The notes under the pieces: generated by a model
What the model saw: only the letters and a program-made list of their open reading frames with translations
Told to the model about the DNA's origin: nothing
Database searches by the model: none
Shown here: in pieces, positions 1 through 64,000 of the stretch
Numbering within the stretch: the first letter of the stretch is position 1
Layout of the letters: each line of letters starts with the position of its first letter
DNA from: a virus
DNA: 64,000 nucleotides
Virus record (IMG/VR): IMGVR_UViG_3300025577_000001
Span: 1 to 64,000 of that record
Reading direction: 5' to 3' (one strand)
Program-made: the position numbers and the translations under genes

Positions 1-612
1 CTCATTCAGATTGATGAGAGTTGAGCTATTCGCAGAGCTAACAAAAGTTTTGCTATTGCCGTTGATAAATGCGCTCGCTTGTCCGTACGTAGATCCGGCG
101 GTTCTTCTGTAGCCTGCAATGTTGTAATTGTTGTCAGGCGCGCCCGAAAACAAGCAGTTGCCGTTGTTGTAACGGTATCCCATCTCATCAGTGCGCAGAG
201 TATTAGACAGACATGCCCCTGCATTTATGCCAACCTGAAAAAGGCGAGAGTATGTAGACCCATCCAATGTCTTGGCAACAAACACTGTTGTCACGGCTGG
301 GTTGCCGCTCAGCCCTAACGTAGATGCGTTTATCAAGTGATCGGTGACGCCATTCGCGAAAACAATCTCACCTGTTCTCAGCTCAGGCCGCAGCGCTGCA
401 TCTGACTGCGAAAAATGCCGATTGTTTCCGCTCTTATCTCTCCATTCGGATACTTTGCCAGATATAGATGTGATGGTAGAGGCATCAGTAATATCGCCCC
501 AAAAGAGAAGGGATGGTTCATCAGTCGGTATCCATAGCTGAGGCGCGATCGCTGCGACTGTAGCCACTGGATTAAGAAACGCGCCCATCGGACGCCCGGT
601 TAGGATTGGCAT
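1..612 (-). CDS. Tail fibre / LamG-like receptor-binding protein (partial)
   Basis: An open frame starts at ATG 612 and runs without a stop to the window edge (204 codons visible), so the C-terminus is missing. After a short N-terminal segment the sequence reads like a concanavalin/LamG-type beta-sandwich: a W-x-DKSGNNRHFSQ stretch, FANGVTDHL, and many Gly, Asn, Ser and Thr residues. Such folds are common in phage receptor-binding proteins and in virion surface proteins. It starts 2 nt after the stop of the sialate-esterase-like fibre gene, in the same direction, so the two are probably co-translated. The function is inferred from fold-like composition and position, not from a diagnostic motif. 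Confidence 0.6.
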   Translation of the reverse strand, partial: MPILTGRPMGAFLNPVATVAAIAPQLWIPTDEPSLLFWGDITDASTITSISGKVSEWRDKSGNNRHFSQSDAALRPELRTGEIVFANGVTDHLINASTLGLSGNPAVTTVFVAKTLDGSTYSRLFQVGINAGACLSNTLRTDEMGYRYNNGNCLFSGAPDNNYNIAGYRRTAGSTYGQASAFINGNSKTFVSSANSSTLINLNE

Positions 613-614
613 AA

Positions 615-2513
615 TTAAACCGTGTAAGCAGGCATTGAATCGCCTGCGCCTAATTCATGCATTTCAAAGTTGTCGAAGCGCATGATAACCGCGTCGCTCG
701 TGCCAGCCTGCTTGAAATATCCAATACCTGCTGAGCCTGACGCATTCAGCAAGGTCGCTGTATTGTCAGTGTGAGTAAAGTCAAACAAGACTGTTCCAGT
801 TGCTTTTTCGTAGCCTTGACCTTTTATCTCTGTTGCAGATCCGTTAGTGACCGCTGACGCCTGAATGACGTAAGCTTTCGCTTTATCCCACGGCACCGAG
901 AATGGCACGTAAGCTTCGGTGAATCCGGGAAACTGCGAGGCAAAGGTATCTGTGGAGTAGCTGGCTTTGTTTACGCCGACTCGCACAGATGGTGTACTGC
1001 GTCCAGGCCGGACGGAGAGGTGATATCCACTATGCTCAGGATGTACGTATCTGAGATATAGATGGAAGCTTGGCTCTCCGTCCCATGTCTGTGCGGGCAG
1101 CTCCATGCGCGCCCACATGTTTTTGAACGAGTTCGCAGCCGGTCGCATGATGCGCGGATACCTTTTGATGGTGCCCACCGCTTCGTTATTGAGTCGTCTG
1201 AAGTAACCGGGCGCTGTGCCGTTGGCCTGCCAATATTGAACCCAGTCCGCTAGCGTGCCGTCTGCTGTGTCAGCGCCGCTGAAGTCTGTTGAATACGAGT
1301 AAGTCGCTGGCGCTGCGATCGCATCCTTAGAGATTGGCGTGCTCTCTTCTAGCACCGCTTCAATCTTGCCTGCCATGCATTGATAGCCAGCGATTGAGTA
1401 ATGGATTTGGTCGGGCAATAGCTCGCACTCGTCCACATTAATCAGTGCGTCACTCACATTCTGATGTGCAGTGCGAATAATGTTGGTGTTTGGATAGTTG
1501 GCATCGATATGCAAACGCACCATGTAAAACGGAATTGTCGCGCCAACAATCGAGCGAATCTCTGTTCTCAATGCTTCGACTTTTGCTTGATAAGCATTGG
1601 CCAAGGCAACTGTTCCATTCGCGTCGTTCTCGCCTTGGATGCCGATAGATCCAAACTCTTCCCAGCCGCCAGGATATGCGGTGCTGAGGATTGCCAAGCT
1701 TTGCTGATTATGCGCGGCCCATGCAGTGCGCTGCGTCTCGCCGGGATTCCAGCCGCCGCCGCTATTAAAGCCCGTCCCACCTTGCGCAGTGACGACAAAT
1801 ACGAAGTCTTTATTTGGATACGCGGCTTCGAGTGACAGTGCTAGATAAATGAGGCTTCCGTAGTTTTGGCTAAAGCTGGCGTCAATTGTCTTTATCGTGT
1901 TGCTGCTGTCTTCGATAAACTTTGCGCGTGATGGGTAAGGCCCTGGGTAGGTGCCATTCTGAACAGTCCCATAAGTGTTGCTCTGGCCCCAGAACCTGAC
2001 GATCGCTGGTTCTGTCGTTTGAGTGAATGCGTTGTAAGGCGCTGATACAACGCCCTCACTCTTTGGGAAGTAGCTCTCATCTAGCGTCTGATACGCAATA
2101 GCCACTGTGACCGCTTGCGCGGGCACTGGCTTGATCACCAGCGGCTTACCCGGTGGCCATAGGATGCCTAAGTTTGCTGGGTATGCTTCACTGATGCCGC
2201 CGCCCTTCACGGGCGCGTCAATCGTCCATACCTTTGTTGGCGTATTGGCGGTTAAAGCATCTTGCAACAGAATATCGCAAGGGCTTTCAGCCACTTTATT
2301 CTGCACGCATACATAAGTGAAATACAGCTGATCCGTGCCTAGTGCTGGCGTGGGAATCACGACTGTTTCGTCTGTGATAGTGAGCGGTTCAAACTTTGGC
2401 AGCACGCGGGCGCGAGCAATAGCCGCGTCGCCATCGCTGGCCAGCACAACAGATAAAGAATCTGTCGCGGCCTTTTGACCTCTATCAAATTGTGTAATCT
2501 GTTGTGCTTTCAC
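615..2513 (-). CDS. Tail fibre with SGNH/sialate O-acetylesterase (SASA) domain
   Basis: This 632 aa protein has a beta-rich N-terminus of about 170 residues, followed by an SGNH-hydrolase core. The block I nucleophile motif is FWGQSN, a G-E-N-D block lies near the centre (IGIQGENDANG), and the catalytic D-x-x-H pair is in LLPDQIHYS. The roughly 220 C-terminal residues look like a carbohydrate-binding beta-sandwich. SASA-family esterases remove O-acetyl groups from surface glycans, so this is a likely fibre-borne depolymerase or deacetylase used during adsorption. It is the first gene after the terminator that follows the capsid gene and is followed at once by another fibre-like gene. Confidence 0.75.
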   Translation of the reverse strand: MKAQQITQFDRGQKAATDSLSVVLASDGDAAIARARVLPKFEPLTITDETVVIPTPALGTDQLYFTYVCVQNKVAESPCDILLQDALTANTPTKVWTIDAPVKGGGISEAYPANLGILWPPGKPLVIKPVPAQAVTVAIAYQTLDESYFPKSEGVVSAPYNAFTQTTEPAIVRFWGQSNTYGTVQNGTYPGPYPSRAKFIEDSSNTIKTIDASFSQNYGSLIYLALSLEAAYPNKDFVFVVTAQGGTGFNSGGGWNPGETQRTAWAAHNQQSLAILSTAYPGGWEEFGSIGIQGENDANGTVALANAYQAKVEALRTEIRSIVGATIPFYMVRLHIDANYPNTNIIRTAHQNVSDALINVDECELLPDQIHYSIAGYQCMAGKIEAVLEESTPISKDAIAAPATYSYSTDFSGADTADGTLADWVQYWQANGTAPGYFRRLNNEAVGTIKRYPRIMRPAANSFKNMWARMELPAQTWDGEPSFHLYLRYVHPEHSGYHLSVRPGRSTPSVRVGVNKASYSTDTFASQFPGFTEAYVPFSVPWDKAKAYVIQASAVTNGSATEIKGQGYEKATGTVLFDFTHTDNTATLLNASGSAGIGYFKQAGTSDAVIMRFDNFEMHELGAGDSMPAYTV

Positions 2514-2535
2514 GTTTACCTTTGTAAAAGAAAAA

Positions 2536-2563
2536 GGCCGCTGAGTGATATCACTCAGCGGCC
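2536..2563 (-). terminator. Palindromic intrinsic terminator after capsid gene
   Basis: A perfect 28-nt palindrome begins GGCCGCTGAGTGATATC. On the minus strand it is followed by a TTTTTCTTTT tract. It separates the capsid gene from the tail-fibre genes. Confidence 0.8.
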
Positions 2564-2597
2564 TCTATTCGACTCCATACCATCTAGTCTAATTGAC

Positions 2598-3647
2598 CTA
2601 AGCGACTGTATTCGCTACGTCTTTTAGTACGGTGATACCTTGCTTCGGATTGTGGCACTTAAGCTGTAGAGACGTGGACATCTCAAATTCGATAACGTCA
2701 GGATGATCGTCATTGACAAGCGCCATGCGCCATTGCAAACCGTTGTAGCCAAAAAACGAAATCTTATCGTCATTCATCGCCGCTGCGTCAGCGTCATTGA
2801 ATGAATAAAGACCAAGCTTCATCGGATCTAAGAACAGGATCTGATTGTCTACGGCGCTGACAACGTCGCTAATGATGGGGATGCCATCAGCGGCGTAACG
2901 CACATACGGGAGCACATCGGCAACGATGTTCGTAAATGGCGATTGCGCTTGCGCTTCATTTTTGAATAGCTTACGCATTACGTCAGTCTCGATCACGTCA
3001 CTAGTCAGCGCGACTAGATTAGTGCCCGTGTTGGGACGTGATGTCGCACCCGCGATGCGTCGTTGACGCAACACCTGAGTGAACTTGTCAACGGTCAGCT
3101 CTTCTGGCGTACCTGGCGTTGCACCATCAATCTGAATAGAGCGCCAACGCGGCTCAGTTGTGCGGCTGATGCCGGCATAGGTGCCCGTCTGCTTAGCCAC
3201 TTCGTTAAGCCCGACGACGCCATAAGACGTATTGTTCAAAGTCCCAACACCTTCGTACAGCGCCCGGTTCATCTCTTGAGTGATCGAGATCAGCGCATCA
3301 TTGATTTCGATGCCGACAGGATCGCGCAATACGCCAATCTTGCTAATAGATGCCGCTTCGATTAGGTCACGCTTTAGCACCTTAAGTTGATGCTTAAAGT
3401 AATAGTTAGGGATTAGCAATTGCGCGGGCTCTACTTTGCCCTTGCTATCTTCAGTGAGCGGCCCGGCAACTTCACGGCCTGACGCTCCGGCATTGCCTAA
3501 CTTAGCGCCCCATTCAATAGCGCGCTGTGTTTGCAGTTGGGTTGAACCTGCGAGCAATCCTAGTAAAGGCGCTTCAGTCAGTCGGGTTTCAGCTAGCTGT
3601 TGCTCTGCGCGTGCGCACATCAGCTCAGCAGGGGTATATTCTGGCAT
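2598..3647 (-). CDS. Major capsid protein
   Basis: This 349 aa protein fits an HK97-type major capsid protein. It has an alpha-helical N-terminus, a middle region with RDPVGIEINDALISITQEM and YEGVGTLNN (typical of capsid P-domain or E-loop surroundings), and a C-terminal part with NQILFLDPMKLGLYSF and WRMALVNDDHPDVIEFEM. Length and position (just downstream of scaffold and portal genes and before a strong terminator) match the usual head gene order. No protease motif is visible in it. The family is assigned from context and sequence texture. Confidence 0.75.
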   Translation of the reverse strand: MPEYTPAELMCARAEQQLAETRLTEAPLLGLLAGSTQLQTQRAIEWGAKLGNAGASGREVAGPLTEDSKGKVEPAQLLIPNYYFKHQLKVLKRDLIEAASISKIGVLRDPVGIEINDALISITQEMNRALYEGVGTLNNTSYGVVGLNEVAKQTGTYAGISRTTEPRWRSIQIDGATPGTPEELTVDKFTQVLRQRRIAGATSRPNTGTNLVALTSDVIETDVMRKLFKNEAQAQSPFTNIVADVLPYVRYAADGIPIISDVVSAVDNQILFLDPMKLGLYSFNDADAAAMNDDKISFFGYNGLQWRMALVNDDHPDVIEFEMSTSLQLKCHNPKQGITVLKDVANTVA

Positions 3648-3673
3648 TTTGATTTACTAGGATTTTCCTAGGA

Positions 3674-4393
3674 TTAGTTAATTTTCAAAGTGGCTTCGCC
3701 GCTGGCGAATTCAGACAAGATCTGTTCAGATCTGCTTGAGTACTTGCCCGCATTAGGCGCAGGCGCATCGTTAGGCGTTTCTTTAGCACCGCTTCCCTGC
3801 ACGCCAGACGGCGGCACAAAGACTTTGCCATTGTCAGTGCCTAGATAAGCCTTGACGCTATCCGCAAGACCGACAGTGCGATCGCCGTCAACGACGAACC
3901 ATTGATCACCATCGCGCTTAAGTTTATCGGCGTAGTCAGTCGCCAAAACCTGGCGCAATAGCCCTTGATGTTGAGCATTGGAGTCAGCAATCGCACTAAC
4001 TAACGCAGTCGTCGAAGCCTCAGTGAACGCTTGCTTACGTTCGGCCTCAAGGTCAGCGGCCTGTTGCTCAAGCCGTTTATTTACATCAGCTAGCTGTGTT
4101 TGCAATGCTTGCACAGCTAAATTAGATGGCTCAGCTTTGGCGTCTTTTTCGTCGCCGTCACTATTGCTATCTTCTTTTTTGCCTTTAGGCTTGGATGATG
4201 ATTTAGAAAGCGCTGCGATCTCTCGGCTCATCTTGGCAGCTAAGCCCGTGGTGGCCTTGGTGACTAGGGCGCTGGTCGCCTCTGTAATCTGGCTGGTGAG
4301 CTGCTGCGAATGGGTCTTGAAACGCTCATCAAGACTTGAATTGTTCGCCTCCAAAGACGCGTCAATCAATGCTTGAATTTCTTCCTGTGTCAT
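3674..4393 (-). CDS. Scaffold-like head protein (coiled coil)
   Basis: This 239 aa protein lies between portal and capsid genes. It is very rich in Glu, Ala, Gln and Lys, with a predicted coiled coil around residues 85-130 (ALQTQLADVNKRLEQQAADL) and a lysine/serine/aspartate-rich linker before it. The short C-terminal segment (SEQILSEFASGEATLKIN) is typical of scaffold proteins that touch the capsid protein with their tail end. It probably assists prohead assembly. No catalytic motif of a head protease is visible. Confidence 0.6.
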   Translation of the reverse strand: MTQEEIQALIDASLEANNSSLDERFKTHSQQLTSQITEATSALVTKATTGLAAKMSREIAALSKSSSKPKGKKEDSNSDGDEKDAKAEPSNLAVQALQTQLADVNKRLEQQAADLEAERKQAFTEASTTALVSAIADSNAQHQGLLRQVLATDYADKLKRDGDQWFVVDGDRTVGLADSVKAYLGTDNGKVFVPPSGVQGSGAKETPNDAPAPNAGKYSSRSEQILSEFASGEATLKIN

Positions 4394-4474
4394 CTCGAAT
4401 CTTCCTTATATTTAGGATGTCTACCTGTCAATCTGGGTAGTTCAGATATCAATCTTCGGCTTCTTATATCGCCC

Positions 4475-6001
4475 TCACGATTCGGGCGTTGCTTCCGCAC
4501 TGGCCAATGCGGTTGCAGCTTCGATAGGCATAGTCGCCAATTCGTCAGCAACTATGTTTTTCTGCTCAGGCGTCAGATTGCCAAGCAAAAAAGCTAGCAA
4601 TTTCTCACGCACAAGCACGAATAAAGTCGGCGGTAGCAATAGCGCTAACCGCTCAATGTCGATCTCTACGAACGCTGTCAGAGACTCGATAAAGTCAGAC
4701 GCTTTATCATGGCCAAATTCATCTAGGCCCGATACCGCAATTTCCGAATACTGTCTATTGCCTGTCGCCTTCGCGACGAGTTGATAGATATCTTGTAGGG
4801 CGTCTGTGAAAATATGGCCATAGCTTTGTAGCCGTTCGTCTTCGTTGACGAAATCCATTTTCTTAGACTCACCTGAGGCTTCGCTGACGTTCTCGCCTTC
4901 CGAATAAGCTGCGCCGCCAATGGCTAATAATGCCCGTATCTCTTTTTTCGCTCTCTCAAGCGTGATAGTCAGCGGCTCAATGATCGCGCCGGTCGGCTCC
5001 GACCATGAAAAGTTGTCAGCCTCTACGACATGTTGTAAGCCTGTCGGTAACTCAGACGCTTGTTCAAACGTTACATCCAGGCTGTCTGGAATCATGGCGC
5101 GCTTATAATATCGCTGCCAATAGGCATTGGTTAATAAGTCATAGCGATGCGCTTCAAGCCTTAACGATTCCTCAGCCTTTGGGTAAGCCTGATTGCCGCC
5201 CCACATTTCATACGGTAGGACAACCCTGACGACCGGCACACAGCCGAAGCCATGACGCACCATGTCAACTTGCGATACTTCGTAAGCATCATTGAATAAG
5301 CTTACATAGTCGCCTCTATCATTTAGAATACTTCGGATTTTGCCATCCACGACCTTAACGTAGGCCGCGTAGGTGCAGATGCATTCATCATCAATAAACG
5401 TCCACAGCGCTTTCATACGAGGCGCAGCCGTTGGCGTCACCTCTTCGACAACCTGAAACACTTTCACCCAGGCAATAGCGCCGTCATCTTTTTCGTCCCA
5501 ACTCAGTACTTGCGCAGAGCTATAGAGGATTACTCTAGGCTTCAGCCCTAACGCCTCTTCATCAGCCGCCGATCGTGGCGTGTAAGGCGCGCGCGGCTTA
5601 TCGACATGCGCCCATACCTGGCGATAGGGTAGGCAATGACTGAATAACTCGTTCAATAGCTGGCGCTCAGTGCGGCCTTTACCATCATTGTTTTCCCTGA
5701 ACTCAGACCATAAGTCTTCGTCGATAGGGCCTGATATGTGTACCTGGCCATTGCTAAACTTAGTTGCCAATTGCGACACCGCCGCACCAAGCACATTACT
5801 GTACGTGAATTTTTCTATTCGCGCCTTATAGATATCGTCCTCTTCGTCGCGGCGTTGCTTTAGAAATAATGATAATTTGTCACGCAGTTTATAGCCGCCC
5901 TTGACGAGCAATGCGATGCGCTCAATGTGTGGCGACACCTCCGTGTACTCACCGCGCTCACTTTGTAAGACGCCAATCTTTAGCTTGTCTGGATAGTCCA
6001 T
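4475..6001 (-). CDS. Portal protein
   Basis: This 508 aa protein has the length and order of a phage portal, lying upstream of scaffold and capsid genes and downstream of head morphogenesis and terminase genes. Features are an N-terminal segment with YKARIEKFTYSNVLGAAVS, a beta-rich middle (VILYSSAQVLSWDEKDDG), a GVP-like VPVVRVVLPYE stretch, and a long helical C-terminal half with an acidic clip or stem region (LTITLERAKKEIRALLAI) and a Glu/Ala-rich tail. The portal forms the dodecameric DNA gate at the capsid vertex. It starts at ATG 6001 after a 24-bp inverted repeat. Confidence 0.75.
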   Translation of the reverse strand: MDYPDKLKIGVLQSERGEYTEVSPHIERIALLVKGGYKLRDKLSLFLKQRRDEEDDIYKARIEKFTYSNVLGAAVSQLATKFSNGQVHISGPIDEDLWSEFRENNDGKGRTERQLLNELFSHCLPYRQVWAHVDKPRAPYTPRSAADEEALGLKPRVILYSSAQVLSWDEKDDGAIAWVKVFQVVEEVTPTAAPRMKALWTFIDDECICTYAAYVKVVDGKIRSILNDRGDYVSLFNDAYEVSQVDMVRHGFGCVPVVRVVLPYEMWGGNQAYPKAEESLRLEAHRYDLLTNAYWQRYYKRAMIPDSLDVTFEQASELPTGLQHVVEADNFSWSEPTGAIIEPLTITLERAKKEIRALLAIGGAAYSEGENVSEASGESKKMDFVNEDERLQSYGHIFTDALQDIYQLVAKATGNRQYSEIAVSGLDEFGHDKASDFIESLTAFVEIDIERLALLLPPTLFVLVREKLLAFLLGNLTPEQKNIVADELATMPIEAATALASAEATPES

Positions 6002-6085
6002 ATTTTGTTTCCTCGCTCTTGTTGCGCCTTGTTGCGATCACGGTTAATATCTATTCATTGCGGCAGGTTCGGGCTGGATATGTAC

Positions 6086-6138
6086 GCAAACACAGAAGAG
6101 CCCCTCAGATTTTCTCTGAGGGGCTCTTCTGTGTTTGC
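6086..6138. terminator. Long 24-bp stem inverted repeat
   Basis: Arms of 24 nt (starting GCAAACACAGAAGAGCCCC) flank a 5-nt loop. There is no long T tract on either side, so it may act as an mRNA stabiliser, a bidirectional terminator or a protein site. It lies between the portal gene and the small gene upstream of it. Confidence 0.55.
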
Positions 6139-6152
6139 TATTGCCCTGTGAC

Positions 6153-6419
6153 TTAAGTCACCATCACAAAGCCTTGCGCCTTGCTATAGCGTCGAATCGA
6201 TTGCATCTGTGCACCCGTGAGAGTGCCTTGGGTCATCAGCGCTGTGTAAGTACTCGTCGCCATTACTCGCATCATCCGACGACGGCGGCCAACAATCATG
6301 TCAATCGCCTCTGGCACGGCTTCGCCTTCCATGATGGCGATATCGCCCAGCGTGTCGCCATCTTCGATCTTGACGGCTAAGTCCTCTAAGCCGTCGTAGT
6401 AAAGTACATCTAAAAACAT
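6153..6419 (-). CDS. Small head-region hypothetical protein
   Basis: This 88 aa protein starts at MFLDVLYYDG. An upstream in-frame extension of 13 residues is possible but lacks a ribosome site. The N-terminal half (LEDLAVKIEDGDTLGDIAIMEGEAVPEAID) is acidic and looks like a small beta barrel; the C-terminal half is basic and methionine-rich (GRRRRMMRVM). The position between head morphogenesis and portal genes suggests a head-to-tail accessory or capsid decoration role. No known family was recognised. Confidence 0.5.
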   Translation of the reverse strand: MFLDVLYYDGLEDLAVKIEDGDTLGDIAIMEGEAVPEAIDMIVGRRRRMMRVMATSTYTALMTQGTLTGAQMQSIRRYSKAQGFVMVT

Positions 6420-6566
6420 TGTATCTGTATGGTTTTGTGAGAATGTGTGTGATAACAAGTATCTTTTATTAGTCTATGTACGGAGCCGACCGCGTAGGGG
6501 ACTCACTCACAGACACTTTATATTCGTTCAAATTCACTCAGATTTAGCCAAATTCAGTGCATTTAC

Positions 6567-7112
6567 TTAAGCAACGCGTTCTAAAGTACACAGGCAATTA
6601 CCGATGCACTGGCACGCCTGGCCCGGCAATACCATATCGACCAGCCTCATGGGAGGTAGCGCAGAATACAGCACGCATTGCCGACAATGGTTAGAGCCGT
6701 GCAGGACACGTTTGAATAATACGTCTTCGCCGCGCGCATCTCGTGACCAGACTTGCCATGCCGCTGTGCGGGCGCTCTTTAGATATAGCGTCATCCGATG
6801 CGCAAACATGGCGATCGTAATCGCACCGAGCGCATACTCAGCGAATAGCTGCGATAGCGACCATTCCTTCGTTTCTGGGTTGTCTTGATCTTCTAATGCA
6901 GCGTTGACGATGGCGCGTTGCTCAGGCGTCAACGCACCGCTGGCCGTGGCTGTAGCGACAGACAAATATAGATTATCTAGCAGACTGCGCGCAGCCGCCT
7001 TGAATCTTGCCCAGGTTAGGTCGCCAGATTCTAGCGATTCTAGATAGCTTTTTAGATCTGCTATTGCCGCCGCGATCAGCCTGTTAACTTTGTCACCCGG
7101 AAAATCTGCCAT
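6567..7112 (-). CDS. Head morphogenesis-like protein with C-terminal Cys cluster
   Basis: This 181 aa protein has a helical N-terminal two thirds, followed by a C-terminal cysteine-rich module: HCRQC near residue 142, then CQC and NCLC near the end. The pattern (paired cysteines, a Pro-Gly linker, a second cysteine pair) is that of SPP1 gp7 / Mu gpF-type minor head proteins, whose C-terminal motif probably binds metal. Its place between the large terminase and the portal agrees. It is shorter than typical gp7 proteins, so it may be a reduced version. Confidence 0.55.
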   Translation of the reverse strand: MADFPGDKVNRLIAAAIADLKSYLESLESGDLTWARFKAAARSLLDNLYLSVATATASGALTPEQRAIVNAALEDQDNPETKEWSLSQLFAEYALGAITIAMFAHRMTLYLKSARTAAWQVWSRDARGEDVLFKRVLHGSNHCRQCVLYSALPPMRLVDMVLPGQACQCIGNCLCTLERVA

Positions 7113-7153
7113 GTTTTAGTATCAATGTATTTTGAATGATGGCGTGATGCGCG

Positions 7154-8434
7154 TCACGCTACGCTATCAACCGGCATGATATAGCGTCCCTCTAGCTGGC
7201 AGATAATATAAAGTGTGGCGTCTATACTGTGATCGCTTTGGCCCTTGGCCGGTTCACTGAGTAAGCGGCCTTCACCATCTTTGGCGCGATGGTAGTCTGA
7301 GAATTCGCTATAGAGACAATGGCACTCAGGGCCAAGCCATAGACGCTTTTGATAAAATAATGAGTTGCCAATCAGGGCGCGTTCCATTACGCCAGGCTTA
7401 GAGCGTACGACTTGTACGGCCTTGGTCATGCCGCTTAGTCCGTTATGCTTGCCATACCTTCGGAATGCGCGAATAGACGCAGGGCGATCGTCGGGCAAGA
7501 ACCATCTCTCCACACCGTACACGCTTTCGAGTTCATGGGCCTTGGCTTCGACTTCGTCGCTAGTGACCGGCAGGCCCGTGGTGTTTCGCCATTGGTCTAA
7601 TAGGTAATAGTGCGAGTCGTGGGAGATGCCGATGACTACCATCTGAGGATTAAGGTCGCCCCAGTCCATTCCGCCGAATACTGCGCGATAGCTGCTTGGC
7701 ACTGCGTCAGCCTTTGCCGCGTTAGTGATATGAGGGAATAGTTGCCCATCGAAGTCTTCAAAGCTGCCCATATATTCCTGGCGGAACACCTTGGGTGGCA
7801 ACTGCTCTTCGGCCCGGCTTAGCTCTCTTCTCGATATAAACGGATTGTCGAAACTGGTCGCGTGAAAATACGCCCATGACTTCTCAAGATGCGCGCGCTT
7901 AGCAAACTCATAAAAGTGGCTATTCTTTCCTTTGGGCGTTCCGATCACTAAGGCTTGATAGCCTTTGTTGCGCACTAATGCGGGCTGGATAACTTTGTCC
8001 CACACTTCCGGTGAAAAGTCTTGATACTCATCAAGCCCAGCCCATGCCGGATTTAAGCCACGCAGGCGATCGCCTTGCCTGTCAGCACCCCGCACTACTA
8101 GATCAGGCCGATCGCCTTTCCAGATGACTCGAAAGTCTGACTTATCACAGCGTTCGACAATGGGCAAACGTTCTAACAAATTTAGTAACGGTATCCAATG
8201 GATGGCGCGCGCCATCTTCAATGTGGGCATCGCTATCAATGCAATCTGGGGCGAGATTGGATTGATAGGCCCGCGCCAGGTCAGGCAAAATAGAATGGCC
8301 GTCACAATCAACAAAACGCTTTTACCAAAACCGCGTCCCGCGCATAGCACCTTGACCTGGGCGCGATGCCTAAATATGCGAATTTGCTTATTGTGTAAGT
8401 CTAGGTTTATCCCTAGCGCTTGCAGCAGCATCAA
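7154..8434 (-). CDS. terL: Terminase large subunit
   Basis: This 426 aa DNA-packaging ATPase-nuclease has an N-terminal ATPase with Walker A CAGRGFGKS (about residues 31-39) and Walker B LDEYQDF (about 135-141), a coupling-like VIGTPKGKN segment, and a C-terminal RNase H-like nuclease whose first acidic residue lies in FGGMDWGDLNP. A further acidic stretch is WFLPDDRPAS, and SDHSIDATLY near the C-terminus fits the last metal ligand. The ATG overlaps the stop of the small-subunit gene (ATGA-type), indicating coupled translation. Confidence 0.9.
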   Translation of the reverse strand: MMLLQALGINLDLHNKQIRIFRHRAQVKVLCAGRGFGKSVLLIVTAILFCLTWRGPINPISPQIALIAMPTLKMARAIHWIPLLNLLERLPIVERCDKSDFRVIWKGDRPDLVVRGADRQGDRLRGLNPAWAGLDEYQDFSPEVWDKVIQPALVRNKGYQALVIGTPKGKNSHFYEFAKRAHLEKSWAYFHATSFDNPFISRRELSRAEEQLPPKVFRQEYMGSFEDFDGQLFPHITNAAKADAVPSSYRAVFGGMDWGDLNPQMVVIGISHDSHYYLLDQWRNTTGLPVTSDEVEAKAHELESVYGVERWFLPDDRPASIRAFRRYGKHNGLSGMTKAVQVVRSKPGVMERALIGNSLFYQKRLWLGPECHCLYSEFSDYHRAKDGEGRLLSEPAKGQSDHSIDATLYIICQLEGRYIMPVDSVA

Positions 8435-8925
8435 TCATCTTCCTGGAAGTCGTCGCCGTCGTCAGTCCATTCATCATCATTAGGTTCTGCAACGTTGATC
8501 GTAATCTCAAACGCTTCGCGCGTCGCCTTATCAGCGTCTAAGATGCGTTCAATAATCCATCGCGACGGTGCGTAGCCAATGCGTACTTCAGTAAACGATC
8601 CTTCATTATCGCCGCTGCGCTCGATGGTGACTTTCCCGCGCGTCTTCAAATACTCTAGTATCCATTCATTCGCCAGGCGTTGCTTTTCCTGCAACTCCGC
8701 CACCTTGGCATCGACGTCAGCCGGATCGGGAATATGGCCATTACTGATAACGTCGTCTAGCTCAGGATACTTTTTGCGCCAAGTCGTTAGCGTGCGGCGC
8801 GTGATTCCCATCGCAGCGGCGATCTCATTCTTCGTCGCATATTGCTTCGCCATGCGGCGCGCGATGTCTAATAGCTCCGGGCCGTATGACGAGTGTCCCT
8901 TGTTTGTCTTTTTTCGTATGCTCAT
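8431..8925 (-). CDS. terS: Terminase small subunit
   Basis: This 164 aa protein has an N-terminal helix-turn-helix (ATKNEIAAAMGITRRTLTTW, about residues 31-50), a helical middle involved in oligomer formation in such proteins, and an acidic C-terminal tail (DDEWTDDGDDFQEDD). It would recognise phage DNA and load the large subunit. Its 3' end overlaps terL by 4 nt. A 19-nt sequence just upstream (8938-8956) is repeated at 45325-45343. Confidence 0.8.
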   Translation of the reverse strand: MSIRKKTNKGHSSYGPELLDIARRMAKQYATKNEIAAAMGITRRTLTTWRKKYPELDDVISNGHIPDPADVDAKVAELQEKQRLANEWILEYLKTRGKVTIERSGDNEGSFTEVRIGYAPSRWIIERILDADKATREAFEITINVAEPNDDEWTDDGDDFQEDD

Positions 8926-8961
8926 ACCTTTTAGTAGCCTTCAGATTTTGCCATCTTCAAT

Positions 8962-9489
8962 TCAGTACAAGCGTATCTCAGGCCATAGCACTGTCGCCAA
9001 TGCGTCCAACGCCGACACATAGTCGCCGCGCTGCGCAGATGCAACCTCATCGAATAAGCAATGCTCAGCTATGATCGCCGCTTCGGCATTAGCTCCAATT
9101 AGCTTAAGCGCAGCGCAAATGTCTGAGGATTCCAATACTGACAGCAGCGGCTTGCCGGGCACCAATTCACTGAGCGGTGCATTCACCCGCGTCGCGTCCA
9201 CCATATCTAAAGCGCCCGCATAATACTGCGCCAATGCTTCGGCCAATTCTTCTAGGTCAATACAATGCGCTGCGGGCGCGATCGTCGAAGTCTTTGGCGT
9301 GGATGCGACATGATAGCGCGGCGGCGTCTCACGGTGCCTTAGATGCCTAGCACTGAATCTGGCGACGCCCTTGAAATCTGGGGTTATGGCTAGCGCGCTT
9401 TGCATCGTCATCATAAGGTCTGTCACTAATTGCTTCGTTTTCTGCTTCCATTGTAAACGAGAATTAGAGGGCGCTTTGATAGACCTCAT
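8962..9489 (-). CDS. Hypothetical protein upstream of terminase genes
   Basis: This 175 aa protein has a basic N-terminus (SNSRLQWKQKTKQL) and a largely helical, acidic C-terminal two thirds with ALAQYYAGALDMVDA and ALKLIGANAEAAIIAEHCL. It overlaps the upstream HTH gene by 26 nt, so both are likely translated together. Position next to the terminase suggests a packaging or regulatory accessory role. No family was recognised. Confidence 0.55.
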   Translation of the reverse strand: MRSIKAPSNSRLQWKQKTKQLVTDLMMTMQSALAITPDFKGVARFSARHLRHRETPPRYHVASTPKTSTIAPAAHCIDLEELAEALAQYYAGALDMVDATRVNAPLSELVPGKPLLSVLESSDICAALKLIGANAEAAIIAEHCLFDEVASAQRGDYVSALDALATVLWPEIRLY

Positions 9490-10006
9490 CGTTGTAGACG
9501 AGTATTCGACTATTCAAGGCGTCAGCAGTTCGAGCCTCATAGCGCTGGTTGATGAACGCTTCTAGGTTTTGGTTCAACCATTCCTTTACCCGCTTTGCGC
9601 CGTCAGTGTCACCACGCTTTAGGCAATGGCGGTAAGCATGACGCGCGCCCGCACATTCAGCACCGCGCGCTGCAAGGCGATAGTGCGGACTCATGCGTAA
9701 AAATAGATGCCATAGGAACGAAGGCGTCACACCCCATCGCTTAGCGACGGCCTTAACGCTATCGCCCGACAGGACGTAATCAAGTAGCATCTGTCGCCTG
9801 TCGCCTGCCCAGTCCCATCGAAGCTTGTAATCTGCGTCAGACTGCTTTAGCGCCCGGTAGACGGTGGTGAGGCTTGTGTTGTACGCCTTGGCGATCTTCA
9901 TTGCGCTCAGGCCCGCGCAATAGCGCTTATAAGCTTCGGTGTTTAACGCGCGGCTGGCCGTCGATAAGGTGCGATTGCTGTGTCGTTTGACCTTGGTGTT
10001 TTCCAT
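9464..10006 (-). CDS. DNA-binding protein with two HTH motifs
   Basis: This 180 aa protein has two helix-turn-helix segments: LSAMKIAKAYNTSLTTVYRA (about residues 34-53) and DSVKAVAKRWGVTPSFLWHL (about 77-96). The first resembles resolvase/Hin-type HTH motifs (AKAYNTSLTTVYRAL), but no recombinase catalytic domain is present. It is the first gene of the packaging operon after the rep terminator, so it may be an operon regulator or an additional small-terminase-like protein. It starts at ATG 10006. Confidence 0.6.
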   Translation of the reverse strand: MENTKVKRHSNRTLSTASRALNTEAYKRYCAGLSAMKIAKAYNTSLTTVYRALKQSDADYKLRWDWAGDRRQMLLDYVLSGDSVKAVAKRWGVTPSFLWHLFLRMSPHYRLAARGAECAGARHAYRHCLKRGDTDGAKRVKEWLNQNLEAFINQRYEARTADALNSRILVYNDEVYQSAL

Positions 10007-10037
10007 ATTTCGCCTCGTTTTTTAGAGCTAGTAAAAA

Positions 10038-10068
10038 GCAAAAGCGAAAATAGGGCTTTCGCTTTTGC
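10038..10068 (-). terminator. Intrinsic terminator after rep
   Basis: A 12-bp stem (GCAAAAGCGAAA with its complement) has a 7-nt loop and is followed on the minus strand by TTTTTAC. It ends the rep transcript. Confidence 0.75.
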
Positions 10069-10085
10069 GCCTTCAGTGCGGTCCG

Positions 10086-13000
10086 TTACGCCGGTACTAA
10101 GACTTTTCCTGTCGCCTGAAGATTGACTAGGTAGGCTTGAGTCTCGTGGCTCAAACTTCTAAACGCCGCAGTCCACAATTCGGGTGATTGAGCCCGCATT
10201 ATTGCCCTAAGTTCGGTAAATTCCTCGTCGGTGGTGACCATTTCTATCAGGTCTGCGATGTCTTTAACGTCGCCTGGGTCTAATTTCATGGTGTGCTCCG
10301 GCGCGCCCTGATAAACGGGTTCGATTTGGGGTGTGATTCGGTCTGATTCGAAGTCAACAGATGCGTCTATATCTCTATTATAAGGATCTGTTGTCTTTTT
10401 ATCTGTTGTCTTTTCTGGCTGTAAGTCGCTCTGCGACTCAGCTTCAGCGTTTAGGTCATTTTTCGCCTTTTCAATCAGTGCTTCGTCAGCATCCTGACGG
10501 ATAATCGCAAACTTTTCGTAGTCGATAATGGGTGTTTTGACCCCATCTTTTTCGATGATCAGCTTATCGACGAGGCCATATTTATGTACCTGGCGACCGT
10601 CGATAGTGACGCGCCCTTGTGATTTGACATCGAGGTGCATCGTCTTTAGTAATGACTTAATCAAAGTGATGGGCTTTGACACTTCGATGTCGTGAGTATC
10701 GGGCGCGTCGCCTTTACCAAAGATGACGATCTTCTTCCCGACCGTGATATTTAGTACAGACTTCACATCGTCGGCCTGAGCTTTCATCTTTTCTATGATG
10801 CTAACGACCTGGGGAGATACTTCGGTGATGACGGCATCAGGCTTTGATAGATGCGCCAGCAATGCGGGCACGCCTAGATCTTCCTGCATCGCCACCTTAT
10901 GAGACTGAGCAGTGCGCAAGATGTCATCAGCCCAGGTGCGACCGCGCTTAGCGCCCTGTTGAGCCTTGGCTGCATCGCGCTTCGCGGCCTGCTTAGCACC
11001 TAGTGATAGATATAGGCGGCTGAGTAGTTTTAGATATAGGCCGTTCTTTTCCTCTTTTATTAGCTCAGGTGTGACGGCATCGGCGTCTATGCCGTATCGT
11101 TCACAGGCTTTGGCCTTGGTGATCTGCTGTCCTTCAGTGCGGGTGCGTTGGTGCTTTGCTTCGAGTGTCGGTAGATCGACGTTATCAATGGGGACAACGC
11201 TGGTTTCTTTATTGTTGATATCAGCGCTTTGGTCACGGCAGGCTTTTAGCTCAGCCTTGAATTCTTTTTTCTCGATCGGGTCCATCGCCGCCCATCCGGG
11301 AATGAATGCGATGTCTACGGTGTAGTTAGCCGCGCGCAGCAGGTTAAAGAAACCTTCAGCATAAGCGCGGGCCTCGCCATTGCGCTTCGCCTCCATCCGC
11401 ATCGCATAGCCTTGCCATAGACGGCCCACATTGCCGCCAACGAGTAAAGTGTCATCGGGTAGGTAGAATACGTCAGCATTGACCAAAGATCTTATATAGG
11501 CTTCCCATCGGTTGTTCTTGCCAGCGGCTAATAGAGCGTGGTCGGTTGCGCCATTGCCGTAAGGTGCGGGCACAATCTCTTTGCAGAATACGAAGCGTTT
11601 GATATTGGTAGGGCGATAGCGCGCCGTGGACTGCATACAATCGTCAATGCTGCCCGCGCCATTCTCAATCTGAAAAAAGCAATCAAAACCGCCTTGCTCA
11701 AAACTAATACCAGTAGAGCAAGCGTTAGTGTAGAGCACGTAATCATATTTGCCGAATATTTCAGCTTGACGATCGCGTCTTACGTCGGAATCAGGATGAT
11801 TGAGATAAGAAAGGATGCGGACAGATTCGACGCGGTCTTTAGTCTCCACGCCGCCGTCAGCGTCAACAGCGATCGAAATTTCGCCAGCCTTGACTTCTAT
11901 ATATGTATTCGGATTGGATGGATCGTTGCAGGTCTCAGAGTCTAATACCAAGCCTTTTAGATGTGGGTAGCGCTGCTGTGCCCATCGTGAGATTGTCTGA
12001 GTGCTATAGAGCGAGGTGTCTTGTTGGCCGCTTAGCTTGGCGATAAAGCGCTCACCATTCTGCATCGCCTCGTCCATGCGGAAGAATACTTCAGCCGCTT
12101 CAGCGCAGCGATAGACGCGGCCCATGTCGCGCTTATGAGTATTGACGACGACCAAGACCTGAGCCATCGGAATGCCCATTGTGCGGGCGTAAGTTTCAAT
12201 ATGTAGATCGCTTAGGCCCGCACTCATCAAGAGCACTTGCTTTGAGCGATGCCCGGCCTTAGATATATTTTCCAGGCACTCAGTACGGACGTGCTTGATA
12301 GCGGTCTGCGCGGCGACCATGTGATCGGCGACCTGATCGGCTTCGTCGAAGATAGTGCGACAATGAGCCGGAACGTTACCGGTAAAGTGAGCCTTACTCT
12401 TCATGTGGCCACTGTCAGCCGTTAGGACGGAGCCTTCAAAGCTGCCATACATTTCCAGCTCTTGAGTCACGGGCAAGCCGTACATTTCGCCTTGTGATTC
12501 GCCTAATGCATTACGATGCGTGACGGCCAAAGTATAGGGCGAATCTTCTTGAGCGTGAGCCCAATCAAGATATCCCTTGATTAGCTGAGTTTTACCCGTG
12601 CCGCAATCGCTAACAAGGGCGATCAACTTATAGTCGCTGAAGGCGGAAAACAATTCGTCAGACGAATGAGGCAGATAACCATAGTCGCGTTCAAAGCCAG
12701 GCGTTGCCGTCGCGCCCGACTTGCGAGTACCGGGCAGCTCGATAGATGGAATCGTTAGCGCCGGGCAACGCAATGCAAATTCATCCCATGCCAGCAATTC
12801 ATATTCGACTGGCCCGATCTCGTCGATGTCGGTGCCATTACCCAATGCATCTTTCTTGGCCATCTGGCCGTACCAGATGACGCGAAAGCTGATACCGGCT
12901 GCATCGCACTTTTTGGCAAGTGCCTTAACGCCATTTAGAACATTACGGTTCATGACCGCGCCGCCGTCAATAGCTAGGCGTAATTCTCTTACGCCGAATA

Positions 13001-13889
13001 ATTTGCACTGCGACTTGATTTGCTTCCATGACGTTGATGCCCAGTGCGAACCGGCGACGCCTAGTACAAAGCGACCCAGGTCAATGCCGTGGATATCAGC
13101 GCGCTGTAGTGCCACCCAAGGCTTAAGAAAGCCTTCGGTAATAGTCGCGTGCGACGCGTCCGAACCTTCGACTGCGTGAACAGTAATGGGATTTTCGTCA
13201 TGGCGACGAAGCTTAGCATTACCGTCTTTACTTAGCCAAAGATATTTCGCACCGCTCCAACCGGTCGCAACCTGTGCGCCAAGATGGACAGATGCGATGC
13301 CGCCGCCGGGAGCTTTTCTATACTGACGGCCAACAATCGCCATGCCGGACGGCCCGGCATATCCGTTATCGTCCCACTTACCAGGCAACGCCCGGCGATC
13401 AGGATTGTCGCCTTTTTCAATACTGAACAAAAGACCTTCAGTTGTCGCCTGGCGGATTGCCTCAGCGCTGACGCCGCGCGCCTGCGTCTTCGCGCGCCAA
13501 GCATCTTCAAGGCCGTTAGCCCAGGCCCAGGCCCGCAGGTTCTCGTCAACTTTCGGTTCTTCTGATTTCTTTACGCCAGGCAATTCAAAAGACTTAGCCT
13601 TGGCTGTTTGAGCAGGCGCGGGCAGCTTAGACGATAAAGAGCCAGCCGCGTAAGTCGTCTGTGCCCTCTTACTCTTATCCCACTTAGCCGCCGGTATCCA
13701 TGTGCCGGAGCCTGCGCGATCGGTGCCCTTGAATCGGTAACCATTAGAGCTTTCGCCATGATGGCCATCGCGACGTACCCAGCAGCTAATAAAACCGCTT
13801 TCCCATTCGCGGCACTTCTTACCTGAATTCTTCTTAGTGCGATCGGCCCGGCATACTGGGCAATCTGATAGAGACTTAAACTGAGCCAT
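10086..13889 (-). CDS. CyRepA1-like plasmid replication protein (primase-helicase)
   Basis: This 1267 aa replication initiator has an N-terminal zinc-ribbon-like segment (CPVCRADRTKKN, further Cys near 26 and 36). A DUF3854/Toprim-like domain follows, with ITEGFLKPW (about residue 253), LRLAIDGGAV and GTDIDEIG. A helicase core has Walker A VSDCGTGKTQL (about 433), Walker B TIFDEADQ (about 515), and a late motif with an arginine finger (SIDDCMQSTARYRPTN). This order matches the large Rep proteins of cyanobacterial plasmids. The C-terminal region (about 1160-1190, KTTDKKTTDPYNRDID) is encoded by a copy of the seven-copy repeat element, so that stretch is probably not ancestral. The start follows a GGAGG site and directly abuts a short upstream reading frame. 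Confidence 0.8.
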   Translation of the reverse strand: MAQFKSLSDCPVCRADRTKKNSGKKCREWESGFISCWVRRDGHHGESSNGYRFKGTDRAGSGTWIPAAKWDKSKRAQTTYAAGSLSSKLPAPAQTAKAKSFELPGVKKSEEPKVDENLRAWAWANGLEDAWRAKTQARGVSAEAIRQATTEGLLFSIEKGDNPDRRALPGKWDDNGYAGPSGMAIVGRQYRKAPGGGIASVHLGAQVATGWSGAKYLWLSKDGNAKLRRHDENPITVHAVEGSDASHATITEGFLKPWVALQRADIHGIDLGRFVLGVAGSHWASTSWKQIKSQCKLFGVRELRLAIDGGAVMNRNVLNGVKALAKKCDAAGISFRVIWYGQMAKKDALGNGTDIDEIGPVEYELLAWDEFALRCPALTIPSIELPGTRKSGATATPGFERDYGYLPHSSDELFSAFSDYKLIALVSDCGTGKTQLIKGYLDWAHAQEDSPYTLAVTHRNALGESQGEMYGLPVTQELEMYGSFEGSVLTADSGHMKSKAHFTGNVPAHCRTIFDEADQVADHMVAAQTAIKHVRTECLENISKAGHRSKQVLLMSAGLSDLHIETYARTMGIPMAQVLVVVNTHKRDMGRVYRCAEAAEVFFRMDEAMQNGERFIAKLSGQQDTSLYSTQTISRWAQQRYPHLKGLVLDSETCNDPSNPNTYIEVKAGEISIAVDADGGVETKDRVESVRILSYLNHPDSDVRRDRQAEIFGKYDYVLYTNACSTGISFEQGGFDCFFQIENGAGSIDDCMQSTARYRPTNIKRFVFCKEIVPAPYGNGATDHALLAAGKNNRWEAYIRSLVNADVFYLPDDTLLVGGNVGRLWQGYAMRMEAKRNGEARAYAEGFFNLLRAANYTVDIAFIPGWAAMDPIEKKEFKAELKACRDQSADINNKETSVVPIDNVDLPTLEAKHQRTRTEGQQITKAKACERYGIDADAVTPELIKEEKNGLYLKLLSRLYLSLGAKQAAKRDAAKAQQGAKRGRTWADDILRTAQSHKVAMQEDLGVPALLAHLSKPDAVITEVSPQVVSIIEKMKAQADDVKSVLNITVGKKIVIFGKGDAPDTHDIEVSKPITLIKSLLKTMHLDVKSQGRVTIDGRQVHKYGLVDKLIIEKDGVKTPIIDYEKFAIIRQDADEALIEKAKNDLNAEAESQSDLQPEKTTDKKTTDPYNRDIDASVDFESDRITPQIEPVYQGAPEHTMKLDPGDVKDIADLIEMVTTDEEFTELRAIMRAQSPELWTAAFRSLSHETQAYLVNLQATGKVLVPA
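10351..10424 (-). repeat. Seven-copy iteron element, copy 1 (inside rep)
   Basis: This copy contains the core AGATATAGACG-like degenerate right arm, the TATAAT box and two AAAGACAACAGATC-type iterons on the minus strand. The distal iteron found in other copies is absent or decayed. It lies inside the rep reading frame and adds residues there while keeping the frame open. Confidence 0.75.
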
Positions 13890-13979
13890 TTATACGCCCT
13901 CCTGTAGTGTCTGTGAGGACGCTGAAAAAACAAATTGCCCTTTCCCGCTCCGGTCGTTTATACTTGTCATGTCAGCCAT
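13890..13979 (-). CDS. Leader peptide upstream of rep
   Basis: This 29 aa frame begins at MADMTSINDRSGKGQF. Its TAA stop directly abuts the rep ATG, and the rep ribosome site (GGAGG) lies inside its last codons. The arrangement is like the tap leader of IncFII-type plasmids, where translation of a short peptide opens rep translation. A longer frame of 109 codons is open upstream but would run through the putative promoter. Assignment as a regulatory leader is inference from the arrangement. Confidence 0.5.
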   Translation of the reverse strand: MADMTSINDRSGKGQFVFSASSQTLQEGV

Positions 13980-14086
13980 TGGGTTTACTTCTTTTACTTC
14001 TTTGCTGTCACCCGTCCATGCTTTCGTCGGCTGTGGACTCATATACAACACCCGAAACCCAGGAAATCCCATTTCTGGGTTTTTTG
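13935..14086 (+). ncRNA. Candidate counter-transcript (antisense) RNA controlling rep
   Basis: On the plus strand a -35-like TTGCCC (13935-13940), an 18-nt spacer and a -10 TATACT (13959-13964) would start an RNA near 13971. The RNA would end at an intrinsic terminator (stem AAACCCAG-GAAAT with its complement at 14055-14082, loop CCC, then six T at 14080-14085). The product, about 115 nt, is fully antisense to the rep leader mRNA, including the leader-peptide start. This is the classic geometry of plasmid copy-number RNAs (CopA/RNAI type). No gene reads this way here. Confidence 0.6.
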
Positions 14087-14093
14087 TTGGCGA

Positions 14094-14183
14094 TGTAAAC
14101 TTATCCACAGAGCAAACCTGAACGCTGACTACATAGTACTCTATCACGATTGCAATTGCACGAAATGCAGCAATATATGTAAA
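14094..14183 (-). promoter_or_regulatory. Tandem TTTACAT motifs upstream of rep
   Basis: Two minus-strand TTTACA boxes (14178-14183 and 14094-14099) carry the TTATTTACAT and AAGTTTACAT context found at many promoters here. The -10 boxes are weak (TGCAAT for the distal one), so the exact start is uncertain. Confidence 0.4.
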
Positions 14184-14235
14184 TAAGTTCGCTATTCGCC
14201 AGTGTGATTTGAATCGCAATCCATTCTAAAACATA

Positions 14236-14265
14236 TTGACATAGGGTCATCAAGGGCGCTACATT
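14236..14265 (+). promoter_or_regulatory. Sigma70-type promoter
   Basis: TTGACA (14236-14241), an 18-nt spacer and TACATT (14260-14265) lie just upstream of the gene starting at 14292. Confidence 0.6.
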
Positions 14266-14291
14266 CTAGACAGTTCTTGAGGATCAGCGAA

Positions 14292-15005
14292 ATGGTAACA
14301 TCAGCAACGGCGGCGAAAAAGAAGCAAAGGACACGCAAGCCGCGCGCGTCCAGACGAAAAGTGAAGCAACAAAAAATGCAGAAATCTTTCACGCCTGAGA
14401 TCGGCAGCCGTCGCGCTGCGAGTATGGGTGTCAATTCTGACGGCAGCATTCCGCCGTTCGATCAGCTACCGGGCGAAGTAAAACGCACGGCCCTTGAATA
14501 TCTCATCAAGTCGACGGTGCCAAAGATGCGGCCTGATTCGACTATTTCAACCGAGCAGCTTCAGATCGTCGCAGGCTGGGCTAACGAATATCAAGAGGAA
14601 TTAGAAATATTGCCGGAGTCGCCGGTAAGAATTCGATATCTAGGCATCCGTCAGCTATTCACAGAGCTACACAAATTAAAGCTAGTGCAAGAGCATCGGC
14701 AGCGTCAAAGCAATCTACGGCAGGTCGTAGCTGAGTGCACGGGTTATGAAGCATTGCCGACGGCGGGCAGTCCTGAATGGCCGATCGCGCCATCGCTCTT
14801 GTACATTGGGTCAACGCTCGCCACGTTAGCGGGTGAGCAATCGACAGTCCGCCCGGCGATTCCTTTACTCGGTGCGATGGCCGTACTGAAGTATCAAGGA
14901 ATCTTAGTCGCGGGCATTCAGCCTGGGCTTAGCGATGAGCAAATCTACGCCAGTGCATACGGCCCAAGGCATCTGAATTATTTTAAGAAGCCGCGACGCC
15001 GTTAA
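14292..15005 (+). CDS. Basic hypothetical protein divergent from rep
   Basis: This 237 aa protein starts at ATG 14292, preceded by GAGG at 9 nt. An in-frame earlier ATG at 14277 overlaps the presumed transcription start region. The first 35 residues are extremely basic (KKKQRTRKPRASRRKVKQQK), which suggests nucleic acid binding or a nuclear-like tail. The rest is helical with YLIKSTVPKMR and LQIVAGWANEYQEELEIL. It has its own sigma70 promoter and ends at a long hairpin. It may be a replication or copy-control accessory, but no family was recognised. Confidence 0.6.
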   Translation: MVTSATAAKKKQRTRKPRASRRKVKQQKMQKSFTPEIGSRRAASMGVNSDGSIPPFDQLPGEVKRTALEYLIKSTVPKMRPDSTISTEQLQIVAGWANEYQEELEILPESPVRIRYLGIRQLFTELHKLKLVQEHRQRQSNLRQVVAECTGYEALPTAGSPEWPIAPSLLYIGSTLATLAGEQSTVRPAIPLLGAMAVLKYQGILVAGIQPGLSDEQIYASAYGPRHLNYFKKPRRR

Positions 15006-15017
15006 GGCTTATCGTGT

Positions 15018-15070
15018 CCAAGCACAAGAAAGCCCGATCAGTCATCCTGATCGGGCTTTCTTGTGCTTGG
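15018..15070. terminator. Long 24-bp hairpin between converging genes
   Basis: Arms of 24 nt (starting CCAAGCACAAGAAAGCCCG) flank a 5-nt loop. It separates the plus-strand gene from the minus-strand helicase unit. The T tract is poor. Confidence 0.6.
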
Positions 15071-15126
15071 ATTCAGCGCCAGCGCAATAGACAAAACAGC
15101 GGACTACCTTGGCCCGCTCTGTATGT

Positions 15127-15315
15127 GCCCACGCCTGGAAGCAATAGGCGCATAGACAGTAAAAAACCCTTTCCCCCACGCCTGGAAGCAAATGGGAAAA
15201 GGGTTTAGGCCGAAAACCTATCAACGAAACCAAACGTGAATAAGAATATATCGGCTATTACTTCCTAAAACCGATTCCCCCGCGCCTAGTAAACAACGGG
15301 AAATGGGTTCAAGGC
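15127..15315 (-). repeat. Tandem hairpins with a conserved loop
   Basis: Three related segments carry the words CACGCCTGGAAGCAA (twice, near 15130 and 15177) and CGCGCCTAGTAAACAA (near 15281). Two of them sit in loops of hairpins whose stems pair AACCC-type with GGGTT-type arms (about 15163-15208 and 15273-15312). On the minus strand the stem at 15163-15208 is followed by six T, so it can terminate the helicase transcript. The remaining sequence to 15426 shows no gene. Confidence 0.5.
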
Positions 15316-15426
15316 TTTTCAGACGTTCACAAGCACAACCCAACGAAAACTAAAAACCTTAGGTCGGCTATTACAGTATAGACCAAAGACGCGCCGTCAA
15401 GCTGTCAACTTAAGAACGATTTTGAT

Positions 15427-17166
15427 CTACCAGCTTGGCGGCGCAACCACTTTGATATTCTTCACCTTGGCGGCGACTGACGCAGCAATAGCAGGCGACT
15501 GTATGGCCTGATTCGCAGCGATATCGGCGCGCAATAGTGCGACAGTCTCACTAAAGAATTCCTGCTCTATTGCGTACCATAGCTTTCGATTCCTGTCTGA
15601 CGGCGATAGCATTTCATTCTTGTCTAGTTTCATCCTGAGAAATGCGTAATAGTCTCGGGCACGATCGAGTGAATCGGGCGCGTTAAAGATAGCGCCAAGT
15701 GTCCATAACGAACGCCCGCGCGGAATGCGATTGGCCCAGTGCGTCCAGTCGGGATGGTCTTTCAGTTGCATCCAGGCGCGGCCCGGTAGCGAGTTGTACT
15801 TGAGCACTGCCGATGCTTGCAGGTACCTAAAGTATTCTTGAGCGTGCGCTTCGTTGTCAGGATTTAGTGTGGATGGTCGAACCGTCTTGATTAATGGCGC
15901 GTCGAAGCTACGCGCTAATATTTCGGGCGGATTCGCTTCGCGTTCTTGCATGACGCCGCAATGCGGACAAAAGATCTGCGCCGCGTGTATCATCTCATGG
16001 CAATTCTGGCAGGGTACTGCGAACGCGTTGATCACGTCTTCGTCTTTTTCTGCTGGAAGTGCAAAGACTTCTTTCTTATCCCATACTTTATCGCCGTATC
16101 CGTGGCGCTTGCAGTTGCCCACGAAGTCTAGAATCAGACCGTACTCTTTACCCGGCGCAGCGCGACCGGCGCGGCCAATCTGCTGATCGTGTGTCGCAGC
16201 AGATTTTGTCGGGCGCAGCAATAGCGCTAGTATCGTGTCTCTTACATCGAACCCAACGCTCAGCACGTCACGGGCCGCGAGAATGTCAATGTCGCCTTTA
16301 TCAAACGCCTTGATAAGTGCGGCACGTGTTTTCTTGGTCGGATACTCATCTTTGGCTCTGCCTCGTGGCGTCTTATAGCTGATAGATTCAGCGACGAAGC
16401 CCGCACGGTTGAAACCCGCCGCGACGTTCTCGGCATGTTCGACATCAATGCAAAAGGCAATTGCCTTGCCGCCGCCGCGCTCAGCATAGACCTTGATAAA
16501 TTCCTTGATAGCTTCAGGCGTATCATACAAAGTTTTCTCTGTGTCGCCGTCGCCCTTGATACCTTCGGCTGCTTCGTAGAATTCTAATGGGGCCAGACGC
16601 CCTAACCTTACCAATTCATCACGCGGCGGTGCTTGCACCAACGCGGTGAATTTATCGGCGAAGGTGTCTGTGTCTTTCATTCTTATTGGCGTTGCCGTCA
16701 GCCCGATATTAAAGCGAGGCTTGGCTGTTTCCAATATGCTCTGCCATCCAGTCTGAAAATACAGCGTGTGGGCCTCGTCGCCTATTGTCAGGTTAGGCAA
16801 ATATTTCACATCAATTTCACCGCGTGCAATGCGATTGGCCGCCGTCTCTTGAGCCACTACCTGAATAGGTCGCGCATACTGCGCTTTGTATGAGTTATGA
16901 ATGCATCCGATCATCTGCGGCGGAATGCCCGCAAGTTTCATCGCAGATGAAAACTCAGCGTAAGTCTGGGCGACCAACACATCTAGATGAACGCCAAACC
17001 ATACGCGTTGACGACGACTGACGGCATCAGCCGCGATCTGCGCCGCCATCCTTGTCTTACCCGCGCCGCATGACGCTACGCCCAAAACGCTGCTATGCCC
17101 AGCCTTAAAGTGTCCGTATATCTCGCCAACGAAATCCTTTTGAAATTCAAATAAATTTAGTCCCAT
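15427..17166 (-). CDS. SF2 DEAD/DEAH-box helicase
   Basis: This 579 aa protein has SF2 motifs in order: GVASCGAGKTRMA (Walker A, about residue 30), GDEAHTL (motif II, about 130), GLTATPIR (motif III), and QQIGRAGRAAPG (motif VI, about 330). A C-terminal zinc finger follows (CQNCHEMIHAAQIFCPHCG, about 388-406). The composition is that of UvsW/RadD-like phage helicases, which remodel replication and recombination intermediates. The last 150 residues look helical and unknown. A small membrane protein gene ends 1-3 nt upstream, so they form one operon behind a TTTACA-type promoter at about 17391-17419. Confidence 0.85.
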   Translation of the reverse strand: MGLNLFEFQKDFVGEIYGHFKAGHSSVLGVASCGAGKTRMAAQIAADAVSRRQRVWFGVHLDVLVAQTYAEFSSAMKLAGIPPQMIGCIHNSYKAQYARPIQVVAQETAANRIARGEIDVKYLPNLTIGDEAHTLYFQTGWQSILETAKPRFNIGLTATPIRMKDTDTFADKFTALVQAPPRDELVRLGRLAPLEFYEAAEGIKGDGDTEKTLYDTPEAIKEFIKVYAERGGGKAIAFCIDVEHAENVAAGFNRAGFVAESISYKTPRGRAKDEYPTKKTRAALIKAFDKGDIDILAARDVLSVGFDVRDTILALLLRPTKSAATHDQQIGRAGRAAPGKEYGLILDFVGNCKRHGYGDKVWDKKEVFALPAEKDEDVINAFAVPCQNCHEMIHAAQIFCPHCGVMQEREANPPEILARSFDAPLIKTVRPSTLNPDNEAHAQEYFRYLQASAVLKYNSLPGRAWMQLKDHPDWTHWANRIPRGRSLWTLGAIFNAPDSLDRARDYYAFLRMKLDKNEMLSPSDRNRKLWYAIEQEFFSETVALLRADIAANQAIQSPAIAASVAAKVKNIKVVAPPSW

Positions 17167-17167
17167 A

Positions 17168-17359
17168 TCAACACCGCTTTCCTTTTAAGCAATCGTTTGT
17201 ATATTCCTGATCTTCTCTTTCTATGTCTGCCTCTAGCGCTTCCTCGTCTGGATAAAGCGGCACGTTGCCCGACTTGGGCCGCTCAAACGATGCAGCTACC
17301 CATAAACCCATAGCCATCCATAGGCCCATGATTCCAGTCAATATCAATGCGTCTTTCAA
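17168..17359 (-). CDS. Small single-pass membrane protein
   Basis: This 63 aa protein has one transmembrane segment (ALILTGIMGLWMAMGLWVAA, about residues 4-23) and an acidic cytoplasmic tail with EEALEADIEREDQEY. It is the first gene of the helicase operon. The function is unknown. Confidence 0.5.
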   Translation of the reverse strand: MKDALILTGIMGLWMAMGLWVAASFERPKSGNVPLYPDEEALEADIEREDQEYTNDCLKGKRC

Positions 17360-17390
17360 TCCCTTTCGCCCTTATAATCACCGCCCTACC

Positions 17391-17430
17391 ATCCTAACAA
17401 GTATTCGCCTTGATGTAAATAAGTTTTAGA
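17391..17430 (-). promoter_or_regulatory. TTTACA-family promoter of helicase operon
   Basis: On the minus strand an AAAACTTATTTACAT context is seen: TTTACA at 17414-17419, a 17-nt spacer and -10 TAGGAT at 17391-17396. Confidence 0.6.
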
Positions 17431-17476
17431 TTTAGAGCAAAGCATATCTAAGCTTAGTCGTTAAATTTGGCACAAA

Positions 17477-17498
17477 GGTTGTGACAATTAGCACAACC
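17477..17498. promoter_or_regulatory. Inverted repeat operator candidate
   Basis: GGTTGTG-N8-CACAACC lies about 50 nt upstream of the ParB-like gene start and may be an autoregulatory site. Confidence 0.4.
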
Positions 17499-17545
17499 CG
17501 CTTAGAATTGGCATAGACGAGGATTCAACATAGGAAAATACTGAT

Positions 17546-18664
17546 ATGGCTAAGCGAAAAGGAAGCATGGCGGCATTGCTAAAAGAAGAGGTAGAAAACG
17601 ACGTATCGCCAGGTGCGGGGATGACTAGGCTCTCTGGATTGATTAAGGGCGACATCACGCCCGACGCGCCTGCGGTGTCAATCCCTAATGGCAGGCGAGT
17701 GAGGGAGCGGATCGAAGCGACGCCGCCTGACAAGCGGATGAAGCGCGATAGTCTGACGATGGAAGCGAAAGACGTCACGCCGCTTGATGCTGATGTTTGG
17801 ATTCGCAGTGCCGCGACGAACAGACCAGTGAATCATAAGCGCGTCAAACAATACGCTGAAATGATGATTCGCGGCCAATGGATCCCGAATCATCCGCAAG
17901 GTCTGATCTTCAATAAAGAAGGAAGGCTGATCGAAGGTCAGCATAGATTGTTGGCCTGGCTAAAAGCTGCGCCAGTCATTGAGCAGAATCAGGAAGATGA
18001 GCGACACCAAGCGGCGTCGGAAGGTCGCAGCCTTGGCCACCCTTCTAGTCTAAGCATGGGTTTTGTCTGCATACTAGGCGCTGACGCTGACGTCCAGATT
18101 GCCTTAGACGCGGGCCAGACAAGAGCCATTCACCAAACCGGCCAAATAATAGGACTGGATACAACGCCAATGGCCGTCGCTATCTGCAAGGCGCTATGGA
18201 TTGATCCGCGTCCTAGTAATGGCAAGATTCCTAGAATCACGGACTATAACAAAGTATTCAAAGCCTACGAGTCTTTTCGTGATGGCGTGGTCATTGCCTG
18301 TAAAAAGCATAATGGCCGGAATTCTGTCACGGTCGCGGCCATCCGCGCTGTCGTCGCCCGCGCCTATTATCGCTGCAATGGCGACGAAGATATAGAACGT
18401 CTAAAGCGCTTCGTCTATGTTTTAGATACTGGCCTCGCCACTGACGCCTCAGAACACCCCGCTGTGCTATTGCGCAATGCGTATCTTCAGATGGGTAAGC
18501 GTGGCGAGAAAGGAAACCTTGAGCTGCATCGAAAAGCGATGTGGGCACTAGATGCTTATATGGATAAAAAAGAAGTATCGACATTGCGCCAGGCGAAAAA
18601 GCAATTGTTTCCACTCGAATCGTTTGAACCCGACGAAGACGATCAAGGCGAACTTGGCATTTAA
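17546..18664 (+). CDS. ParB/sulfiredoxin-fold nuclease-like protein
   Basis: This 372 aa protein has a ParB/Srx-type domain at about residues 80-135, recognised by VNHKRVKQYAEMMIRGQW, then GLIFNKEGRLIEGQHRLLAW; the GQHRL signature is the family phosphate-binding motif. The middle (VQIALDAGQTRAIHQTGQI) and a long helical C-terminus are typical of the free-standing ParB-like proteins of phages and plasmids, not of chromosomal ParB. It lacks an obvious HTH. It starts at ATG 17546 after AGGA, and a T-rich terminator follows. It may bind DNA or hydrolyse nucleotides. Confidence 0.7.
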   Translation: MAKRKGSMAALLKEEVENDVSPGAGMTRLSGLIKGDITPDAPAVSIPNGRRVRERIEATPPDKRMKRDSLTMEAKDVTPLDADVWIRSAATNRPVNHKRVKQYAEMMIRGQWIPNHPQGLIFNKEGRLIEGQHRLLAWLKAAPVIEQNQEDERHQAASEGRSLGHPSSLSMGFVCILGADADVQIALDAGQTRAIHQTGQIIGLDTTPMAVAICKALWIDPRPSNGKIPRITDYNKVFKAYESFRDGVVIACKKHNGRNSVTVAAIRAVVARAYYRCNGDEDIERLKRFVYVLDTGLATDASEHPAVLLRNAYLQMGKRGEKGNLELHRKAMWALDAYMDKKEVSTLRQAKKQLFPLESFEPDEDDQGELGI

Positions 18665-18683
18665 TCGCTAACCTCAGACCCTT

Positions 18684-18724
18684 AAAAAAGCACTGCGGAT
18701 CGCATTAATCCGCAGTGCTTTTTT
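18684..18724 (+). terminator. Intrinsic terminator
   Basis: A stem (AAAAAAGCACTGCGGAT with its complement) ends in six T, just after the ParB-like gene. Confidence 0.85.
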
Positions 18725-18728
18725 GTTT

Positions 18729-18846
18729 AAAAGACAACAGATCGTCATTTTTAAGTCCAAACGCTCAAACGCCCACGCGATAAGCCTTACAGATCGAAAG
18801 ACAACAGATCCTTATAATAGAGATATATAAGATTCTGTTGTCTTTT
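18729..18846 (+). repeat. Seven-copy iteron element, copy 2
   Basis: Plus-strand orientation: a distal iteron AAAAGACAACAGATC (18729), a GATAAGCCT word, then a proximal iteron joined to CTTATAATAGAGATATATAAG and closed by the inverted arm CTGTTGTCTTT. It sits upstream of the Dda-like helicase gene and is followed by a TTTACA promoter. Confidence 0.9.
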
Positions 18847-18906
18847 TAGACGTCGAATAATCGCCACTCAAATAGCGTTTATAGCGCGGCGGCAATAGCA
18901 GGATAA

Positions 18907-18945
18907 ATAAAACCTATTTACATGAGATGGCGATTGTGTTAGATT
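18907..18945 (+). promoter_or_regulatory. TTTACA-family promoter
   Basis: AAAACCTATTTACAT context: TTTACA 18917-18922, a 17-nt spacer, and TAGATT 18940-18945. It heads the helicase gene at 18982. Confidence 0.6.
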
Positions 18946-18981
18946 AAGTGAGCAATCTTAAATCGAACGGATTACGCAAAC

Positions 18982-20367
18982 ATGATCGCCTCACTGACTA
19001 AGCCCAAAGTTTCAGCCCCCGACGAGTTAGTCCTTACCTCTCACCAGACTGACGCCTACACGGGCATAAAGAATTTTCTAGCATCCTCAGAGCGATTCTT
19101 CCTGTTGACCGGATACGCGGGCACAGGGAAATCAACGACGCTGACGCAAGCGGCTAAAGAATATCTAGCCGCAAATCCTTACGCGAGGATCGCGCTATGC
19201 GCTATGAGCAATAAAGCGGTCAAAGTTCTCAAGAATATGGCGGAAGACATCGAAATGCGCGACCGCGCCGCCGCGCTTACTATCTGCTCGCTATTAGGAC
19301 TTCGACCCAAAATCAATAACCAGACAGGACAACAAGAATTTTTGCCAGACAAGAAGACGCCGCCGACGCTGCATGAATATGACGTTGTAGTTTTTGACGA
19401 ATGTTCACAGATTGGTAGAACGATGTGGGAGCTAATCACTGACGCTGTCATGGCTGAAGGGCTTTTGACCGGGACGAAGATTATATTTACGGGTGACCCG
19501 GCGCAGTTGCCGCCGATTGGCGAGGAAGGTTCCCCCACCTTCCACCTGGTGCCCGAGAGCAACCGGGCGCATCTAAGCAAGGTCGTTCGATATGACGGTG
19601 CTGTCGCTCATCTGGCTGAGCGTGTTCGCACTATGCCAAATTGGCACGAGCGGCCTGTCATTGGCACTGAGTTCACCGAAGACAAAACAAAAGGCGTCTG
19701 GGCCGTAGACGCTGACACCTTCGGCCTAATCGCTGAAAAGCTATTTGGCGGCGCTGAATATGCCAGCGATCCTGACTATGGTCGAATCATCTGCTATCGC
19801 AATGCGACGGTCAATAATTGGAACAGTCGCATCTATCACCGGCTTTATGGCGCGGACGCACCGCGATTCACAGTCGGCATGTCAGTCATGGCCAATAGTC
19901 CAGTATTCAAAGGCGGCACGGGGCGCGAAATCATTATGAACAATAGCGACGAAGGCCGTGTCACCGAGATACATCAGGGCCTTGATGGTAGCTGGCCGAT
20001 CTGGGTTGTGCGCATTCAGTTGCCGGATAAGTGGAATACGATTGTCTGCCATGTTTTGAACGAAAGCGCTCAGCCCGCATTTGATGAGCAATTGCAGATA
20101 ATGGCAGCGTCTAAAAACTGGCGTCAGTTTTGGGATTTGAAAAACCGCTTTGCCGATCTGCGCTATTGCTACGCGCTCACTTCTCACAAAGCTCAGGGCT
20201 CGACATTCCGAAATGTATTCGTCGCGCTGCCAGACATTCTGAACGCGCGCAATAAGAAAGAAGTCGATCAGCTAATCTATGTAGCCCTCACCCGCGCAAG
20301 CCATAGGGTGTTTGTGCATGGTGCATCCGCGCCCGCACTTGGCGCAATGCCTCCACCATCTGCTTAG
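18982..20367 (+). CDS. Dda/RecD-like SF1B DNA helicase
   Basis: This 461 aa helicase has SF1 motifs in order: GYAGTGKSTTL (Walker A, about residues 42-52), VFDECSQIG (motif II, about 136), FTGDPAQLPPIG (motif III, about 170-181), YALTSHKAQGSTF (motif V, near 400) and YVALTRASHRVFVHG (motif VI, near 435). The UvrD_C_2-like end is intact. Such helicases act in origin unwinding and recombination in T4-like phages. It starts at ATG 18982, 37 nt after the -10 box of a TTTACA-type promoter. Confidence 0.9.
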   Translation: MIASLTKPKVSAPDELVLTSHQTDAYTGIKNFLASSERFFLLTGYAGTGKSTTLTQAAKEYLAANPYARIALCAMSNKAVKVLKNMAEDIEMRDRAAALTICSLLGLRPKINNQTGQQEFLPDKKTPPTLHEYDVVVFDECSQIGRTMWELITDAVMAEGLLTGTKIIFTGDPAQLPPIGEEGSPTFHLVPESNRAHLSKVVRYDGAVAHLAERVRTMPNWHERPVIGTEFTEDKTKGVWAVDADTFGLIAEKLFGGAEYASDPDYGRIICYRNATVNNWNSRIYHRLYGADAPRFTVGMSVMANSPVFKGGTGREIIMNNSDEGRVTEIHQGLDGSWPIWVVRIQLPDKWNTIVCHVLNESAQPAFDEQLQIMAASKNWRQFWDLKNRFADLRYCYALTSHKAQGSTFRNVFVALPDILNARNKKEVDQLIYVALTRASHRVFVHGASAPALGAMPPPSA

Positions 20368-20396
20368 ACTTGGCTATTGCTATTGCACAATCGCAA

Positions 20397-20430
20397 ACCT
20401 GTTTGCTATGATGTAAACAGGTTTTATAAT
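20397..20430 (+). promoter_or_regulatory. Promoter overlapping a symmetric operator
   Basis: AAACCTGTTT and AAACAGGTTTT form an inverted repeat around the spacer. TTTGCT (20402-20407), 17 nt and TATAAT (20425-20430) form the promoter. The symmetry suggests a repressor site. Confidence 0.6.
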
Positions 20431-20453
20431 TCTACTCAAAGGAACACCACGTC

Positions 20454-21032
20454 ATGCAAGCACAAAGACTGAGCAAGAGACAACCGGCTACGCGCGGCGG
20501 GCTTCGTCGTCGCAAGCGCGATGACAGGGGCAGCGGACGCAAGGGTCAAGCTATTGCCGCCGTCGCCATTGCCGTAGGCTTTTTAGGATGCGTGACGGCT
20601 GTCACATTAGAAATGACCAGCCCTGCTGCGGTCTATCGTAGAGAGCAGGCGCAGCAAGCCAAGATGGATCGGACTGCGGCTGAGAAGCGCGCTGAAGATA
20701 GTGTGATTGCGAATACTCGGTATGAGAAAGGTTGCACAATGACTGTGACGCAGACGCTCAAGCCTGATGGCGGCAGCATCTTTGGCGTCGTCTCGCTATC
20801 TGAGTACATCGTATTTACAGACGCGGCGACTGGTAAGGCGCTATTGCGCGGGACGCCGGTCTGTGATGACAACGGCACCACCGCAGAGATCGGCGAAGGC
20901 GGGCGCATTAACATGGATACGATCATGCAAGCGTCTGATATGAGCCTAGTGAGAGCCCGATATCAAGCCTCCATCGGCTGGGCGCAGGACAGCCGCTATA
21001 GCACTAGCAACGCGCTGCCAGTATCCGAGTAA
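20454..21032 (+). CDS. Membrane-anchored hypothetical protein
   Basis: This 192 aa protein has a basic N-terminus with several arginines, one transmembrane segment at about residues 30-52 (AIAAVAIAVGFLGCVTAVTL), a helical charged stretch (AEKRAEDSVIANTRYEK), and a soluble beta-rich outer or periplasmic domain. Two cysteines (KGCTMTV and TPVCDDN) could form a disulfide. It is the first gene of a membrane module with the multi-pass protein and P-loop ATPase downstream, and may be part of a trans-envelope complex. Confidence 0.55.
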   Translation: MQAQRLSKRQPATRGGLRRRKRDDRGSGRKGQAIAAVAIAVGFLGCVTAVTLEMTSPAAVYRREQAQQAKMDRTAAEKRAEDSVIANTRYEKGCTMTVTQTLKPDGGSIFGVVSLSEYIVFTDAATGKALLRGTPVCDDNGTTAEIGEGGRINMDTIMQASDMSLVRARYQASIGWAQDSRYSTSNALPVSE

Positions 21033-21094
21033 GTTTCCAATAATTCGACCAATCACAATAAACCTAAAACGCCCATCAGGGGCGACAGAATCTA

Positions 21095-22138
21095 ATGTCT
21101 AAAAACTTGTTTGATTTGTGGGATATTCCACAGCCCGTGGACGGCGGTGGCGATACCGAAGAGTCAGCGCCGCGCCGCCCAAAAGCGTCGCCTGGGCGCA
21201 GCCCTAAACCTAAGTCGTCGAAAGGCGGCAAAGGAATTAAGGGCATCTGGGCGAATGTTCAAGGCCGAGTAAAGAATGAGACGGCTAGCATTAGCGACGG
21301 CATCAGCATAAAGGTGGTGATGGGTCTTTTTGGCCTGAGCATCCTTTTGCAAGTTGCGGGGCAAATGACCGGCGTCAACTGGCTGCTATCAGTCGGCGAC
21401 GTCGTGGATTGGTGCGGCACTATTGCGCTATTGCTTTTCTTGTTCCAATGGGGCAAGCGCAATCTAGGCAGTATGCCCGCCTTCCTTAGCAGTGTTCTAG
21501 GCTTCATCGTTCTAGGGATGCTTGTCATTCTGTTTTGGCAATCGGCCCACATCTACGCCGACTTGGGCCGCAAGCTGGCAAGTTCTAATGCGGTCAGCGT
21601 TGGCAATCTGGGCGCGTCTTATCTTGGCGATAATCCATTAGGTCGGATGGCCGCTGCATTCTTGATGGTCGTCGCCAGTATGCTGCAATCGCTAAATATG
21701 AATTTTTGGGGCCTCTTGTTCGTGCTCCTATTCTGTGTGATTCAGTTCGCTGAAGTCGCACCGATGATCGTCCGGTCGTCGCCGCTATTCATGGAGAGGC
21801 TGATAAAGCAGTTCAATCGATTCAAAAAGCTCTCGCCCACTGGCCAAGAATCCGAAGCGGTATCAAGGCTTATCGATCAGCACAACGATTATTTTGAATC
21901 ATTCCTAACTGGCCTTGGCTACGCGCAGATTGCGGCATACGCGATTGATGCACTTGTCTGCCTTTACGCCGTGCCGTTGATTAAGCCTGGCACGACGATG
22001 ATGACGTTTGTCCCTAGCGATATCGCTTGGCTTGGCATTGTTCGCATCGCCATCACCTTATTCCTGTTCGCTCAAACGACTTGGATTTATATCCAAGTGC
22101 GCAAGGCTCACGCTATCTTCTCGGGCCGCATCGTATAG
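21095..22138 (+). CDS. Multi-pass membrane protein (target homologue of CRISPR spacer 5)
   Basis: This 347 aa protein has a charged, basic N-terminal tail of about 75 residues (SPGRSPKPKSSKGGKG), then about six transmembrane helices, for example SILLQVAGQMTGVNWLL, IVLGMLVILFW, LLFVLLFCVIQFA and ALVCLYAVPLI. It has no signature of a known transporter family. A gene for a membrane-anchored P-loop ATPase follows within 80 nt, so the pair may form a membrane complex. CRISPR spacer 5 matches 21718-21751 with five third-position mismatches only, so a homologue of this gene is the apparent target. Confidence 0.65.
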   Translation: MSKNLFDLWDIPQPVDGGGDTEESAPRRPKASPGRSPKPKSSKGGKGIKGIWANVQGRVKNETASISDGISIKVVMGLFGLSILLQVAGQMTGVNWLLSVGDVVDWCGTIALLLFLFQWGKRNLGSMPAFLSSVLGFIVLGMLVILFWQSAHIYADLGRKLASSNAVSVGNLGASYLGDNPLGRMAAAFLMVVASMLQSLNMNFWGLLFVLLFCVIQFAEVAPMIVRSSPLFMERLIKQFNRFKKLSPTGQESEAVSRLIDQHNDYFESFLTGLGYAQIAAYAIDALVCLYAVPLIKPGTTMMTFVPSDIAWLGIVRIAITLFLFAQTTWIYIQVRKAHAIFSGRIV

Positions 22139-22213
22139 CGGCGCTATTGCCCTGGCGATATTCTGCCAGGGCCTTCCATTATTCAAAACCTAAAAACGAA
22201 AAAGGACACCATC

Positions 22214-24097
22214 ATGAACTCATACATCAAGGGCCTACCGCTCAGCCGTCAGTCAGATGCCATCACACAAATCGAAAGCGAACTGAAAAGCGGCACTCTA
22301 GACATCGCTAGCTATTACAAAAAGATGATCAAGCGACGTGAGATGGATTCATACCATCGAAATCTAAGCGGTGCTATCACGGGCGGTTTCGTCGCAGGCG
22401 CTACGCTCTTAGTCGTCGTTACTAATCCCATCGTCGCCGCAGCTGCATTCTTGAGCGTCGCGGGCGGCGGCGCTCTACTAGGAAAAAACAAACTTGACGA
22501 TGGCTTACACGCGATCGAAGTTGATGACTTTGGGTATCTGTTGACTGACGACGAACTAGATGAGCTGTCACGATTTATCGCCGCATCAGCCGAGCCGACG
22601 ACACCAGCCGCGCGTCGCTCAATGGAAATCGCTCAAGCGATTCTTGCAGCTGAAGTCGAAGATATCGAAGTCGAAGACGCGCCAGCCGTCATCGATATGC
22701 ATCAATCTTCAGACGGTGGCTTCGCATCTTCTGACTTTCCCGACGCATCGCCCGCGCCATTGCCTGCCGATCAGGTCTATAGCTACATTGACAATGAATC
22801 AGAAGACTTCGACACTGACGCCGACATTGACATGGAAAGCGCCCAAGGCCCATCCGAACCAACCTTTAATTTAGGCGGGCGCTCTTATCCTCTATTGGTG
22901 AATGGCGCGCCTAATCCTTCATTACTTTCGATGCCATTGCGCGACCGGGCGATCGTGATTTTAGACGCGCTAGACGCGGCAGGCTTCACCATCAAGAAAT
23001 ATCTGAACCGTCCCACCTTTTGCGCGGGCACTAAGCAACGCTCAGGCAAGACGGCCCTGCTCGTGATGATGGCAATCTTTGAGAAAGCAATCCACGGGCG
23101 CAAAGTTTTTTACGCCACTGCCGACAATGACGTTTATCCTTTCGCCTTCGACGGCGTCGCCGCTGGCAATCCTGACAATGCTCGCGCAGGCTTCGATGCA
23201 TTTTGCAATCGCGTCAATAGCGCCGACGTTGGCAGCATGATCGGTGAGACTTGGGTACTTGATGAGTTTGCGCGGACTGCGTCAGGCTACGACGATCAAA
23301 AACGTTTAGACCTGTGGACGATGCCCCTATCTGGCATCGCTAAGACCGGCGGAAAGTTTAGAGGTATCCTTCACGGCACTACCGCGTCAATGTGCGCAGT
23401 GCCCAGCGGATGGAAAGAAACTTTCGCACAGGAAATTGTGATGGCGCGCGGCGGTCGCGAGCTAAACGAGTCAGGTGTCTATCAGCCCACCGGAATTTAT
23501 GAAATGTACGGAGATGGTGACAAAGACGAACTCAAGCCTATGAATGAGTGCTTTTCTATACCCGCATGGCTGCTCATCTCAGTAAATGAGTCTTACTATA
23601 AGACGCCTTGCCCGGTGCGTTCTCTGCTTGAATTCTTCCCTGAATTAGACACAAGGAAGGGTGCTATAGCAGGCGAATTGCTAGCGAATACTAAGCCAGT
23701 TTCCTCGCCAGTTGAACCATCGAAGCCAGCCAGAAAAGCTGAGGAAAACACAGCGACTACAGAGGAATATTCGCCATCTATCGAAGGATGCGATCCGCCC
23801 GTTAGTCCGCTCAGTATTCCGCTGGGTAATAGCGATAAAACGATCGCCTGGTTCTTGGATAGCATCGCTAGATACATGCATAAGCATCCTGGAAAAACTA
23901 GAACCGGGTCGAGTCTTCTGAATATTTGCTTTAGCGATGCCACGAAGCCAGTGGCAAAGGAACATATGCAAATGCTGATCGAAACTTTGGCACAACAGCA
24001 TTCGGATTCTTTTGAGGCTGTCGATTGCTGTGGGGCGATTGGACTTAAGTGTCACACGCCTAAAAAATCTGTTAGAGATTATTATGGAACCCGTTAG
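22214..24097 (+). CDS. Membrane-anchored P-loop ATPase (VirD4/FtsK-like features)
   Basis: This 627 aa protein has a hydrophobic hairpin at about residues 58-98 (GAITGGFVAGATLLVVV, IVAAAAFLSVAGGGALLG), an acidic linker rich in Asp and Glu, then an ATPase core: Walker A GTKQRSGKTALL (about 269-280) and Walker B WVLDEFAR (about 345-352). An LDEF-type motif occurs in T4CP/TraD coupling proteins and in some virion-independent DNA pumps. The rest lacks a recognisable domain. A RBS (AAGGACACC) precedes ATG 22214. It could move DNA or form a membrane platform for segregation; this is inferred from motifs. Confidence 0.65.
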   Translation: MNSYIKGLPLSRQSDAITQIESELKSGTLDIASYYKKMIKRREMDSYHRNLSGAITGGFVAGATLLVVVTNPIVAAAAFLSVAGGGALLGKNKLDDGLHAIEVDDFGYLLTDDELDELSRFIAASAEPTTPAARRSMEIAQAILAAEVEDIEVEDAPAVIDMHQSSDGGFASSDFPDASPAPLPADQVYSYIDNESEDFDTDADIDMESAQGPSEPTFNLGGRSYPLLVNGAPNPSLLSMPLRDRAIVILDALDAAGFTIKKYLNRPTFCAGTKQRSGKTALLVMMAIFEKAIHGRKVFYATADNDVYPFAFDGVAAGNPDNARAGFDAFCNRVNSADVGSMIGETWVLDEFARTASGYDDQKRLDLWTMPLSGIAKTGGKFRGILHGTTASMCAVPSGWKETFAQEIVMARGGRELNESGVYQPTGIYEMYGDGDKDELKPMNECFSIPAWLLISVNESYYKTPCPVRSLLEFFPELDTRKGAIAGELLANTKPVSSPVEPSKPARKAEENTATTEEYSPSIEGCDPPVSPLSIPLGNSDKTIAWFLDSIARYMHKHPGKTRTGSSLLNICFSDATKPVAKEHMQMLIETLAQQHSDSFEAVDCCGAIGLKCHTPKKSVRDYYGTR

Positions 24098-24124
24098 ATT
24101 TTTCTAGAAACCCCCTTATTTTTC

Positions 24125-24241
24125 CGTTAGACGTTAGATCTAACGTTAGACAAGCATCTAACGTTAGATCTAACGAAAATCTAACAGAAGTCTAACGAAG
24201 GTCTAACAGAAGATCTAACGCTCTAACGATTCCTCTAACGC
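24125..24241. repeat. TCTAACG iteron cluster
   Basis: About a dozen copies of TCTAACG or its complement CGTTAGA lie in about 117 nt, including two copies of the palindrome ACGTTAGATCTAACG (near 24129 and 24161). Several copies are direct repeats spaced about 11-13 nt. It lies between the ATPase gene and a small gene, close to the segregation locus, and could be an operator, an origin or a centromere-like site. Confidence 0.7.
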
Positions 24242-24277
24242 AGGAAATAGCCTTAACTGTCACACTACTAAAACGTC

Positions 24278-24595
24278 ATGCCAAAGTTCAAAAAGTCGTC
24301 AAGAAAAACAGAAACAGTCTCCATTTCTCGTACCCAAGTTTTCTGGATAATCAGCTTTGCCATCGAACAACCAATTCTCCAAAACCTGCCAGACTCTCTA
24401 AGGCCCTGGGTAGATGGCGAGATACTTTACGGCTTCTACGCTGACCCATTACCTGGCGACGAAGTCGAAATTCACGGCCATAGATTCCAGGTCACCAAGC
24501 GTAAATTTCAGCCCACGAAACGCAATAGCCGCGACCCTAAAATAGTCGGCACGGTAGAGGTCGAAATGACCTTTAGGCCGCTACCAATAACCTAG
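24278..24595 (+). CDS. Hypothetical protein between iteron cluster and parR-parM
   Basis: This 105 aa protein has a basic N-terminus (MPKFKKSSRKTE) and a mixed alpha-beta body with VFWIISFAIEQPI and DPLPGDEVEIHGHRF. The last part contains IVGTVEVEMTFRPLP. It is close to the iteron cluster and could be its binding protein, but no HTH or RHH is evident. No family was recognised. Confidence 0.5.
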   Translation: MPKFKKSSRKTETVSISRTQVFWIISFAIEQPILQNLPDSLRPWVDGEILYGFYADPLPGDEVEIHGHRFQVTKRKFQPTKRNSRDPKIVGTVEVEMTFRPLPIT

Positions 24596-24685
24596 GCTTC
24601 CACGCCGCGCTATTGCACTTAATTAGTCAGCCGTGAGGCAATAGCGCGGCAATATCTCACCTATCAAAAGCACCTGATTTTAGTC

Positions 24686-24875
24686 GCAATGAGACAGGTC
24701 TAGTCTCATTATGAGACAGTATAAAAAGGCACTCAAAAGGCTAAAAATACACTGAGCGCTCTAATGTGCTTTATTGCGCTTTATATGGCACTTTGAGGGC
24801 ACATTGAAAACAAATTGACATCAAAGTGCCCTCAAGTGCCAAATTTGGCACTTTGATGTGTTACTTTGAAATTGT
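24686..24875 (+). repeat. parC-like centromere candidate
   Basis: An inverted repeat AATGAGAC-N7-GTCTCATT (about 24690-24712) is followed by repeated GGCACTTTGA words and complements (TCAAAGTGCC), about five to six copies with variants (GGGCACATTGA, CAAAGTGCCCTCAAGTGCC), ending about 30 nt before the ParR-like gene. In R1-type and pSK41-type segregation systems such iterons upstream of the operon bind ParR and form the centromere. Confidence 0.6.
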
Positions 24876-24899
24876 CGAATTTTGAAGGCAACAGCGACG

Positions 24900-25226
24900 A
24901 TGACAAAGCAAGCAGAAAAGAAAATCAGAATTAGATACAGCTTCGTAGAAAAACATCTGAGCGAACTGTGGAAGATGTTCCCAGCGCTAGAAAACTCAGG
25001 AGATGTCGCGGGCGTGTTAACGCTATGCGACTTGGGACTAAAAAAGCTAAAGGAAGGAAAAGGTAATGAATGCAGCACAGAGAATTACAGCGAGCCGGTT
25101 AGCCGACTACAACAGCCAAGGCCACAGGCAAGTACAAGTGAGGACTGGACAAGTGCAGTGGATGAAACCGGGCCTATCGCAGAAGCCGACCCGCTTGCAA
25201 ACTTCGACGCAGACGACGACTTTTAG
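24900..25226 (+). CDS. ParR-like segregation adaptor
   Basis: This 108 aa protein starts at ATG 24900 (GAAGG at about 11 nt). It has a basic N-terminal half that resembles ribbon-helix-helix adaptors (KIRIRYSFVEKHLSELWKM), and an acidic, low-complexity C-terminal tail (DPLANFDADDDF), similar to ParR tails that contact the ParM filament end. It is directly upstream of the actin-like gene and just after the iterons. The family assignment rests on context and size, not on clear identity. Confidence 0.55.
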   Translation: MTKQAEKKIRIRYSFVEKHLSELWKMFPALENSGDVAGVLTLCDLGLKKLKEGKGNECSTENYSEPVSRLQQPRPQASTSEDWTSAVDETGPIAEADPLANFDADDDF

Positions 25227-25275
25227 ATCAGACGACGACAGCAACCCAAATACATATATAGAGGACAACAAAAAA

Positions 25276-26370
25276 ATGCTCGCACTAGTACCCGACTCCA
25301 ACAACGTTCAGCAATTCACCAATATCGATGACGCTATGAACACGACGACGACAGACACAGCGCCTATTCGAGTCGTGATCGACTTTGGCAACGGCAGCAT
25401 TAAATACGCTGTCGCCATCAACGGCGACAAGATTACAAAAGGCGCAGTGCCTAGCCTGCTAATCGAAACGCAGCACCCTGCGGGGTCTGTCGTCAACGGC
25501 ACTAGGTTCGGCTATGGCGCTATCGCAGCAAAGCTAGATTTAGAAGCCGCTTACTCGCCAGGGCGTGAAGCAAGCAGTGCGGGCAAGCGGCAGAATCTAG
25601 ATAAGGTTCTAGCCGCCGTTGCGATTGAAAGCGGATTAGTAGATAGCGATAGCGCTGAACCCGTTAACGTCGAAGTGTGGATCGCGTCGCCGCTGGCGTC
25701 GGGCACCATGCCTGAGCACGAAGCGTTGATCGGCTCTCATTTGATTAGCACGCCGGGCAAGAAAGGCGAAAGCGCCAAGTCTAAGCTCATCAAGGTTGTC
25801 GGCGTTAGGGCTTACCAAGAATGCTCGCCACTTCTCGCAAAGTTCGACGCAGTTGTAGATCTGGGCAACGGCACCAGCTTTTACGGATGGAACGACAACA
25901 ATGGCGCGGCGCGCGTGAAGGCTATCGAGTCGGGCGTCGGTGCAATGCTTGAGCGGGCTATCGATTCGCCAACGATTGCGCGCCGCTATGCCGATAGCGC
26001 TGACGCTGGCAAAGGCGTGCTGAGTGCTGAAGGCTTGGCCGCGTCACTCGCAAGCGGGCGCGCATTCAGCAAAGACGACGAGTCCGGAAAACTCTACGTC
26101 AGCTATAAGGGCGTTCAGTTTGCCGACGTTCTAGGGCCATTGGTGCTTGAGTACTTTGCTAAGACCGTCGTGCCAGCGATGCGCGAAGCTGCGGCTAAGT
26201 CGGTCTCATTCGACAGCACGCCGAAGCTAGCGGTAGTGGGCGGCGGCGCGGCGTTATTGCGTCAGATGCTCTGCGACGATCAACTATCACAGCACGGCAT
26301 CGAGACTCACAAAATCGTATGGCCATCACGCCCTGCTACACAGCTTGTCGAACATATCTGCGCCCAATAG
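25276..26370 (+). CDS. parM: ParM/StbA-like actin ATPase for plasmid segregation
   Basis: This 364 aa actin-fold ATPase starts at ATG 25276, with GAGG 11 nt upstream; an open upstream extension overlaps parR in another frame. The phosphate-1 motif is VIDFGNGSIKYAV (about residues 34-46), phosphate-2 is VVDLGNGTSFYGW (about 194-206), and the adenosine motif is AVVGGGAALL near the C-terminus. These are the actin-superfamily signatures of ParM/StbA/Alp filaments. Together with the iterons and small adaptor gene it forms a type II partition locus, implying stable extrachromosomal maintenance. Confidence 0.85.
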   Translation: MLALVPDSNNVQQFTNIDDAMNTTTTDTAPIRVVIDFGNGSIKYAVAINGDKITKGAVPSLLIETQHPAGSVVNGTRFGYGAIAAKLDLEAAYSPGREASSAGKRQNLDKVLAAVAIESGLVDSDSAEPVNVEVWIASPLASGTMPEHEALIGSHLISTPGKKGESAKSKLIKVVGVRAYQECSPLLAKFDAVVDLGNGTSFYGWNDNNGAARVKAIESGVGAMLERAIDSPTIARRYADSADAGKGVLSAEGLAASLASGRAFSKDDESGKLYVSYKGVQFADVLGPLVLEYFAKTVVPAMREAAAKSVSFDSTPKLAVVGGGAALLRQMLCDDQLSQHGIETHKIVWPSRPATQLVEHICAQ

Positions 26371-26394
26371 CAAAAAGTTTGGCAAAAATATTTA

Positions 26395-26425
26395 AGCCCG
26401 GCAGCCCGCTGCGCCGGGCTTTTTA
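26395..26425 (+). terminator. Intrinsic terminator after parM
   Basis: Stem AGCCCGGC / GCGCCGGGCT, followed by five T. Confidence 0.8.
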
Positions 26426-26457
26426 GTGCTTTATCGCAAAAATAATGAACAGGTAAA

Positions 26458-26496
26458 ATAAAACCCCTTTACATTAGGGCGCATAGGCGCTATATT
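26458..26496 (+). promoter_or_regulatory. TTTACA-family promoter
   Basis: AATAAAACCCCTTTACAT context: TTTACA 26468-26473, a 17-nt spacer, TATATT 26491-26496, upstream of the gene at 26527. Confidence 0.65.
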
Positions 26497-26526
26497 AGTT
26501 TTGTACTCAACACACAGGTTACTCAA

Positions 26527-26898
26527 ATGACTTTCATCAATTCTTCCATCGCTTCACTCCACGCCGCAGGCAAGGGCATTCACCTAGTACTTTGGCTTTT
26601 CTGTCTGGTCACAGGCGCAGCGTTCGTGACTATCCGCAAAGCTTGCTACATCGCTCACGCCTTGGGCGTCGTTGCCGGTGAATGGTATTACACACGCGGC
26701 GGCAAGGAAATGATTGCTGAGGAACTAGCGCCCACAGTCGCAGCGCTTAAGGCTGCTTACGCCTGGGTAAAGACAGACGGTAAAACGATCGTAGTAAAGG
26801 GGACTAAGAAAGTTTCAGCTATTGCCCGCACCGCTTACGCCCGCTTAGAGGCTGAGGAGCAATTTGTATTTTCAGTTATCGCAAACGTCAGCGCGTAA
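26527..26898 (+). CDS. Small membrane-associated hypothetical protein
   Basis: This 123 aa protein has an N-terminal hydrophobic segment (GIHLVLWLFCLVTGAAFVTI, about residues 16-35) and a helical basic C-terminal region with lysines (TIVVKGTKKVSAIARTAYARLE). It opens a small early-like operon after a TTTACA promoter. Function unknown. Confidence 0.5.
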   Translation: MTFINSSIASLHAAGKGIHLVLWLFCLVTGAAFVTIRKACYIAHALGVVAGEWYYTRGGKEMIAEELAPTVAALKAAYAWVKTDGKTIVVKGTKKVSAIARTAYARLEAEEQFVFSVIANVSA

Positions 26899-26925
26899 AA
26901 CACACTATATAGAGGCAGTTTCAAG

Positions 26926-27054
26926 ATGAAGCGTCACGAAAGCCCAAGGCGTAGCGGGCGCAATGATAAAGGAAAGGAGGCGTCAGCTAGGCTTCGTCAA
27001 ATCAAAAAGCGCAATCGTCGAACAATCCAAAAACTAAAAGGAAACTCAAAATGA
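26926..27054 (+). CDS. Short basic peptide gene
   Basis: This 42 aa peptide is arginine- and lysine-rich (RLRQIKKRNRRTIQKLKG). It has an AGAGG site upstream and its stop overlaps the next gene's ATG (ATGA). It resembles small phage RNA- or DNA-binding peptides. Function unknown. Confidence 0.5.
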   Translation: MKRHESPRRSGRNDKGKEASARLRQIKKRNRRTIQKLKGNSK

Positions 27055-27281
27055 AAGCTTACACGCAAGCAGAAATAGAAAGAATGATAGAGCAGTGCGG
27101 CGGCGTATATCTTGGCGATGGCGACATCGTGACACTCGATGACGGCGACTCTTTTCACCGAACTGTTCTTCGTTCAGGCGCAGTCTACTGGGAAGAGTAT
27201 GATCTTGACGCCGTCGCTGCTGAGGCTGAGCGCGATCAGGCTTACGCTACTGCCTTTTATCGTTCACGGCTCGGCATTTAA
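27051..27281 (+). CDS. Acidic hypothetical protein
   Basis: This 76 aa acidic protein begins MKAYTQAEIERMIEQCGG and contains VYLGDGDIVTLDDGDSFHR, a small beta-barrel-like stretch. It overlaps the upstream gene by 4 nt, so the two are translated together. No family was recognised. Confidence 0.5.
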   Translation: MKAYTQAEIERMIEQCGGVYLGDGDIVTLDDGDSFHRTVLRSGAVYWEEYDLDAVAAEAERDQAYATAFYRSRLGI

Positions 27282-27306
27282 CGCCATAAACATCAAGGAA
27301 AACAAC

Positions 27307-27972
27307 ATGAGCATTCAGGAAAAAAGATACAGAGCGAATCGAGCAAACCTATTGCTAGAAGAAATAGCAAGCCGTGGCCGCAGGTTTTTTTCATCCGATA
27401 ACGAGCAAGCCCAATTCTACGTAGACCGGCGTGGTCGCGTCTGGTTCTTCGACGAGGGCAGCGGCAAAAAAATTTACACGCATTACAGTGGGGAGTGGAA
27501 AGGCTTCACTCACTGCGGCACACTCAGGCGATTAATTTCCAACCTAGCGTTATACATCGGCAAAGGTCAGCTACTTCCGAGTCACCACCTTGGCCCGTGG
27601 CCCGAATGGTACAGCAACGGCGATCCTTGGGCCTATGGGTGCGATGATATGGCCGTCATCCGTCGCCGCGCCCGACAGCTCTACATCACAGAACCATATA
27701 TTGACGTGAGGTTGCTGAGAGAAGGCGACGACGACGGTTACACCGGTTCAACGCTTGGTTATTGGGCCTCGGGCCATGTAGATAAACAGCGGTTTGCAAT
27801 TGCCGCAAATCGCGAATTCGAGACAGCATCGTTTAACGTTCCAATCGTCAAATTATCTCAAGTCAAACACGCTTGGGTTTCGACAGAGACAGAGGACGGC
27901 TGTAAATACTGGGTCTATCACAAAGAAGAGCGACCAGGAACCAAGCCAATAACCTATGCCGAGACTGATTAA
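27307..27972 (+). CDS. Hypothetical protein
   Basis: This 221 aa protein starts at ATG 27307 with AAGGA upstream; an earlier in-frame start would overlap the previous gene and lacks a site. The body is rich in Tyr, Trp and Arg (YVDRRGRVWFFDEGSGKKIY; GYWASGHVDKQRFAIAANR). No conserved catalytic motif was recognised. It resembles host-interaction proteins of the early region. Confidence 0.5.
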   Translation: MSIQEKRYRANRANLLLEEIASRGRRFFSSDNEQAQFYVDRRGRVWFFDEGSGKKIYTHYSGEWKGFTHCGTLRRLISNLALYIGKGQLLPSHHLGPWPEWYSNGDPWAYGCDDMAVIRRRARQLYITEPYIDVRLLREGDDDGYTGSTLGYWASGHVDKQRFAIAANREFETASFNVPIVKLSQVKHAWVSTETEDGCKYWVYHKEERPGTKPITYAETD

Positions 27973-28073
27973 CGCTAACGCCATAAACACACGCAGAGAA
28001 TACTCGACGCGGCCTGGCTGCTTGTCGAAAGAGCTTACGAAAACGACAACATATAAGAGGAAAAAGGAACCAC

Positions 28074-28337
28074 ATGAAAATTTCAGAGCTAATCGCACAG
28101 TTAAAGGCCGTTCAAAACGTAGCGGGTGATGTTGATGTGATTCTATCCGAAGACAGTGAAGGGAATGCTTACAGTCCGGCTGGCGTTACTGAGCGGGGAA
28201 TGTATCGGCCCATCAATTCATGGAGCGGAGAGATCGGCATCCGAGAGCTAACACCTGAGCTAATTGAGGAAGGTTATGGCCCAGACGATATTCTGGACGG
28301 CGCATCAGAAGCGGTTGTCATCTGGCCGATCAACTAG
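28074..28337 (+). CDS. Hypothetical protein
   Basis: This 87 aa acidic protein has ISELIAQLKAVQNVAGDVDV at the N-terminus, which is like the common phage family of short proteins that share an ISELI-x-x-L segment before VxxSEDSEGNAYSP. The function is unknown. A good AGAGGAAAAAGG site precedes ATG 28074. Confidence 0.55.
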   Translation: MKISELIAQLKAVQNVAGDVDVILSEDSEGNAYSPAGVTERGMYRPINSWSGEIGIRELTPELIEEGYGPDDILDGASEAVVIWPIN

Positions 28338-28388
28338 CATTATCAAACCGATCGATACTAAACACTGCCCAATACACAAGACTTACCC

Positions 28389-29006
28389 ATGATTAAAAAT
28401 GACAAATGGATTACACAGCAAGCAACGAAAGGCATGATCACGCCTTTCGTTCCACAGTTAGTCAGAAAAGCTGAAGCCCGCCCTGCGGGCTTAGTATCAG
28501 ATAGCCCGATTCGATATAAAGCGATAAGTTACGGCTTATCGAGTTACGGCTATGATATTCGCCTGTCGCCGAATGACTTTAGAATCTTTCGCCATGTGCC
28601 CGGCACAGTCATCGACCCTAAGAACTTCAGCAATGACAACCTAGAACCGGCTCATCTCCACAGAGGCGAACGCGGCGACTATTTCATATTGCCTGGGCAT
28701 TCATACGGGCTAGGCGTCGCGGTCGAACGCTTAGCGATGCCGGGCAATGTGACAGGCGTTTGCCTTGGCAAGAGCACCTATGCCCGCGTCGGTATAATCG
28801 TCAATATGACGCCTGCCGAGGCTGGCTGGTGCGGCCATCTGACATTAGAATTTTCCAATTCATCAAGCGCTGACTGTCGCCTCTATGTAAACGAGGGTGT
28901 GGCGCAGATGTTATTTTTTGAGGGCGAACGCTGCGCGACGACTTACGAAGATCGCAGCGGAAAATATCAAGGGCAACCGGAACAAGTAGTAATAGCCAAG
29001 GTTTGA
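28389..29006 (+). CDS. dcd: dCTP deaminase
   Basis: This 205 aa protein belongs to the dCTP deaminase/dUTPase fold. Signatures are SYGLSSYGYDIRL (N-terminal), CLGKSTYARVGIIVNMTPAE (the GKSTYAR-type substrate loop with the catalytic segment), GWCGHLTLEFSN and GVAQMLFFEG. The enzyme converts dCTP to dUTP, feeding dUMP to thymidylate synthesis; a ThyX lies at 33.8 kb. It has no fused dUTPase region. The stop is followed by the next gene at about 3 nt. Confidence 0.9.
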   Translation: MIKNDKWITQQATKGMITPFVPQLVRKAEARPAGLVSDSPIRYKAISYGLSSYGYDIRLSPNDFRIFRHVPGTVIDPKNFSNDNLEPAHLHRGERGDYFILPGHSYGLGVAVERLAMPGNVTGVCLGKSTYARVGIIVNMTPAEAGWCGHLTLEFSNSSSADCRLYVNEGVAQMLFFEGERCATTYEDRSGKYQGQPEQVVIAKV

Positions 29007-29008
29007 TT

Positions 29009-29635
29009 GTGATTTTTAATATTGACGACATCGCACCCGATGCAGCCGACCAGACGCTTAGTAGCCTTAGATCCGATCAAGGCTACACGCATAACGCCGC
29101 AAAGAATGAGATCGGCGTCGGATTCCCGACGCTCACAAACTGGGAGAACGCAGATCTGACCGTGCGGCGTCGCATCAAGCTTGAGCAGGCTTATCGATGG
29201 ATGCGCTTATTAGGAGAGGATGCCGAAACGTTCGGTCACCTGTTAGGGCAAAACCGAATCAACGACGTGATAGACGTGCCGATAGAGGTTGTCTCCAGCT
29301 TGTTTGGGGTTAGCATGGCCAAGATAAACAGAGAGCCAGCGACAACGTTTAGAAAGCTATTCTTTAGCAAAGATACGGGCCGAGATCATCAACGCGCCCG
29401 AAGCTTGCTGAAGCCATTGACTAAGCGCAGCAAGAAGAACGCGCTACGAATAAAGCTTGACGTGCTCAGCGATGCCCATAAGGCCCTTGGATGCTCTCAA
29501 GCTAGCGCACTGAAGGCACTCAACTCAGGTCGTTCTATCGCCTTACTAAGTCTGACTGGCGACGACTTGGGGCGATTGCTGCAAGCGGCAATAGACATTA
29601 ACTGGGAGCCTGCTGAGGACGAAGACAATGGGTAA
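29009..29635 (+). CDS. Hypothetical HTH-like protein
   Basis: This protein of about 208 aa has a candidate N-terminal DNA-binding segment (NAAKNEIGVGFPTLTNWEN), which looks like a helix-turn-helix. GTG 29009 is chosen as start because AAGG precedes it by 7 nt; TTG 29003 is an alternative. The C-terminal half is basic with KPLTKRSKKNALRIKL and helical. It overlaps the next gene by 8 nt. No family was recognised. Confidence 0.45.
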   Translation: MIFNIDDIAPDAADQTLSSLRSDQGYTHNAAKNEIGVGFPTLTNWENADLTVRRRIKLEQAYRWMRLLGEDAETFGHLLGQNRINDVIDVPIEVVSSLFGVSMAKINREPATTFRKLFFSKDTGRDHQRARSLLKPLTKRSKKNALRIKLDVLSDAHKALGCSQASALKALNSGRSIALLSLTGDDLGRLLQAAIDINWEPAEDEDNG

Positions 29636-30047
29636 GAAGTCTGAGCGCACCGTCAAAAAAGAAACGAACGCCGTGGCATTGTTGGCTCAGTCAGCAGGCA
29701 TTACGCTAAGAACCGATCGCGAGGCTAGGGCCTTGCCCTATGAATTAGCGCCGCGTCGGTATCTGGCTGACGCGGTATGGATAGCGCCTGATTCCGCTGC
29801 GCGTCGCGGCGTCGTCATCGAGATTCAAGGCGGGCGATTCATCTCAGGGAAGCATGGCAATGCTAAGGGCCTGGCGACCGATGACAAAAAGATGGCCTGG
29901 GCGCAGCTTAATGACTTTGACATTTTATTCTGCGATTACAGCGACATTGAAGAAATCGCCCCTATCCTGTCGAAGATGGTTGCAAAATATTACGATGCGA
30001 CTGCAATATCTAGCCACAGCGAGCCGATAAATCCTATGGATATTTGA
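29628..30047 (+). CDS. PD-(D/E)XK-like nuclease (VRR-NUC type)
   Basis: This 139 aa protein contains the phage nuclease pattern: an acidic residue in YLADAVWIAPD, then VVIEIQGGRFISGKHGNAKG, then DDKKMAWAQLNDFDILF. The E-x-QGG...KH pattern is the same order as VRR-NUC/endonuclease-VII-like enzymes (E-x-[DE]GG, GRHxxGxG, D-x-x-K-x-x-x-A). It would nick or resolve branched DNA in replication. Its start overlaps the preceding gene, and a strong hairpin follows it. Confidence 0.65.
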   Translation: MGKKSERTVKKETNAVALLAQSAGITLRTDREARALPYELAPRRYLADAVWIAPDSAARRGVVIEIQGGRFISGKHGNAKGLATDDKKMAWAQLNDFDILFCDYSDIEEIAPILSKMVAKYYDATAISSHSEPINPMDI

Positions 30048-30063
30048 ACGATATTCGCCCTTG

Positions 30064-30110
30064 AAAACGAAGCCGCCGATCAGGATAGTCTGATCGGCGG
30101 CTTCGTTTTT
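30064..30110 (+). terminator. Intrinsic terminator
   Basis: A hairpin with 20-nt arms (starting AAAACGAAGCCGCCG) ends in five T. Confidence 0.85.
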
Positions 30111-30138
30111 GCCCATGTTTACGATGTGTCCATATCGG

Positions 30139-30275
30139 AAAAAGACAACAGATCGTCATTTTTAAGCCCAAACGCTCAAACGTCTACGCATCAATGCTTT
30201 CAGGCAAAAAAGACAACAAATAAAAAGACAACAGATCCTTATAATAGATATATAGACGAATCTGTTGTCTTTTTT
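30139..30275 (+). repeat. Seven-copy iteron element, copy 3
   Basis: Plus-strand orientation: a distal AAAGACAACAGATC iteron at 30139, two more (one AAAGACAACAAAT), then CCTTATAATAGATATATAGACG and the closing arm CTGTTGTCTTTT. It lies between the nuclease gene and the SSB-like gene. Confidence 0.9.
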
Positions 30276-30376
30276 GACTCAGAATCCAGCACTCGATAAG
30301 CCGTCTAAAGCCCTACTTTTGAAACTCGTTTATCAGGACGAGGCGGCGCTGATAAAATTCGTTTCAGATATTTTCT

Positions 30377-30414
30377 ATAAAACCTGTTTACATGCGGGTT
30401 GCATGTGTTAGTAT
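30377..30414 (+). promoter_or_regulatory. TTTACA-family promoter
   Basis: AAAACCTGTTTACAT context: TTTACA 30387-30392 and TAGTAT 30409-30414 (16-nt spacer), upstream of the SSB-like gene. Confidence 0.6.
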
Positions 30415-30495
30415 TATTTCAGTGAGACAAGCGAAGTAATAAACGCCTCTCAGTTATCCCGTTATCCCGTTATCCCATTACACCGAGACTAGAAC

Positions 30496-31383
30496 ATGAG
30501 TTTTTTCGCACAAGGCTATAAGGTTGAAGACAACATTGGCGGTGGCGGTTTATTCCTCAAGCTAGAAGAAGGCGCTACGACGCTCCGCATCCTTAAGCCA
30601 ACTAATGGCGCGCCCGCTTGCTCTGCGGGTTGGTGCTGGTGGTTGGAGACGCCAGAGGGCAAGCGTCCATCACGCGGCGTCGAGATGCCATCGCCATTGC
30701 CCGCTAACCTGGCGACGGACAAATGGGGCAAGCCTGAGCTTAAGCATGTTTGGATTCTGGCTGTTATCGACCGCAGTACTCAGGCGCTCAAAATCTGGGA
30801 GGTGTCTCAGTCTACAATCCAGACAGCCGTTGCCGAGCTTGCGAATAGCTTCGGCGACCCCACAGAGTTTGATATTGTCGTCAAGAAAAAGAAAGTAGGC
30901 GGCAAGACTACCTACACGGTAAGCCCGACGCCTATCGCCCCCTTGAGTCAAAAGGATTGCGATTTGATGCAGGGTTACATCATCCAGCCTGCTGAGAGGT
31001 TCAATGGCGGTAAAGGCTTGGTCAATACGCAAAGCGAAATGGATAAAGCTGGCGCAGACGGCGGCTATAGCGCTCAGGCAGCAGCGCCCGCGACTGAGCC
31101 TGAGATCGTGTCTATGCTACGCGCTGCGCTTGGTGACGGCAATGTGACGCCTGATCGCGCCGTACAGCTCCAAGAGTGGGCGTTAGGTTACATCGATCAG
31201 TTCAATGCCGCTGCGCCTGATGGCAACGGCACGAGCCTGATTGACTCCATCGTGAAGCCTTACCTAGCTGCGCCTTCGCCTACTCCTGCTATTGCCGCCC
31301 CTGCCATGCCGCCTGCTATTGCAGCGCCCGCACAAGTGCCGGTGGCTGTTGGTGTCGGCGTTGCTGACGATATCCCGTTCTAG
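30496..31383 (+). CDS. Phage single-stranded DNA-binding protein
   Basis: This 295 aa protein has a probable OB-fold core in the first 150 residues: FLKLEEGATTLRILKPTNG, HVWILAVIDRSTQALKIWEVS and IQTAVAELANSFGDPTEFDI fit the phage gp32/DUF-type ssDNA-binding family. An Ala/Pro-rich flexible linker follows (about 255-285). The C-terminus ADDIPF matches the conserved acidic SSB tip (DDIPF), which recruits partner proteins. Expression comes from a TTTACA promoter and a nearby iteron element. Confidence 0.75.
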   Translation: MSFFAQGYKVEDNIGGGGLFLKLEEGATTLRILKPTNGAPACSAGWCWWLETPEGKRPSRGVEMPSPLPANLATDKWGKPELKHVWILAVIDRSTQALKIWEVSQSTIQTAVAELANSFGDPTEFDIVVKKKKVGGKTTYTVSPTPIAPLSQKDCDLMQGYIIQPAERFNGGKGLVNTQSEMDKAGADGGYSAQAAAPATEPEIVSMLRAALGDGNVTPDRAVQLQEWALGYIDQFNAAAPDGNGTSLIDSIVKPYLAAPSPTPAIAAPAMPPAIAAPAQVPVAVGVGVADDIPF

Positions 31384-31397
31384 ATTCAGCCGTAAGC

Positions 31398-31440
31398 GAT
31401 GCCGCCCCTTAGACAATCTAACAATCTAAAGGGCGGCATC
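31398..31440 (+). terminator. Hairpin between SSB and nblA
   Basis: GATGCCGCCC arms with a 15-nt AT-rich loop. There is little T tract, so it may be an attenuator or an mRNA stabiliser. Confidence 0.5.
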
Positions 31441-31459
31441 TTATAAGAGGATCTTCCTA

Positions 31460-31648
31460 ATGCCCCTAGAAAGCTCAAAGCCCCAGCCAGGCGATCTGAC
31501 TATCGAGCAACAGTTTAGGCTTAGAGCCATTGAGAGCCAAGTCAAGAACATGAGTGCTGAACAGGCTCAAGAATACGTGGTTGAAGTCTTTCGGCAAATG
31601 TTTATTAAAGACAATCTCGTCAAGTACTTAATAAAGAACCCACCATGA
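31460..31648 (+). CDS. nblA: NblA phycobilisome degradation adaptor
   Basis: This 62 aa helical protein carries the NblA pattern: LTIEQQFRLRAIESQVKNMS, then AQEYVVEVFRQMFIKDNLVK. In the family, LxxEQQF and Q-V-x-x-MS positions pair with a C-terminal helix that binds phycobiliproteins and targets them to the Clp protease. Freshwater cyanophages carry it to break down host antennae and release amino acids. It overlaps the next gene by 4 nt. It implies a phycobilisome-bearing host. Confidence 0.85.
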   Translation: MPLESSKPQPGDLTIEQQFRLRAIESQVKNMSAEQAQEYVVEVFRQMFIKDNLVKYLIKNPP

Positions 31649-31809
31649 CGGAAAGAACAGGTGCATTAATCGTCGCAGCTAGCATCCTCACGACATGGGC
31701 CTTAGCTGCGATCCTTATCCTTCACTTTTTCAGCTTCGATAATACTCAAACTCAAACGCACAGCACAGCACTATGGCCGCTCAATACAATCATAAGACCC
31801 ACGCCGTAA
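31645..31809 (+). CDS. Short single-pass membrane protein
   Basis: This 54 aa protein has one transmembrane segment (ALIVAASILTTWALAAILIL, about residues 7-26). Its ATG overlaps the stop of nblA (ATGA), so it is translationally coupled. Its 3' end overlaps the start of the next gene. Possibly a host-envelope or lysis-related peptide. Unknown. Confidence 0.5.
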   Translation: MTERTGALIVAASILTTWALAAILILHFFSFDNTQTQTHSTALWPLNTIIRPTP

Positions 31810-31970
31810 CCGATAGCAACACGCCTCTGTGCGGCACGACTAAACCAGATCCCATCATCGCGACTGATGGTGCCCCCACTTGCAAGGCGTGCCAAACCGT
31901 AATGAAACGCCGTATCAAAAGTAGGGCCGGGCGACTGTCTGGGAATCTAACGAAATACCGCGCTAAATAA
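31773..31970 (+). CDS. Small Cys/His protein
   Basis: This 65 aa protein has possible metal ligands H7, H10, C20, C36 and C39 (TCKACQTV) and a basic C-terminus (RRIKSRAGRLSGN). It may bind zinc and nucleic acid. It overlaps the preceding membrane gene in another frame, which is odd but common in this region. Confidence 0.5.
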   Translation: MAAQYNHKTHAVTDSNTPLCGTTKPDPIIATDGAPTCKACQTVMKRRIKSRAGRLSGNLTKYRAK

Positions 31971-31998
31971 ACACTAAGGAAAGCAGGAGCTATTACAG

Positions 31999-32634
31999 AT
32001 GAAACAATCAACATTGTTCGCAATAGAAGAACACGCCGCGCCCACAACGACTGAAGAGACATGGTGCGCCGATGACTGGGAGACGCCGCCCGAAGTCGCT
32101 GCGGCAATGGCTAGCCTTATCACTGACGATGAGGAACGCATTATTGAGCCATCAGCCGGGCGCGGTGCTATTGCTCGGCTATTGCCAGCTGACCGCTCTG
32201 TCACTTGCATCGAGATTAACCCGCTTCGACACATGGTCGGCGCTGCGCCGCATCAGGAATGGCTGTGCACTGATTTTATTTCATATGCCAAGCGTGACGC
32301 ATACGGCTTTGGAGCCGATCTCATCATTGGCAATCCGCCCTTCTCACTGGGTATGGAATTCTTAAGCGCGGCTGCATCAATCCTTAAGGCTGATGGCCGC
32401 ATTCTATTTCTATTGCCTACCGAATTCTTCCAGGCCACATGCCGCGCGCAGCCATTCAAGGAATCTGGCCTTGTCATATCTCATCAATGGCAAATCGCCG
32501 GACGCGTCGCCTTCGTCAAAGAAGGCGTAGTACATAAAGGGCGGCAATGCTCCGACTCAATCTTTGAGTTTAAACACGCCAGCGCAGCGGCGGCGGCAAT
32601 AGAGCTGATAGATCCATATGGCAGACTCAAATAA
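31999..32634 (+). CDS. DNA N6-adenine methyltransferase
   Basis: This 211 aa class I SAM-dependent methyltransferase has IIEPSAGRGAIARLL (motif I, about residues 47-61), acidic IEIN (motif II) and IIGNPPFSLG (motif IV NPPF, about 109-118). The target-recognition part is small, as in orphan phage Dam-like enzymes, and no restriction partner is adjacent. It may protect the phage DNA or mark it. Its stop overlaps the next start. Confidence 0.8.
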   Translation: MKQSTLFAIEEHAAPTTTEETWCADDWETPPEVAAAMASLITDDEERIIEPSAGRGAIARLLPADRSVTCIEINPLRHMVGAAPHQEWLCTDFISYAKRDAYGFGADLIIGNPPFSLGMEFLSAAASILKADGRILFLLPTEFFQATCRAQPFKESGLVISHQWQIAGRVAFVKEGVVHKGRQCSDSIFEFKHASAAAAAIELIDPYGRLK

Positions 32635-32867
32635 TGACAGCTAGCCAACGCATAGACAACGCTATCAGATGGCTCAGAATTAATCAGAACGCAATAGCCC
32701 AGGCGCTGCCAATCGCCACGCCTGGGCGCGTATTCGGCGCTTCGTGGCTTGAGATACTAGAGTCATACATCACCAAGTATCACGACGGCGCTATATCTAA
32801 CTTTTGCGCCGTCGCCTACATCGTCAATCCGTTAGTCATTATCAGGGCGCAGCTCGATCAGCCCTAA
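32634..32867 (+). CDS. Hypothetical protein
   Basis: This 77 aa helical protein begins at MTASQRIDNAIRWLRINQN and overlaps the methyltransferase stop by 1 nt. It includes a segment (FCAVAYIVNPLVIIRAQL) that is hydrophobic but probably not membrane-spanning. The function is unknown. Confidence 0.5.
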   Translation: MTASQRIDNAIRWLRINQNAIAQALPIATPGRVFGASWLEILESYITKYHDGAISNFCAVAYIVNPLVIIRAQLDQP

Positions 32868-32882
32868 TAATGAAATAAAAAT

Positions 32883-32919
32883 AAAACCTATTTGCCCTAT
32901 TGTAAATAGGTTTTATTTT
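32883..32919 (+). promoter_or_regulatory. Symmetric operator-promoter
   Basis: AAAACCTATTT and AAATAGGTTTT form a perfect inverted repeat; TTTGCC, 17 nt, TATTTT fit a promoter. It is arranged exactly like the site at 20397. Confidence 0.6.
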
Positions 32920-32956
32920 GACTATATTTATTGCAGTTGCATGAGTTAGCCGACGG

Positions 32957-33271
32957 ATGAATATCAATATCACTTACAGCAAAGTCGAATACGCGGGAGA
33001 GCAAGTTGCCCGTGTCCACGCAGGCGGGAAAGCGACTCCGTTCTATATTCTTAAGCGTCAGGGTCTGTATCTGGTTTGCGTAGCGCATGAGAGGCGCTTA
33101 GTTCAGTTCGCTACTGACTCTAGGTGGGAATCTAAGGAGGCGTGCGCGGCCCGCATCGCGGGAATGGTGCAAAGCCCAGCGTGGCTGCCCGTTAGCTTTT
33201 GCTCGCCACTAGCGACACGTCAGCGCCCGCTCAGTAGTGCGCGGTGTATATGGGAAGGGTTGGCGGCGTAG
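32957..33271 (+). CDS. Hypothetical protein
   Basis: This 104 aa protein has a beta-rich N-terminal half (MNINITYSKVEYAGEQVARV) and a cysteine-containing C-terminal half. It follows the symmetric operator, so is under the same type of repression. No family was recognised, and no clear ribosome site is seen. Confidence 0.45.
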   Translation: MNINITYSKVEYAGEQVARVHAGGKATPFYILKRQGLYLVCVAHERRLVQFATDSRWESKEACAARIAGMVQSPAWLPVSFCSPLATRQRPLSSARCIWEGLAA

Positions 33272-33317
33272 GCGATAATTTAATTTTCAAGTAAACACAA
33301 AACGAAAGGAACACACT

Positions 33318-33608
33318 ATGACTATTCAAAAAGCTTTCGATAGATTCATGGAAGAGGACTTTGAGAACGCTGTTGACATGGCAACCAAGGCATATTGGAG
33401 TGGGAGCGGCTACTCCGTCGAGCTATTCCCAGACGGTCATTACCGCGTTCTATGGAACAGCAACATTGGCAATAGGTACGACACGCCCGGCGTGATACTA
33501 GGGATCCGCCCGCTCGGTGATGACGAATGGGACAACGATAAAGATTGCAGGTTCTACGACAACGCAGAGGATTACATGCGGGAGGCTTTTAATGATGCCT
33601 GCCTGTAA
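33318..33608 (+). CDS. Hypothetical protein
   Basis: This 96 aa acidic protein (FMEEDFENAVDMATKAYW, GYSVELFPDGHYRVLWNS) has AAAGGA upstream of ATG 33318. The C-terminus is acidic with DNAEDYMREAF. It is the last gene of the plus-strand block and ends at a strong terminator. No function is visible. Confidence 0.55.
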   Translation: MTIQKAFDRFMEEDFENAVDMATKAYWSGSGYSVELFPDGHYRVLWNSNIGNRYDTPGVILGIRPLGDDEWDNDKDCRFYDNAEDYMREAFNDACL

Positions 33609-33633
33609 TGGCTGAGCTATAGCCGCATTCGCA

Positions 33634-33669
33634 ATAAAGCCCGATCAGGATATCCTGATCGGGCTTTAT
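33634..33669. terminator. Bidirectional palindromic terminator
   Basis: A perfect 36-nt palindrome (ATAAAGCCCGATCAGG and complement) lies between the converging plus block and thyX. Both strands lack long T tracts, so termination may be weak. Confidence 0.6.
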
Positions 33670-33804
33670 GTTTTAGTCTGATTTTTAGTAGGCCCCAAAT
33701 AATTAGAGTTATTTGGGGCTTGAGTGCCAATCGAAAGCGCCGCGTCGGGTATTGATAGGTCTACCCGGCGCGGCGCGTTTAGTTTTCGGTAGTGATTCTT
33801 TGCG

Positions 33805-35586
33805 CTATGGCGCTAGCCTCGCTTTCTTGGCTCGGCTGTCCTCGTACCACTCTGCAATAGCTGGCACCCATGCTTTGAAGTGCGGCCAGATAAGTTCACA
33901 CAATTGCTGACACTCTAGCTGAGCATCCGCCTTCCATCTCAGATCTAAGAGATGCATTAGCGACCGCGCATTGGCCGACATTACCCAGTGCTGCCGCACG
34001 TCGAAAGGAATCAGGCCGCGCGCGTGCTCCTCGCTGAAGCCATCGTCAATTACGCGCTTACGGTATCGGTGCGCAGATTCAAGGCAATACTCTAAGTCTG
34101 AATAACGCTGGGCTTCGCTATAGCTATAGCGCTTCCCTTCACGATCGCGATAGTCTCCAGCGGGCCGAAGATAAAACACCTCGTCCACTTCCCTAAACCC
34201 TTTCGAAACGTCGATAATGCGCTTCCCGGTATAGCGCCCGGAGTTGTGGACGACTACTCCGGCTGCCACAAAGTTGTGGTGAGGAGATTTCATTACTAGG
34301 TCGTATGTTGGCTGAGCGCCAACATACTCGATTGAGACAATGGCTTTTTGATGGGCACAAAGTGGGTTTTGTTTGCCAGATTTATGATGGCTGATATGGC
34401 AGGAAGCGCAAAGCACTTCAAAATTATCAAAATCAAAAGCTAGGTCAGGCCGCTCTTTCACTGGCTGGATGTGATGGCAATGCAGGTTTTCTGTTTGATG
34501 ACAGTGATTGCACTCAGCTCCTTTTAATTTGAGAATTTCAGCGCGATTGTACTTGAGCCAGTTATAAGCTCTTTTCTCAGGTGCCAAGTTTTTCCATGAC
34601 GGATGATCTATGCCTGACAAAATTAATCCATTCTTGACTCGGTGCTCTGTGACAGACTTTGCATGATTGCTGCGCCTGTCTCGTTCGATCTGGCTTAGAT
34701 TAATAGAGTACTTTAAGCCTTTGTTCCATGGCTTTTTATCCCAAGTTAGTTCATGCTTATATGCCCACTTTTTGACGGATTCAGTAGAGCAGCCAGCGAT
34801 CGCAGCAACGCCTTTAGGTGTTAGCCCATTCAAAAAGTGAAATCGCAGCCATTCTTTGTTTTGATACGTTTTGTCCGCATCCTTCAAAGGCTGACCGTTC
34901 ACCATTACCTTTGAGCCAACGCTGAGCTGAGCTAGAACCCGCCAACCGTAAGGTGTGTATATTTTGTGATTCTGCGTACATTCAAGCGTCTTCCCGTCTT
35001 CTAAAGTCACCTTATAGACAGGATTTATTCCGTTGAAAACTACGTCTTCGATATAGTTTGTTGTGAAAGTGTTTGAAGCTTCATTAAGGCTGCGTACTCT
35101 CATTTTTCTAAGGCGAGTTTTGCAGTCGCGCCTGTATTCACCAGGGGCTTCTCCATTCCGACCTTTGATATGACGGGTGCGCACTGCTGCTTCTCCGTTA
35201 TGCCAAAGGTCATACAAATCACCTATTGTCTTTTTGAGCTTTTGGGACGTTTGCCCATGCTTGTCAACAAAGGTCACCTCTGTATCGCCTGCTAAACACT
35301 GCACGTCAAAAGACAGATGGCGATGGGTTCGGACTTGCTGCATTGTCGAATGCGGAAACCATCCACAATTCAGTACAATTTGAGGATTTTCAATGCTGCC
35401 AAAGTGGCCGCGTCCCCCGCCTAGCAATCGCTTGACGGCTATAGCGCCAGCGCGTTCCTCGCTTGGCCACTGCTCGCGCTCATCGAAGACAAAGCCTTCG
35501 CTGTAGTCTTGGTGCATCGCCGCGTAAATGGTCTGCTGAGGATTTGGGGTCTGGCTGATAACTTCGACTCTAAATCTATTATCCAT
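33805..35586 (-). CDS. thyX: Flavin-dependent thymidylate synthase ThyX, intein-containing
   Basis: This 593-residue precursor starts at ATG 35586, which overlaps the upstream stop and has a GGGAGG site. The N-extein (96 aa) has NPQIVLNCGWFPHSTMQQVRTHRH and ends LSFDVQ; the C-extein (145 aa) begins SGRYTGKRI. Joined, these give the ThyX motif RTHR-x7-S, with the Ser as the +1 extein residue, so the intein (352 aa) interrupts the flavin/dUMP-binding motif. The mature enzyme of 241 aa makes dTMP from dUMP with methylene-tetrahydrofolate. Along with dcd it provides nucleotides for phage DNA. Confidence 0.9.
   Translation of the reverse strand: MDNRFRVEVISQTPNPQQTIYAAMHQDYSEGFVFDEREQWPSEERAGAIAVKRLLGGGRGHFGSIENPQIVLNCGWFPHSTMQQVRTHRHLSFDVQCLAGDTEVTFVDKHGQTSQKLKKTIGDLYDLWHNGEAAVRTRHIKGRNGEAPGEYRRDCKTRLRKMRVRSLNEASNTFTTNYIEDVVFNGINPVYKVTLEDGKTLECTQNHKIYTPYGWRVLAQLSVGSKVMVNGQPLKDADKTYQNKEWLRFHFLNGLTPKGVAAIAGCSTESVKKWAYKHELTWDKKPWNKGLKYSINLSQIERDRRSNHAKSVTEHRVKNGLILSGIDHPSWKNLAPEKRAYNWLKYNRAEILKLKGAECNHCHQTENLHCHHIQPVKERPDLAFDFDNFEVLCASCHISHHKSGKQNPLCAHQKAIVSIEYVGAQPTYDLVMKSPHHNFVAAGVVVHNSGRYTGKRIIDVSKGFREVDEVFYLRPAGDYRDREGKRYSYSEAQRYSDLEYCLESAHRYRKRVIDDGFSEEHARGLIPFDVRQHWVMSANARSLMHLLDLRWKADAQLECQQLCELIWPHFKAWVPAIAEWYEDSRAKKARLAP
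34243..35298 (-). other. ThyX intein with HNH homing endonuclease
   Basis: This 352 aa insertion starts with the splice Cys (CLAGDTEVTFVD), has the block-B-like CTQNHKIYTPYGW, and ends with HNFVAAGVVVHN before the +1 Ser. In the middle is an HNH homing nuclease (CNHCHQTENLHCHHIQPV with a distal CASCHISHH), preceded by a helix-rich DNA-binding part. It looks complete, so both splicing and homing are likely active. Confidence 0.9.
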
Positions 35587-35861
35587 TAGTTGATCGCCTC
35601 CCATTCTTGAGCGGGCGCAGGCGCTTTCCAGGGCGTCATGTTATGCGCGATTGGCTTGGGCTCATATCGCTCGTATTGTTTCTCTACGTCCTGCCCTGGC
35701 TTCGTATAGGCAATAGACGCAAACGGCAGCGACAAAGCGGCGCGGTATTCATCATTAAAGAATACGCGGCCTTTAAGCTGCCATAACGGCAGGCTATAAA
35801 ACTGCATCTGCCAGCGGCCCCATGCGTACTGATCGAATAATTCAAACTTTGAATGTTTCAT
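35586..35861 (-). CDS. Hypothetical protein upstream of thyX
   Basis: This 91 aa protein has many aromatic residues (FELFDQYAWGRWQMQFYSLP). Its stop overlaps the thyX start by 3 nt (TAATG), so the two are translated together. It may act in nucleotide metabolism or as an unrelated early protein. No family was recognised. Confidence 0.5.
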   Translation of the reverse strand: MKHSKFELFDQYAWGRWQMQFYSLPLWQLKGRVFFNDEYRAALSLPFASIAYTKPGQDVEKQYERYEPKPIAHNMTPWKAPAPAQEWEAIN

Positions 35862-35876
35862 GTTTTTTTCGTTTTT

Positions 35877-36551
35877 TTAGTTAGCTGAAATGTCCTGTTT
35901 TACCCAGGCCGCGTCAATCAGTTTGTAGCCTGTCGCTTTCTCCATCAATGCCGTACCCGGCTTGCTCGCTGGATGCCTAGAATTCAGACGCTCAGCAATC
36001 ATGCATATAGTTTCCATTGATGGACGCCGATTGCCATCCACCCATGATTGCACAGACTTCTTACTACGATACTGGCTATCGGCTAATTCTTCTGTCGTCA
36101 AGCCGCCGCCGCCTTCGGCGACTGGCGATAACAACCATTGAAGCACAGTGTCAATCGATTGCGGTGCGTGCACGCGCTCAGCGGCGAATCTAAGCCCGGT
36201 CAATTGATTAAGAAACTGACTAGCCAGAAACGGACTGAAGGCCGTCTCTAGCCCGCCTAGCATCTGCACAAAGAGATCGTAACGCAGGTTATCACGACGC
36301 CGCCGCCAGCTTAGTACTGTACGACGATCCGCGCCGACGGCATCAGCGACAGCAGTTGCACCGTACTGATTCATCAGACGCGCGGCGATGCTTGCAAATG
36401 GTTGGCGACGGCTTTGGCGCAGCTTATCGGGCGGCACGTCGCCGATGATAGCAACGTCGTCAACTGGCGCGTTAATTCGCTGACGACGTTGCCATCTCAC
36501 TGTTTGTACATCTGTGCGCATATCCATGCGGCTCACTAGCATTTTCGGCAT
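35877..36551 (-). CDS. HTH transcriptional regulator (two HTH motifs)
   Basis: This 224 aa protein has two candidate helix-turn-helix segments: GATAVADAVGADRRTVLSW (about residues 61-79) and TTEELADSQYRSKKSVQSWVD (about 150-170). The first looks like a Cro/CI-type recognition unit; the second is similar to an XRE motif. This may be a repressor of the TTTACA-family operators, which is a guess. An AGGAG site precedes ATG 36551. Confidence 0.6.
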   Translation of the reverse strand: MPKMLVSRMDMRTDVQTVRWQRRQRINAPVDDVAIIGDVPPDKLRQSRRQPFASIAARLMNQYGATAVADAVGADRRTVLSWRRRRDNLRYDLFVQMLGGLETAFSPFLASQFLNQLTGLRFAAERVHAPQSIDTVLQWLLSPVAEGGGGLTTEELADSQYRSKKSVQSWVDGNRRPSMETICMIAERLNSRHPASKPGTALMEKATGYKLIDAAWVKQDISAN

Positions 36552-36577
36552 TTTTCTAATCTCCTATATTCTTTCGT

Positions 36578-37120
36578 TTACTTGCGACGGCGACGGCTGC
36601 GACGATATCGAATCGGGCAACCATCTAAAACCCAATGACCAAAGTCAGCGACGCATAGCCCGAGAAACCAGTCACGGGCTATCAAGGCGATCATCTCGCT
36701 ATTTAGTGCCAGCCATTTTAGCCTGAGTACGCCGGATATATCAGCGCCCCAGAAGCCCGCAAAAGCCACTAATGAGATACATAGCGCTGCTAACCATATC
36801 GACAGATACAACACGCGCAAGGCTGTGCTAATAATCGGGATATGACTTGCCCAATGACGATGATAGGGAATCAGATCGCGATAGATCCCCCACATGCTAT
36901 AGAGCCCCACACGCCGCCAGCGGTTCGTAGGGATTGAATTGATGTCTAAGTCTGGGCTGAGCAGATGCCCAGACAGAAGCCCCACGCCCGCAGCCGCGAC
37001 GCCTGCTAAATATCTGGCGCTTGGATAAAACCCAAGCGCGACAGGCGCAGCGGACGCAGCGGCGACTAAGCCGATCGTCAGCGTGACGCACGCGCGATCG
37101 TGCCGTTTACCACTCGCCAT
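36578..37120 (-). CDS. DUF2227-family membrane-associated metal-binding protein
   Basis: This 180 aa protein has the DUF2227 pattern: MASGKRHDRACVTLTIGL, SGHLLSPDLDI, and YRDLIPYHRHWASHIPI, with conserved His/Asp that may bind metal, plus two or three transmembrane segments (ALCISLVAFAGF etc.). The family is common in cyanobacteria and of unknown function. It overlaps the upstream gene by 14 nt. Presence in a phage-plasmid is unusual. Confidence 0.7.
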   Translation of the reverse strand: MASGKRHDRACVTLTIGLVAAASAAPVALGFYPSARYLAGVAAAGVGLLSGHLLSPDLDINSIPTNRWRRVGLYSMWGIYRDLIPYHRHWASHIPIISTALRVLYLSIWLAALCISLVAFAGFWGADISGVLRLKWLALNSEMIALIARDWFLGLCVADFGHWVLDGCPIRYRRSRRRRK

Positions 37121-37475
37121 TATCGCCCCCGTTCGATTGCATCCGCAGCGCTAACAGGTTCGAGATGAACGCCGACAGTACCATCACTTCGATCAGCCTT
37201 AGCTTTCGCAAAGCTAAAAACTGATTAAGCAATGCAGGCGCTAACACCTTCATCTGCCGACAAAAGTCAGCGTCGCCCGGCAATAGCACCGGGTTAGGGC
37301 GGCGGTCTTTATCAGGCGCTAGAGATGCCGCGATATACGTTGCCATCTCACGTTGCAATAGGCTCAGCCAGTCAGACGATAAGCCATCTAAGGCGTCGCC
37401 GTAGATATCGAATAGGCTGCAAACGCAGGGTCTATTGTCTATCAGGCTTGCCATACTTACTCTTCGCTTTGTCAT
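37107..37475 (-). CDS. Hypothetical protein
   Basis: This 122 aa protein has a helical body with Leu-rich stretches (LLNQFLALRKLRLIEVMVLS). It overlaps the gene before it by 4 nt (ATGA) and the gene after it by 14 nt, so it is part of one co-translated operon. Function unknown. Confidence 0.5.
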   Translation of the reverse strand: MTKRRVSMASLIDNRPCVCSLFDIYGDALDGLSSDWLSLLQREMATYIAASLAPDKDRRPNPVLLPGDADFCRQMKVLAPALLNQFLALRKLRLIEVMVLSAFISNLLALRMQSNGGDNGEW

Positions 37476-37774
37476 CTCGCCGCCTTTGCATCTTGCCTTA
37501 GTGTGCGCGCTGTCCTCAGCGCCTGAGGATCTAGCATTGCTGAAAGGCGATTACCTTCCAGCATATTGAAATAAGCCCGTGCCGTCGCTTGATGCCGCCG
37601 TGGCACCTTCGACAGAAATGGACTGGCAGATGCACCATTAAACCGGCATTCGTGACCGCCGATAAACGCAGCATAAGCCGCATCCTCAGCTCGCCGCATT
37701 GATAAATCAGTCTCGTGACTGACAGTCTCTACAGGGCCGCTCACCCCATAGCTCAAACCGTGACAGTAACTCAT
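37472..37774 (-). CDS. Hypothetical protein, first gene of regulator operon
   Basis: This 100 aa protein starts at ATG 37774 (AAGG upstream), not the earlier in-frame start, which would lie at the -10 region. MSYCHGLSYGVSG starts it, and the body is helical (HQATARAYFNMLEGNRLSAM). It is expressed from the TTTACA promoter just upstream. No family was recognised. Confidence 0.5.
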   Translation of the reverse strand: MSYCHGLSYGVSGPVETVSHETDLSMRRAEDAAYAAFIGGHECRFNGASASPFLSKVPRRHQATARAYFNMLEGNRLSAMLDPQALRTARTLRQDAKAAR

Positions 37775-37801
37775 ATCTAGCCTTCGTCGGTTGCTTCTAA
37801 A

Positions 37802-37840
37802 ATGTAACACAACTTGGCTTGATATGTAAATAGGTTTTAT
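37802..37840 (-). promoter_or_regulatory. TTTACA-family promoter
   Basis: Minus-strand AATAAAACCTATTTACAT context: TTTACA 37825-37830, 17 nt, TTACAT 37802-37807. It drives the regulator operon 37774-35877. Confidence 0.65.
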
Positions 37841-37885
37841 TGTCCTGAGTAAAGAACATCAGGTTTTGTTGATGGAAAAACGAAA

Positions 37886-37913
37886 AAGCCGCGTCGAATA
37901 TTCGACGCGGCTT
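37886..37913 (-). terminator. Intrinsic terminator
   Basis: Perfect palindrome AAGCCGCGTCGAAT and complement, followed by TTTTTCG on the minus strand. Confidence 0.8.
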
Positions 37914-37934
37914 AGATGTGTGGGGGGTGAGAGT

Positions 37935-38720
37935 TTACGCGGCGTTGCCAATGTTCAGCCTGAGTTGATACCGCCCCTTCCATCGTCGGTTCATCAATTC
38001 GTGGAAAGCTGGCACTGATTCACTCGCCTTCATAAGCGTCAAGACTTCGGTAATGTGAGCCTTCAGAATGGGCTTAGCCTCATCTGAGAAGTGTTGGTGC
38101 TGCTTGTTAGGGCGCTTACCTGATTGCCCTACTGGGTTTACCTTTTCCAGTTCTTCTCTCACTTCCTGTGGCATCCAGTCGTACACCGCCTGATTGATGA
38201 ACGTTCCCATTACTGACCAATTCCAGCTCCATCCAGTAAGCCTTGAAGCTTCAGCGGCCCACTCGTCACTAAAATGCATCTCCCATTGCTTTGGCTCAAT
38301 AAGAACGACGCCGGTTAGGTAGCGGGTGGTGTCAGCAGCCTTTTGCGTCCAGCCGGTGATTGACTGAATCCAAGTATTAACACCTGCCGAAGCAAACTTG
38401 CTCATCGCAAACATCGCAGTCTCATTCCCTGTGAACGCATAATGAAAGATCAGCGCTGCACAAACATCGGCCCTCAAGATTTGGACTTTGCCGCCCTTCT
38501 TCTCTGACTTGATTGACAGGTCTAACGCCTTTCCCGCAAAAGGTTCCAGCCATTTTGAAGGAGCTTTGGTTGACAGGTCTTTGAGCAACTTTGACACCGC
38601 CTGCTTGCTTACGCCGCATAATCGGGCAACACCCGATATTGACATTCCGCTTTCTCCGGTCTCAATCTCTGTAAAAAACTCAATGCCGTCGTCTACAGCA
38701 CGTACAATATTAGAAGCCAT
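37935..38720 (-). CDS. HTH antirepressor-like protein
   Basis: This 261 aa protein has an N-terminal helix-turn-helix (MSISGVARLCGVSKQAVSKLL, about residues 26-46), a middle domain with CAALIFHYAF (Cys and aromatics), and ends in a helical region. The layout (HTH plus a phage-type C-domain) is similar to antirepressor or KilA-N-associated phage proteins found in cyanobacteria. It is a single-gene transcript ending at the terminator 37886-37913. Copy 4 of the iteron element lies upstream and points towards it. Confidence 0.6.
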   Translation of the reverse strand: MASNIVRAVDDGIEFFTEIETGESGMSISGVARLCGVSKQAVSKLLKDLSTKAPSKWLEPFAGKALDLSIKSEKKGGKVQILRADVCAALIFHYAFTGNETAMFAMSKFASAGVNTWIQSITGWTQKAADTTRYLTGVVLIEPKQWEMHFSDEWAAEASRLTGWSWNWSVMGTFINQAVYDWMPQEVREELEKVNPVGQSGKRPNKQHQHFSDEAKPILKAHITEVLTLMKASESVPAFHELMNRRWKGRYQLRLNIGNAA

Positions 38721-38844
38721 GTTCTTTACTCATCTAAAGTGATTTGGTTAGCCCGTAGCTGTCTGTTGATGCAGACGCGCGGGCGCATCAACATTCTACC
38801 AATCTTATCGGATATTCCGTCAACAAGTTTTATCCAGCCTCACG

Positions 38845-39082
38845 CCGCACTCAACTGTCCACTGTCCACCGGCACAGCGCCACCCCCTATCAACGATATT
38901 CAAAAGATGATTCTGTGACGGCTTATCGAAGGCTTAGCTAAGGACTAAGAAAGGCAACAGAATCTTATATATCTCTATTATAAGGATCTGTTGTCTTTCG
39001 ATCTGTTGTCTTTTTCGCCTGCAAGGCTTATCGTGTATAGCTTTGAGCGATTGAAGTCAAAAAAGCCGATCTGTTGTCTTTT
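38845..39082 (-). repeat. Seven-copy iteron element, copy 4, with downstream module
   Basis: Minus orientation: a distal iteron (39069-39082), TACACGATAAGCCT, then proximal iterons and the TATAAT-containing palindrome (38949-39012). A downstream conserved module (38845-38925; CAACGATATTCAAAA word) is shared with copies 5 and 6. The whole lies upstream of the antirepressor-like gene. The remaining 39083-39233 sequence holds no gene. Confidence 0.85.
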
Positions 39083-39233
39083 CCCACCTTGCAGACGACG
39101 GATTCTAAGAGCATCAGCGCCAAACTTGACGGCTTATTGCGTCCTAATTAGGGCTAAATCCAGAGGCTAAATTGAGTCAAATCCTGCCAACTGGCACACT
39201 AGGTTTTGATGCCGCGACTGGAATTTAAACATT

Positions 39234-39273
39234 AAAAAACCCGTCAGATTCTTACGAGTCTGACGGGTTTTTT
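39234..39273. terminator. Bidirectional intrinsic terminator
   Basis: AAAAAACCCGTCAGA and its complement give a hairpin with T6 on both strands. It follows the membrane-protein gene on the minus strand. Confidence 0.85.
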
Positions 39274-39835
39274 ATTGCTGTTGCTCAAGCTGATCGGCGT
39301 ATCGGTTTGATAGTTGCTCAAACCTATACGCCATTTTTTCAGTTTCTAACGTCTTCGCTTGCGCCGCGTCTATCTCTTGTCGCAGGTCATCGCATTTCTT
39401 TTCTAGGCGTTCCACGTCAGCGCGGGCCTGGGCGATGATCAGGTTTTTTGCTTCGAGTAATGCTTTTTGCGAATCTTGCGCCGACGAAAAAGCAAATTCT
39501 ATATTCTTATCGGCTCTATCGCTGCGTGCTTTGAATTGAGAAATAACGACCGGGCCAATCATGCCTGAGACGATCATGCCGACAATCGTGATTATCCATT
39601 GATAATCGCCGTCCACGGCCTTGACTTCTACGTCAGCTTGGCCGGTAAACCCATCAGTTTGCGTTGTGCTTGGCGATGGCACTTGCGCCAAGCTATCGGC
39701 CATTATCTCGATTTGCTCTATCTCTGGCTTAGCTGTAGCGCGTTTGAGAGATGCACCAACGGAGCTAGCGATTACAAGGGCGGCGACGATGGAGGGAACT
39801 ATCGATTTGTTTTTACGAAGCCAATCGGCAACCAT
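39272..39835 (-). CDS. Membrane-anchored coiled-coil protein (lysis/spanin-like candidate)
   Basis: This 187 aa protein has two hydrophobic segments (SIVAALVIASSVGASL, about 12-28; WIITIVGMIVSGMIGPVVIS, about 79-99) and a long C-terminal coiled coil (about 120-185; VERLEKKCDDLRQEIDAAQ). This shape fits a spanin-like or tail-associated membrane protein. It overlaps the upstream membrane gene by 37 nt. Confidence 0.5.
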   Translation of the reverse strand: MVADWLRKNKSIVPSIVAALVIASSVGASLKRATAKPEIEQIEIMADSLAQVPSPSTTQTDGFTGQADVEVKAVDGDYQWIITIVGMIVSGMIGPVVISQFKARSDRADKNIEFAFSSAQDSQKALLEAKNLIIAQARADVERLEKKCDDLRQEIDAAQAKTLETEKMAYRFEQLSNRYADQLEQQQ

Positions 39836-40239
39836 AGATCTAAGCCGTGTAATAAAGCGTGAGCGCCAACGATTGAATAAGTGGAGACGCCCGTGATTGA
39901 GCCTGGCACTACGAATAGACTAGCCAGGAAAAAGAATGCTATTGCTAGCGCGTTGTGTATCCGTTGCCATACCTTTTGATGCTGAAAGCTAACAGCCCAG
40001 AATCCCGATATCCCTAGCGCCAGCATCGCGATGCCATAGAGGTATTTAGGTGCTATCGAAAACATAAAATCGTAGCTTTCAGGGAACGCTGAGGAAGGCC
40101 AGAAGATCATCGCTAAGCCAAACATAGTGGCTACAGCGAGCGGGATACTTGATAGAAATATCCTGACGCTGTAGGCAAAGTTGCTGGTTTTTTCAGCGCG
40201 GCTTAGGCGCGTTGATTGATGCAGCATTCTCATTGGCAT
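39799..40239 (-). CDS. Multi-pass membrane protein (holin-like candidate)
   Basis: This 146 aa protein has about four hydrophobic segments (IPLAVATMFGLAMIFW, YLYGIAMLALGISGFWAV, ALAIAFFFLASLFVV, YSIVGAHALLHGLDLWL). It follows the last tail-fibre gene without a gap and overlaps the coiled-coil membrane gene. Order and topology suggest a holin, but no holin family is recognised. Confidence 0.5.
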   Translation of the reverse strand: MPMRMLHQSTRLSRAEKTSNFAYSVRIFLSSIPLAVATMFGLAMIFWPSSAFPESYDFMFSIAPKYLYGIAMLALGISGFWAVSFQHQKVWQRIHNALAIAFFFLASLFVVPGSITGVSTYSIVGAHALLHGLDLWLPIGFVKTNR

Positions 40240-41367
40240 TTAGCTAATCCTTATGATTTTGTTGACGACGAAATAGGGCGGCATATTTTCATGTGGCGCG
40301 CCATTACCCGATGCAGATGCGGTGCCAGGCGTCGCGGCTGGATTTATAGCCACATTGGCTGATGCCGGGTTTACGGCGACGTTGACGCTAGCAGGAAGTA
40401 TCAGCGGTTGCCCGCCGGGCCGGTTGTCAGCGACATAAGAAAAGCCGCCGTTACGCTGCCCGGCTAATGCCGACCTTGTTCTGATTAATGAGCCGAGTTC
40501 TCGTATATCCTCAGCGCCCGCCAAAACACTATGAACATGATCGCCGCCGCTTGTTGTGTGAGCATGATTGCTAGATGCGCTATGAGTATGATCGGCGATC
40601 TGCACTGGATGCGAATGGCGACCATTGTTAGCTTCGCTTAGCCCGACAGATTCAGCGCCGCCTGATTGCCCGGCAGTCCGAGCCGTGAGACCCGCGCCTG
40701 CGCCTGCGCCAATATAGACGCGGCCCGGCGGCGGCACTCTAAACGTATTGGGCGGATCGTTCGGCTGCGAATTGATGCGCCCAATTGCATCCCACGCCAA
40801 CGGATAATCTACGGCGTTATAGATTGCGTAGTTGCACAGGGCCCATCCCGGCTCGATCGATTGCCGTGACGTTTCTTTCATGTCGCCAATCTGAAAGCCT
40901 GCGCTATCAGATTGAGCGAGCGGGCGCACCTGATCTATTTTCTGAGAACGCAAATCAATCAGGTCTGTAATTGCACTAGCATTAGTCTGCACTAGTCCTA
41001 GTGGAATCCCTAGTGGAGGGAGCGTGGCAGCGTTGGATACGGTGCCGCTTTCGGATACGTAAACAAAGCGCAGCGCGTTAGCCGCGATCGTAATAGTGCC
41101 GCTGTTGATTTGGACTATGGTGCCGTCCACAAGCATGACTGACGCGGCGCTATAGGCAATAGTGCGCCCGCCGCCGTCGCTAATTTCTAAGCGGCCATAC
41201 CAGCCATAAAACTGTGCTTTTATTTGGTCGGGCTGATCGTCTAACCAATCGTCGATAACTTTGGGCCCGTGGCCGTATTCGTCAGTACCATCAAGGATTG
41301 GATAGCCTGCTGAGTTTGCCAGCGACGCTTCCCAAATTTCGCCAGCGTTTAATGTGGGTCTTGGCAT
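40240..41367 (-). CDS. Tail fibre with tail-collar domain
   Basis: This 375 aa protein has an N-terminal beta-rich region, then a tail-collar motif at about 165-225 (GWALCNYAIYNAVDYPLAWDAIG, then NTFRVPPPGRVYIGAG). A histidine-rich stretch (HSHPVQIADHTHSASSNHAHTTSGGDHVH) follows, which is typical of metal-binding trimeric fibres. The C-terminus ends MPPYFVVNKIIRIS, like the T4 gp12-type tip. It is the last of three consecutive fibre genes. Confidence 0.8.
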   Translation of the reverse strand: MPRPTLNAGEIWEASLANSAGYPILDGTDEYGHGPKVIDDWLDDQPDQIKAQFYGWYGRLEISDGGGRTIAYSAASVMLVDGTIVQINSGTITIAANALRFVYVSESGTVSNAATLPPLGIPLGLVQTNASAITDLIDLRSQKIDQVRPLAQSDSAGFQIGDMKETSRQSIEPGWALCNYAIYNAVDYPLAWDAIGRINSQPNDPPNTFRVPPPGRVYIGAGAGAGLTARTAGQSGGAESVGLSEANNGRHSHPVQIADHTHSASSNHAHTTSGGDHVHSVLAGAEDIRELGSLIRTRSALAGQRNGGFSYVADNRPGGQPLILPASVNVAVNPASANVAINPAATPGTASASGNGAPHENMPPYFVVNKIIRIS

Positions 41368-41369
41368 CG

Positions 41370-42122
41370 TTAAGCCGTTATCTCCGTATAGCTAATACTT
41401 AGCGTCGCATTTAGATTGCCTGCGCCAGCCTGCGGCAATGCTTTGATATAAAGGCCCATCACGGATGCCGCGCGGCTAACGTCGTAAGTTCTCAAAATAT
41501 GGCGGCGGCCATTGCTTGTGTTTGTCGCCGTCGTCTCACTAGTAAATGCCGAGTCGTTGCCGCTGCTATTCACTAAGCCGATCTCAAATTCCCAATCTTC
41601 ATAACCTGAGATGCCAAGTATCGCCGCCGTATTGACGGCTATTGCACCCGCGAATGGCTTTGGTAAATACCAAGTTTTATCGCCGCCCGCTGGGTCTAAG
41701 TCGTTTGCGTCTACTGTATGCACCGCAGGCTGCTTAATGAGTAGGCTTAAGTCTGGATTAGTCCCCAATACTTTCGCCACGCGCAGCGCGCCCGTGTCTA
41801 GATTGCGGTTCGTAATGCCGGTTGACATGAGTGTCGGCAGATTGACCGGGCCCGTGGCGGGCATGATAGCAAGGATATCAAATAAGGTATCTGTCGCCGC
41901 GTCTGGCGTGAAGGTAAAACGATAGGCAATCTGATATTCATCAGATGCCGGTATCTCTACATCTAAGACGCCGCTAGTGATTGGGAATTCTTGCAATACT
42001 TTCGTGTATAGCGTATCCGGATCGGTTTGGTCGGTGCTGTTATTTTCTGTTAGCTGCGCGGTGAAGATGCCGTCTAAGGGCGTGCCCGTGCTGTTCGTGA
42101 GTAAGCCTACTAGTTGAGTCAT
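41370..42122 (-). CDS. Tail fibre / baseplate accessory protein
   Basis: This 250 aa protein, beta-rich, begins MTQLVGLLTNSTGTPLDGIF. It has multiple TG/NG turns, which fits a fibre-connecting or appendage protein. It lies between two collar-domain fibres and overlaps the upstream one by 1 nt. The family is unclear. Confidence 0.55.
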   Translation of the reverse strand: MTQLVGLLTNSTGTPLDGIFTAQLTENNSTDQTDPDTLYTKVLQEFPITSGVLDVEIPASDEYQIAYRFTFTPDAATDTLFDILAIMPATGPVNLPTLMSTGITNRNLDTGALRVAKVLGTNPDLSLLIKQPAVHTVDANDLDPAGGDKTWYLPKPFAGAIAVNTAAILGISGYEDWEFEIGLVNSSGNDSAFTSETTATNTSNGRRHILRTYDVSRAASVMGLYIKALPQAGAGNLNATLSISYTEITA

Positions 42123-42979
42123 TAAGATAGCCTCACGAACATATAAACAGTGATATAGGGCGACATGTTTTGGTGCGCATCAGGCGCAGCCGCGTCTAAT
42201 GTCGCGTTTACATCCGTATAGTCTAAGCGCACGCCGCCAACGACTTGCTCATGTGTTGAGGCGCGCATTACTAGATCGTCACGCGTCTCTGAGCCATAAG
42301 CGCCCTCACCGTCGCCGCCATTGGCTCTCATGCCTTGATAGCTAGCTGTAAAGTCGCTACCGGTTGCCGTGCGATGCTTGTGTCTCATCTGCTCATTAGT
42401 CAGCGTCACTGTCTTAGCGCCGCCGGTTTTACCTGGCGCATTGAAGTCAGCGTCAGCGCCGTTAATACCTACCAGCATTCGACCTTGGCCAAACGCCGAC
42501 CAATTACCAAAACCCAAGAACGTTGCAGGGTTAGTGCTACTGGTTGCATTCATATAGATCGAGCCGACTGGGTACACCTTTTGTAAGGTCGCGAGCGCTT
42601 CGTCTTTAACAAAACGTGTCGTTGCTATTGCCGTTCCGCTACTTGCGGCGGGCGGCGTTGGAGCCTTAGGCGATCCTGTCAAATCTGTATCGATAAGCGC
42701 GTTGGCGACGGCTGTATTAATGGCCGTCGTCGCCTGCTGTGTCGTATACGCGCCAACGCTAGCCGCTGTTAGTTGATGCGGGTTGGCCGTATTATTTACA
42801 TGCGTTGCCAATTCGGCGTCGGTCAGGAAGCCCGCTTGTAATTGCGATACGGTGCCGCGCCTGAATACGCCGTCCTGACGCACTAAGATGCCGTCATTAT
42901 CATCGAAAGACGTCGCCGGGTCCATCTGATCGATGGTCTGGCTGAAGACGGCCTCTTTATTTAGATCTGTTACTGCCAT
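42122..42979 (-). CDS. Short tail fibre with collar-like tip
   Basis: This 285 aa protein has a coil and linker N-terminus and a C-terminal tip domain: VYPVGSIYMNATSSTNPATF, LGFGNWSAFGQGRMLVGI, AKTVTLTNEQMRHKHR and MSPYITVYMFVRLS, which matches T4 gp12/collar-type fibre tips. It overlaps the next gene by 1 nt and follows the tail protein I gene. Confidence 0.8.
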   Translation of the reverse strand: MAVTDLNKEAVFSQTIDQMDPATSFDDNDGILVRQDGVFRRGTVSQLQAGFLTDAELATHVNNTANPHQLTAASVGAYTTQQATTAINTAVANALIDTDLTGSPKAPTPPAASSGTAIATTRFVKDEALATLQKVYPVGSIYMNATSSTNPATFLGFGNWSAFGQGRMLVGINGADADFNAPGKTGGAKTVTLTNEQMRHKHRTATGSDFTASYQGMRANGGDGEGAYGSETRDDLVMRASTHEQVVGGVRLDYTDVNATLDAAAPDAHQNMSPYITVYMFVRLS

Positions 42980-43635
42980 TAGTTCACTTCCAGTATGGTG
43001 CCATTGCCATCAATATCAAGCAGCACTGCGCCGCCATTGCTTTCGCCAATCACTAAAAATCCACGTTGCTTAAAGTATTCGTCATCAAAGATGATGCGCG
43101 ACCGGCACCAAATCGGGCCAAACAATCGATCGATGCGCTCAGCCAGTCGGTGCGCATCGCTATTAAAAAAGGCACTAGGCAATACAATGTCATATTCCCA
43201 AGCAATCGCGCCAAGTGCGTCGCCTATTGCTTCGCGGCCAATAATGAAACTTTGCCCCTGCTGTATCAGGTGAGTAACACCTAATGTATTGAGCACAAAA
43301 CTAAGCGCTTCAGACGTGCCATATCGCGGCCAGATTAACGAATAGCTATTGGCGAGGAGTTGGCGCTTTGATGCTTCGGGCCAACTTCGATCCCAATAGT
43401 CGCCGTGCCATCCGCATATGCTCGATAGAAAATCTAACCAGCTAACATCGCATGTCAACGGATCTACTTGTCTGCGAATATTATCGAGTGCTTTCGATTT
43501 GGCGCTAGTCAGTTCTGTATCTGGAAACTGAGCTAAATAATCAGCGACAACATTCGCCTGATAGCTGCCGTTAATTCCTGGCAGTCGGTTAAAAACCGGG
43601 CGTCCATTACGCCATGCCTCGTAAGTATTCAGCAT
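42979..43635 (-). CDS. Tail protein I (P2 gpI-like baseplate protein)
   Basis: This 218 aa baseplate protein has NGSYQANVVADYLAQFPDTEL, DVSWLDFLSSICGWHGDYWD and QLLANSYSLIWPRYGTSEAL, a pattern typical of phage tail protein I (P2 gpI/Mu gp48). It lies between the baseplate J and tail-fibre genes, as in P2-like clusters. It probably links baseplate and fibre. Confidence 0.8.
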   Translation of the reverse strand: MLNTYEAWRNGRPVFNRLPGINGSYQANVVADYLAQFPDTELTSAKSKALDNIRRQVDPLTCDVSWLDFLSSICGWHGDYWDRSWPEASKRQLLANSYSLIWPRYGTSEALSFVLNTLGVTHLIQQGQSFIIGREAIGDALGAIAWEYDIVLPSAFFNSDAHRLAERIDRLFGPIWCRSRIIFDDEYFKQRGFLVIGESNGGAVLLDIDGNGTILEVN

Positions 43636-43638
43636 CCC

Positions 43639-44838
43639 CTACACCTCCGGGTCAAAGCCGACCGGTTCGCCCGCGCCGCGCAATGTTCTAAAGACGATGC
43701 CTGTACTATCAACCAGTTCAACCGATAGCGAGTAAGCAATAGGCAATGTGTAATCGTTGGGCATTGGCAAATTTTGCAAGCCGCCGTTAAGCCTTAGCTC
43801 ATCTATAAATTCGATGCCGCTTACAAATCTCATCTGATACGCCACTTCGGTAATCAGTAAGTCCGTGCCTGGGTCATACGACGCTGGTGATAGATACTGG
43901 CTCAAGCCGTCCCACAACGCATCAGCGACTTGATTCGCTTCGACGCCTGGCAATAGATGCGCAATCACTTCGGCTTCTATTTCTAACGTCTGCATCGGCG
44001 ATACATACAGAGACGTGCCAAGCATGATGCGCGGCGATAGCTCGGCAATCACATCAGCTTGCAATGATGCATTAGCAGGCTCACCGGTCGCCGCCAAACA
44101 AAATAAATGCACCGCGCCGATCTGCTCACTCACCGCGTCAGCGCCCAGCAAGCCGATCGCCTTGGCTTTAGAGCCTGCACCCATGATGTCCTCAGCGCGC
44201 CCTTCAAAGTCGGACGCGCTAACAGGCGATCTATCCCTAAGCGCCAGCAGCCCGCGATTTATAGCGGCTTCTACATTTTCAGACGCCGCGCCGCCTTGCG
44301 ATGGCGAGGTATTCGTGACGCCCGCTAGAAAGGTAAGCGGCTGCGTCAACTGCGTAATCGTATACGCGCCTAGGTTATAGCTAGCGCCGACTTCCTTGGC
44401 CGTCGCAGTAACAGTGCCCGTCAATTGCCCAGATGCAATCGTCAGCACCGCATCTGTATAAAAAGACTTGTCGCCGCTTGCGCTTAGCACTTCAAACCCT
44501 TTAGGGATTTGGTAAGGCGTTGGCCGCGCAGATGTTAACGAAAAAGTCAACGCCGCACTAGCCTTGGCTCCAAGCTGTCGCCGCACGCCCGTCAATTCCA
44601 GCAGCTTCACCACTAACGCCAGCGGCACATTGTTCACCGCGTAAAGCAATTCTGCAATCGCAAATGCTGTCGCCCTCAAGAACACGCCGAGCGGGCCATG
44701 ATCGCTAAAATCATTTAGCTGGCCAAGGCTTCTCGCCGCGACTACATTTTGAGCCGCTTGATATAATTCTTCCTCATTTCTCCCGTCGATAAGAGGCGTA
44801 TACAGCCCGATTGATTCAGAGTCTATAGTATCTGCCAT
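43639..44838 (-). CDS. Baseplate J-like protein
   Basis: This 399 aa protein matches the Baseplate_J (gpJ) wedge pattern: EELYQAAQNVVAARSLGQLN (N-terminal helix), a central beta domain with AATKEVGAS-type repeats (TATAKEVGASYNLGAYTITQ), and GRAEDIMGAGSKAKAIG. Length is normal. It forms the wedge of the contractile baseplate. Next upstream is the gp25 gene. Confidence 0.85.
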   Translation of the reverse strand: MADTIDSESIGLYTPLIDGRNEEELYQAAQNVVAARSLGQLNDFSDHGPLGVFLRATAFAIAELLYAVNNVPLALVVKLLELTGVRRQLGAKASAALTFSLTSARPTPYQIPKGFEVLSASGDKSFYTDAVLTIASGQLTGTVTATAKEVGASYNLGAYTITQLTQPLTFLAGVTNTSPSQGGAASENVEAAINRGLLALRDRSPVSASDFEGRAEDIMGAGSKAKAIGLLGADAVSEQIGAVHLFCLAATGEPANASLQADVIAELSPRIMLGTSLYVSPMQTLEIEAEVIAHLLPGVEANQVADALWDGLSQYLSPASYDPGTDLLITEVAYQMRFVSGIEFIDELRLNGGLQNLPMPNDYTLPIAYSLSVELVDSTGIVFRTLRGAGEPVGFDPEV

Positions 44839-44908
44839 AAATCTTGTTAGCGCCTCTTATTCGTTGCGTGAGCGCTTAATGCGCGTCGATTATTGTAAAT
44901 AGATCGGG

Positions 44909-45250
44909 TCAGGTCACCAAGATCGAGTCTTGAGCGACGCCGTTAAATTGCCAGTCAATTTGCAGTCCTAACGCGCCATCGTCGCCAATCTCACCGGCGA
45001 CGCTGATTGAAGCTTGTGGGATATACGCCGTCATCTGACGCGATACATACGAACTATATTCAGCGGCGCTGCGTTGTGACTCGAAGAGAGCGCCGCTGAT
45101 TCCGTACTCTGGCCGCATCGGATTCTCAGACGGCTCAATTTCTAGCATCGAGACAATATGATCGGCAATCAATTCTTCATCGCAGCTCAGCGATAAGTTG
45201 CCATCTACTATTGCCAACGGATAAGAAACGCCCTGAATGAATTTCGACAT
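44909..45250 (-). CDS. GPW/gp25 baseplate wedge protein
   Basis: This 113 aa protein starts at ATG 45250 (MSKFIQGVSYPLAIVDGN). It has SMLEIEPSENPMRPEYGISG, the gp25-family signature (GExPMxPxFG-like), and a helix with SSYVSRQMTAYIP. It is the wedge component next to baseplate J. Copy 5 of the iteron element is about 200 nt upstream and points toward it. Confidence 0.85.
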   Translation of the reverse strand: MSKFIQGVSYPLAIVDGNLSLSCDEELIADHIVSMLEIEPSENPMRPEYGISGALFESQRSAAEYSSYVSRQMTAYIPQASISVAGEIGDDGALGLQIDWQFNGVAQDSILVT

Positions 45251-45357
45251 ATGCGCGGCTATAAAAAACGGCGGCCAAGAAAACGAGGTAGGAACACCAA
45301 AACTTGGCCGCCTACTTTGTAAGTCCTTCAGATTTTGCCATCTGACAAATATCAAAG

Positions 45358-45592
45358 CTCAACTGTCTACTGTCCACTGGCACCCGGCGCGCCCCTATCA
45401 ACGATATTCAAAATATGATTCTGGGATGGCTTGTCGAGTGCTGAATCCTGAGTCTAGAAAGACAACAGAATCTTATATATCTCTATTATAAGGATCTGTT
45501 GTCTTTCGATCTGTTGTCTTTTTCGTATGTAAGTATTGATATATCAGCGTTTGAGCGTCTAGGTTCAAAAAAGGCCGATCTGTTGTCTTTTT
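45358..45592 (-). repeat. Seven-copy iteron element, copy 5, with downstream module
   Basis: Minus orientation: distal iteron 45578-45592, proximal iterons and TATAAT palindrome 45458-45522. The shared downstream module lies at 45358-45450, about 90 nt, almost the same as in copy 6. It is upstream of the gp25-baseplate operon. The rest of 45251-45720 holds no gene; a 19-nt repeat with terS lies at 45325-45343. Confidence 0.9.
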
Positions 45593-45720
45593 CGAGCGCA
45601 GCAGCCAGATTTTCAGGCTGAGCCAGTGGCAGATCAGTGCAAAAATCGGCCTATCATTTACGCTTTGATGGCCCTTAAATCTTGCTCAATTTAGCCAACT
45701 GGCACAATGGGTTTCAACTA

Positions 45721-46332
45721 TCACCATCCCTTAGTCGCCAAAGAATCGCCGCCCGTATCGACAGCGCCGAGTGTCGTAATTTGCTTCCCGCCAACGCTGA
45801 GCGAAGACGTTGTGAATGCAATAGCGCCCGCTAGATTTATACGATTGCCGCTGCCGTCCGTGATGATGACATTGCCATTGTCGGCCAGTGTGATAGATGC
45901 CCCTGCATCATTTCGCAGCGTCAATGACTGACCGACATTTATCACCCGGTCTCCGTCAGTGCGTTCGTCCTGTCGCCCTTCGGTAACGGCTGAGAAGTCT
46001 AGTTGAGGATCGGGCTTATCGTGTGGCGGATTTGGTGCGTTTACGCAGACCATCCACCACCCATTGAGCGGATCGCCGTCAATGCTCATCACTAGAATCG
46101 TTTGTCCTATCTTTGGCAATGGCGGATCTAGATTTGGATGAGTGCTCAGCCGCCTTAGCCAATGCGTCTCGGTGCCGGGCGAAGTGGGGGCCGCTGCCTT
46201 TACGCGCCGGGCCTTAGTCGGATCGTCGTTGTTCGTGACGACGGCTAGATAAGGCATGAACGCCCGGCCCTTTAGGTCGAGTCCTTCAGATGCCGCTTGA
46301 TTGGCTTGATGTAATGTTTTGAAGAATTCCAT
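45721..46332 (-). CDS. Baseplate assembly protein V (spike)
   Basis: This 203 aa protein has the gpV/gp5 OB-fold segment (RRVKAAAPTSPGTETHWLRRL, GQTILVMSIDGDPLNGWWMV), followed by a beta-helical spike end (DRVINVGQSLTLRNDAGAS, ADNGNVIITDGSGNRINL). It forms the puncturing tip on the tail tube. It starts at ATG 46332, before the divergent DUF3310 gene. Confidence 0.85.
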   Translation of the reverse strand: MEFFKTLHQANQAASEGLDLKGRAFMPYLAVVTNNDDPTKARRVKAAAPTSPGTETHWLRRLSTHPNLDPPLPKIGQTILVMSIDGDPLNGWWMVCVNAPNPPHDKPDPQLDFSAVTEGRQDERTDGDRVINVGQSLTLRNDAGASITLADNGNVIITDGSGNRINLAGAIAFTTSSLSVGGKQITTLGAVDTGGDSLATKGW

Positions 46333-46389
46333 AGATACCTATTAGTGCGGGCGCTAATATAAGTGTGAAACTTATTTACCATTATTCCA

Positions 46390-46809
46390 ATGTTAGCAAA
46401 CAATAGCCCGGCATCCGCTACATCTGCACCCGAAACCGTCCATCATCCTAAGCACTATAGCGGCGCGTCTGATGATGGCCGCGTGCTATTGCCCGCCCTA
46501 GGGTTCACGTCAAGTGACCTAAACCTAGAATGCATCGCGGCAATGGAGAAGATAGAGCACAGATGGCTCGCGAATTCGTTCCATCTTGGCAACGCTGTCA
46601 AGTACGTATGGCGCGCAGGCGTTAAGCCTAATCAGTCAAAGCTTAAGGACTTACAAAAGGCGCTATGGTACTGCGATCGGCTTTCCGCGTGGGAGCTATC
46701 GCCCTTGCCAGTTATGCGCAATAGACGCTTCTCTATCTTTCACACACGGCTGCAATATGCCGTGAAAATGGCTGAACTATATAGCACTGAAAAACCTAAG
46801 CCCGTCTAG
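46390..46809 (+). CDS. DUF3310 phage protein
   Basis: This 139 aa protein has the DUF3310 pattern: HHPKHYSGASDDGRV, LNLECIAAMEKIEHRW, LGNAVKYVWRAGVKPNQSKL and LQKALWYCDR. The family, common in phages (SaV-like), is of uncertain function, possibly nucleotide-related. It lies on the plus strand inside a minus-strand baseplate region and has no obvious ribosome site at ATG 46390, so expression may be leaderless or regulated. Confidence 0.8.
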   Translation: MLANNSPASATSAPETVHHPKHYSGASDDGRVLLPALGFTSSDLNLECIAAMEKIEHRWLANSFHLGNAVKYVWRAGVKPNQSKLKDLQKALWYCDRLSAWELSPLPVMRNRRFSIFHTRLQYAVKMAELYSTEKPKPV

Positions 46810-46862
46810 GCATGGCGCAAACGCTAACAATGTAGAAAAACTAAAGAAGGAGCGATCGCGCA

Positions 46863-47012
46863 ATGAAAACTATCAGGAATAAACGCCGCAATCGCTGGCG
46901 AGTAAAGCAGTCAAAGCGAAGGCTTGATGCTTGGTACGATTCTTTCTATGGCTATAGCGAGATCGATGAATACTACGATCCTGAGGAATGGGACTCTCAA
47001 TTGAAAACCTGA
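46863..47012 (+). CDS. Short basic-acidic peptide gene
   Basis: This 49 aa protein begins with a strongly basic half (KTIRNKRRNRWRVKQSKRR) and ends acidic and aromatic (SEIDEYYDPEEWDSQ). An AAGGAG site lies just upstream. It is downstream of DUF3310 and ends before two back-to-back hairpins. It could be a nucleic-acid mimic or binding peptide, but no function can be assigned. Confidence 0.5.
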   Translation: MKTIRNKRRNRWRVKQSKRRLDAWYDSFYGYSEIDEYYDPEEWDSQLKT

Positions 47013-47130
47013 TGACATCCCTACACAATCGCAGCGTCAGGTGTTAGGATGAACTTGTAATTTATAAGAGGCAGGAGGGCTGAAGTATAGAGAAAAGTAA
47101 CCTGAACACACGCTTATGCAAGATAGACTC

Positions 47131-47198
47131 AAAGCCGAAGTAGTTAACTACTTCGGCTTTTTTTCAATAGCCCGGTCAGGTATCTGACCGGGCTATTG
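47131..47198 (+). terminator. Two adjacent hairpins, one an intrinsic terminator
   Basis: First hairpin AAAGCCGAAGTAGTT and complement, followed by T7 on the plus strand. A second, CAATAGCCCGGTCAG and complement, lacks a T tract. They separate the plus-strand pair from the hub genes. Confidence 0.75.
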
Positions 47199-47217
47199 CT
47201 TCAGCTAGGGGAGCATG

Positions 47218-48750
47218 TTAAACCTTGACCAACGTCGCCGGATTGATAGCCGTCCCGTTGAGTCTGATCTCCCAATGTAAATGCACACCCCTTGACGCGC
47301 CGCTATTGCCTTCCTCTCCCACCTTTTGCCCTTGCTTTACCTGTTCGCCTTCGCTGACGCTGACGGCACTTAGGTGGGCGTATCGGGTTTCATAGCCGTC
47401 TGCGTGCGTGATATAGACATGATTACCATATCCGCCGCCGCAGCCATCAGACGCGCTGAAAGGTGGGCAACCATTCACGCGGCGACTAACGACGCCATCA
47501 GCAGACGCCCATATCGTCGCGCCCGGCACGGATGACGCTAAGTCAACGCCCTTATGCAATCGCCCTCTACGCGGGCCAAATGGCGATGTCAGGACACCGT
47601 TACTAGGCTTGATAAATCCGCCCGCATTAAGTGGCGGCACATCGCCTGAGCTAACACCGCCGCCGCTAGTGCTTATCGCTTCGGGTGGTGGCTGCGGATA
47701 TTTATTACGCATTGGGCTATACATAGTCGCCGTCGTCTCAAAGCCTGATTGCCCCAGCGAGTGCGTGATGGAATCTAGCACCCACATCCGATCTATTTGT
47801 TCACTGATACCTTCGACCATCACAGGCTGATCAGGATCTAGCGTCAGTAATGCGGGCGTCGTCGGCGCTGACCACGAGCACTTGATTCCTTTAATGCGCG
47901 TCTCATTACTTTGCCTTGTGCTATCAGCCGCGTCTGTGTCGCCCATTGTTAGCGGTGCGGCGACAGACGTTGCAGAGCCTGTCGTAAATTCTTCAGGCGT
48001 CTCACCTGCGCCGATCAGATTCTCTGGATTCACCGCGACCATCTCACCACTTGCCGGATCGACAATTACTTTACGCTGACCGGTCGGCGTGCGATCGGAT
48101 GGATCGCTTGAGCGAGCGCCGCCGCTGCCCTCACCTTGCGCTTCATGCGTCAGTGAAAAGCTAAGCCCTAAGTTATCGGCATAGGCTAATAAAAATGCAG
48201 GCTTCTCGGTGCGCTCTCCTATCGTCAGCGTTCGGCCCTGGCACTTGACCCGGTAGCCAATGCGTCGGCATTCACTTAGTAAGGCTTCATAGTCCGTCAA
48301 GCCGCGTTGTGGAAAGTATTCATAACGCGGCCCATCTGCTTCCATATCGAGCAATAGCCCGTGCGCGTCGCACACCTTTGTTGCCAGCTGCTTGAGCGTA
48401 ATATTTTGATAAGCCGTATTCTTCCGACGCTGCGTCAGCACCCAAGTCGCCGCCGATCCCGATATGCCAACGCTGTCATGGTCAAAGCGCGAATAGTCAA
48501 GCCCGGTATGGAGAAAGCTATAAGCCGCCACGACATCGCCATTAAACCCTAGCTCTACAGTAATCTGTGAACCCGCTAACGCCGCCGCGCGTTCCTTCGT
48601 GGGCGGCTTATCGGCGGCGGCTTCGACACTTTCGACAGCACTAGCTGCCGCTTCGACGCTTTCGCCATATGCTGCCTGACGCTCTTTGAAAAACGCGATC
48701 GCCTCGGAATAAGAGACAGTGCCCTGCCCTGAATATCGATATTGAGACAT
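47218..48750 (-). CDS. Tail hub gpD C-terminal half fused to M23 peptidase
   Basis: This 510 aa protein starts with a linker and the phage late control D-like hub fold (VSYSEAIAFFKERQAAYG, YQNITLKQLATKVCDAHGL, YEYFPQRGLTDYEALLSECRRIGYRV, LTIGERTEKPAFLLAYADNL). From about 385 there is a peptidase M23 domain: GVLTSPFGPRRGRLHKGVDLAS (H-x3-D), HVYITHADGYETRYAHLSAV and GASRGVHLHWEIRLNG (HxH). The domain cleaves peptide cross-bridges. The N-terminal hub half is encoded separately at 48998-49633. Confidence 0.85.
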   Translation of the reverse strand: MSQYRYSGQGTVSYSEAIAFFKERQAAYGESVEAAASAVESVEAAADKPPTKERAAALAGSQITVELGFNGDVVAAYSFLHTGLDYSRFDHDSVGISGSAATWVLTQRRKNTAYQNITLKQLATKVCDAHGLLLDMEADGPRYEYFPQRGLTDYEALLSECRRIGYRVKCQGRTLTIGERTEKPAFLLAYADNLGLSFSLTHEAQGEGSGGARSSDPSDRTPTGQRKVIVDPASGEMVAVNPENLIGAGETPEEFTTGSATSVAAPLTMGDTDAADSTRQSNETRIKGIKCSWSAPTTPALLTLDPDQPVMVEGISEQIDRMWVLDSITHSLGQSGFETTATMYSPMRNKYPQPPPEAISTSGGGVSSGDVPPLNAGGFIKPSNGVLTSPFGPRRGRLHKGVDLASSVPGATIWASADGVVSRRVNGCPPFSASDGCGGGYGNHVYITHADGYETRYAHLSAVSVSEGEQVKQGQKVGEEGNSGASRGVHLHWEIRLNGTAINPATLVKV

Positions 48751-48816
48751 TGAAAAACCTTGTAATCCTTACAGGGAAATGAGTTCAACTAATTTCAGAA
48801 ATAAATATAAAACTCC

Positions 48817-48979
48817 TTTACATCTGAAAATAGACGCGCTATAATAGATTCATACACGGAGACAACCGATAGCCAAAGCCGAGTCACTAAGTTCCGTCCA
48901 GAGAGTCAACGCAGACTGGACTGCCCAACGCCGAGTGATGTAGCTGACAAACACTAACCCCGCCCCGGCGGGGTTTTTT
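48817..48979 (+). ncRNA. Candidate plus-strand ncRNA between two hub genes
   Basis: A near-consensus promoter (TTTACA 48817-48822, 17-nt spacer, TATAAT 48840-48845) belongs to the TTTACA family and is followed by about 128 nt of non-coding sequence. An intrinsic terminator (CCCCGCC-CC-GGCGGGG, T6 at 48974-48979) ends it. Inside there is a stem GTCCAG/CTGGAC (about 48894-48921) and a direct repeat GCCGAGT. The first part (CAACCGATAGCCAAAGCC near 48862) resembles the CRISPR repeat complement (CAACGATAGTGAAAGCC). No reading frame starts with a site. Confidence 0.65.
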
Positions 48980-48997
48980 AATGGGCGTCGGCGGGGA

Positions 48998-49633
48998 TCA
49001 TGGTGCATAGGGCAGTGCGGCCCATTCCCAGGCTAATCCAGTGACGCCGCCCGTGCCTGCTAACGCTGCGGCGATGTCACCCGCCTCTATTGCCGCACGC
49101 GCGCCCCTGCGTTCGATAAGCCTTACACATACCGCATCTTGAGACTTGGGGCCAAAGTCGGGCGCATCGCCCTTAAATTCATTCCAGGTGCGGCCCTGTA
49201 TCTGATAGCGGCCCGCAGGCGTCAACGATCCTGGTGATGGATGGTTAGCTAGGCTTGGTAAAGTGCCGCCGCCAAACGCCGTGTTATAGCCGCCATTAGG
49301 CCCTGATTCTGCCAGGCCAATTAAATCTAATGCGGCGCGCATGTTGGCGCTCAGACTGCCGTCAGCCGTGCCTGAGCCAGCGCCAGCTCCTGTCGTCGTC
49401 TTTCTAGGCTCAGGCTTATTGAGCGGTTCTAAGCCTTCTATCTCTTCGATATAGGCCAACAGGGCGTCGATTAGCTTGCGCCCTGGGTCGTATAAGGTGG
49501 CGTCGCAATTATTCGAGTTTTCGCCCTCGCCTAGCGTGACGGCGACAGACTTTAGATAGCCGTCGCCCCAGGCGAAGACGCGATCGCCTAGCGTCAGTTT
49601 TGCGTATGGTGAGATTGTGTTTATTCGTGGCAT
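48998..49633 (-). CDS. Tail hub gpD N-terminal half fused to lysozyme-like domain
   Basis: This 211 aa protein begins with MPRINTISPYAKLTLGD and a gpD-type N-terminal hub segment of about 75 residues, followed by a Gly/Thr linker and a lysozyme-like (GH104/muramidase) domain from about 95: GLAESGPNGGYNTAFGGG (with the catalytic Glu), GRYQIQGRTWNEF and FGPKSQDAVCVRLIERRG. Thus the hub is split in two genes with different cell-wall hydrolase domains. The ncRNA candidate lies between the two genes. Confidence 0.75.
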   Translation of the reverse strand: MPRINTISPYAKLTLGDRVFAWGDGYLKSVAVTLGEGENSNNCDATLYDPGRKLIDALLAYIEEIEGLEPLNKPEPRKTTTGAGAGSGTADGSLSANMRAALDLIGLAESGPNGGYNTAFGGGTLPSLANHPSPGSLTPAGRYQIQGRTWNEFKGDAPDFGPKSQDAVCVRLIERRGARAAIEAGDIAAALAGTGGVTGLAWEWAALPYAP

Positions 49634-49636
49634 ATG

Positions 49637-50497
49637 TTAACCAGCCAATAAGGATAACAACGGTAGCATCGCCGCTTGGTTCTTTTGCGTAGAGCGATCG
49701 CATATCCACAGCACCTCAGTGCGGGCATTGTCGCAATTCGTCCTATTCTTTGCCACGCTGCAATATGAAGCAATATCAACACGCCGCTGGCAAGATTCCG
49801 GCATCACATCACCTTGATCGTAGCAGCTCAAAACGTAGCTACCTTGAATGCTGTCTAGCTTTCGGCAAAGGTTGCTAAAGTCATTAATTGTATAGCCGCT
49901 GTAGTGTTCGCACCGAGTGCCAACATAGGGCGGATCGCAATAAAACAAAGCGTCGGGCGCGTCCCACCTTTCGATGAAGGACAAGGCGTCTGAATTATCG
50001 ATGTGAACAGAATTCAGCCGCGCAATGCTTTCACTAAAGGCGCTTCTCTTGTTGGCCCATATCGCCCCTAGGTTTGCACCTTTTACGGCATAGCCCCAGC
50101 TGCCATTCACGCTTTTGGCGAAAGACATAGAAATGTTGACGACTAACGCCCATGCCCTTTCTAGATCGCTAGCCGATGCGCCCTTGCATATCTCTACGGC
50201 TCGGCCATGCTCTGTCCGGCTATAGGGCGTTAGCGCTAGCATTTGCTCTAAAGCTGCACCATCTGACCTAGCAACGCGGTAAAGGTTCGTCACTAGGTCG
50301 TTAGTATCGTTCAATGCTTCCCTGTAAGAGTCCCTATTACTGACAATCGGGAGAGGTTTCTTGAACAGCACCGCAGCGCCGCCACAAAACGGCTCTGCGT
50401 ATATGTTGTGCGGAATCTTTTGCAACTCTGCAACAATGCGCGATGCCATGCGCTGTTTGCCGCCGTAATAGCTGATTAAAGGCTTAGGTGTTTTCAT
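49637..50497 (-). CDS. D12-class DNA adenine methyltransferase (Dam-like)
   Basis: This 286 aa methyltransferase has the D12-class order: LISYYGGKQRMASRI (SAM/target, N-terminal), YAEPFCGGAAVLFKK (motif I), LFYCDPPYVG (motif IV DPPY, near 190), and SYVLSCYDQGD. Its target may be GATC-like, which could also be inside HIP1. It is inserted between the hub and LysM-like tail genes, an odd place for a methyltransferase, so it is probably a recent insertion or moron. It is the second methyltransferase of the window. Confidence 0.85.
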   Translation of the reverse strand: MKTPKPLISYYGGKQRMASRIVAELQKIPHNIYAEPFCGGAAVLFKKPLPIVSNRDSYREALNDTNDLVTNLYRVARSDGAALEQMLALTPYSRTEHGRAVEICKGASASDLERAWALVVNISMSFAKSVNGSWGYAVKGANLGAIWANKRSAFSESIARLNSVHIDNSDALSFIERWDAPDALFYCDPPYVGTRCEHYSGYTINDFSNLCRKLDSIQGSYVLSCYDQGDVMPESCQRRVDIASYCSVAKNRTNCDNARTEVLWICDRSTQKNQAAMLPLLSLLAG

Positions 50498-50498
50498 A

Positions 50499-50813
50499 TC
50501 ACAGCACCCAGCTAATAAGTTGCGTCGCCGCCGCCGCTGACGGCTGTTTAAGCCCGCTCAGCGATAGCGCGGCTATGCGTTCATTCACGCTCAGAACGCC
50601 GCGCTCTATCGCCGCACTGACTTCATTCAGGCTAGGGATATCGATCTTCTCGCCAATGGGTAAAGCTTCAAATATATTCAAATCGTTAGCTGCGGCAATG
50701 TCTCTGAAATTGCCAACGTTGCCATAGACACGATGCGCCAGCTTATCAAGGCTATCGCCCGCTTCGACGACGATCTCAGTTATCTCACTACTCACCAAAT
50801 AAACCCCGCTCAT
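50499..50813 (-). CDS. LysM-type tail protein X
   Basis: This 104 aa protein starts at ATG 50813 (MSGVYLVSSEITEIVVEAGD) and contains a LysM-like fold (SLDKLAHRVYGNVGNFRDIA, then ANDLNIFEALPIGEKIDIPS). P2 gpX-type LysM proteins link the hub to the tube. It overlaps the upstream gene by 26 nt. The remaining C-terminus is Ala- and Ser-rich. Confidence 0.75.
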   Translation of the reverse strand: MSGVYLVSSEITEIVVEAGDSLDKLAHRVYGNVGNFRDIAAANDLNIFEALPIGEKIDIPSLNEVSAAIERGVLSVNERIAALSLSGLKQPSAAAATQLISWVL

Positions 50814-51531
50814 TCCAAAAATCAAAGCCGTCCCAGGTGCCCACCGTGCCCAACGTCGTGCCGTCAAGGCCGCTCAGCGTCACAATACCATTAGCCGCCG
50901 CTGCTAAGCTGAAACGCTGCGATCCTATTGCCGCACGCGCTGCCGGGATAAGCCTATTCGCATTCGCCCTTAAAAACGCCGTTGCCCGTGTCTGCGCCTC
51001 AGCCTGTTGCCGCGTCGATAATGCCACGTCGCCCGTGGGCGCAGTCGGCTCCGTTGCCGCCTCCACGCCCGTCTCGATCAGCTTCACTAGGCTCAGGCTC
51101 ACACGGGCAATAGCAGGCTCGCCATTCAGCCAGCCTGTCTCCTGCACAGACATACTCTCTAGCACCGATGGCCCCCATCGCTCAGTACCCCAAACAAAGA
51201 ATACGCTAGGTGGCGGCTCAGCGGCCCCTGTGGGCAATAGCAGGGCGTCTAGGTCATCTAGCAGTAATCTGACACTCTTGCCTGCGCAATGGCCATCTAG
51301 CAGTAAATCCGGTATCTCTAAGCGCGGGTTGCCTGTGCGTAAATAATTGAGCGGTGCGCCTGCTATAGCCGCAACTGGCACCTCTCCATACTTCGCATCG
51401 CGCGATCGGCTTAGCGATTCTGGATTGTACAGGAAAGTTACGATCCCGCCATTGTCGGCGCGCTCTAGCTTTGCCGGGATGCGGGCTATAGCTTCGGCGT
51501 CGCTGAGTTGACTTAGTACTTCAGTGTTCAT
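50788..51531 (-). CDS. Contractile-injection tube/baseplate initiator protein
   Basis: This 247 aa protein has the CIS-tube N-terminal pattern: GIVTFLYNPESLSRSRDAKYG, LRTGNPRLEIPDLLLDGHC, RLLLDDLDALLLP, VFFVWGTERWGPSVLESMSV and ETGWLNGEPAIARVSLSLVKL. These proteins connect tube, hub and sheath in contractile systems (gp53-like). It is the most upstream gene of this baseplate block and lies next to the CRISPR array, with array trailer at about 80 nt. Confidence 0.75.
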   Translation of the reverse strand: MNTEVLSQLSDAEAIARIPAKLERADNGGIVTFLYNPESLSRSRDAKYGEVPVAAIAGAPLNYLRTGNPRLEIPDLLLDGHCAGKSVRLLLDDLDALLLPTGAAEPPPSVFFVWGTERWGPSVLESMSVQETGWLNGEPAIARVSLSLVKLIETGVEAATEPTAPTGDVALSTRQQAEAQTRATAFLRANANRLIPAARAAIGSQRFSLAAAANGIVTLSGLDGTTLGTVGTWDGFDFWNERGLFGE

Positions 51532-51609
51532 GGGTTCTATTTTAAGGGAGTTTGGCCGGTACTGTGCAGCCTTTGGTTCGTTGTGTGGCTTGCTCTGAGA
51601 GTATGGCCC

Positions 51610-52288
51610 GTTTCAATCCCTAAGAGGGTTTCACTATCGTTGCAGCGAGGTGAGGTTTTTCATTTAAGCGACCTCCATCGAGTTTCAATCCCTAAGAGGC
51701 TTTCACTATCGTTGCAGCATTCTTTCCACTGGTGGGCATCAAAGGACGCCCTGTTTCAATCCCTAAGAGGCTTTCACTATCGTTGCAGCAGGATTCATGG
51801 GCGAGCAATAGCAAAGAGCTAGCCGTTTCAATCCCTAAGAGGCTTTCACTATCGTTGCAGCGGCCAAGAGGCTTTCGATATCATCGCAGGCGAGAGTTTC
51901 AATCCCTAAGAGGCTTTCACTATCGTTGCAGCGTTTGTCCTTCTGTTTTGTGTGATTCAGTTCGCTGTTTCAATCCCTAAGAGGCTTTCACTATCGTTGC
52001 AGCTAGTGTCGAGCCACGATAGCGCGATCGCCTTGCAGTTTCAATCCCTAAGAGGCTTTCACTATCGTTGCAGCAATAAGGACAAAAACTAATGACTGAC
52101 ATCACCTACGTTTCAATCCCTAAGAGGCTTTCACTATCGTTGCAGCGAAGGCAATAGCAGGTAATGATTTTATCGTTTGTGTTTCAATCCCTAAGAGGCT
52201 TTCACTATCGTTGCAGCTTTTATTGACCCAGACCCAAGAACCAACCCAGAGGTTTCAATCCCTAAGAGGCTTTCACTATCGTTGCAGC
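51610..52288 (-). CRISPR. CRISPR array: 10 repeats, 9 spacers
   Basis: The array has ten 37-nt repeats. On the plus strand they begin GTTTCAATCCCTAAGAGG and end CTATCGTTGCAGC. Starts are 51610, 51682, 51753, 51825, 51896, 51967, 52038, 52110, 52181 and 52252. Spacers are 34 or 35 nt. The leftmost repeat has one changed base (GGGTTT for GGCTTT), which marks the trailer, so the leader is on the right and transcription is leftward, same as the effector. Read that way the repeat ends GGGATTGAAAC. No cas1/cas2 genes are in the window. Spacer 5 matches a gene at 21.7 kb; spacer 4 resembles the repeat. Confidence 0.97.
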
Positions 52289-52289
52289 G

Positions 52290-52610
52290 GCGGCACTCTA
52301 GAAGCCAACACTTTCAGGCGCTTCAGAGGCCACTTGCGCGAATCTCTAAAAAACTAAATAATGAATGCCTGAAAGGATTGATCTTTCGTGCCCTATGAAG
52401 CGTACAGCCAGCAGCTCGCGCATTTTCAAGGTGAAGCCCCAAGAAAGGGGGGATTGTGATCCATATTTCCGGATCATCTATTCAAGTACTCGCGTGACTT
52501 GATTGCTTCCTTGATGTACGCTTGCACGTCATCTCTCCTCTCGGATCTCAAAGCCATACGGATATAGCGCCGTTGCCGCCCAAACTGCGGTTTCGCTTGG
52601 ATTCATTATA
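52290..52610 (-). ncRNA. Leader / candidate tracrRNA region
   Basis: Between effector and array, a minus-strand TATAAT (52605-52610) could start an RNA near 52598. About 140 nt downstream, the minus strand has CACAATCCC, a short C-rich hairpin and GGGGCTTCACCTTG (52426-52456). These match the repeat complement words AATCCC and GGCTTTCAC in the same order, as an anti-repeat would. A 9-bp inverted repeat (CTTTCAGGC 52311-52319, GCCTGAAAG 52367-52375) lies in the presumed leader. A short protein-like frame of 27 codons (52474-52557, MALRSERRDDVQAYIKEAIK) overlaps it. 52611-52804 also has a 7-bp hairpin GCCAGGG/CCCTGGC and no clear gene. Confidence 0.45.
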
Positions 52611-52804
52611 GCTTACTTTATTCCATTCTTGTTATTTTCGATTCTGACACCCATATCATTGCAGGCAGCATTACAGGCAAGCTGTGCGCCCCAACATTTA
52701 CGAAGCCAGGGCATCCATAGTACCCTGGCAGGGAAATCAAAACTTTGTCGCCAGCCTGTTTCCAGACTTGGTAGTAATGACATTGGTATCGACACCACGA
52801 AAAA

Positions 52805-54472
52805 TTAATCGCCACGTTTTTTCATGTTCTTCGCCGCGTTCACATCGGCATTTTGCTTCACCAAGTGTAGGCCACATTTACTATTCAGGCAAAAGAAAGT
52901 GTCTTGCTTAGCGCGATCGCCTTTCTCGCTGCAAGCATGGCATTCTTTGGACGAGTTACGCGGCTCAATATCGGCCCAGTTCTTGCGAGCACCGCTCAGG
53001 CGCTGCTTTGTTTTGGCCTTAAGATCGCCCATGCAAGTATGCCGCATCGCGTAGTTTAGCCCGGTCTTAGCTGCTGCTCCGTTTGACTCCCAATGCGAGC
53101 CGTCTGCTGATAGCTTAGGGTCTACGCCTTTACTGAGATTGCCAAGCTGTGTATTTTCCCAATACAGAGCATCATAGGTGCGGGCCAATCGGGTAGCGAG
53201 CTTATGATTGAACATGTTGCTAGAGTTCGCGCCGCGTTCGTGGAGCCGCGCGATTTTACGTTGCAACTTAGCTTCGTTCTTTGTGGCCTCACGCTTGCCC
53301 ATGCGCCACGATAAGCCAAGCCTTCGATCATTGGCTTCCCTCATCCCATCAAGCCTAGATTGCCATGACTCGATATGTACAGCAATCCGTCCGCGTGAAG
53401 CATTCGGGTTAAACAAAGCGCCATTGTCTAGCGCAACAATCTTCTTAACGCCTGGATCTACGCCTGCTCTATGGCCAGTCAGCTTTGATGCAGGAGATGC
53501 TAGGTATTGGTCAATCTCAATTTGCATTTTTAGCTCATCGAGTGCAGACACTGCTGCTTGATAATCTGCTGATGCGTCTAAGGCTGCTTGCTGAGCGGCT
53601 TTCCCTTTGATGCCTTTCTTGGCGGCTGCACTAGCTTTGTTGCGTCGGGAGGTCAGCACGGGCTTTAGCGCTTCTGATGGCGTTGCTGCCGAGATACACA
53701 GATACCAGCCGCTAGGTTTTTCGGCAAGCTTAGATGAACGCGGAACAAAGTTGCCTAACCGCTTTTGCCAAGAACGATCGCACGGAGTTACCTGCATCCC
53801 GCACATCTCAAAGATGCCGTTTTTTAACTTTGGCGGCGTCTGCGCATTGCTGAAAGTAGAAACGGTATTCTGTCGCCCGTCCTTGAACCTTGGTTGATGC
53901 CGCGCAGTCAGCTTTGCGTCCTTGTACGCGTCCCACGAAGCCGCAAAATCTTTGATTAATCCGCCAATGAAATCAGAATGACAGCTTATTTCGCTGAGTC
54001 CTTCAGCCGCTCTCACAGACGACAGCCAGCCTTTTGCGTCAAGATTTTCGGGGCGCTTTAGTTCTCTGCCGTGGAGATTAATGTATTCATGAGCTACGGG
54101 CGCGATCGCTTCATAAGGCCGATCGCCTTTTACAAGCTTCGAGCCATGCTTAAAGCGTTCTTCCCAGGTGCCGCCTTTATTGATGCGATAGGCCAGCGTA
54201 ACAGTTTCATCTTTCGCCCAATATGGCCCACCTGTAGCAATCTGGCAGGCTGCGCCAGACCATGCATTTCGCCTGTTAAACCTAAGCGGTGCCAGAATGC
54301 AGCCATCAAGGCTTACGCCATTCTTTGCGGCCCACTTGTACCAGTCAAGACAATGATTGTGCAGTGCGACCCATCGGCATTTGTTCCACAGCCATTCAAG
54401 CTCTTGTCGCTGGCCAGGGATTTGGCGCAGTGATTCAGCATCTAGAGCGACTTTTATTTTTACAGTTTTCAC
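52805..54472 (-). CDS. Compact Cas12-like (type V-U/TnpB-related) effector
   Basis: This protein of about 555 aa starts at GTG 54472 (MKTVKIKVALDAESLRQIPG) with AAGGA upstream; an earlier ATG at 54517 lies in the promoter, so it is rejected. The RuvC-I motif GVDPGVKKIVALDNG has D339, RuvC-II is YWENTQLGNL with E439, and RuvC-III is NADVNAAKNM with D543. A zinc finger (C511/C514, C528/C533) sits between II and III. A bridge-like helix (KNEAKLQRKIARLHERGANS) precedes II. The N-terminal half is longer than in TnpB and contains a wedge/REC-like part. It is adjacent and co-directional to the array. It looks nuclease-competent, unlike Cas12k. Likely V-U subtype, but a stand-alone TnpB-like nuclease cannot be excluded by eye. 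Confidence 0.8.
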   Translation of the reverse strand: MKTVKIKVALDAESLRQIPGQRQELEWLWNKCRWVALHNHCLDWYKWAAKNGVSLDGCILAPLRFNRRNAWSGAACQIATGGPYWAKDETVTLAYRINKGGTWEERFKHGSKLVKGDRPYEAIAPVAHEYINLHGRELKRPENLDAKGWLSSVRAAEGLSEISCHSDFIGGLIKDFAASWDAYKDAKLTARHQPRFKDGRQNTVSTFSNAQTPPKLKNGIFEMCGMQVTPCDRSWQKRLGNFVPRSSKLAEKPSGWYLCISAATPSEALKPVLTSRRNKASAAAKKGIKGKAAQQAALDASADYQAAVSALDELKMQIEIDQYLASPASKLTGHRAGVDPGVKKIVALDNGALFNPNASRGRIAVHIESWQSRLDGMREANDRRLGLSWRMGKREATKNEAKLQRKIARLHERGANSSNMFNHKLATRLARTYDALYWENTQLGNLSKGVDPKLSADGSHWESNGAAAKTGLNYAMRHTCMGDLKAKTKQRLSGARKNWADIEPRNSSKECHACSEKGDRAKQDTFFCLNSKCGLHLVKQNADVNAAKNMKKRGD

Positions 54473-54502
54473 AGCTCTAGGTTCCTTTTCGTTTGTGTGA
54501 AT

Positions 54503-54540
54503 AGCATAGCAAAACATAGCGCGGTCTGTAAACGAGTTTT
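54503..54540 (-). promoter_or_regulatory. TTTACA-family promoter of the effector
   Basis: Minus-strand GATAAAACTCGTTTACAG context: TTTACA 54527-54532, an 18-nt spacer, TATGCT 54503-54508. Transcription would begin at about 54496, upstream of GTG 54472. It has the same design as other phage promoters. Confidence 0.6.
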
Positions 54541-54575
54541 ATCGCGCGCCCTCGCTATTGCCTCATCGCCGACGC

Positions 54576-54810
54576 TCAACTGTCTACTGTCCACTGGCAC
54601 CCGCCGCGCCCCTGTCAACGATATTCAAAAGGCGATTCTGTGACGGCTTATCGAGTGCTGAATGAGAGGGCGAAAAAGACAACAGAATCTTATATATCTC
54701 TATTATAAGGATCTGTTGTCTTTTTCATTTGTTGTCTTTTTGCCCTTAAAGGCTTATCGTGTATAGCTTTCAGCCGTCGAAGTCGCAAAATCGCGATCTG
54801 TTGTCTTTTA
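54576..54810 (-). repeat. Seven-copy iteron element, copy 6, with downstream module
   Basis: Minus orientation: distal iteron 54796-54810, ACGATAAGCCT, then proximal iterons and the TATAAT palindrome 54673-54736. The shared downstream module is 54576-54670. It sits between the effector promoter and the small membrane gene at 54870 and points toward the effector. Confidence 0.9.
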
Positions 54811-54814
54811 AACG

Positions 54815-54863
54815 ATCAGCCCGCTGAAATTACCAAGTCAATCGGCATTTTGAGCGGGCTGAT
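54815..54863 (-). terminator. Inverted repeat after 54870 gene
   Basis: ATCAGCCCGCT and AGCGGGCTGAT, with a 27-nt loop. Possible terminator for the minus-strand membrane gene; its T tract is weak. Confidence 0.45.
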
Positions 54864-54869
54864 TGTGTC

Positions 54870-55046
54870 TTATTTTGAGTGTCGAACGAGCTTGAGAATC
54901 TGCTGAATTTGCTCAACTGTCACACTCGATTCTGCGCGTTTTGTGATGGTCGTCTGCGATGGCGGCGTCACTGAAAATGAAATTGCGACGGTCGCGGCGG
55001 CGACAATCGCGACGATTATGATTTTAGTGACGTGGCGTTTTAGCAT
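54870..55046 (-). CDS. Short membrane protein next to endolysin
   Basis: This 58 aa protein starts at ATG 55046 (MLKRHVTKIIIVAIVAAATV), 1 nt after the upstream stop, and has one transmembrane segment near the N-terminus plus a soluble tail (SSVTVEQIQQILKLVRHSK). Because it follows the endolysin candidate it could be a pinholin or spanin-like protein. No family was recognised. Confidence 0.5.
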   Translation of the reverse strand: MLKRHVTKIIIVAIVAAATVAISFSVTPPSQTTITKRAESSVTVEQIQQILKLVRHSK

Positions 55047-55047
55047 T

Positions 55048-56025
55048 TCAATAGCCCCATTTAGAAGCGGCAAAGTCATCACCATCGATGATAATTGTGC
55101 CAAATCTAAAATTCCTATCTCTGAGGTATCGAGGATCGAGCTTGAGTAAACGCATAAATTCTAGATGGTCATCCATGCGTTCGGCGACTAAGCAGCCCGC
55201 GCTAGAGATGCCGATGCGTCCGTTATAGGTATAGGGCCCATGTTGATTCACAGCGAATAGGCCCGTGTCTAATGCGTCGCCCGTGCGGCTGAAGTCTTTG
55301 TTCTTATCGCGATGGCCTGTGATTGGGCCAATCTGGCGCAGGGCACTATGCGCGTCGCGCCCGTGCGTATCGATATACCAGGCGCTTTTATGCTCGCCAA
55401 AGGCAATGCGAAACGCGCCCTTATCGTTCATTGGTGAGTAGGTATATTTATCGCCCGGCTCAGTCGTCGCCGACATGGGGAACCGGCTATTTACGAAATA
55501 CGGCGCGCGGGCTTCGTCGAAGCTTAATAGGATGCGTTGGTCATTCCATTCGTTAGGGCGATCGGCATTGGGTTTGCCGTATCGATCAACGCCCTCTATA
55601 TATATGATGTTTCTTTCACGCAGGCCGCTGGCGAGGCTATAGCCTTTATCCATGCAATAGCGAGCGATACGGCTAGGGAAATCCATAGACAATCGCCAGT
55701 CATCAGGATACGCCGCCGCGCCTGCGTCATCGCCTGATGCTTTGGCATCTTCAATCAATTCGACACTAGGCCCGTACACAAAGCCGCGTGAGAATCCTGG
55801 TTGCCCTGTCGCTGGATTTTTGCCGCCTTTAGAGGCAATAGCGCCGACCGGCGCAGCCAGGACTAAATATAAGTGCGAGCCGTCCGCTTCATGCCAGATT
55901 ATCTCGACCTCAGTGCCCGCTTTGATGACGCGCATCTGATCGGCGTGGCCGTCTTCCGTTAGCTTGGCTGATTGCTCAGGCCAGGGTTTTAGCGTGGTGT
56001 CTACGAGTGCTTTTATTTTGGTCAT
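55048..56025 (-). CDS. Cell-wall hydrolase / L,D-transpeptidase-like endolysin candidate
   Basis: This 325 aa protein starts at ATG 56025 (AGGA upstream; MTKIKALVDTTLKPWPEQSA). The N-terminal half has an SH3-like segment (VIKAGTEVEIIWHEADGSHLYLVL). The C-terminal half has WYIDTHGRDAHSALRQIGP and a final GLFAVNQHGPYTYNGRIGIS followed by SAGCLVAERMDDHLEFMRLL. The His with SAGC pattern resembles YkuD-like or related wall enzymes found in cyanophages. Probable endolysin. A small membrane gene follows it. Confidence 0.55.
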   Translation of the reverse strand: MTKIKALVDTTLKPWPEQSAKLTEDGHADQMRVIKAGTEVEIIWHEADGSHLYLVLAAPVGAIASKGGKNPATGQPGFSRGFVYGPSVELIEDAKASGDDAGAAAYPDDWRLSMDFPSRIARYCMDKGYSLASGLRERNIIYIEGVDRYGKPNADRPNEWNDQRILLSFDEARAPYFVNSRFPMSATTEPGDKYTYSPMNDKGAFRIAFGEHKSAWYIDTHGRDAHSALRQIGPITGHRDKNKDFSRTGDALDTGLFAVNQHGPYTYNGRIGISSAGCLVAERMDDHLEFMRLLKLDPRYLRDRNFRFGTIIIDGDDFAASKWGY

Positions 56026-56051
56026 GGGGGAATCCTTTACTAGGTACAAGA

Positions 56052-56081
56052 AAGCCCGCTCAATAATTATTGAGCGGGCTT
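56052..56081 (-). terminator. Intrinsic terminator
   Basis: Perfect palindrome AAGCCCGCTCAATAA and complement, then TTTCTTG on the minus strand. Confidence 0.65.
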
Positions 56082-56107
56082 AGGAAAGTTGTATTGAGTG
56101 GTCGTGA

Positions 56108-56203
56108 TTAGTCGTCTATGTCCTTGACGGCTGATACAGCTAGTGCACCGACGACCACGCCGCTTAGCATCCCAAGGGAAAAGCCTGCCACAAATATAAT
56201 CAC
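56108..56203 (-). CDS. Very short membrane peptide
   Basis: This 31 aa frame begins GTG 56203 (MIIFVAGFSLGMLSGVVVGA) and is almost fully hydrophobic with an acidic tail (VKDIDD). It overlaps the stop of the upstream membrane gene (GTGA). Gly-rich, so may be a small pore or regulatory peptide. Confidence 0.45.
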   Translation of the reverse strand: MIIFVAGFSLGMLSGVVVGALAVSAVKDIDD

Positions 56204-56433
56204 TGGGGATCCTCATACTGGCTATAGTCGTCGGCCAAGGCGTCGAAGCCTTCCGCCCATGCGTCCAGCTCGCCATAGAGAGCCTCTAGGTCGCTGCGTA
56301 GTTGCGCGCGTAGCATTTCTTGGCCGATGCCGAAGCCAAGCGTAAAAGCTAGCCCTAGCGATGCCACGACTAACCCGAAACGTCTCAGCTTTGGCGCGCG
56401 TTCCTTAGTCTCAGATGTTTTAGTCTCGTTCAT
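56200..56433 (-). CDS. Membrane-anchored hypothetical protein
   Basis: This 77 aa protein has a basic N-terminus, one transmembrane segment (FGLVVASLGLAFTLGFGIGQ, about residues 19-38) and a helical acidic outside part (LRSDLEALYGELDAWAEGFD). It could be an inner-membrane spanin subunit, with the short peptide downstream. Not recognised. Confidence 0.5.
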   Translation of the reverse strand: MNETKTSETKERAPKLRRFGLVVASLGLAFTLGFGIGQEMLRAQLRSDLEALYGELDAWAEGFDALADDYSQYEDPQ

Positions 56434-56492
56434 GATTTTCCTCGTTTTTACAATATTTGAATATGCCGGGAAGGCCCGGCAATAGCGATCGC

Positions 56493-56777
56493 TTATTCGG
56501 TGATGTCGACGCCAATCGTGAAGCGATTAACGCTCGCTACTTTTAGGGTGCAGCCGTAAGTATCATTACGTCGCCGCACGCGGCGGATGGCCATGTCTGC
56601 GTAACTTCTAACGTCAGTCGTGCGGCAACCTGAAATGGTATACACAGCCCTTAGCCCGCATAAAAGCTCTACATCGTCGTGCTTTTCAACGTCTAACCCT
56701 AGAGACGCGATGATAGTAGAAACAGCGTCATCTAAGGCGGCTGCGGCGTATTGGATTGATTTAGTTTGAGTCGTCAT
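56493..56777 (-). CDS. Hypothetical protein
   Basis: This 94 aa protein has an alpha-helical N-terminus (IQYAAAALDDAVSTIIASLG) and two to three cysteines (LLCGLRA, ISGCRTTD, YGCTLK). A basic helix ADMAIRRVRRRN is present. It is soluble with no recognised family. Confidence 0.5.
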   Translation of the reverse strand: MTTQTKSIQYAAAALDDAVSTIIASLGLDVEKHDDVELLCGLRAVYTISGCRTTDVRSYADMAIRRVRRRNDTYGCTLKVASVNRFTIGVDITE

Positions 56778-56810
56778 TATCTGTAATTCCTTTTATTAGT
56801 TTTCTTTTAC

Positions 56811-57035
56811 TTAACCCAGCGTCCACAGAACGATCCCGTAGCATGACCAGACGCGGAAGGGTCCGACGCCGCGCGACGATGCAAACGCTTCGTCGTAGCC
56901 CTGGCTTATCGCGTAGTCTCTGCACTCTTCGGCTGAGGAATTGCGGGCGCTGTAAAGAAAGTCGCTATAGCCAGCAGCCTTAACGGGCGCGGCAATAGCA
57001 GTAGTCAGAAGGACGGCGGTAAGTAGGGTTCTCAT
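56811..57035 (-). CDS. Small secreted protein
   Basis: This 74 aa protein has a signal peptide (MRTLLTAVLLTTAIAAPVKA, cleavage near 20-21), leaving about 53 residues with two cysteines (EECRDYA, WSCYGI). It is probably exported and disulfide-bonded. Function unknown; a superinfection or envelope role is possible. Confidence 0.55.
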   Translation of the reverse strand: MRTLLTAVLLTTAIAAPVKAAGYSDFLYSARNSSAEECRDYAISQGYDEAFASSRGVGPFRVWSCYGIVLWTLG

Positions 57036-57097
57036 GGTTGGTGGCTGGGGATCAGGGTTGGGCTGTGGAAGTAGCGCCCCTTTCGGGGCGCGGGGGG

Positions 57098-57250
57098 TTA
57101 GGCCCGGTTCTTCAGCTTGGCTACGGTGGCCTTCATCTCAGCCAGTGCTTTGTCGGTCGCCTTGCCCTGAGCAAGCACCGCCAGGACCAGTGCCTTCATC
57201 TCGCTGTCGTCAGTAGTGGCAGTAGCAGCGGCGGCGGTGGAGTTAGTCAT
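57098..57250 (-). CDS. Short Ala-rich protein
   Basis: This 50 aa protein (MTNSTAAAATATTDDSEMKA, then VLAQGKATDKALAEMKATVA) is helical with an Ala/Thr-rich head. A GAGGA site and a TTTACA-type promoter precede it. Followed by hairpin GCGCCCC/GGGGCGC at about 57074-57091. It could be a phage accessory or anti-defence protein, but no function can be named. Confidence 0.55.
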   Translation of the reverse strand: MTNSTAAAATATTDDSEMKALVLAVLAQGKATDKALAEMKATVAKLKNRA

Positions 57251-57276
57251 GTTGTGTTCCTCGTGTGTATATAAAC

Positions 57277-57315
57277 ACTATAACCTACTATCTGCCAAAA
57301 TGTAAAGGGGTTTTA
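57277..57315 (-). promoter_or_regulatory. TTTACA-family promoter
   Basis: Minus-strand AAAACCCCTTTACAT context: TTTACA 57301-57306, an 18-nt spacer, TATAGT 57277-57282. It drives the small-gene operon at 57250. Confidence 0.65.
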
Positions 57316-57336
57316 GATTTATTTCTAAAATTAGTT

Positions 57337-59220
57337 TTAGAAACTAGCAGAGAGCTGTGACTGAGAGAACTTTCGCCATTGTTGATTGAGTGCCTGAGTA
57401 ACCTTTTGAGTGATTTCGTCGGCTGACTGTTGCGCGCCGTTGATGTTGATCGTGACGTTCATGCCGCCGCGTGGGGCATTGAGTGCGCTAAGTAGCCCGG
57501 CCTGCTGACTGCGATTAAAGATGGCCTCTGTGTCGTTGGCGACGACGAGGTTAGCGCCAGGCGCGGCTGAACGCTCTCTATCCATTGCGTCGAACAGGCC
57601 CATCTGGTCTAGGCCGCTGGCCTTGTTGGGCGTGGTGCGACGGCCTGTAAAACCGCTGGGGCCATCGCTGCCATTAAATATTGAGAGCATAGCGGCGATG
57701 CGATCTTTTAGTGCTCTGAAGAGGCTAGCGATCTGGTCGGCGACGCTAGCCATTACAGATTGCAAGGTGCCGCCGCGTGATATCCAGAAGTTCTTGATAC
57801 CGATGAATATGCCGGTTACCGTCACGACGACGGCGGCAATAGCACCGATGATGGGCGCGCTAACGCCGACGATAGAAGCGCCGATGACTGCTATTGCTGC
57901 CATGCCTGCAAGCCTTAGTCCCTTGAACCACATCATCGCTAATGCGCCATAGTCAACGTTGGCCATTGCCGTGCCGATTGCATAGATGCCGACCATGCCC
58001 AGCTTGAGGAACGCATTGCCGATGGCAAGGAAGTCAATGTTTCTGATAAAGCTGACTATTCCGTCAATGGCGGCGGCAATGCCAAGTCCTAAGCGATTGC
58101 CAATGACAGTGACGTCCATACTATTGATAGCGCTCGATAGTCGGTCAAATAAGCCGCCTGCAAAAGCGCCGATACTGGATGTTATTTTCCCAAGGTCAAA
58201 ATCAACTGGGTCAATCACACCTCTTACAATTTTGGCGCGAAACGTATTGAGGAATGAATTAAGGCCGACTAACCATCCGGTCACGGCGTCTAAGCCGTCG
58301 ATAATCATTGCCGCCGGATCGGCGGATAGTCCTAATGTCTCAGCCAGCTGGCTTATCTCATAGAAAAGCCCGCCAGGCCCGATCAGCTTTTTGATAGTGC
58401 CCGCCGCCGCGTCCATTACGCTTCGCCCGTCAATCTCACGCATGAACCCGAATAGGCCCGATGTGGGGTCGAACATTGACGACTTGAAGCCGTCAATCAT
58501 GCCGCCGACGCTATTGGAGGAGGCTTGGATCATCTCGTCAGACACCTCTAGCGCCGTCTGAGCCAGGTCTAAGATCTCTTTAGACGTCATGTCTTTGAGT
58601 TCTATACCTTGCGTTTCAAGATGGCCTTTGATGACGCTCAAGGATGCCTTGTTGCGCTCCCAGAAATCGAGACGCGCTAGCTCAGCTATTGACGTTTGCC
58701 CGCCTAACAGTTTGGCGATAGCGCGCCCTGATTCTGAGATCGTGACGCCTGCGGCATCGGCGCGAATACCGGCGCTGATACTCAGCTTATCTAGGCTAGC
58801 TGCCATAGCATCTTGGTCTAAGACGCCATCTAAGCTCATAAAGCTTGGGATTAATTCATCGGTCAATGACTTACCGATGCCGATATAGCCCTCTGTGACG
58901 CCTGGTAGAGACGCCGCCGCGTTGGCCATGCGGATACTAAAGGCGTCAATAAATCCGCCTGCCTCGTCAAAGCTGACTCCGGATAATTTGGCAAAGTCGT
59001 CAGCCGTGCTGATATTGCCTTGAATAATATCGGCGCTTTCGCCAAATGCATTGACTAAACCACCCACTGCGCCCGTGACCGCGCTGAGCGCTGTCGTTAA
59101 GCCCGTGGCCATCAGGTTACCAAGCGCTACGTTATTGCGGATGGATGCGCCGATGTTATTAAACGATCTGATCGCCTCGTCGCCATCGACTTTGATTTTG
59201 GCGGAAATTAAATTTGGCAT
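57337..59220 (-). CDS. Tail tape measure protein
   Basis: This 627 aa protein has the usual tape-measure texture: many Ala/Gly, an N-terminal helix-rich half (ATGLTTALSAVTGAVGGLVN), hydrophobic segments in the centre and C-terminal half (AIAVIGASIVGVSAPIIGAI, VVVTVTGIFIGI), and a helical C-terminus (QQSADEITQKVTQALNQQW). It sets tail length; 627 residues suggests a short to medium tail. A terminator lies directly upstream, so it has its own transcript start or depends on read-through. Confidence 0.85.
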   Translation of the reverse strand: MPNLISAKIKVDGDEAIRSFNNIGASIRNNVALGNLMATGLTTALSAVTGAVGGLVNAFGESADIIQGNISTADDFAKLSGVSFDEAGGFIDAFSIRMANAAASLPGVTEGYIGIGKSLTDELIPSFMSLDGVLDQDAMAASLDKLSISAGIRADAAGVTISESGRAIAKLLGGQTSIAELARLDFWERNKASLSVIKGHLETQGIELKDMTSKEILDLAQTALEVSDEMIQASSNSVGGMIDGFKSSMFDPTSGLFGFMREIDGRSVMDAAAGTIKKLIGPGGLFYEISQLAETLGLSADPAAMIIDGLDAVTGWLVGLNSFLNTFRAKIVRGVIDPVDFDLGKITSSIGAFAGGLFDRLSSAINSMDVTVIGNRLGLGIAAAIDGIVSFIRNIDFLAIGNAFLKLGMVGIYAIGTAMANVDYGALAMMWFKGLRLAGMAAIAVIGASIVGVSAPIIGAIAAVVVTVTGIFIGIKNFWISRGGTLQSVMASVADQIASLFRALKDRIAAMLSIFNGSDGPSGFTGRRTTPNKASGLDQMGLFDAMDRERSAAPGANLVVANDTEAIFNRSQQAGLLSALNAPRGGMNVTININGAQQSADEITQKVTQALNQQWRKFSQSQLSASF

Positions 59221-59252
59221 CTTTTACCGACTTTGAGAGGCGTACAAAAAAA

Positions 59253-59280
59253 CACCCGCTCAGGATATCCTGAGCGGGTG
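59253..59280 (-). terminator. Intrinsic terminator before tape measure gene
   Basis: Perfect palindrome CACCCGCTCAGGAT and complement, followed by T7 on the minus strand. Confidence 0.85.
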
Positions 59281-59303
59281 CGGGTGAGAGAACATTAGAT
59301 AGG

Positions 59304-59738
59304 TTAAGCGCGATATATTTGGCCCTTGTGCCTAGCTTCGCCGTCGCCCTTGATGGCAGGCGGATCATAGTTAAGGCGTGCCTCAATGAATTCCCGCAGG
59401 TATAGCCGATCGCCATCCATGCCGAAACAGAACCAAGCCGCACCGCGTGCGATGGATTCATTACGCGAGACGATGCGCGCGAGATGGTAGCAGCCTGGTT
59501 CGTCCCTATAAGGATTCTCAGCCCATAGATAATAGATAAGGTTTGACGCGTCGCGCTCAGGGCTATATCCAGGCTCGCCTAGTAATTCCATAGCATGATC
59601 GTATGGCAATCCGTCAAGGCACTGACGCTCTGTAAGGCTTATCGCTAGCTCGTATATTTCGTCAGCGTCTTGTTCAAACTTTGACTTTTTCTTTTTCGTT
59701 TGGACGATAAACGGGCGCTTCGCTGTTTTGGTAGCCAT
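59304..59738 (-). CDS. Tail-region hypothetical protein
   Basis: This 144 aa protein has a basic N-terminus (MATKTAKRPFIVQTKKKKSK) and an acidic body (EQDADEIYELAISLTERQ) with aromatic segments (LIYYLWAENPYRDEPGCYH). It lies between the tail chaperones and the terminator. Not recognised. Confidence 0.55.
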   Translation of the reverse strand: MATKTAKRPFIVQTKKKKSKFEQDADEIYELAISLTERQCLDGLPYDHAMELLGEPGYSPERDASNLIYYLWAENPYRDEPGCYHLARIVSRNESIARGAAWFCFGMDGDRLYLREFIEARLNYDPPAIKGDGEARHKGQIYRA

Positions 59739-59775
59739 CTGAGTTTCCTTTTTCGTTTTTTAGATTTTAGCTCAA

Positions 59776-60012
59776 TTATTTTCTAGCCGCGTCTGCTGCC
59801 TTAGCTTTGGCGCGGGCGACATCTTCAAACACTTCTTTATGGAAAAAGAATTCAGAGATAGGTAGATCGAGCATGGCCAGATATCCGGTTGTAAACTGAC
59901 CGCCGCAAATATGGGCGGCTATCTCATAAAGTGAGCGCGCGCGGAATGCGCGATCGGCAACTGAGAAGATGACATCATGCGAGTCCGAGTTTTTTGAGAC
60001 GCTTAGTGACAT
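59776..60012 (-). CDS. Tail assembly chaperone, downstream (frameshift) reading frame
   Basis: This frame of 78 codons overlaps the end of the chaperone gene by 38 nt, has no ribosome site at its ATG 60012, and begins in the overlap. A run of six A (minus strand; 59990-59995) within CTC-AAA-AAA-CTC could allow slippage. Switching needs -2 (or +1), the shift predicted for Mu-type chaperones. The product carries the C-terminal extension (IAAHICGGQFTTGYLAML, then DLPISEFFFHKEVFEDVA) that would bind the tape measure. Confidence 0.6.
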   Translation of the reverse strand: MSLSVSKNSDSHDVIFSVADRAFRARSLYEIAAHICGGQFTTGYLAMLDLPISEFFFHKEVFEDVARAKAKAADAARK

Positions 60013-60436
60013 TTGGAAAGCAGGCGAATGCCGCTCCGACCCTCGCTATGTCCTCATCTTCTAAGTAATCCATGAAGCCGTCAAAATCTGGCTTCGGTGC
60101 GTCCAAGTTCTCAGGATCTTCCCACGTGGCAATCATGGCATGAGTAAGACGATAAGCCCCCATCACGCCGCCCTGGTCGCGATCAGCACTTAGCGCGCTG
60201 ACCATATACACAAAATCTTTAGCCTTCGGTTCCTTGAGCGTGACGAATGCGCCGCGCTCAAGCTGGAAAGATGCAATGCCCGACTGTTCATCAAACTGTA
60301 ATTCGACAATATCGATAGGCTGATCGTCGGGCGCAGCGTCAGCGGCATTAACATCAGATGCCGGGCTATTGCCTTCAGCTTTTTCAGGTGCCGGGCTATT
60401 GCCGAAACCGCTTTTGCTTACCTGTCTTACAGCCAT
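59975..60436 (-). CDS. Tail assembly chaperone (gpG/gp41-like)
   Basis: This 153 aa protein has an N-terminal acidic low-complexity segment and a body with DIVELQFDEQSGIASFQLER, VTLKEPKAKDFVYMVSAL and MIATWEDPENLDAPKPDF, which is typical of tail assembly chaperones located between tube and tape measure genes. The overlap with the next frame suggests a frameshift-produced longer form. Confidence 0.7.
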   Translation of the reverse strand: MAVRQVSKSGFGNSPAPEKAEGNSPASDVNAADAAPDDQPIDIVELQFDEQSGIASFQLERGAFVTLKEPKAKDFVYMVSALSADRDQGGVMGAYRLTHAMIATWEDPENLDAPKPDFDGFMDYLEDEDIARVGAAFACFPNVTKRLKKLGLA

Positions 60437-60475
60437 ATCGATAAATCCTATTTACTTCGTTTTACTTTGTCTATT

Positions 60476-60889
60476 CTATACCTTGGCGTCAACGTTTGTG
60501 CCGGGCGGCAATAGCTTGCGCGCAATAGCTTCGCCTTGTGCGATGGCGTCGGCAGGTAGCTGAGTAAATTCAGTCAGCGCAAACTTACGCTCAGACCAAT
60601 ACTTCATGGCCGCCGCCGTGTGAGCTTTGGCATCTTTTTCGCTAAGCCCTTGGCCGCTCCAAAATGCATAGGCCGCATCGGCGACCATGCCGAGCAACGT
60701 ATCATCTGGGATTACATCAGAAGCAATGCGCACATAGGTATTAATGGCAGGGTAAGACTTTTTGATTTTGCTAAGTGCGGGCAACGTCATCAGGCGGCCA
60801 GCCAGGCTTAGATAGATGTAAGGCGACGCGCCGACTAACGCGGCGACAAGAGATAGAACGATAGGGTTGGATGTGAGAGTGTCAATCAT
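60476..60889 (-). CDS. Membrane-anchored hypothetical protein in tail cluster
   Basis: This 137 aa protein has a hydrophobic N-terminus (NPIVLSLVAALVGASPYIYL, about residues 8-27) and a helical soluble domain with GMVADAAYAFWSGQGLSEKD. The topology resembles LLH-type holins (one TM, helical tail with a YAFW-like segment), but the position between tube and chaperone genes is unusual. Holin role is only a possibility. Confidence 0.45.
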   Translation of the reverse strand: MIDTLTSNPIVLSLVAALVGASPYIYLSLAGRLMTLPALSKIKKSYPAINTYVRIASDVIPDDTLLGMVADAAYAFWSGQGLSEKDAKAHTAAAMKYWSERKFALTEFTQLPADAIAQGEAIARKLLPPGTNVDAKV

Positions 60890-60943
60890 GATGAGATAGT
60901 GAGGATGATAGGACGTCTATTAGAGATAGCGCAGCGTTAAGCC

Positions 60944-61396
60944 TTAGCCCCAGGCTGCTTGCTCGACTGTAAATTCAAGGCTTAGCATTACGACGTTGTT
61001 ACCGTCTGCTGTGTTAATCTCGAATGTTTCAAATGTTTCGATACGGCAGCCAGACAGTCGCCATGCCTTAGTGCCGCGCCGCGTAATGCCGCCGCAGCGT
61101 GTGACCGGGCGCGCTGTGATGTCTGCGGTATCGAGTGAGCAACGCATACGATCAGCCCAGTCGACAACGTCGCCGTCTTTGTCGGGGTCAAAGCTGCGCT
61201 TACACGTAACGTTTTGATATTCAGTTGCGCCGCTGCCTGCTTTGCGTTTGATGTTCGTTAAGCCATCGCTATAAGTCGGGCGCGTCGTCTTTATTTTTAC
61301 GCCGCTAAAATCTGAGAAATAACCAGTCAGGCCGTCAATGGTGATCAGCCCGTCTGCGTTCGTCATGGGGCTGCGATCCTCTAACCGAATTGTCAT
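60944..61396 (-). CDS. Tail tube protein
   Basis: This 150 aa protein starts at ATG 61396 (AGGAGT upstream; MTIRLEDRSPMTNADGLITI). The beta-rich body (SDGLTNIKRKAGSGATEYQN, KRSFDPDKDGDVVDWADRMR, WRLSGCRIETFETFEI) matches a T4 gp19-type tube protein. It follows the sheath gene, with a terminator between, as in contractile tails. Confidence 0.8.
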   Translation of the reverse strand: MTIRLEDRSPMTNADGLITIDGLTGYFSDFSGVKIKTTRPTYSDGLTNIKRKAGSGATEYQNVTCKRSFDPDKDGDVVDWADRMRCSLDTADITARPVTRCGGITRRGTKAWRLSGCRIETFETFEINTADGNNVVMLSLEFTVEQAAWG

Positions 61397-61427
61397 GTGT
61401 CTACTCCTAAAAAATGCCAACAAAAAA

Positions 61428-61453
61428 CCGCTCAGTCGGTAAGGGCTGAGCGG
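61428..61453 (-). terminator. Intrinsic terminator between sheath and tube
   Basis: CCGCTCAG and CTGAGCGG arms, followed by TTTTTTG on the minus strand. Probably partial, setting the tube:sheath ratio. Confidence 0.7.
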
Positions 61454-61506
61454 GAAGCTAGGAAAAAGGAGAGCTGCGCACCCTCCCATCCTATCAAATA
61501 AAAAGC

Positions 61507-63036
61507 CTAAACCGCTGACACATCTACACGTCCAGCATTCGCGGCTGTCTGCACCTGGCCAATGCCAACGCGATAAGTGCCGACTAGCACCCGCTCTGAC
61601 GCCGTCGACGGCACGGCGTACACTTCGACCAATACATTGCCATTCTCTAGATTCTCTGCGCTATTGTTGGCGCGGCTCGCAATGACTTGATAAGCCTCAG
61701 CCGCCGTTGCCCCAAATAAAGCGCCCCCAATCCACATCTGGCGACAAACCGCGTTAGCCGTATCTTCAGCGCGGCTTAGAAATACATCTTGACCGTCAAT
61801 GCTGCTAAATAATGCAAAGTCGTAGGCGCGGCGTAGCGTCCCATTAAGGACGTTCATAATTACACGCGTGACCGTGAATTTATAAAAGGCATCGGCTGAT
61901 CGGGTTCGCATTCCCCAGACGCACACGCCTTTATTCTGCAAGTTGCGAATCAGGTTTATGTTGAGCGGATTCAGCACCTCTTGTTCTTGGTTGCTGAATC
62001 GATAGGTGACATCCTTCACGCCTTTCAAGGCATAGGACGCGCCCGCACCTGGCTGCTGATAGCCTTGCTCAGCGAAACGTCGTGTATGGATTGCCGCGAC
62101 CGCCGCTGATGGCGGTACAACCTGATTGTCAATGTCTAGCAGATATGGCGCATAGTAAGCGCTATGACCCTGCGGCGATACATATTGCTCACCATCAGCC
62201 TTTGCCGTTGCAACGCTACCGATTTCAGGGCCGCAATCTAAAAGCGCTACCCAGTCGAACGAGTCTTGAGAGCATAGCGCCTCCATCGCGATAGCAACGC
62301 TAAGCCGATCGCTCGCTGACAAATATTGAAACGCCTCTGGCGCAATCAAAAAGCCCTGCGGAATATCGTCATCCTTGTCAAAGCTATTCTCGATCGCCGC
62401 AACATAATCGCTAGCCGTTAGCGACGCCGTCTCATCAACGATGGTGATATCGCCAGCCGCAGCCGTCACAGTCAGCGTGTAGCCAGCTTTATCAACGCGC
62501 AGCAATATCTCTCCATCTTCTACCGTCGCCGTCGCCGTCACAAATTCAGCGCCGTCTGACGCGTTGATTGCATTCTGCAATCCCGTCGCAATCTCATCGA
62601 CAGTTTCGCCAGCCTCGGCGCTATAGGTCACGTCGTCCGAATAAGTGATCGGCGTCCCATTGAATTCGATCGCGTTCCCTTCCTCGTCGAACGCCGCGCC
62701 CGTCAGCGTGACAACATAATCGTCAGCCGCAGCCGCATCGATCGCCACCCTAACAGATGGCGAAACATAAGAACGTACAAAGTATAAAAGAGCACTTGGG
62801 TTGTTTCTGAACAGTAGTTTTACTGACGCTTCAGAGAGCGAGCCGCCAAATTGATTCGTAAAATCTGTTGGCCCTTGCGCCAGTGTAGGCGTGTTATACG
62901 GGCCGCTAGTCGCACCGCCAATCATGTAAATCGTCTGATGGGCTGCAATCTCTGTGACGCGATAGCCCGTAGTTTGCTCTACGACCTTGACGCCAGGCCG
63001 ATTGAAATTGGCGAAAGCCGTTGTAATGCTAGGCAT
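61507..63036 (-). CDS. Contractile tail sheath protein
   Basis: This 509 aa protein has the sheath pattern: N-terminal handshake strand (FNRPGVKVVEQTTGYRVTEI), an inserted variable beta domain (about 100-210, acidic with Thr repeats), PQGFLIAPEAFQYLSASDRL, YVSPQGHSAYYAPYLLDIDN, VVPPSAAVAAIHTRRFAEQG and KGVKDVTYRFSNQEQEVLNP. This defines a myovirus. Normal length. Confidence 0.9.
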   Translation of the reverse strand: MPSITTAFANFNRPGVKVVEQTTGYRVTEIAAHQTIYMIGGATSGPYNTPTLAQGPTDFTNQFGGSLSEASVKLLFRNNPSALLYFVRSYVSPSVRVAIDAAAADDYVVTLTGAAFDEEGNAIEFNGTPITYSDDVTYSAEAGETVDEIATGLQNAINASDGAEFVTATATVEDGEILLRVDKAGYTLTVTAAAGDITIVDETASLTASDYVAAIENSFDKDDDIPQGFLIAPEAFQYLSASDRLSVAIAMEALCSQDSFDWVALLDCGPEIGSVATAKADGEQYVSPQGHSAYYAPYLLDIDNQVVPPSAAVAAIHTRRFAEQGYQQPGAGASYALKGVKDVTYRFSNQEQEVLNPLNINLIRNLQNKGVCVWGMRTRSADAFYKFTVTRVIMNVLNGTLRRAYDFALFSSIDGQDVFLSRAEDTANAVCRQMWIGGALFGATAAEAYQVIASRANNSAENLENGNVLVEVYAVPSTASERVLVGTYRVGIGQVQTAANAGRVDVSAV

Positions 63037-63051
63037 TGGTTCGATTACCTC

Positions 63052-63678
63052 TTAAGGGTTAGGGGTGATGGTTGACAGCAGATTGGCGTCTAGCGTGTTG
63101 TCTTCAATAGCCGCCGCGTCAGCGCGATAGGTCGATATACTAATGCGCTCAATCTGCGCCGATGGGTCAGGATCGGCAGCAGGCGCATAGTCTGGATGGA
63201 CGTTGACCGCTGTCACAGCAAACTCCACGACAAATGAAAAGTAAGCCGAAATCAGCCAGTCATCCTGATCAGTCCCATCGCGCGCAATATTGACCGGCAC
63301 CTCTTCCTGTTCCATCGAAACATCACTGATGGCACTACAGCCTGAGAGGTCCATCAAGGCCGCTACGTGCAAGTACTCGACTAATGACTCAATGTCGCGA
63401 TAAGGGAGGCGTTCAAGAGGCGTCTGAGAGGCATAGCGATAGACTAGCGTATAGGGAAGGACTGCCTTACCGCGTGCTGAGTTCGATTCTGTGCGTTCGT
63501 ATTCAAGGTCACGCACTGGGAACCCAATGCAAGTATTCGCGGGTAAGGCGCGTTGGCTCGTCGGATGAGCGCTAAATAATTTCTTTGGTGGGTCGGCATT
63601 GAATTCGTCAATTCTGACTTTGCCGATCAGCCAGGCTTCGATGCTCAGTCTGACAGCTTCTAAATTTTTGTCGCTCAA
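63052..63678 (-). CDS. Tail completion / Gp37-like protein
   Basis: This 208 aa protein precedes the sheath gene by 15 nt. It has MSDKNLEAVRLSIEAWLIGK and TLVYRYASQTPLERLPYRDI plus a beta-rich C-terminal half; this resembles phage Gp37/tail completion proteins located before sheath genes. It probably joins tail and head. Copy 7 of the iteron element lies directly upstream. Confidence 0.6.
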   Translation of the reverse strand: MSDKNLEAVRLSIEAWLIGKVRIDEFNADPPKKLFSAHPTSQRALPANTCIGFPVRDLEYERTESNSARGKAVLPYTLVYRYASQTPLERLPYRDIESLVEYLHVAALMDLSGCSAISDVSMEQEEVPVNIARDGTDQDDWLISAYFSFVVEFAVTAVNVHPDYAPAADPDPSAQIERISISTYRADAAAIEDNTLDANLLSTITPNP

Positions 63679-63752
63679 TTTCTATTGCCTCTATTTTTTG
63701 CCGCCGCGCGCCCTGATAAACGAGTCTCAAAGGCAGGGTTTTATGGACGGCT

Positions 63753-63890
63753 AAAAAGACAACAGATTCGTCTATATATCTATTATAAGGATCTGTTGTC
63801 TTTTTTATTTGTTGTCTTTTTGCCCTCAAACCCATACACGATAAGCCTTGTAGACATCGAAGGCGTAAAATCGCGATCTGTTGTCTTTTA
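63753..63890 (-). repeat. Seven-copy iteron element, copy 7
   Basis: Minus orientation: distal iteron 63876-63890, CGATAAGCCT word in reverse order nearby, proximal iterons and palindrome 63753-63817. It lies 75 nt upstream of the tail completion gene. 63891-64000 holds no gene seen in the window. Confidence 0.9.
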
Positions 63891-64000
63891 AACGATCGGC
63901 GCGCTGAAATTGATCGGACTTATCGTGAATTTTGGTCGCGCGCCTTGCGAATAATTAGACGCCATTCGCAGCAGTCGCGATCGTCAATATGGATGATCGT

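Follow-up and report, generated by a model that had tools for sequence, protein, structure and literature searches.

A plasmid-type replication initiator in a contractile-tailed cyanophage genome: a possible plasmid prophage of cyanobacteria

How does a phage genome that combines contractile-tail virion genes with a plasmid-type replication initiator and an actin-like gene persist in its host? We addressed this question in a 64,000-bp window (the whole stretch of DNA analysed), which is part of a 69,128-bp IMG/VR record. A first-pass annotation of the window had proposed a prophage that is segregated as a plasmid in a cyanobacterium. The host and the integrase-free circle held up in our analyses; the plasmid and segregation step is a reading of genes whose presence is shared with integrating relatives. 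On balance we favour persistence as a plasmid prophage, with a probability of roughly 0.55.

Genome closure and virion genes

The IMG/VR record carries an exact repeat of 127 bp at both ends, so the genome closes as a 69,001-bp circle. Assemblers often use a k-mer length of 127, the same as the length of this repeat. The closure is that of a circular assembly—such a repeat is also expected from circularly permuted virion DNA after assembly and does not distinguish that DNA from a plasmid, which counts against the plasmid reading. GC skew showed no clear origin, an Rfam search gave no match, and megablast of the first 25 kb of the window against 50,697 phage records was likewise empty.

Virion genes were assigned by PHROG and pairwise searches. 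The packaging and head genes, all on the minus strand, encode a terminase small subunit (TerS; 8431–8925; PHROG 309), a terminase large subunit (TerL; 7154–8434; PHROG 2, E = 3e-41), a portal protein (4475–6001; PHROG 145), a scaffold-like protein (3674–4393), which lies between the portal and capsid genes and matches the scaffold locus of Leptolyngbya phage Lbo402-yong5, and a major capsid protein (MCP; 2598–3647; PHROG 37569, E = 5e-89). The tail genes, on the same strand, encode a contractile sheath (61507–63036; PHROG 17610/23), a tape measure protein (57337–59220; matching the tape measure locus of Lbo402-yong5), a tail collar/fibre protein (40240–41367; PHROG 31611) and, from PHROG and Lbo402-yong5 comparison, a cluster of baseplate and tail-tip genes (42979–48750) that includes a tail protein (42979–43635), a baseplate wedge (43639–44838), a baseplate assembly protein (45721–46332) and a hub/peptidase (47218–48750). 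The tailed-phage virion and packaging gene set is complete, as expected of a phage-plasmid. The complete myovirus cluster that the first-pass annotation placed at 10086–26370 exists as a full gene set and lies mostly outside that interval, at 615–8925 and about 40–67 kb of the circle.

Among sequenced phages, the group of Anabaena phage A-1(L) and Lbo402-yong5 come closest (38–44% identity for the sheath and 32–36% for TerL). MCP is 43% identical to that of A-1(L) and 58% to that of a Nodosilinea prophage, TerL is 54% identical to that of the same prophage, and the sheath is 36–51% identical to cyanophage and prophage sheaths.

The replication initiator and other genes of the element

The gene at 10086–13889 (minus strand) encodes a protein of 1,267 aa with a zinc-finger-like N terminus, a DUF3854/Toprim-like domain and a DEAD-type helicase domain, consistent with the large Rep with Toprim-like and helicase motifs described earlier. 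Its catalytic positions, its plasmid matches and its similarity to the NCBIfam model CyRepA1 (NF042913; E = 2.5e-57) identify it as a replication initiator. The score of 195.1 bits is 5 bits short of the curated cut-off of 200 bits, and we therefore name the protein CyRepA1-type instead of filing it as a family member. When the protein was aligned with eight Reps from plasmids (19–24% identity), the Toprim-like residues E241 and D308, the Walker A motif GTGKT (residues 430–434), the DE pair (515–516) and the QxxxRxR helicase motif (753–759) all fell on invariant columns. Judged from its sequence, Rep is related to, but divergent from, the CyRepA1 family of cyanobacterial plasmids and has retained the catalytic residues. 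The CyRepA1 characterised so far is a Rep for plasmid maintenance (PMC9978351, PMC10079941), and autonomous replication of pSYSA requires CyRepA1, with theta-type replication proposed by the authors (PMC9978351).

Rep matched 86 plasmid records, whose ten commonest genera are all cyanobacteria; among the matches listed, 25 of 25 are cyanobacterial, and none of the 50,697 phage records was matched. Because the Rep matches and the closest virion genes (those of A-1(L)-like cyanophages and cyanobacterial prophages) all point to cyanobacteria, the cyanobacterial host put forward at the outset is well supported by these comparisons. We describe the element as a complete cyanobacterial virus of 69 kb. 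A 15-bp unit (GATCTGTTGTCTTTC or a close variant) forms tandem pairs at 10386–10414, 38985–39013 and 45493–45521, which are possible operator sites.

The joining of plasmid and virion genes might also reflect a chimeric assembly or a single, one-off recombinant, and it fits such an origin that no near-identical second copy of the element was found. However, G+C is uniform round the circle, and a 9-kb IMG/VR contig (L014), the TerL of which is 43% identical to that of the window, starts with a Rep of CyRepA1 type (160 bits, E = 1e-46) and has the gene order of the window (Rep–TerS–TerL–portal–scaffold–MCP). This matching Rep–terminase order makes a chimera unlikely, and we consider such an origin very improbable. 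The TerL gene of this contig (L014:2980–5346) has an intein-like insertion, and an overlapping frame resembles an HNH nuclease.

The element further encodes an SF2 DNA helicase (15427–17166, minus strand; PHROG 16, E = 5e-63), a Dda/RecD-like helicase (18982–20367, plus strand; PHROG 325, E = 1e-94) and two nucleotide-metabolism proteins, ThyX and dCTP deaminase. A three-gene cassette on the plus strand (20454–24097) comprises a small membrane protein (20454–21032), a membrane protein (21095–22138) and a membrane-anchored FtsK-like P-loop ATPase (22214–24097), with FtsK-like relatives in A-1(L), Lbo402-yong5 and an Oculatella prophage (element B, below). Two HTH genes at 35877–38720 (minus strand) are possible regulators—one weakly repressor-like (35877–36551; PHROG 2328, E = 2e-4), the other with a P63C domain (37935–38720; PF10546, E = 1e-11)—and no convincing lysogeny repressor was found among the window genes. 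The thymidylate synthase ThyX (33805–35604, minus strand) is split by an intein that carries an HNH endonuclease. A CRISPR array (51610–52290; ten repeats of 37 nt and nine spacers of 34–35 nt) adjoins a gene for a TnpB-like effector of 570 aa (52805–54517, minus strand), which resembles C2c8 (type V-U2; E = 2.5e-38 against NF038192, below the cut-off). The spacers gave no convincing targets, and spacer 4 (51862–51895) resembles a degenerate copy of the CRISPR repeat. A type V-U2 system was previously reported in cyanophage CL131 (PMC6293099). Single-protein scans of viral contigs with Rep, the actin-like protein and the Cas12-like protein revealed no close relatives.

The actin-like gene, its adaptor candidate and repeats

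A putative actin-like ATPase (ParM/AlpC-like) is encoded on the plus strand at 25276–26370. The protein contains phosphate-1 (VIDFGNGSIK), phosphate-2 (VVDLGNGT) and adenosine (AVVGGG) motifs in this order and with ParM-like spacing. Of 816 frames with a length of 250 aa or more, only this one and the pSK41 ParM control matched in a three-motif scan, and a looser scan of the relatives matched only this protein and the actin of one relative (G187), which is ALP_N by Pfam. Pfam gave no family match for the window protein; a match to PHROG 691 ('partition protein', E = 0.019) was not recovered in a one-genome search, hhalign against ParM/ALP gave a probability of 1.6%, a PDB sequence search returned no actin, and an AlphaFold model from the single sequence without an alignment (pLDDT 34) was too poor to judge the fold. 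No actin homologues were found in 386 cyanobacterial genomes, and the phosphate-1 DNA pattern was discarded as an actin finder after matching seven contigs, all by chance. The ParM-like actin gene of the first-pass annotation is thus borne out by the order and spacing of its motifs and not by family models (Pfam and one-genome PHROG), and we regard the actin-like identity as only partly supported, by these motifs. The start given earlier (25066) overlaps an upstream 108-aa ORF (24900–25226, plus strand), and a start at 25276 or 25336 is more likely.

This 108-aa ORF, with a basic N terminus and an acidic tail, is the best candidate for a DNA-binding adaptor (ParR/AlpA-like by position). The small adaptor claimed beforehand holds as far as the location upstream of the actin gene goes; Pfam gave no match and the structure model is unconfident (pLDDT 59). 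The iterons, also described beforehand, were confirmed: 13 TCTAAC/GTTAGA hexamers, mostly 11–12 bp apart, lie within 24126–24239, compared with a maximum of three per 140 bp in 200 simulated genomes. The array is a putative centromere (parC-like) or set of origin iterons. A further cluster of repeats (GGCACTTTGA in both direct and inverted orientation; 24783–24869) lies immediately 5′ of the adaptor ORF and is a candidate operator.

The locus is therefore ordered as repeats, adaptor candidate and actin gene. This differs from the motor-before-adaptor order of type II ParMRC systems, whose phosphate-1, phosphate-2 and adenosine motifs the window protein has, and is closer to alpAC of the Corynebacterium prophage CGP3 (PMC4446434). 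The alpAC-like order suits the main alternative to a plasmid prophage, a lytic (or pseudolysogenic) cyanophage in which Rep would be a lytic replication initiator and the actin-like protein and adaptor would move phage DNA, like AlpC and AlpA of CGP3. AlpAC promotes viral DNA replication (PMC4446434), and partition genes alone are no proof of plasmid replication (PMC8026635); the presence of two helicases, ThyX and dCTP deaminase also speaks for a lytic phage, as do the similar virion genes of A-1(L)-group isolates in the phage collection. By contrast, the element lacks the DNA polymerase found in its sequenced phage relatives, and the maintenance role of the characterised CyRepA1 points to plasmids. 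We consider a lytic lifestyle unlikely, although it is the strongest competitor of the plasmid prophage.

Relatives, integrases and the favoured lifestyle

A TerL scan of host genomes found no match, whereas a sheath profile matched Nodosilinea LEGE 07298 (contig of 23.6 kb; MCP 58%) and Oculatella LEGE 06141 (contig of 167 kb), and a sheath-based survey of 386 cyanobacterial genomes revealed five further relatives. Wherever enough flanking sequence was available, in six host-borne relatives, the contig also encodes a tyrosine integrase; three of the six are on contigs of 3.1–7.0 Mb, indicating that they are chromosomal. None of the five survey relatives has a Rep of CyRepA1 type within a distance of about 40 kb, nor was one detected in the Nodosilinea genome at the search sensitivity used.

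On the Oculatella contig, an intact tRNA-Ser(GCT) gene (125685–125775) precedes chromosomal genes, and the 3′ part of this tRNA gene recurs as a perfect copy of 62 bp at 57900–57961. Two tandem prophages lie at the tRNA-Ser gene, with a related integrase at the right end of each. Element A (57.9–125.7 kb, approximately 68 kb) has the window-type virion; its sheath match is interrupted by an in-frame stop. Element B, to the left of 57.9 kb, encodes a CyRepA1-type Rep, an integrase and its own virion cluster, and carries a cassette resembling window positions 20454–24097. The candidate reading of CyRepA1 and an A-1(L)-type virion on one Oculatella element was rejected, the 62-bp tRNA copy dividing the region into two prophages. 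Two integrase families occur in these tandem prophages at one tRNA-Ser gene (G002:C147:1–125775), and a second, XerC-like recombinase family is found near the packaging genes in several relatives (G002:C147:32670–33719 and 89726–90697; G060 region 27402–28367) and not in the window.

A CyRepA1-type Rep thus occurs in an integrated prophage (element B), and in G187 the ALP_N actin gene is located between the integrase and the virion genes. With both genes present in integrase-bearing relatives, which counts against the plasmid reading, neither is diagnostic of a plasmid lifestyle, and we rejected the notion that Rep or actin proves a plasmid. In a Rep tree, the Reps of the window, L014 and element B do not fall in one clade, which hints at repeated capture of phage Reps from plasmids; very long branches make the grouping unsure.

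In contrast to the six relatives, the window element has no integrase, as the first-pass annotation had stated. Searches for tyrosine and serine integrases (PF00589 and PF00239) were empty across the whole 69,128-bp record. Given that PF00589 barely detects one relative's integrase (element B family; E = 0.0024), eight integrases of three unrelated types from the relatives served as further queries against all six reading frames, and none matched. ORFs of at least 300 aa were scanned or matched to virion genes, except for the repeat-rich, tail-fibre-like 65543–67252, and none is recombinase-like. Integrated copies were found for relatives only. These results bear on chromosomal integration through an unrecognised recombinase or host Xer, with Rep acting after excision, as seems likely for element B. 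That prophage, with its Rep and integrase abutting the perfect tRNA-Ser copy, is a precedent for such integration, and the weak PF00589 score shows that family searches can miss integrases; the eight unmatched integrases and the ORF scan argue against it, and we judge it quite improbable.

DNA polymerases were also absent from the window, both by PHROGs and in comparisons with those of A-1(L), Lbo402, G187 and G342, each of which has a polymerase or PolB-like gene. Taken together, the plasmid-type Rep, the actin-like gene with iterons, the lack of an integrase and a polymerase and the closed circle favour a plasmid prophage over its rivals; the conserved Rep residues, the actin motifs and the gene order shared with L014 are further points for it. 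Several negative results count against it: a portal search of 72,556 PLSDB plasmids gave no convincing match, no host assembly with the element as a plasmid was found, the actin-like protein matched no family model and had a poor single-sequence structure model, and no lysogeny repressor was convincing.

As a plasmid prophage, the element would be a temperate phage of cyanobacteria whose myovirus virion is A-1(L)-like and in which a plasmid module replaces the polymerase and integrase functions usual in the lineage. The CyRepA1-type Rep would open the origin and prime circular replication by the host polymerase, and the actin-like filament protein would position or segregate the circles, with the 108-aa ORF and TCTAAC iterons as the probable coupling. 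The element would persist at low copy number as a circular plasmid prophage and package its own DNA on induction. Plasmid maintenance, segregation, adaptor function, use of the host polymerase and a temperate lifestyle are what we infer from these genes. More tentatively, at somewhat less than even odds, cyanophages may have repeatedly captured CyRepA1-type initiators from plasmids, which here, with an actin cassette and loss of integrase and polymerase, would have yielded a phage-plasmid driven by CyRepA1 and equipped with a full contractile-tail virion; the search of 50,697 phage records turned up no element of this type.

Should the plasmid reading be true, some cyanobacteria hold phages hidden as plasmids rather than as chromosomal prophages, surveys of cyanobacterial plasmids and prophages would overlook or misfile such phages, and replication modules pass between the plasmids and the phages of cyanobacteria. 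Whether or not that reading is true, the comparison has a use of its own: finding a plasmid Rep or an actin-type gene in a phage is not enough to establish a plasmid lifestyle, since relatives with either gene carry integrases.

Phage-plasmids are already known; the combination of this Rep with this virion is new. The element shares capsid, sheath, baseplate, terminase and FtsK-like genes with the A-1(L) group and Lbo402-yong5, but these phages carry DNA polymerase genes (A-1(L) also a primase), which the window lacks, and the window has a CyRepA1-type Rep, found in no phage record searched. With the CyRepA1 plasmids (pSYSA Slr7037; PMC9978351, PMC10079941, PMC10899382) it has in common the Toprim-like DUF3854 domain, the DEAD-type helicase domain and conserved residues, whereas its Rep is only 19–24% identical, scores under the NCBIfam cut-off and is linked to a full virion cluster. 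The Bacillus plasmid prophages B83 and IEBH, which have ParM and an RHH adaptor (IEBH being listed without a recombinase), are likewise tailed phages with an actin-type partition gene (PMC8026635), but differ in host phylum, Rep and virion, and the window's actin is defined by motifs and has its adaptor candidate upstream. CGP3 has the same repeats–adaptor–actin order, but is an integrated prophage in which the actin and adaptor (AlpC and AlpA, with alpS) serve viral DNA replication (PMC4446434). Nostoc N6 pNPM8 (PMC5987646) and a Microcystis phage-like plasmid (PMC12510456) are cyanobacterial plasmids suspected to derive from phages; pNPM8, which is linear, encodes CyRepA1 and ParA, and no complete virion set is reported for either plasmid. 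The glacial phage-plasmids (PMC4490671) are, like this element, circular phage genomes with partition genes, one of them with CRISPR, but their partition genes are of the ParA/ParB type and the CRISPR-bearing phage encodes an integrase, its CRISPR system being of type I-E.

Follow-up and report, generated by a model that had tools for sequence, protein, structure and literature searches.

The stretch of DNA analysed here, hereafter the window, comprises bases 1-64000 of a 69,128-base IMG/VR virus record, and the region of interest separates the 5′ end of a replication gene (rep) from a divergently transcribed gene (Table 1). The product of the divergent gene gave no match in Pfam, PHROG or NCBIfam. 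The promoter candidates of the two genes overlap. Downstream of the divergent gene, a perfect 25-bp inverted repeat with a 5-nt gap (15017-15071) lies between convergent genes and is probably a two-way terminator.

Table 1. Genes and predicted or candidate elements in and around the rep leader (positions in the window).
Feature	Position	Strand	Description
rep	10086..13889	minus	1267 aa, CyRepA1-like primase/helicase-type replication protein
Leader ORF	13890..14042	minus	50 codons from ATG 14042; 29 codons from ATG 13979
Anti-SD hairpin	13894..13922	minus	predicted 8-bp stem, 13-nt loop, pairs the rep SD AGGAGGG
Candidate antisense promoter TTGCCC-18-TATACT	13935..13964	plus	9/12 consensus matches, predicted start ~13971
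Terminator-like hairpin with T6	14055..14085	plus	intrinsic type; dG -12.9; ends no plus-strand gene
Candidate antisense RNA	13971..14086	plus	~116 nt; inferred from promoter and terminator
Candidate rep promoter TTGATG-19-TAGAAT or ATGACC-16-TAGAAT	14223..14253	minus	start ~14216; consensus match only
Candidate promoter of divergent gene TTGACA-18-TACATT	14236..14265	plus	10/12 consensus matches
Divergent gene	14292..15005	plus	237 aa, basic N-terminus

When we compared Rep with the NCBIfam model NF042913 (CyRepA1 plasmid replication protein), its score was 195.1 bits, the curated cutoff being 200, and aligned to CyRepA1 members it showed 22-27% identity. A tblastn search matched 86 plasmid records, with cyanobacterial plasmids among those named, at about 22-26% identity; none of the 50,697 records of a phage collection was matched. 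No Pfam family was found for the protein, PHROG replication families gave weak matches, and its CPVC...C N-terminus, read by eye, is common to the Rep proteins of Pseudanabaena plasmids. Rep thus appears to be distantly CyRepA1-like, just under the family cutoff. Scans of viral contigs with rep, terminase, a Dda-like helicase and a capsid alignment yielded no phage relatives of covariation grade; the rep alignment recovered only 2 and 7 distant viral loci, and 80 distant loci in genome contigs.

This plasmid-type rep occurs in the same virus genome as capsid, portal, terminase and sheath genes. The capsid protein is 38-43% identical to the capsids of seven Nostoc, Anabaena and Dolichospermum phages, and profile scans of the ORFs identified portal, terminase, tail sheath and baseplate proteins in the window; on these grounds the virus is a 69-kb cyano-myophage related to the Nostoc phages N-1 and A-1. 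The earlier note had taken it for a phage-plasmid, a status that we reject given the N-1/A-1 lineage of its capsid relatives and the lack of a ParA (no PF13614 match in the whole 69,128-base record) or of a tyrosine integrase (no Phage_integrase match in the record). Pfam and PHROG scans of the ORFs tested likewise revealed no partition, addiction or plasmid-maintenance genes, and DNA_pol_B and DNA_pol_A had no match in the record; since the record may be an incomplete virus, the absences of ParA, integrase and polymerases are provisional. A study of N-1 and A-1 describes them as myoviruses with a plasmid-like DNA polymerase B and reports a CRISPR array in N-1 (PMC4916379). The capsid of the window virus is about 40-43% identical to theirs and it too has a CRISPR array, but its record holds a CyRepA1-like Rep and no PolB match. 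Other virus records with CyRepA1-type reps (L007, L095-L098, L008) would be better phage-plasmid candidates: a tyrosine integrase was found in 6/7 of them, and a ParA-like match in 1/7 (the record of L008).

The CRISPR array of the window (51596-52289) has at least 10 units with the repeat GTTTCAATCCCTAAGAGGCTTTCACTATCGTTGCAGC at a spacing of 71-72, and beside it a 570-aa protein (52805-54517) carries OrfB_IS605 and Cas12f1-like TNB domains, so that a phage-borne array with a small type V effector is possible. One stretch at a spacer position (51933-51967) matches positions 21718-21752 in the phage's own gene 21095-22138 with 86% identity over 35 nt, as if it were aimed at the allele of a related phage. 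A scan for relatives using the CRISPR repeat returned 0 stretches. We also observed an imperfect palindrome of about 45 bp, AGACAACAGATCCTTATAATAG...CTGTTGTCT, with T-rich flanks, dispersed at 10351, 18789, 30216, 38942, 45459, 54676 and 63756; the copies are mostly intergenic and lie within longer repeat families. The scan with this dispersed element returned a single stretch (L100), which we discarded as a chance match inside a gene, in a record without rep. A 599-aa protein (33805-35604) resembles HNH endonuclease families in its central part and thymidylate synthase in its C-terminal part, a possible intein or homing-endonuclease insertion.

Immediately upstream of rep, the leader frame ends in a TAA that directly abuts the rep ATG, and the rep SD lies inside it. 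The 29-codon peptide frame of the earlier note does run from ATG 13979 to the rep start, but the frame is longer than had been described, with 50 codons from ATG 14042 and 109 codons if it is read from TTG 14219. The start signals of the peptide are weak: the SD of ATG 14042 (-3.8) is better than that of ATG 13979, but still weak. The codon usage of the frame falls at the 14th percentile of true gene pieces and at the 88th of wrong-frame pieces, and the peptide resembles neither the leaders of relatives nor Ssr7036 (109/500 shuffles score as well). The rep SD itself is strong (duplex -10.2), and an additional feature, new to this analysis, is its predicted locking by a hairpin within the leader ORF. 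Opening this hairpin would take 8.1 kcal/mol, a value as high in 2/43 other genes of the phage, whose mean is 2.8, and the pairing probability of the SD core is about 1.0 in the full predicted leader fold, which as a whole is mildly better than shuffles (z -1.84). An SD inside a hairpin within a leader ORF is the arrangement expected for translational coupling. In the tap/RepA coupling of IncFII plasmids, a ribosome on the leader opens the site and re-initiates.

On the opposite strand, the earlier note had described a promoter and a terminator delimiting a short RNA antisense to the rep leader, and both elements lie where it had put them. The promoter sequence is present, and its match is not above chance: there are 4 promoter-like sites in 3 kb versus 2.4 +/- 1.5 in shuffles, and plus-strand sites with at least 9/12 matches occur at 0.84 per kb, so that any given point has a chance of about 12% of such a site in the 150 nt upstream of it. 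Among the elements of that observation, the terminator is the strongest. Its stem, AAACCCAGGAAATCCCATTTCTGGGTTT at 14055-14082, has 11-12 pairs, with T6 at 14080-14085, and belongs to a class of compact hairpins (at most 30 nt, -12 kcal/mol or lower, T-rich tail) that is enriched in the genome, with 9 on the plus strand versus 0, 3, 2, 3, 1 and 3 in six first-order Markov resamplings. Six of the nine are intergenic, intergenic DNA being 21% of bases, and the present hairpin is the weakest of these six; an automated terminator scan did not include it in its plus-strand list. The RNA predicted at 13971-14087 folds more stably than shuffles (z -3.18; 0/200 as stable), and without the terminator the value is z -1.45, with 16/200 shuffles as stable. 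No Rfam family reached its gathering score anywhere in the window. The candidate RNA spans the start codon and the weak SD of the 50-codon leader ORF. A loop-arm pseudoknot of the IncB/ColIb type was also considered, and the 4 complementary bases found by eye are likely due to chance.

The same hairpin could instead act in the minus-strand rep mRNA, as an attenuator, a protein site or a part of the leader fold, its terminator-like look on the plus strand being a by-product of symmetry. It does score on the rep strand (14092-14049, dG -13.0), followed by a weak U-rich tail, TTGTATAT, and it forms part of the predicted leader fold. However, T6 adjoins the stem on the plus strand only, the rep-strand form requires an extended 44-nt structure, and the leader fold departs only mildly from shuffles, so we consider a role in the mRNA improbable.

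In order to place the locked SD and the leader ORF in a wider context, we surveyed the leaders of CyRepA1-type reps for both. There were 87 starting loci, in 74 of which the 5′ end was intact and the ORF had 500 codons or more, and five more viral loci were added for the coupling survey and for the antisense-only count described below. Loci with shorter ORFs or short upstream sequence, and near-duplicates among the leaders, were removed, the final sets going from 57 to 56 for the antisense-terminator survey, from 64 to 44 for the antisense-only count and from 62 to 44 for the coupling survey. As a joint criterion we took an SD of -6 or lower, an opening energy of at least 7 kcal/mol and an ORF 25 or more codons long with its stop at -3 to +30. 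This combination was found in 6/44 distinct leaders versus 4/239 control ORFs from the same loci (p 0.0013), the six being those of the window, L002, L003, L007, L093 (pSYSA) and L095; the criterion is partly post hoc, having been set after L002, L003, L007 and L093 had been viewed. With the criterion unchanged, it recurred in 3/12 later reps (L101, L104 and L106; p 0.0026), a set that was hand-picked and not random, with 11 non-Nostoc reps taken from the 40 listed of 232 matching records and the twelfth from one tblastn plasmid row. The signature is missing in 38/44 and 9/12 leaders and is a minority trait of CyRepA1-type leaders.

These counts also bear on the possibility that the region is an ordinary divergent intergenic one, in which frame, hairpin and promoter coincide by chance and rep is governed by promoter activity alone. 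A leader ORF taken by itself occurs in 50/239 controls, not significantly fewer than the 14/44 reps (p 0.08), and the distribution of opening energies as a whole is unshifted between reps and controls (p 0.17); moreover, the antisense promoter is at chance level and the codon-usage signal of the leader is undecided. A locked SD together with a leader ORF is nevertheless rare in controls and recurs in the independent set, and we regard mere coincidence as very unlikely.

Antisense-oriented terminators were also counted upstream of the same kind of reps. At -9 or lower, they were present in 20/56 reps versus 48/194 controls, and sense-strand terminators in 4/56 versus 34/194. For leaders with antisense terminators only, the counts were 18/44 versus 56/219 controls at -8 kcal/mol (p 0.03), 12/44 versus 39/219 at -10 (p 0.11), 11/44 versus 25/219 at -12 (p 0.02) and 9/44 versus 13/219 at -14 (p 0.004). 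Antisense-oriented terminators are thus moderately enriched upstream of such reps, unevenly across cut-offs, and the p values are optimistic since leaders within Nostoc share ancestry. In the later set an antisense terminator was found in 8/12 leaders and a sense one in 1/12 (p 0.004). The antisense-only counts exclude the window leader, since its hairpin is picked up on the rep strand as well. L095 and L099 have no antisense terminator, and L002 is not among the matches of the survey at -9 or lower.

The nearest relative of the locus, judging by Rep homology, is the ssr7036/asRNA1/CyRepA1 locus of pSYSA from Synechocystis sp. PCC 6803, which is nevertheless a distant homologue. According to the published work, its CyRepA1 (Slr7037) is the characterised family member, and an abundant asRNA1 of about 150 nt over the small ORF ssr7036 was shown experimentally; more ssr7036 transcript raises pSYSA copy number, also when ssr7036 carries a stop codon, and the mechanism proposed there is ColE1-like control of a primer with cleavage by RNase E (PMC9978351). 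Our scan, for which this locus served as a positive control, placed an antisense terminator inside ssr7036 (32380-32343, dG -15.8) that fits the published 153-nt asRNA1. Phage and plasmid have Reps that appear to belong to the same broad family, and they share a small upstream ORF, an antisense-oriented terminator-like hairpin in the leader and, from the present analysis, a strong rep SD predicted to be sequestered, with an ORF ending at the rep start. They differ in that ssr7036 ends 163 nt before rep, whereas in the phage a single leader ORF abuts rep and nothing like ssr7036 is present, and their Rep identity is about 23%. The strings 'coupl', 'leader' and 'Shine' are absent from the text of PMC9978351, as are 'phage' and 'leader' from the text of PMC10899382, and the literature searched contained no report of a CyRepA1-type rep in a phage or of coupling in the CyRepA1 family.

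We compared the pSYSA leader with that of a near relative, the Synechocystis B12 plasmid unnamed3 (L101), in which the rep annotation is split into three ORFs. Over its first 600 nt, rep is 96% identical between the two; identity is 93-95% in the stretch -600 to -400 and drops to 66-70% between -300 and 0. An ORF of about 56 codons ending at TAATG is kept in both plasmids, as well as a locked SD. Local divergence between conserved flanks is known for the incompatibility determinants of antisense-controlled plasmids, and the pSYSA/L101 leader would fit this pattern, without proving it. We had also considered a coupled cascade in pSYSA from ssr7036 to the leader ORF to rep (through a TTGA overlap), which was dropped as the ssr7036-like frame is shifted in L101 and the phage lacks a start codon for an upstream ORF of this kind.

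Another reading of the locus is that rep is coupled to its leader without any antisense RNA, the sole task of the plus-strand terminator being to shield the divergent promoter region from stray transcripts that run antisense to rep. The coupling signature and the chance-level promoter are what such an arrangement would give, and every main ORF between 615 and 13889 lies on the minus strand, leaving no plus-strand gene to the left of the hairpin. On the other hand, the characterised relative pSYSA makes abundant antisense RNA, and reps as a group have the moderate terminator enrichment described above; we find this reading somewhat unlikely.

Our preferred reading, which we hold tentatively and at a little under an even chance, is that a phage CyRepA1-like rep has its control leader here, with coupling and antisense control combined. 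The strong rep SD would be locked in its predicted hairpin, and the 50-codon frame crosses this hairpin and stops right before the rep ATG, so that leader-translating ribosomes would melt this structure and start again on rep. The plus-strand RNA, running from about 13971 to the terminator at 14085, would pair over the leader start codon and its weak SD, which may stop leader translation and lower Rep synthesis. In this phage, the output is more likely to be replication dose or timing than plasmid maintenance. The antisense RNA remains a candidate and an unproven one.

In IncFII plasmids such as R1 and R100, the antisense RNA CopA lies over the leader, the leader peptide tap ends at rep, and the rep SD is sequestered until the leader is translated. 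The likeness lies in the control logic; the Rep proteins are unrelated, Pfam, PHROG and NCBIfam scans having matched Rep to no IncFII RepA family, and the window has no Rfam match. The comparison is apt as a way of working, not as membership. The IncFII-like geometry put forward in the earlier note finds some support in the predicted locking of the SD within the leader ORF, which recurs in CyRepA1-type reps, and in the asRNA1 precedent; it is weakened by the chance-level promoter, by the nature of Rep, by the lack of an Rfam match and by scans that yielded no relative suitable for covariation. Its further proposal, an RNA-regulated copy number of a phage-plasmid, survives in a reduced form: Rep synthesis is probably translation-coupled and possibly antisense-regulated, in a virus whose phage-plasmid status is not supported. 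Extrachromosomal mycobacteriophage prophages offer another comparison, as they have RNA-based origins in which the RNA acts where RepA is lacking, beside parABS (PMC7157519). A noncoding RNA in phage replicon control is common to both (a candidate one here), but the window phage has a Rep and no ParA was found.

It is conceivable, if unlikely, that an IncFII-type logic governs the CyRepA1 replicons in general, those of pSYSA and of phages among them, with a locked rep start that is opened by a leader ORF and a leader that is gated by a fast-evolving antisense RNA. If this were true, the control of pSYSA, read by its authors as ColE1-like priming, would be recast; the coupling signature in pSYSA and other cyanobacterial plasmids offers an alternative to the published model of priming that can be tested directly. 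CyRepA1-based shuttle vectors could then have their copy number tuned through the leader. For the virus, it would mean that a cyanophage without detected lysogeny genes times its replication by a plasmid copy-control module, a plasmid initiator having been borrowed along with its RNA brake, and that antisense copy control may here serve replication timing.
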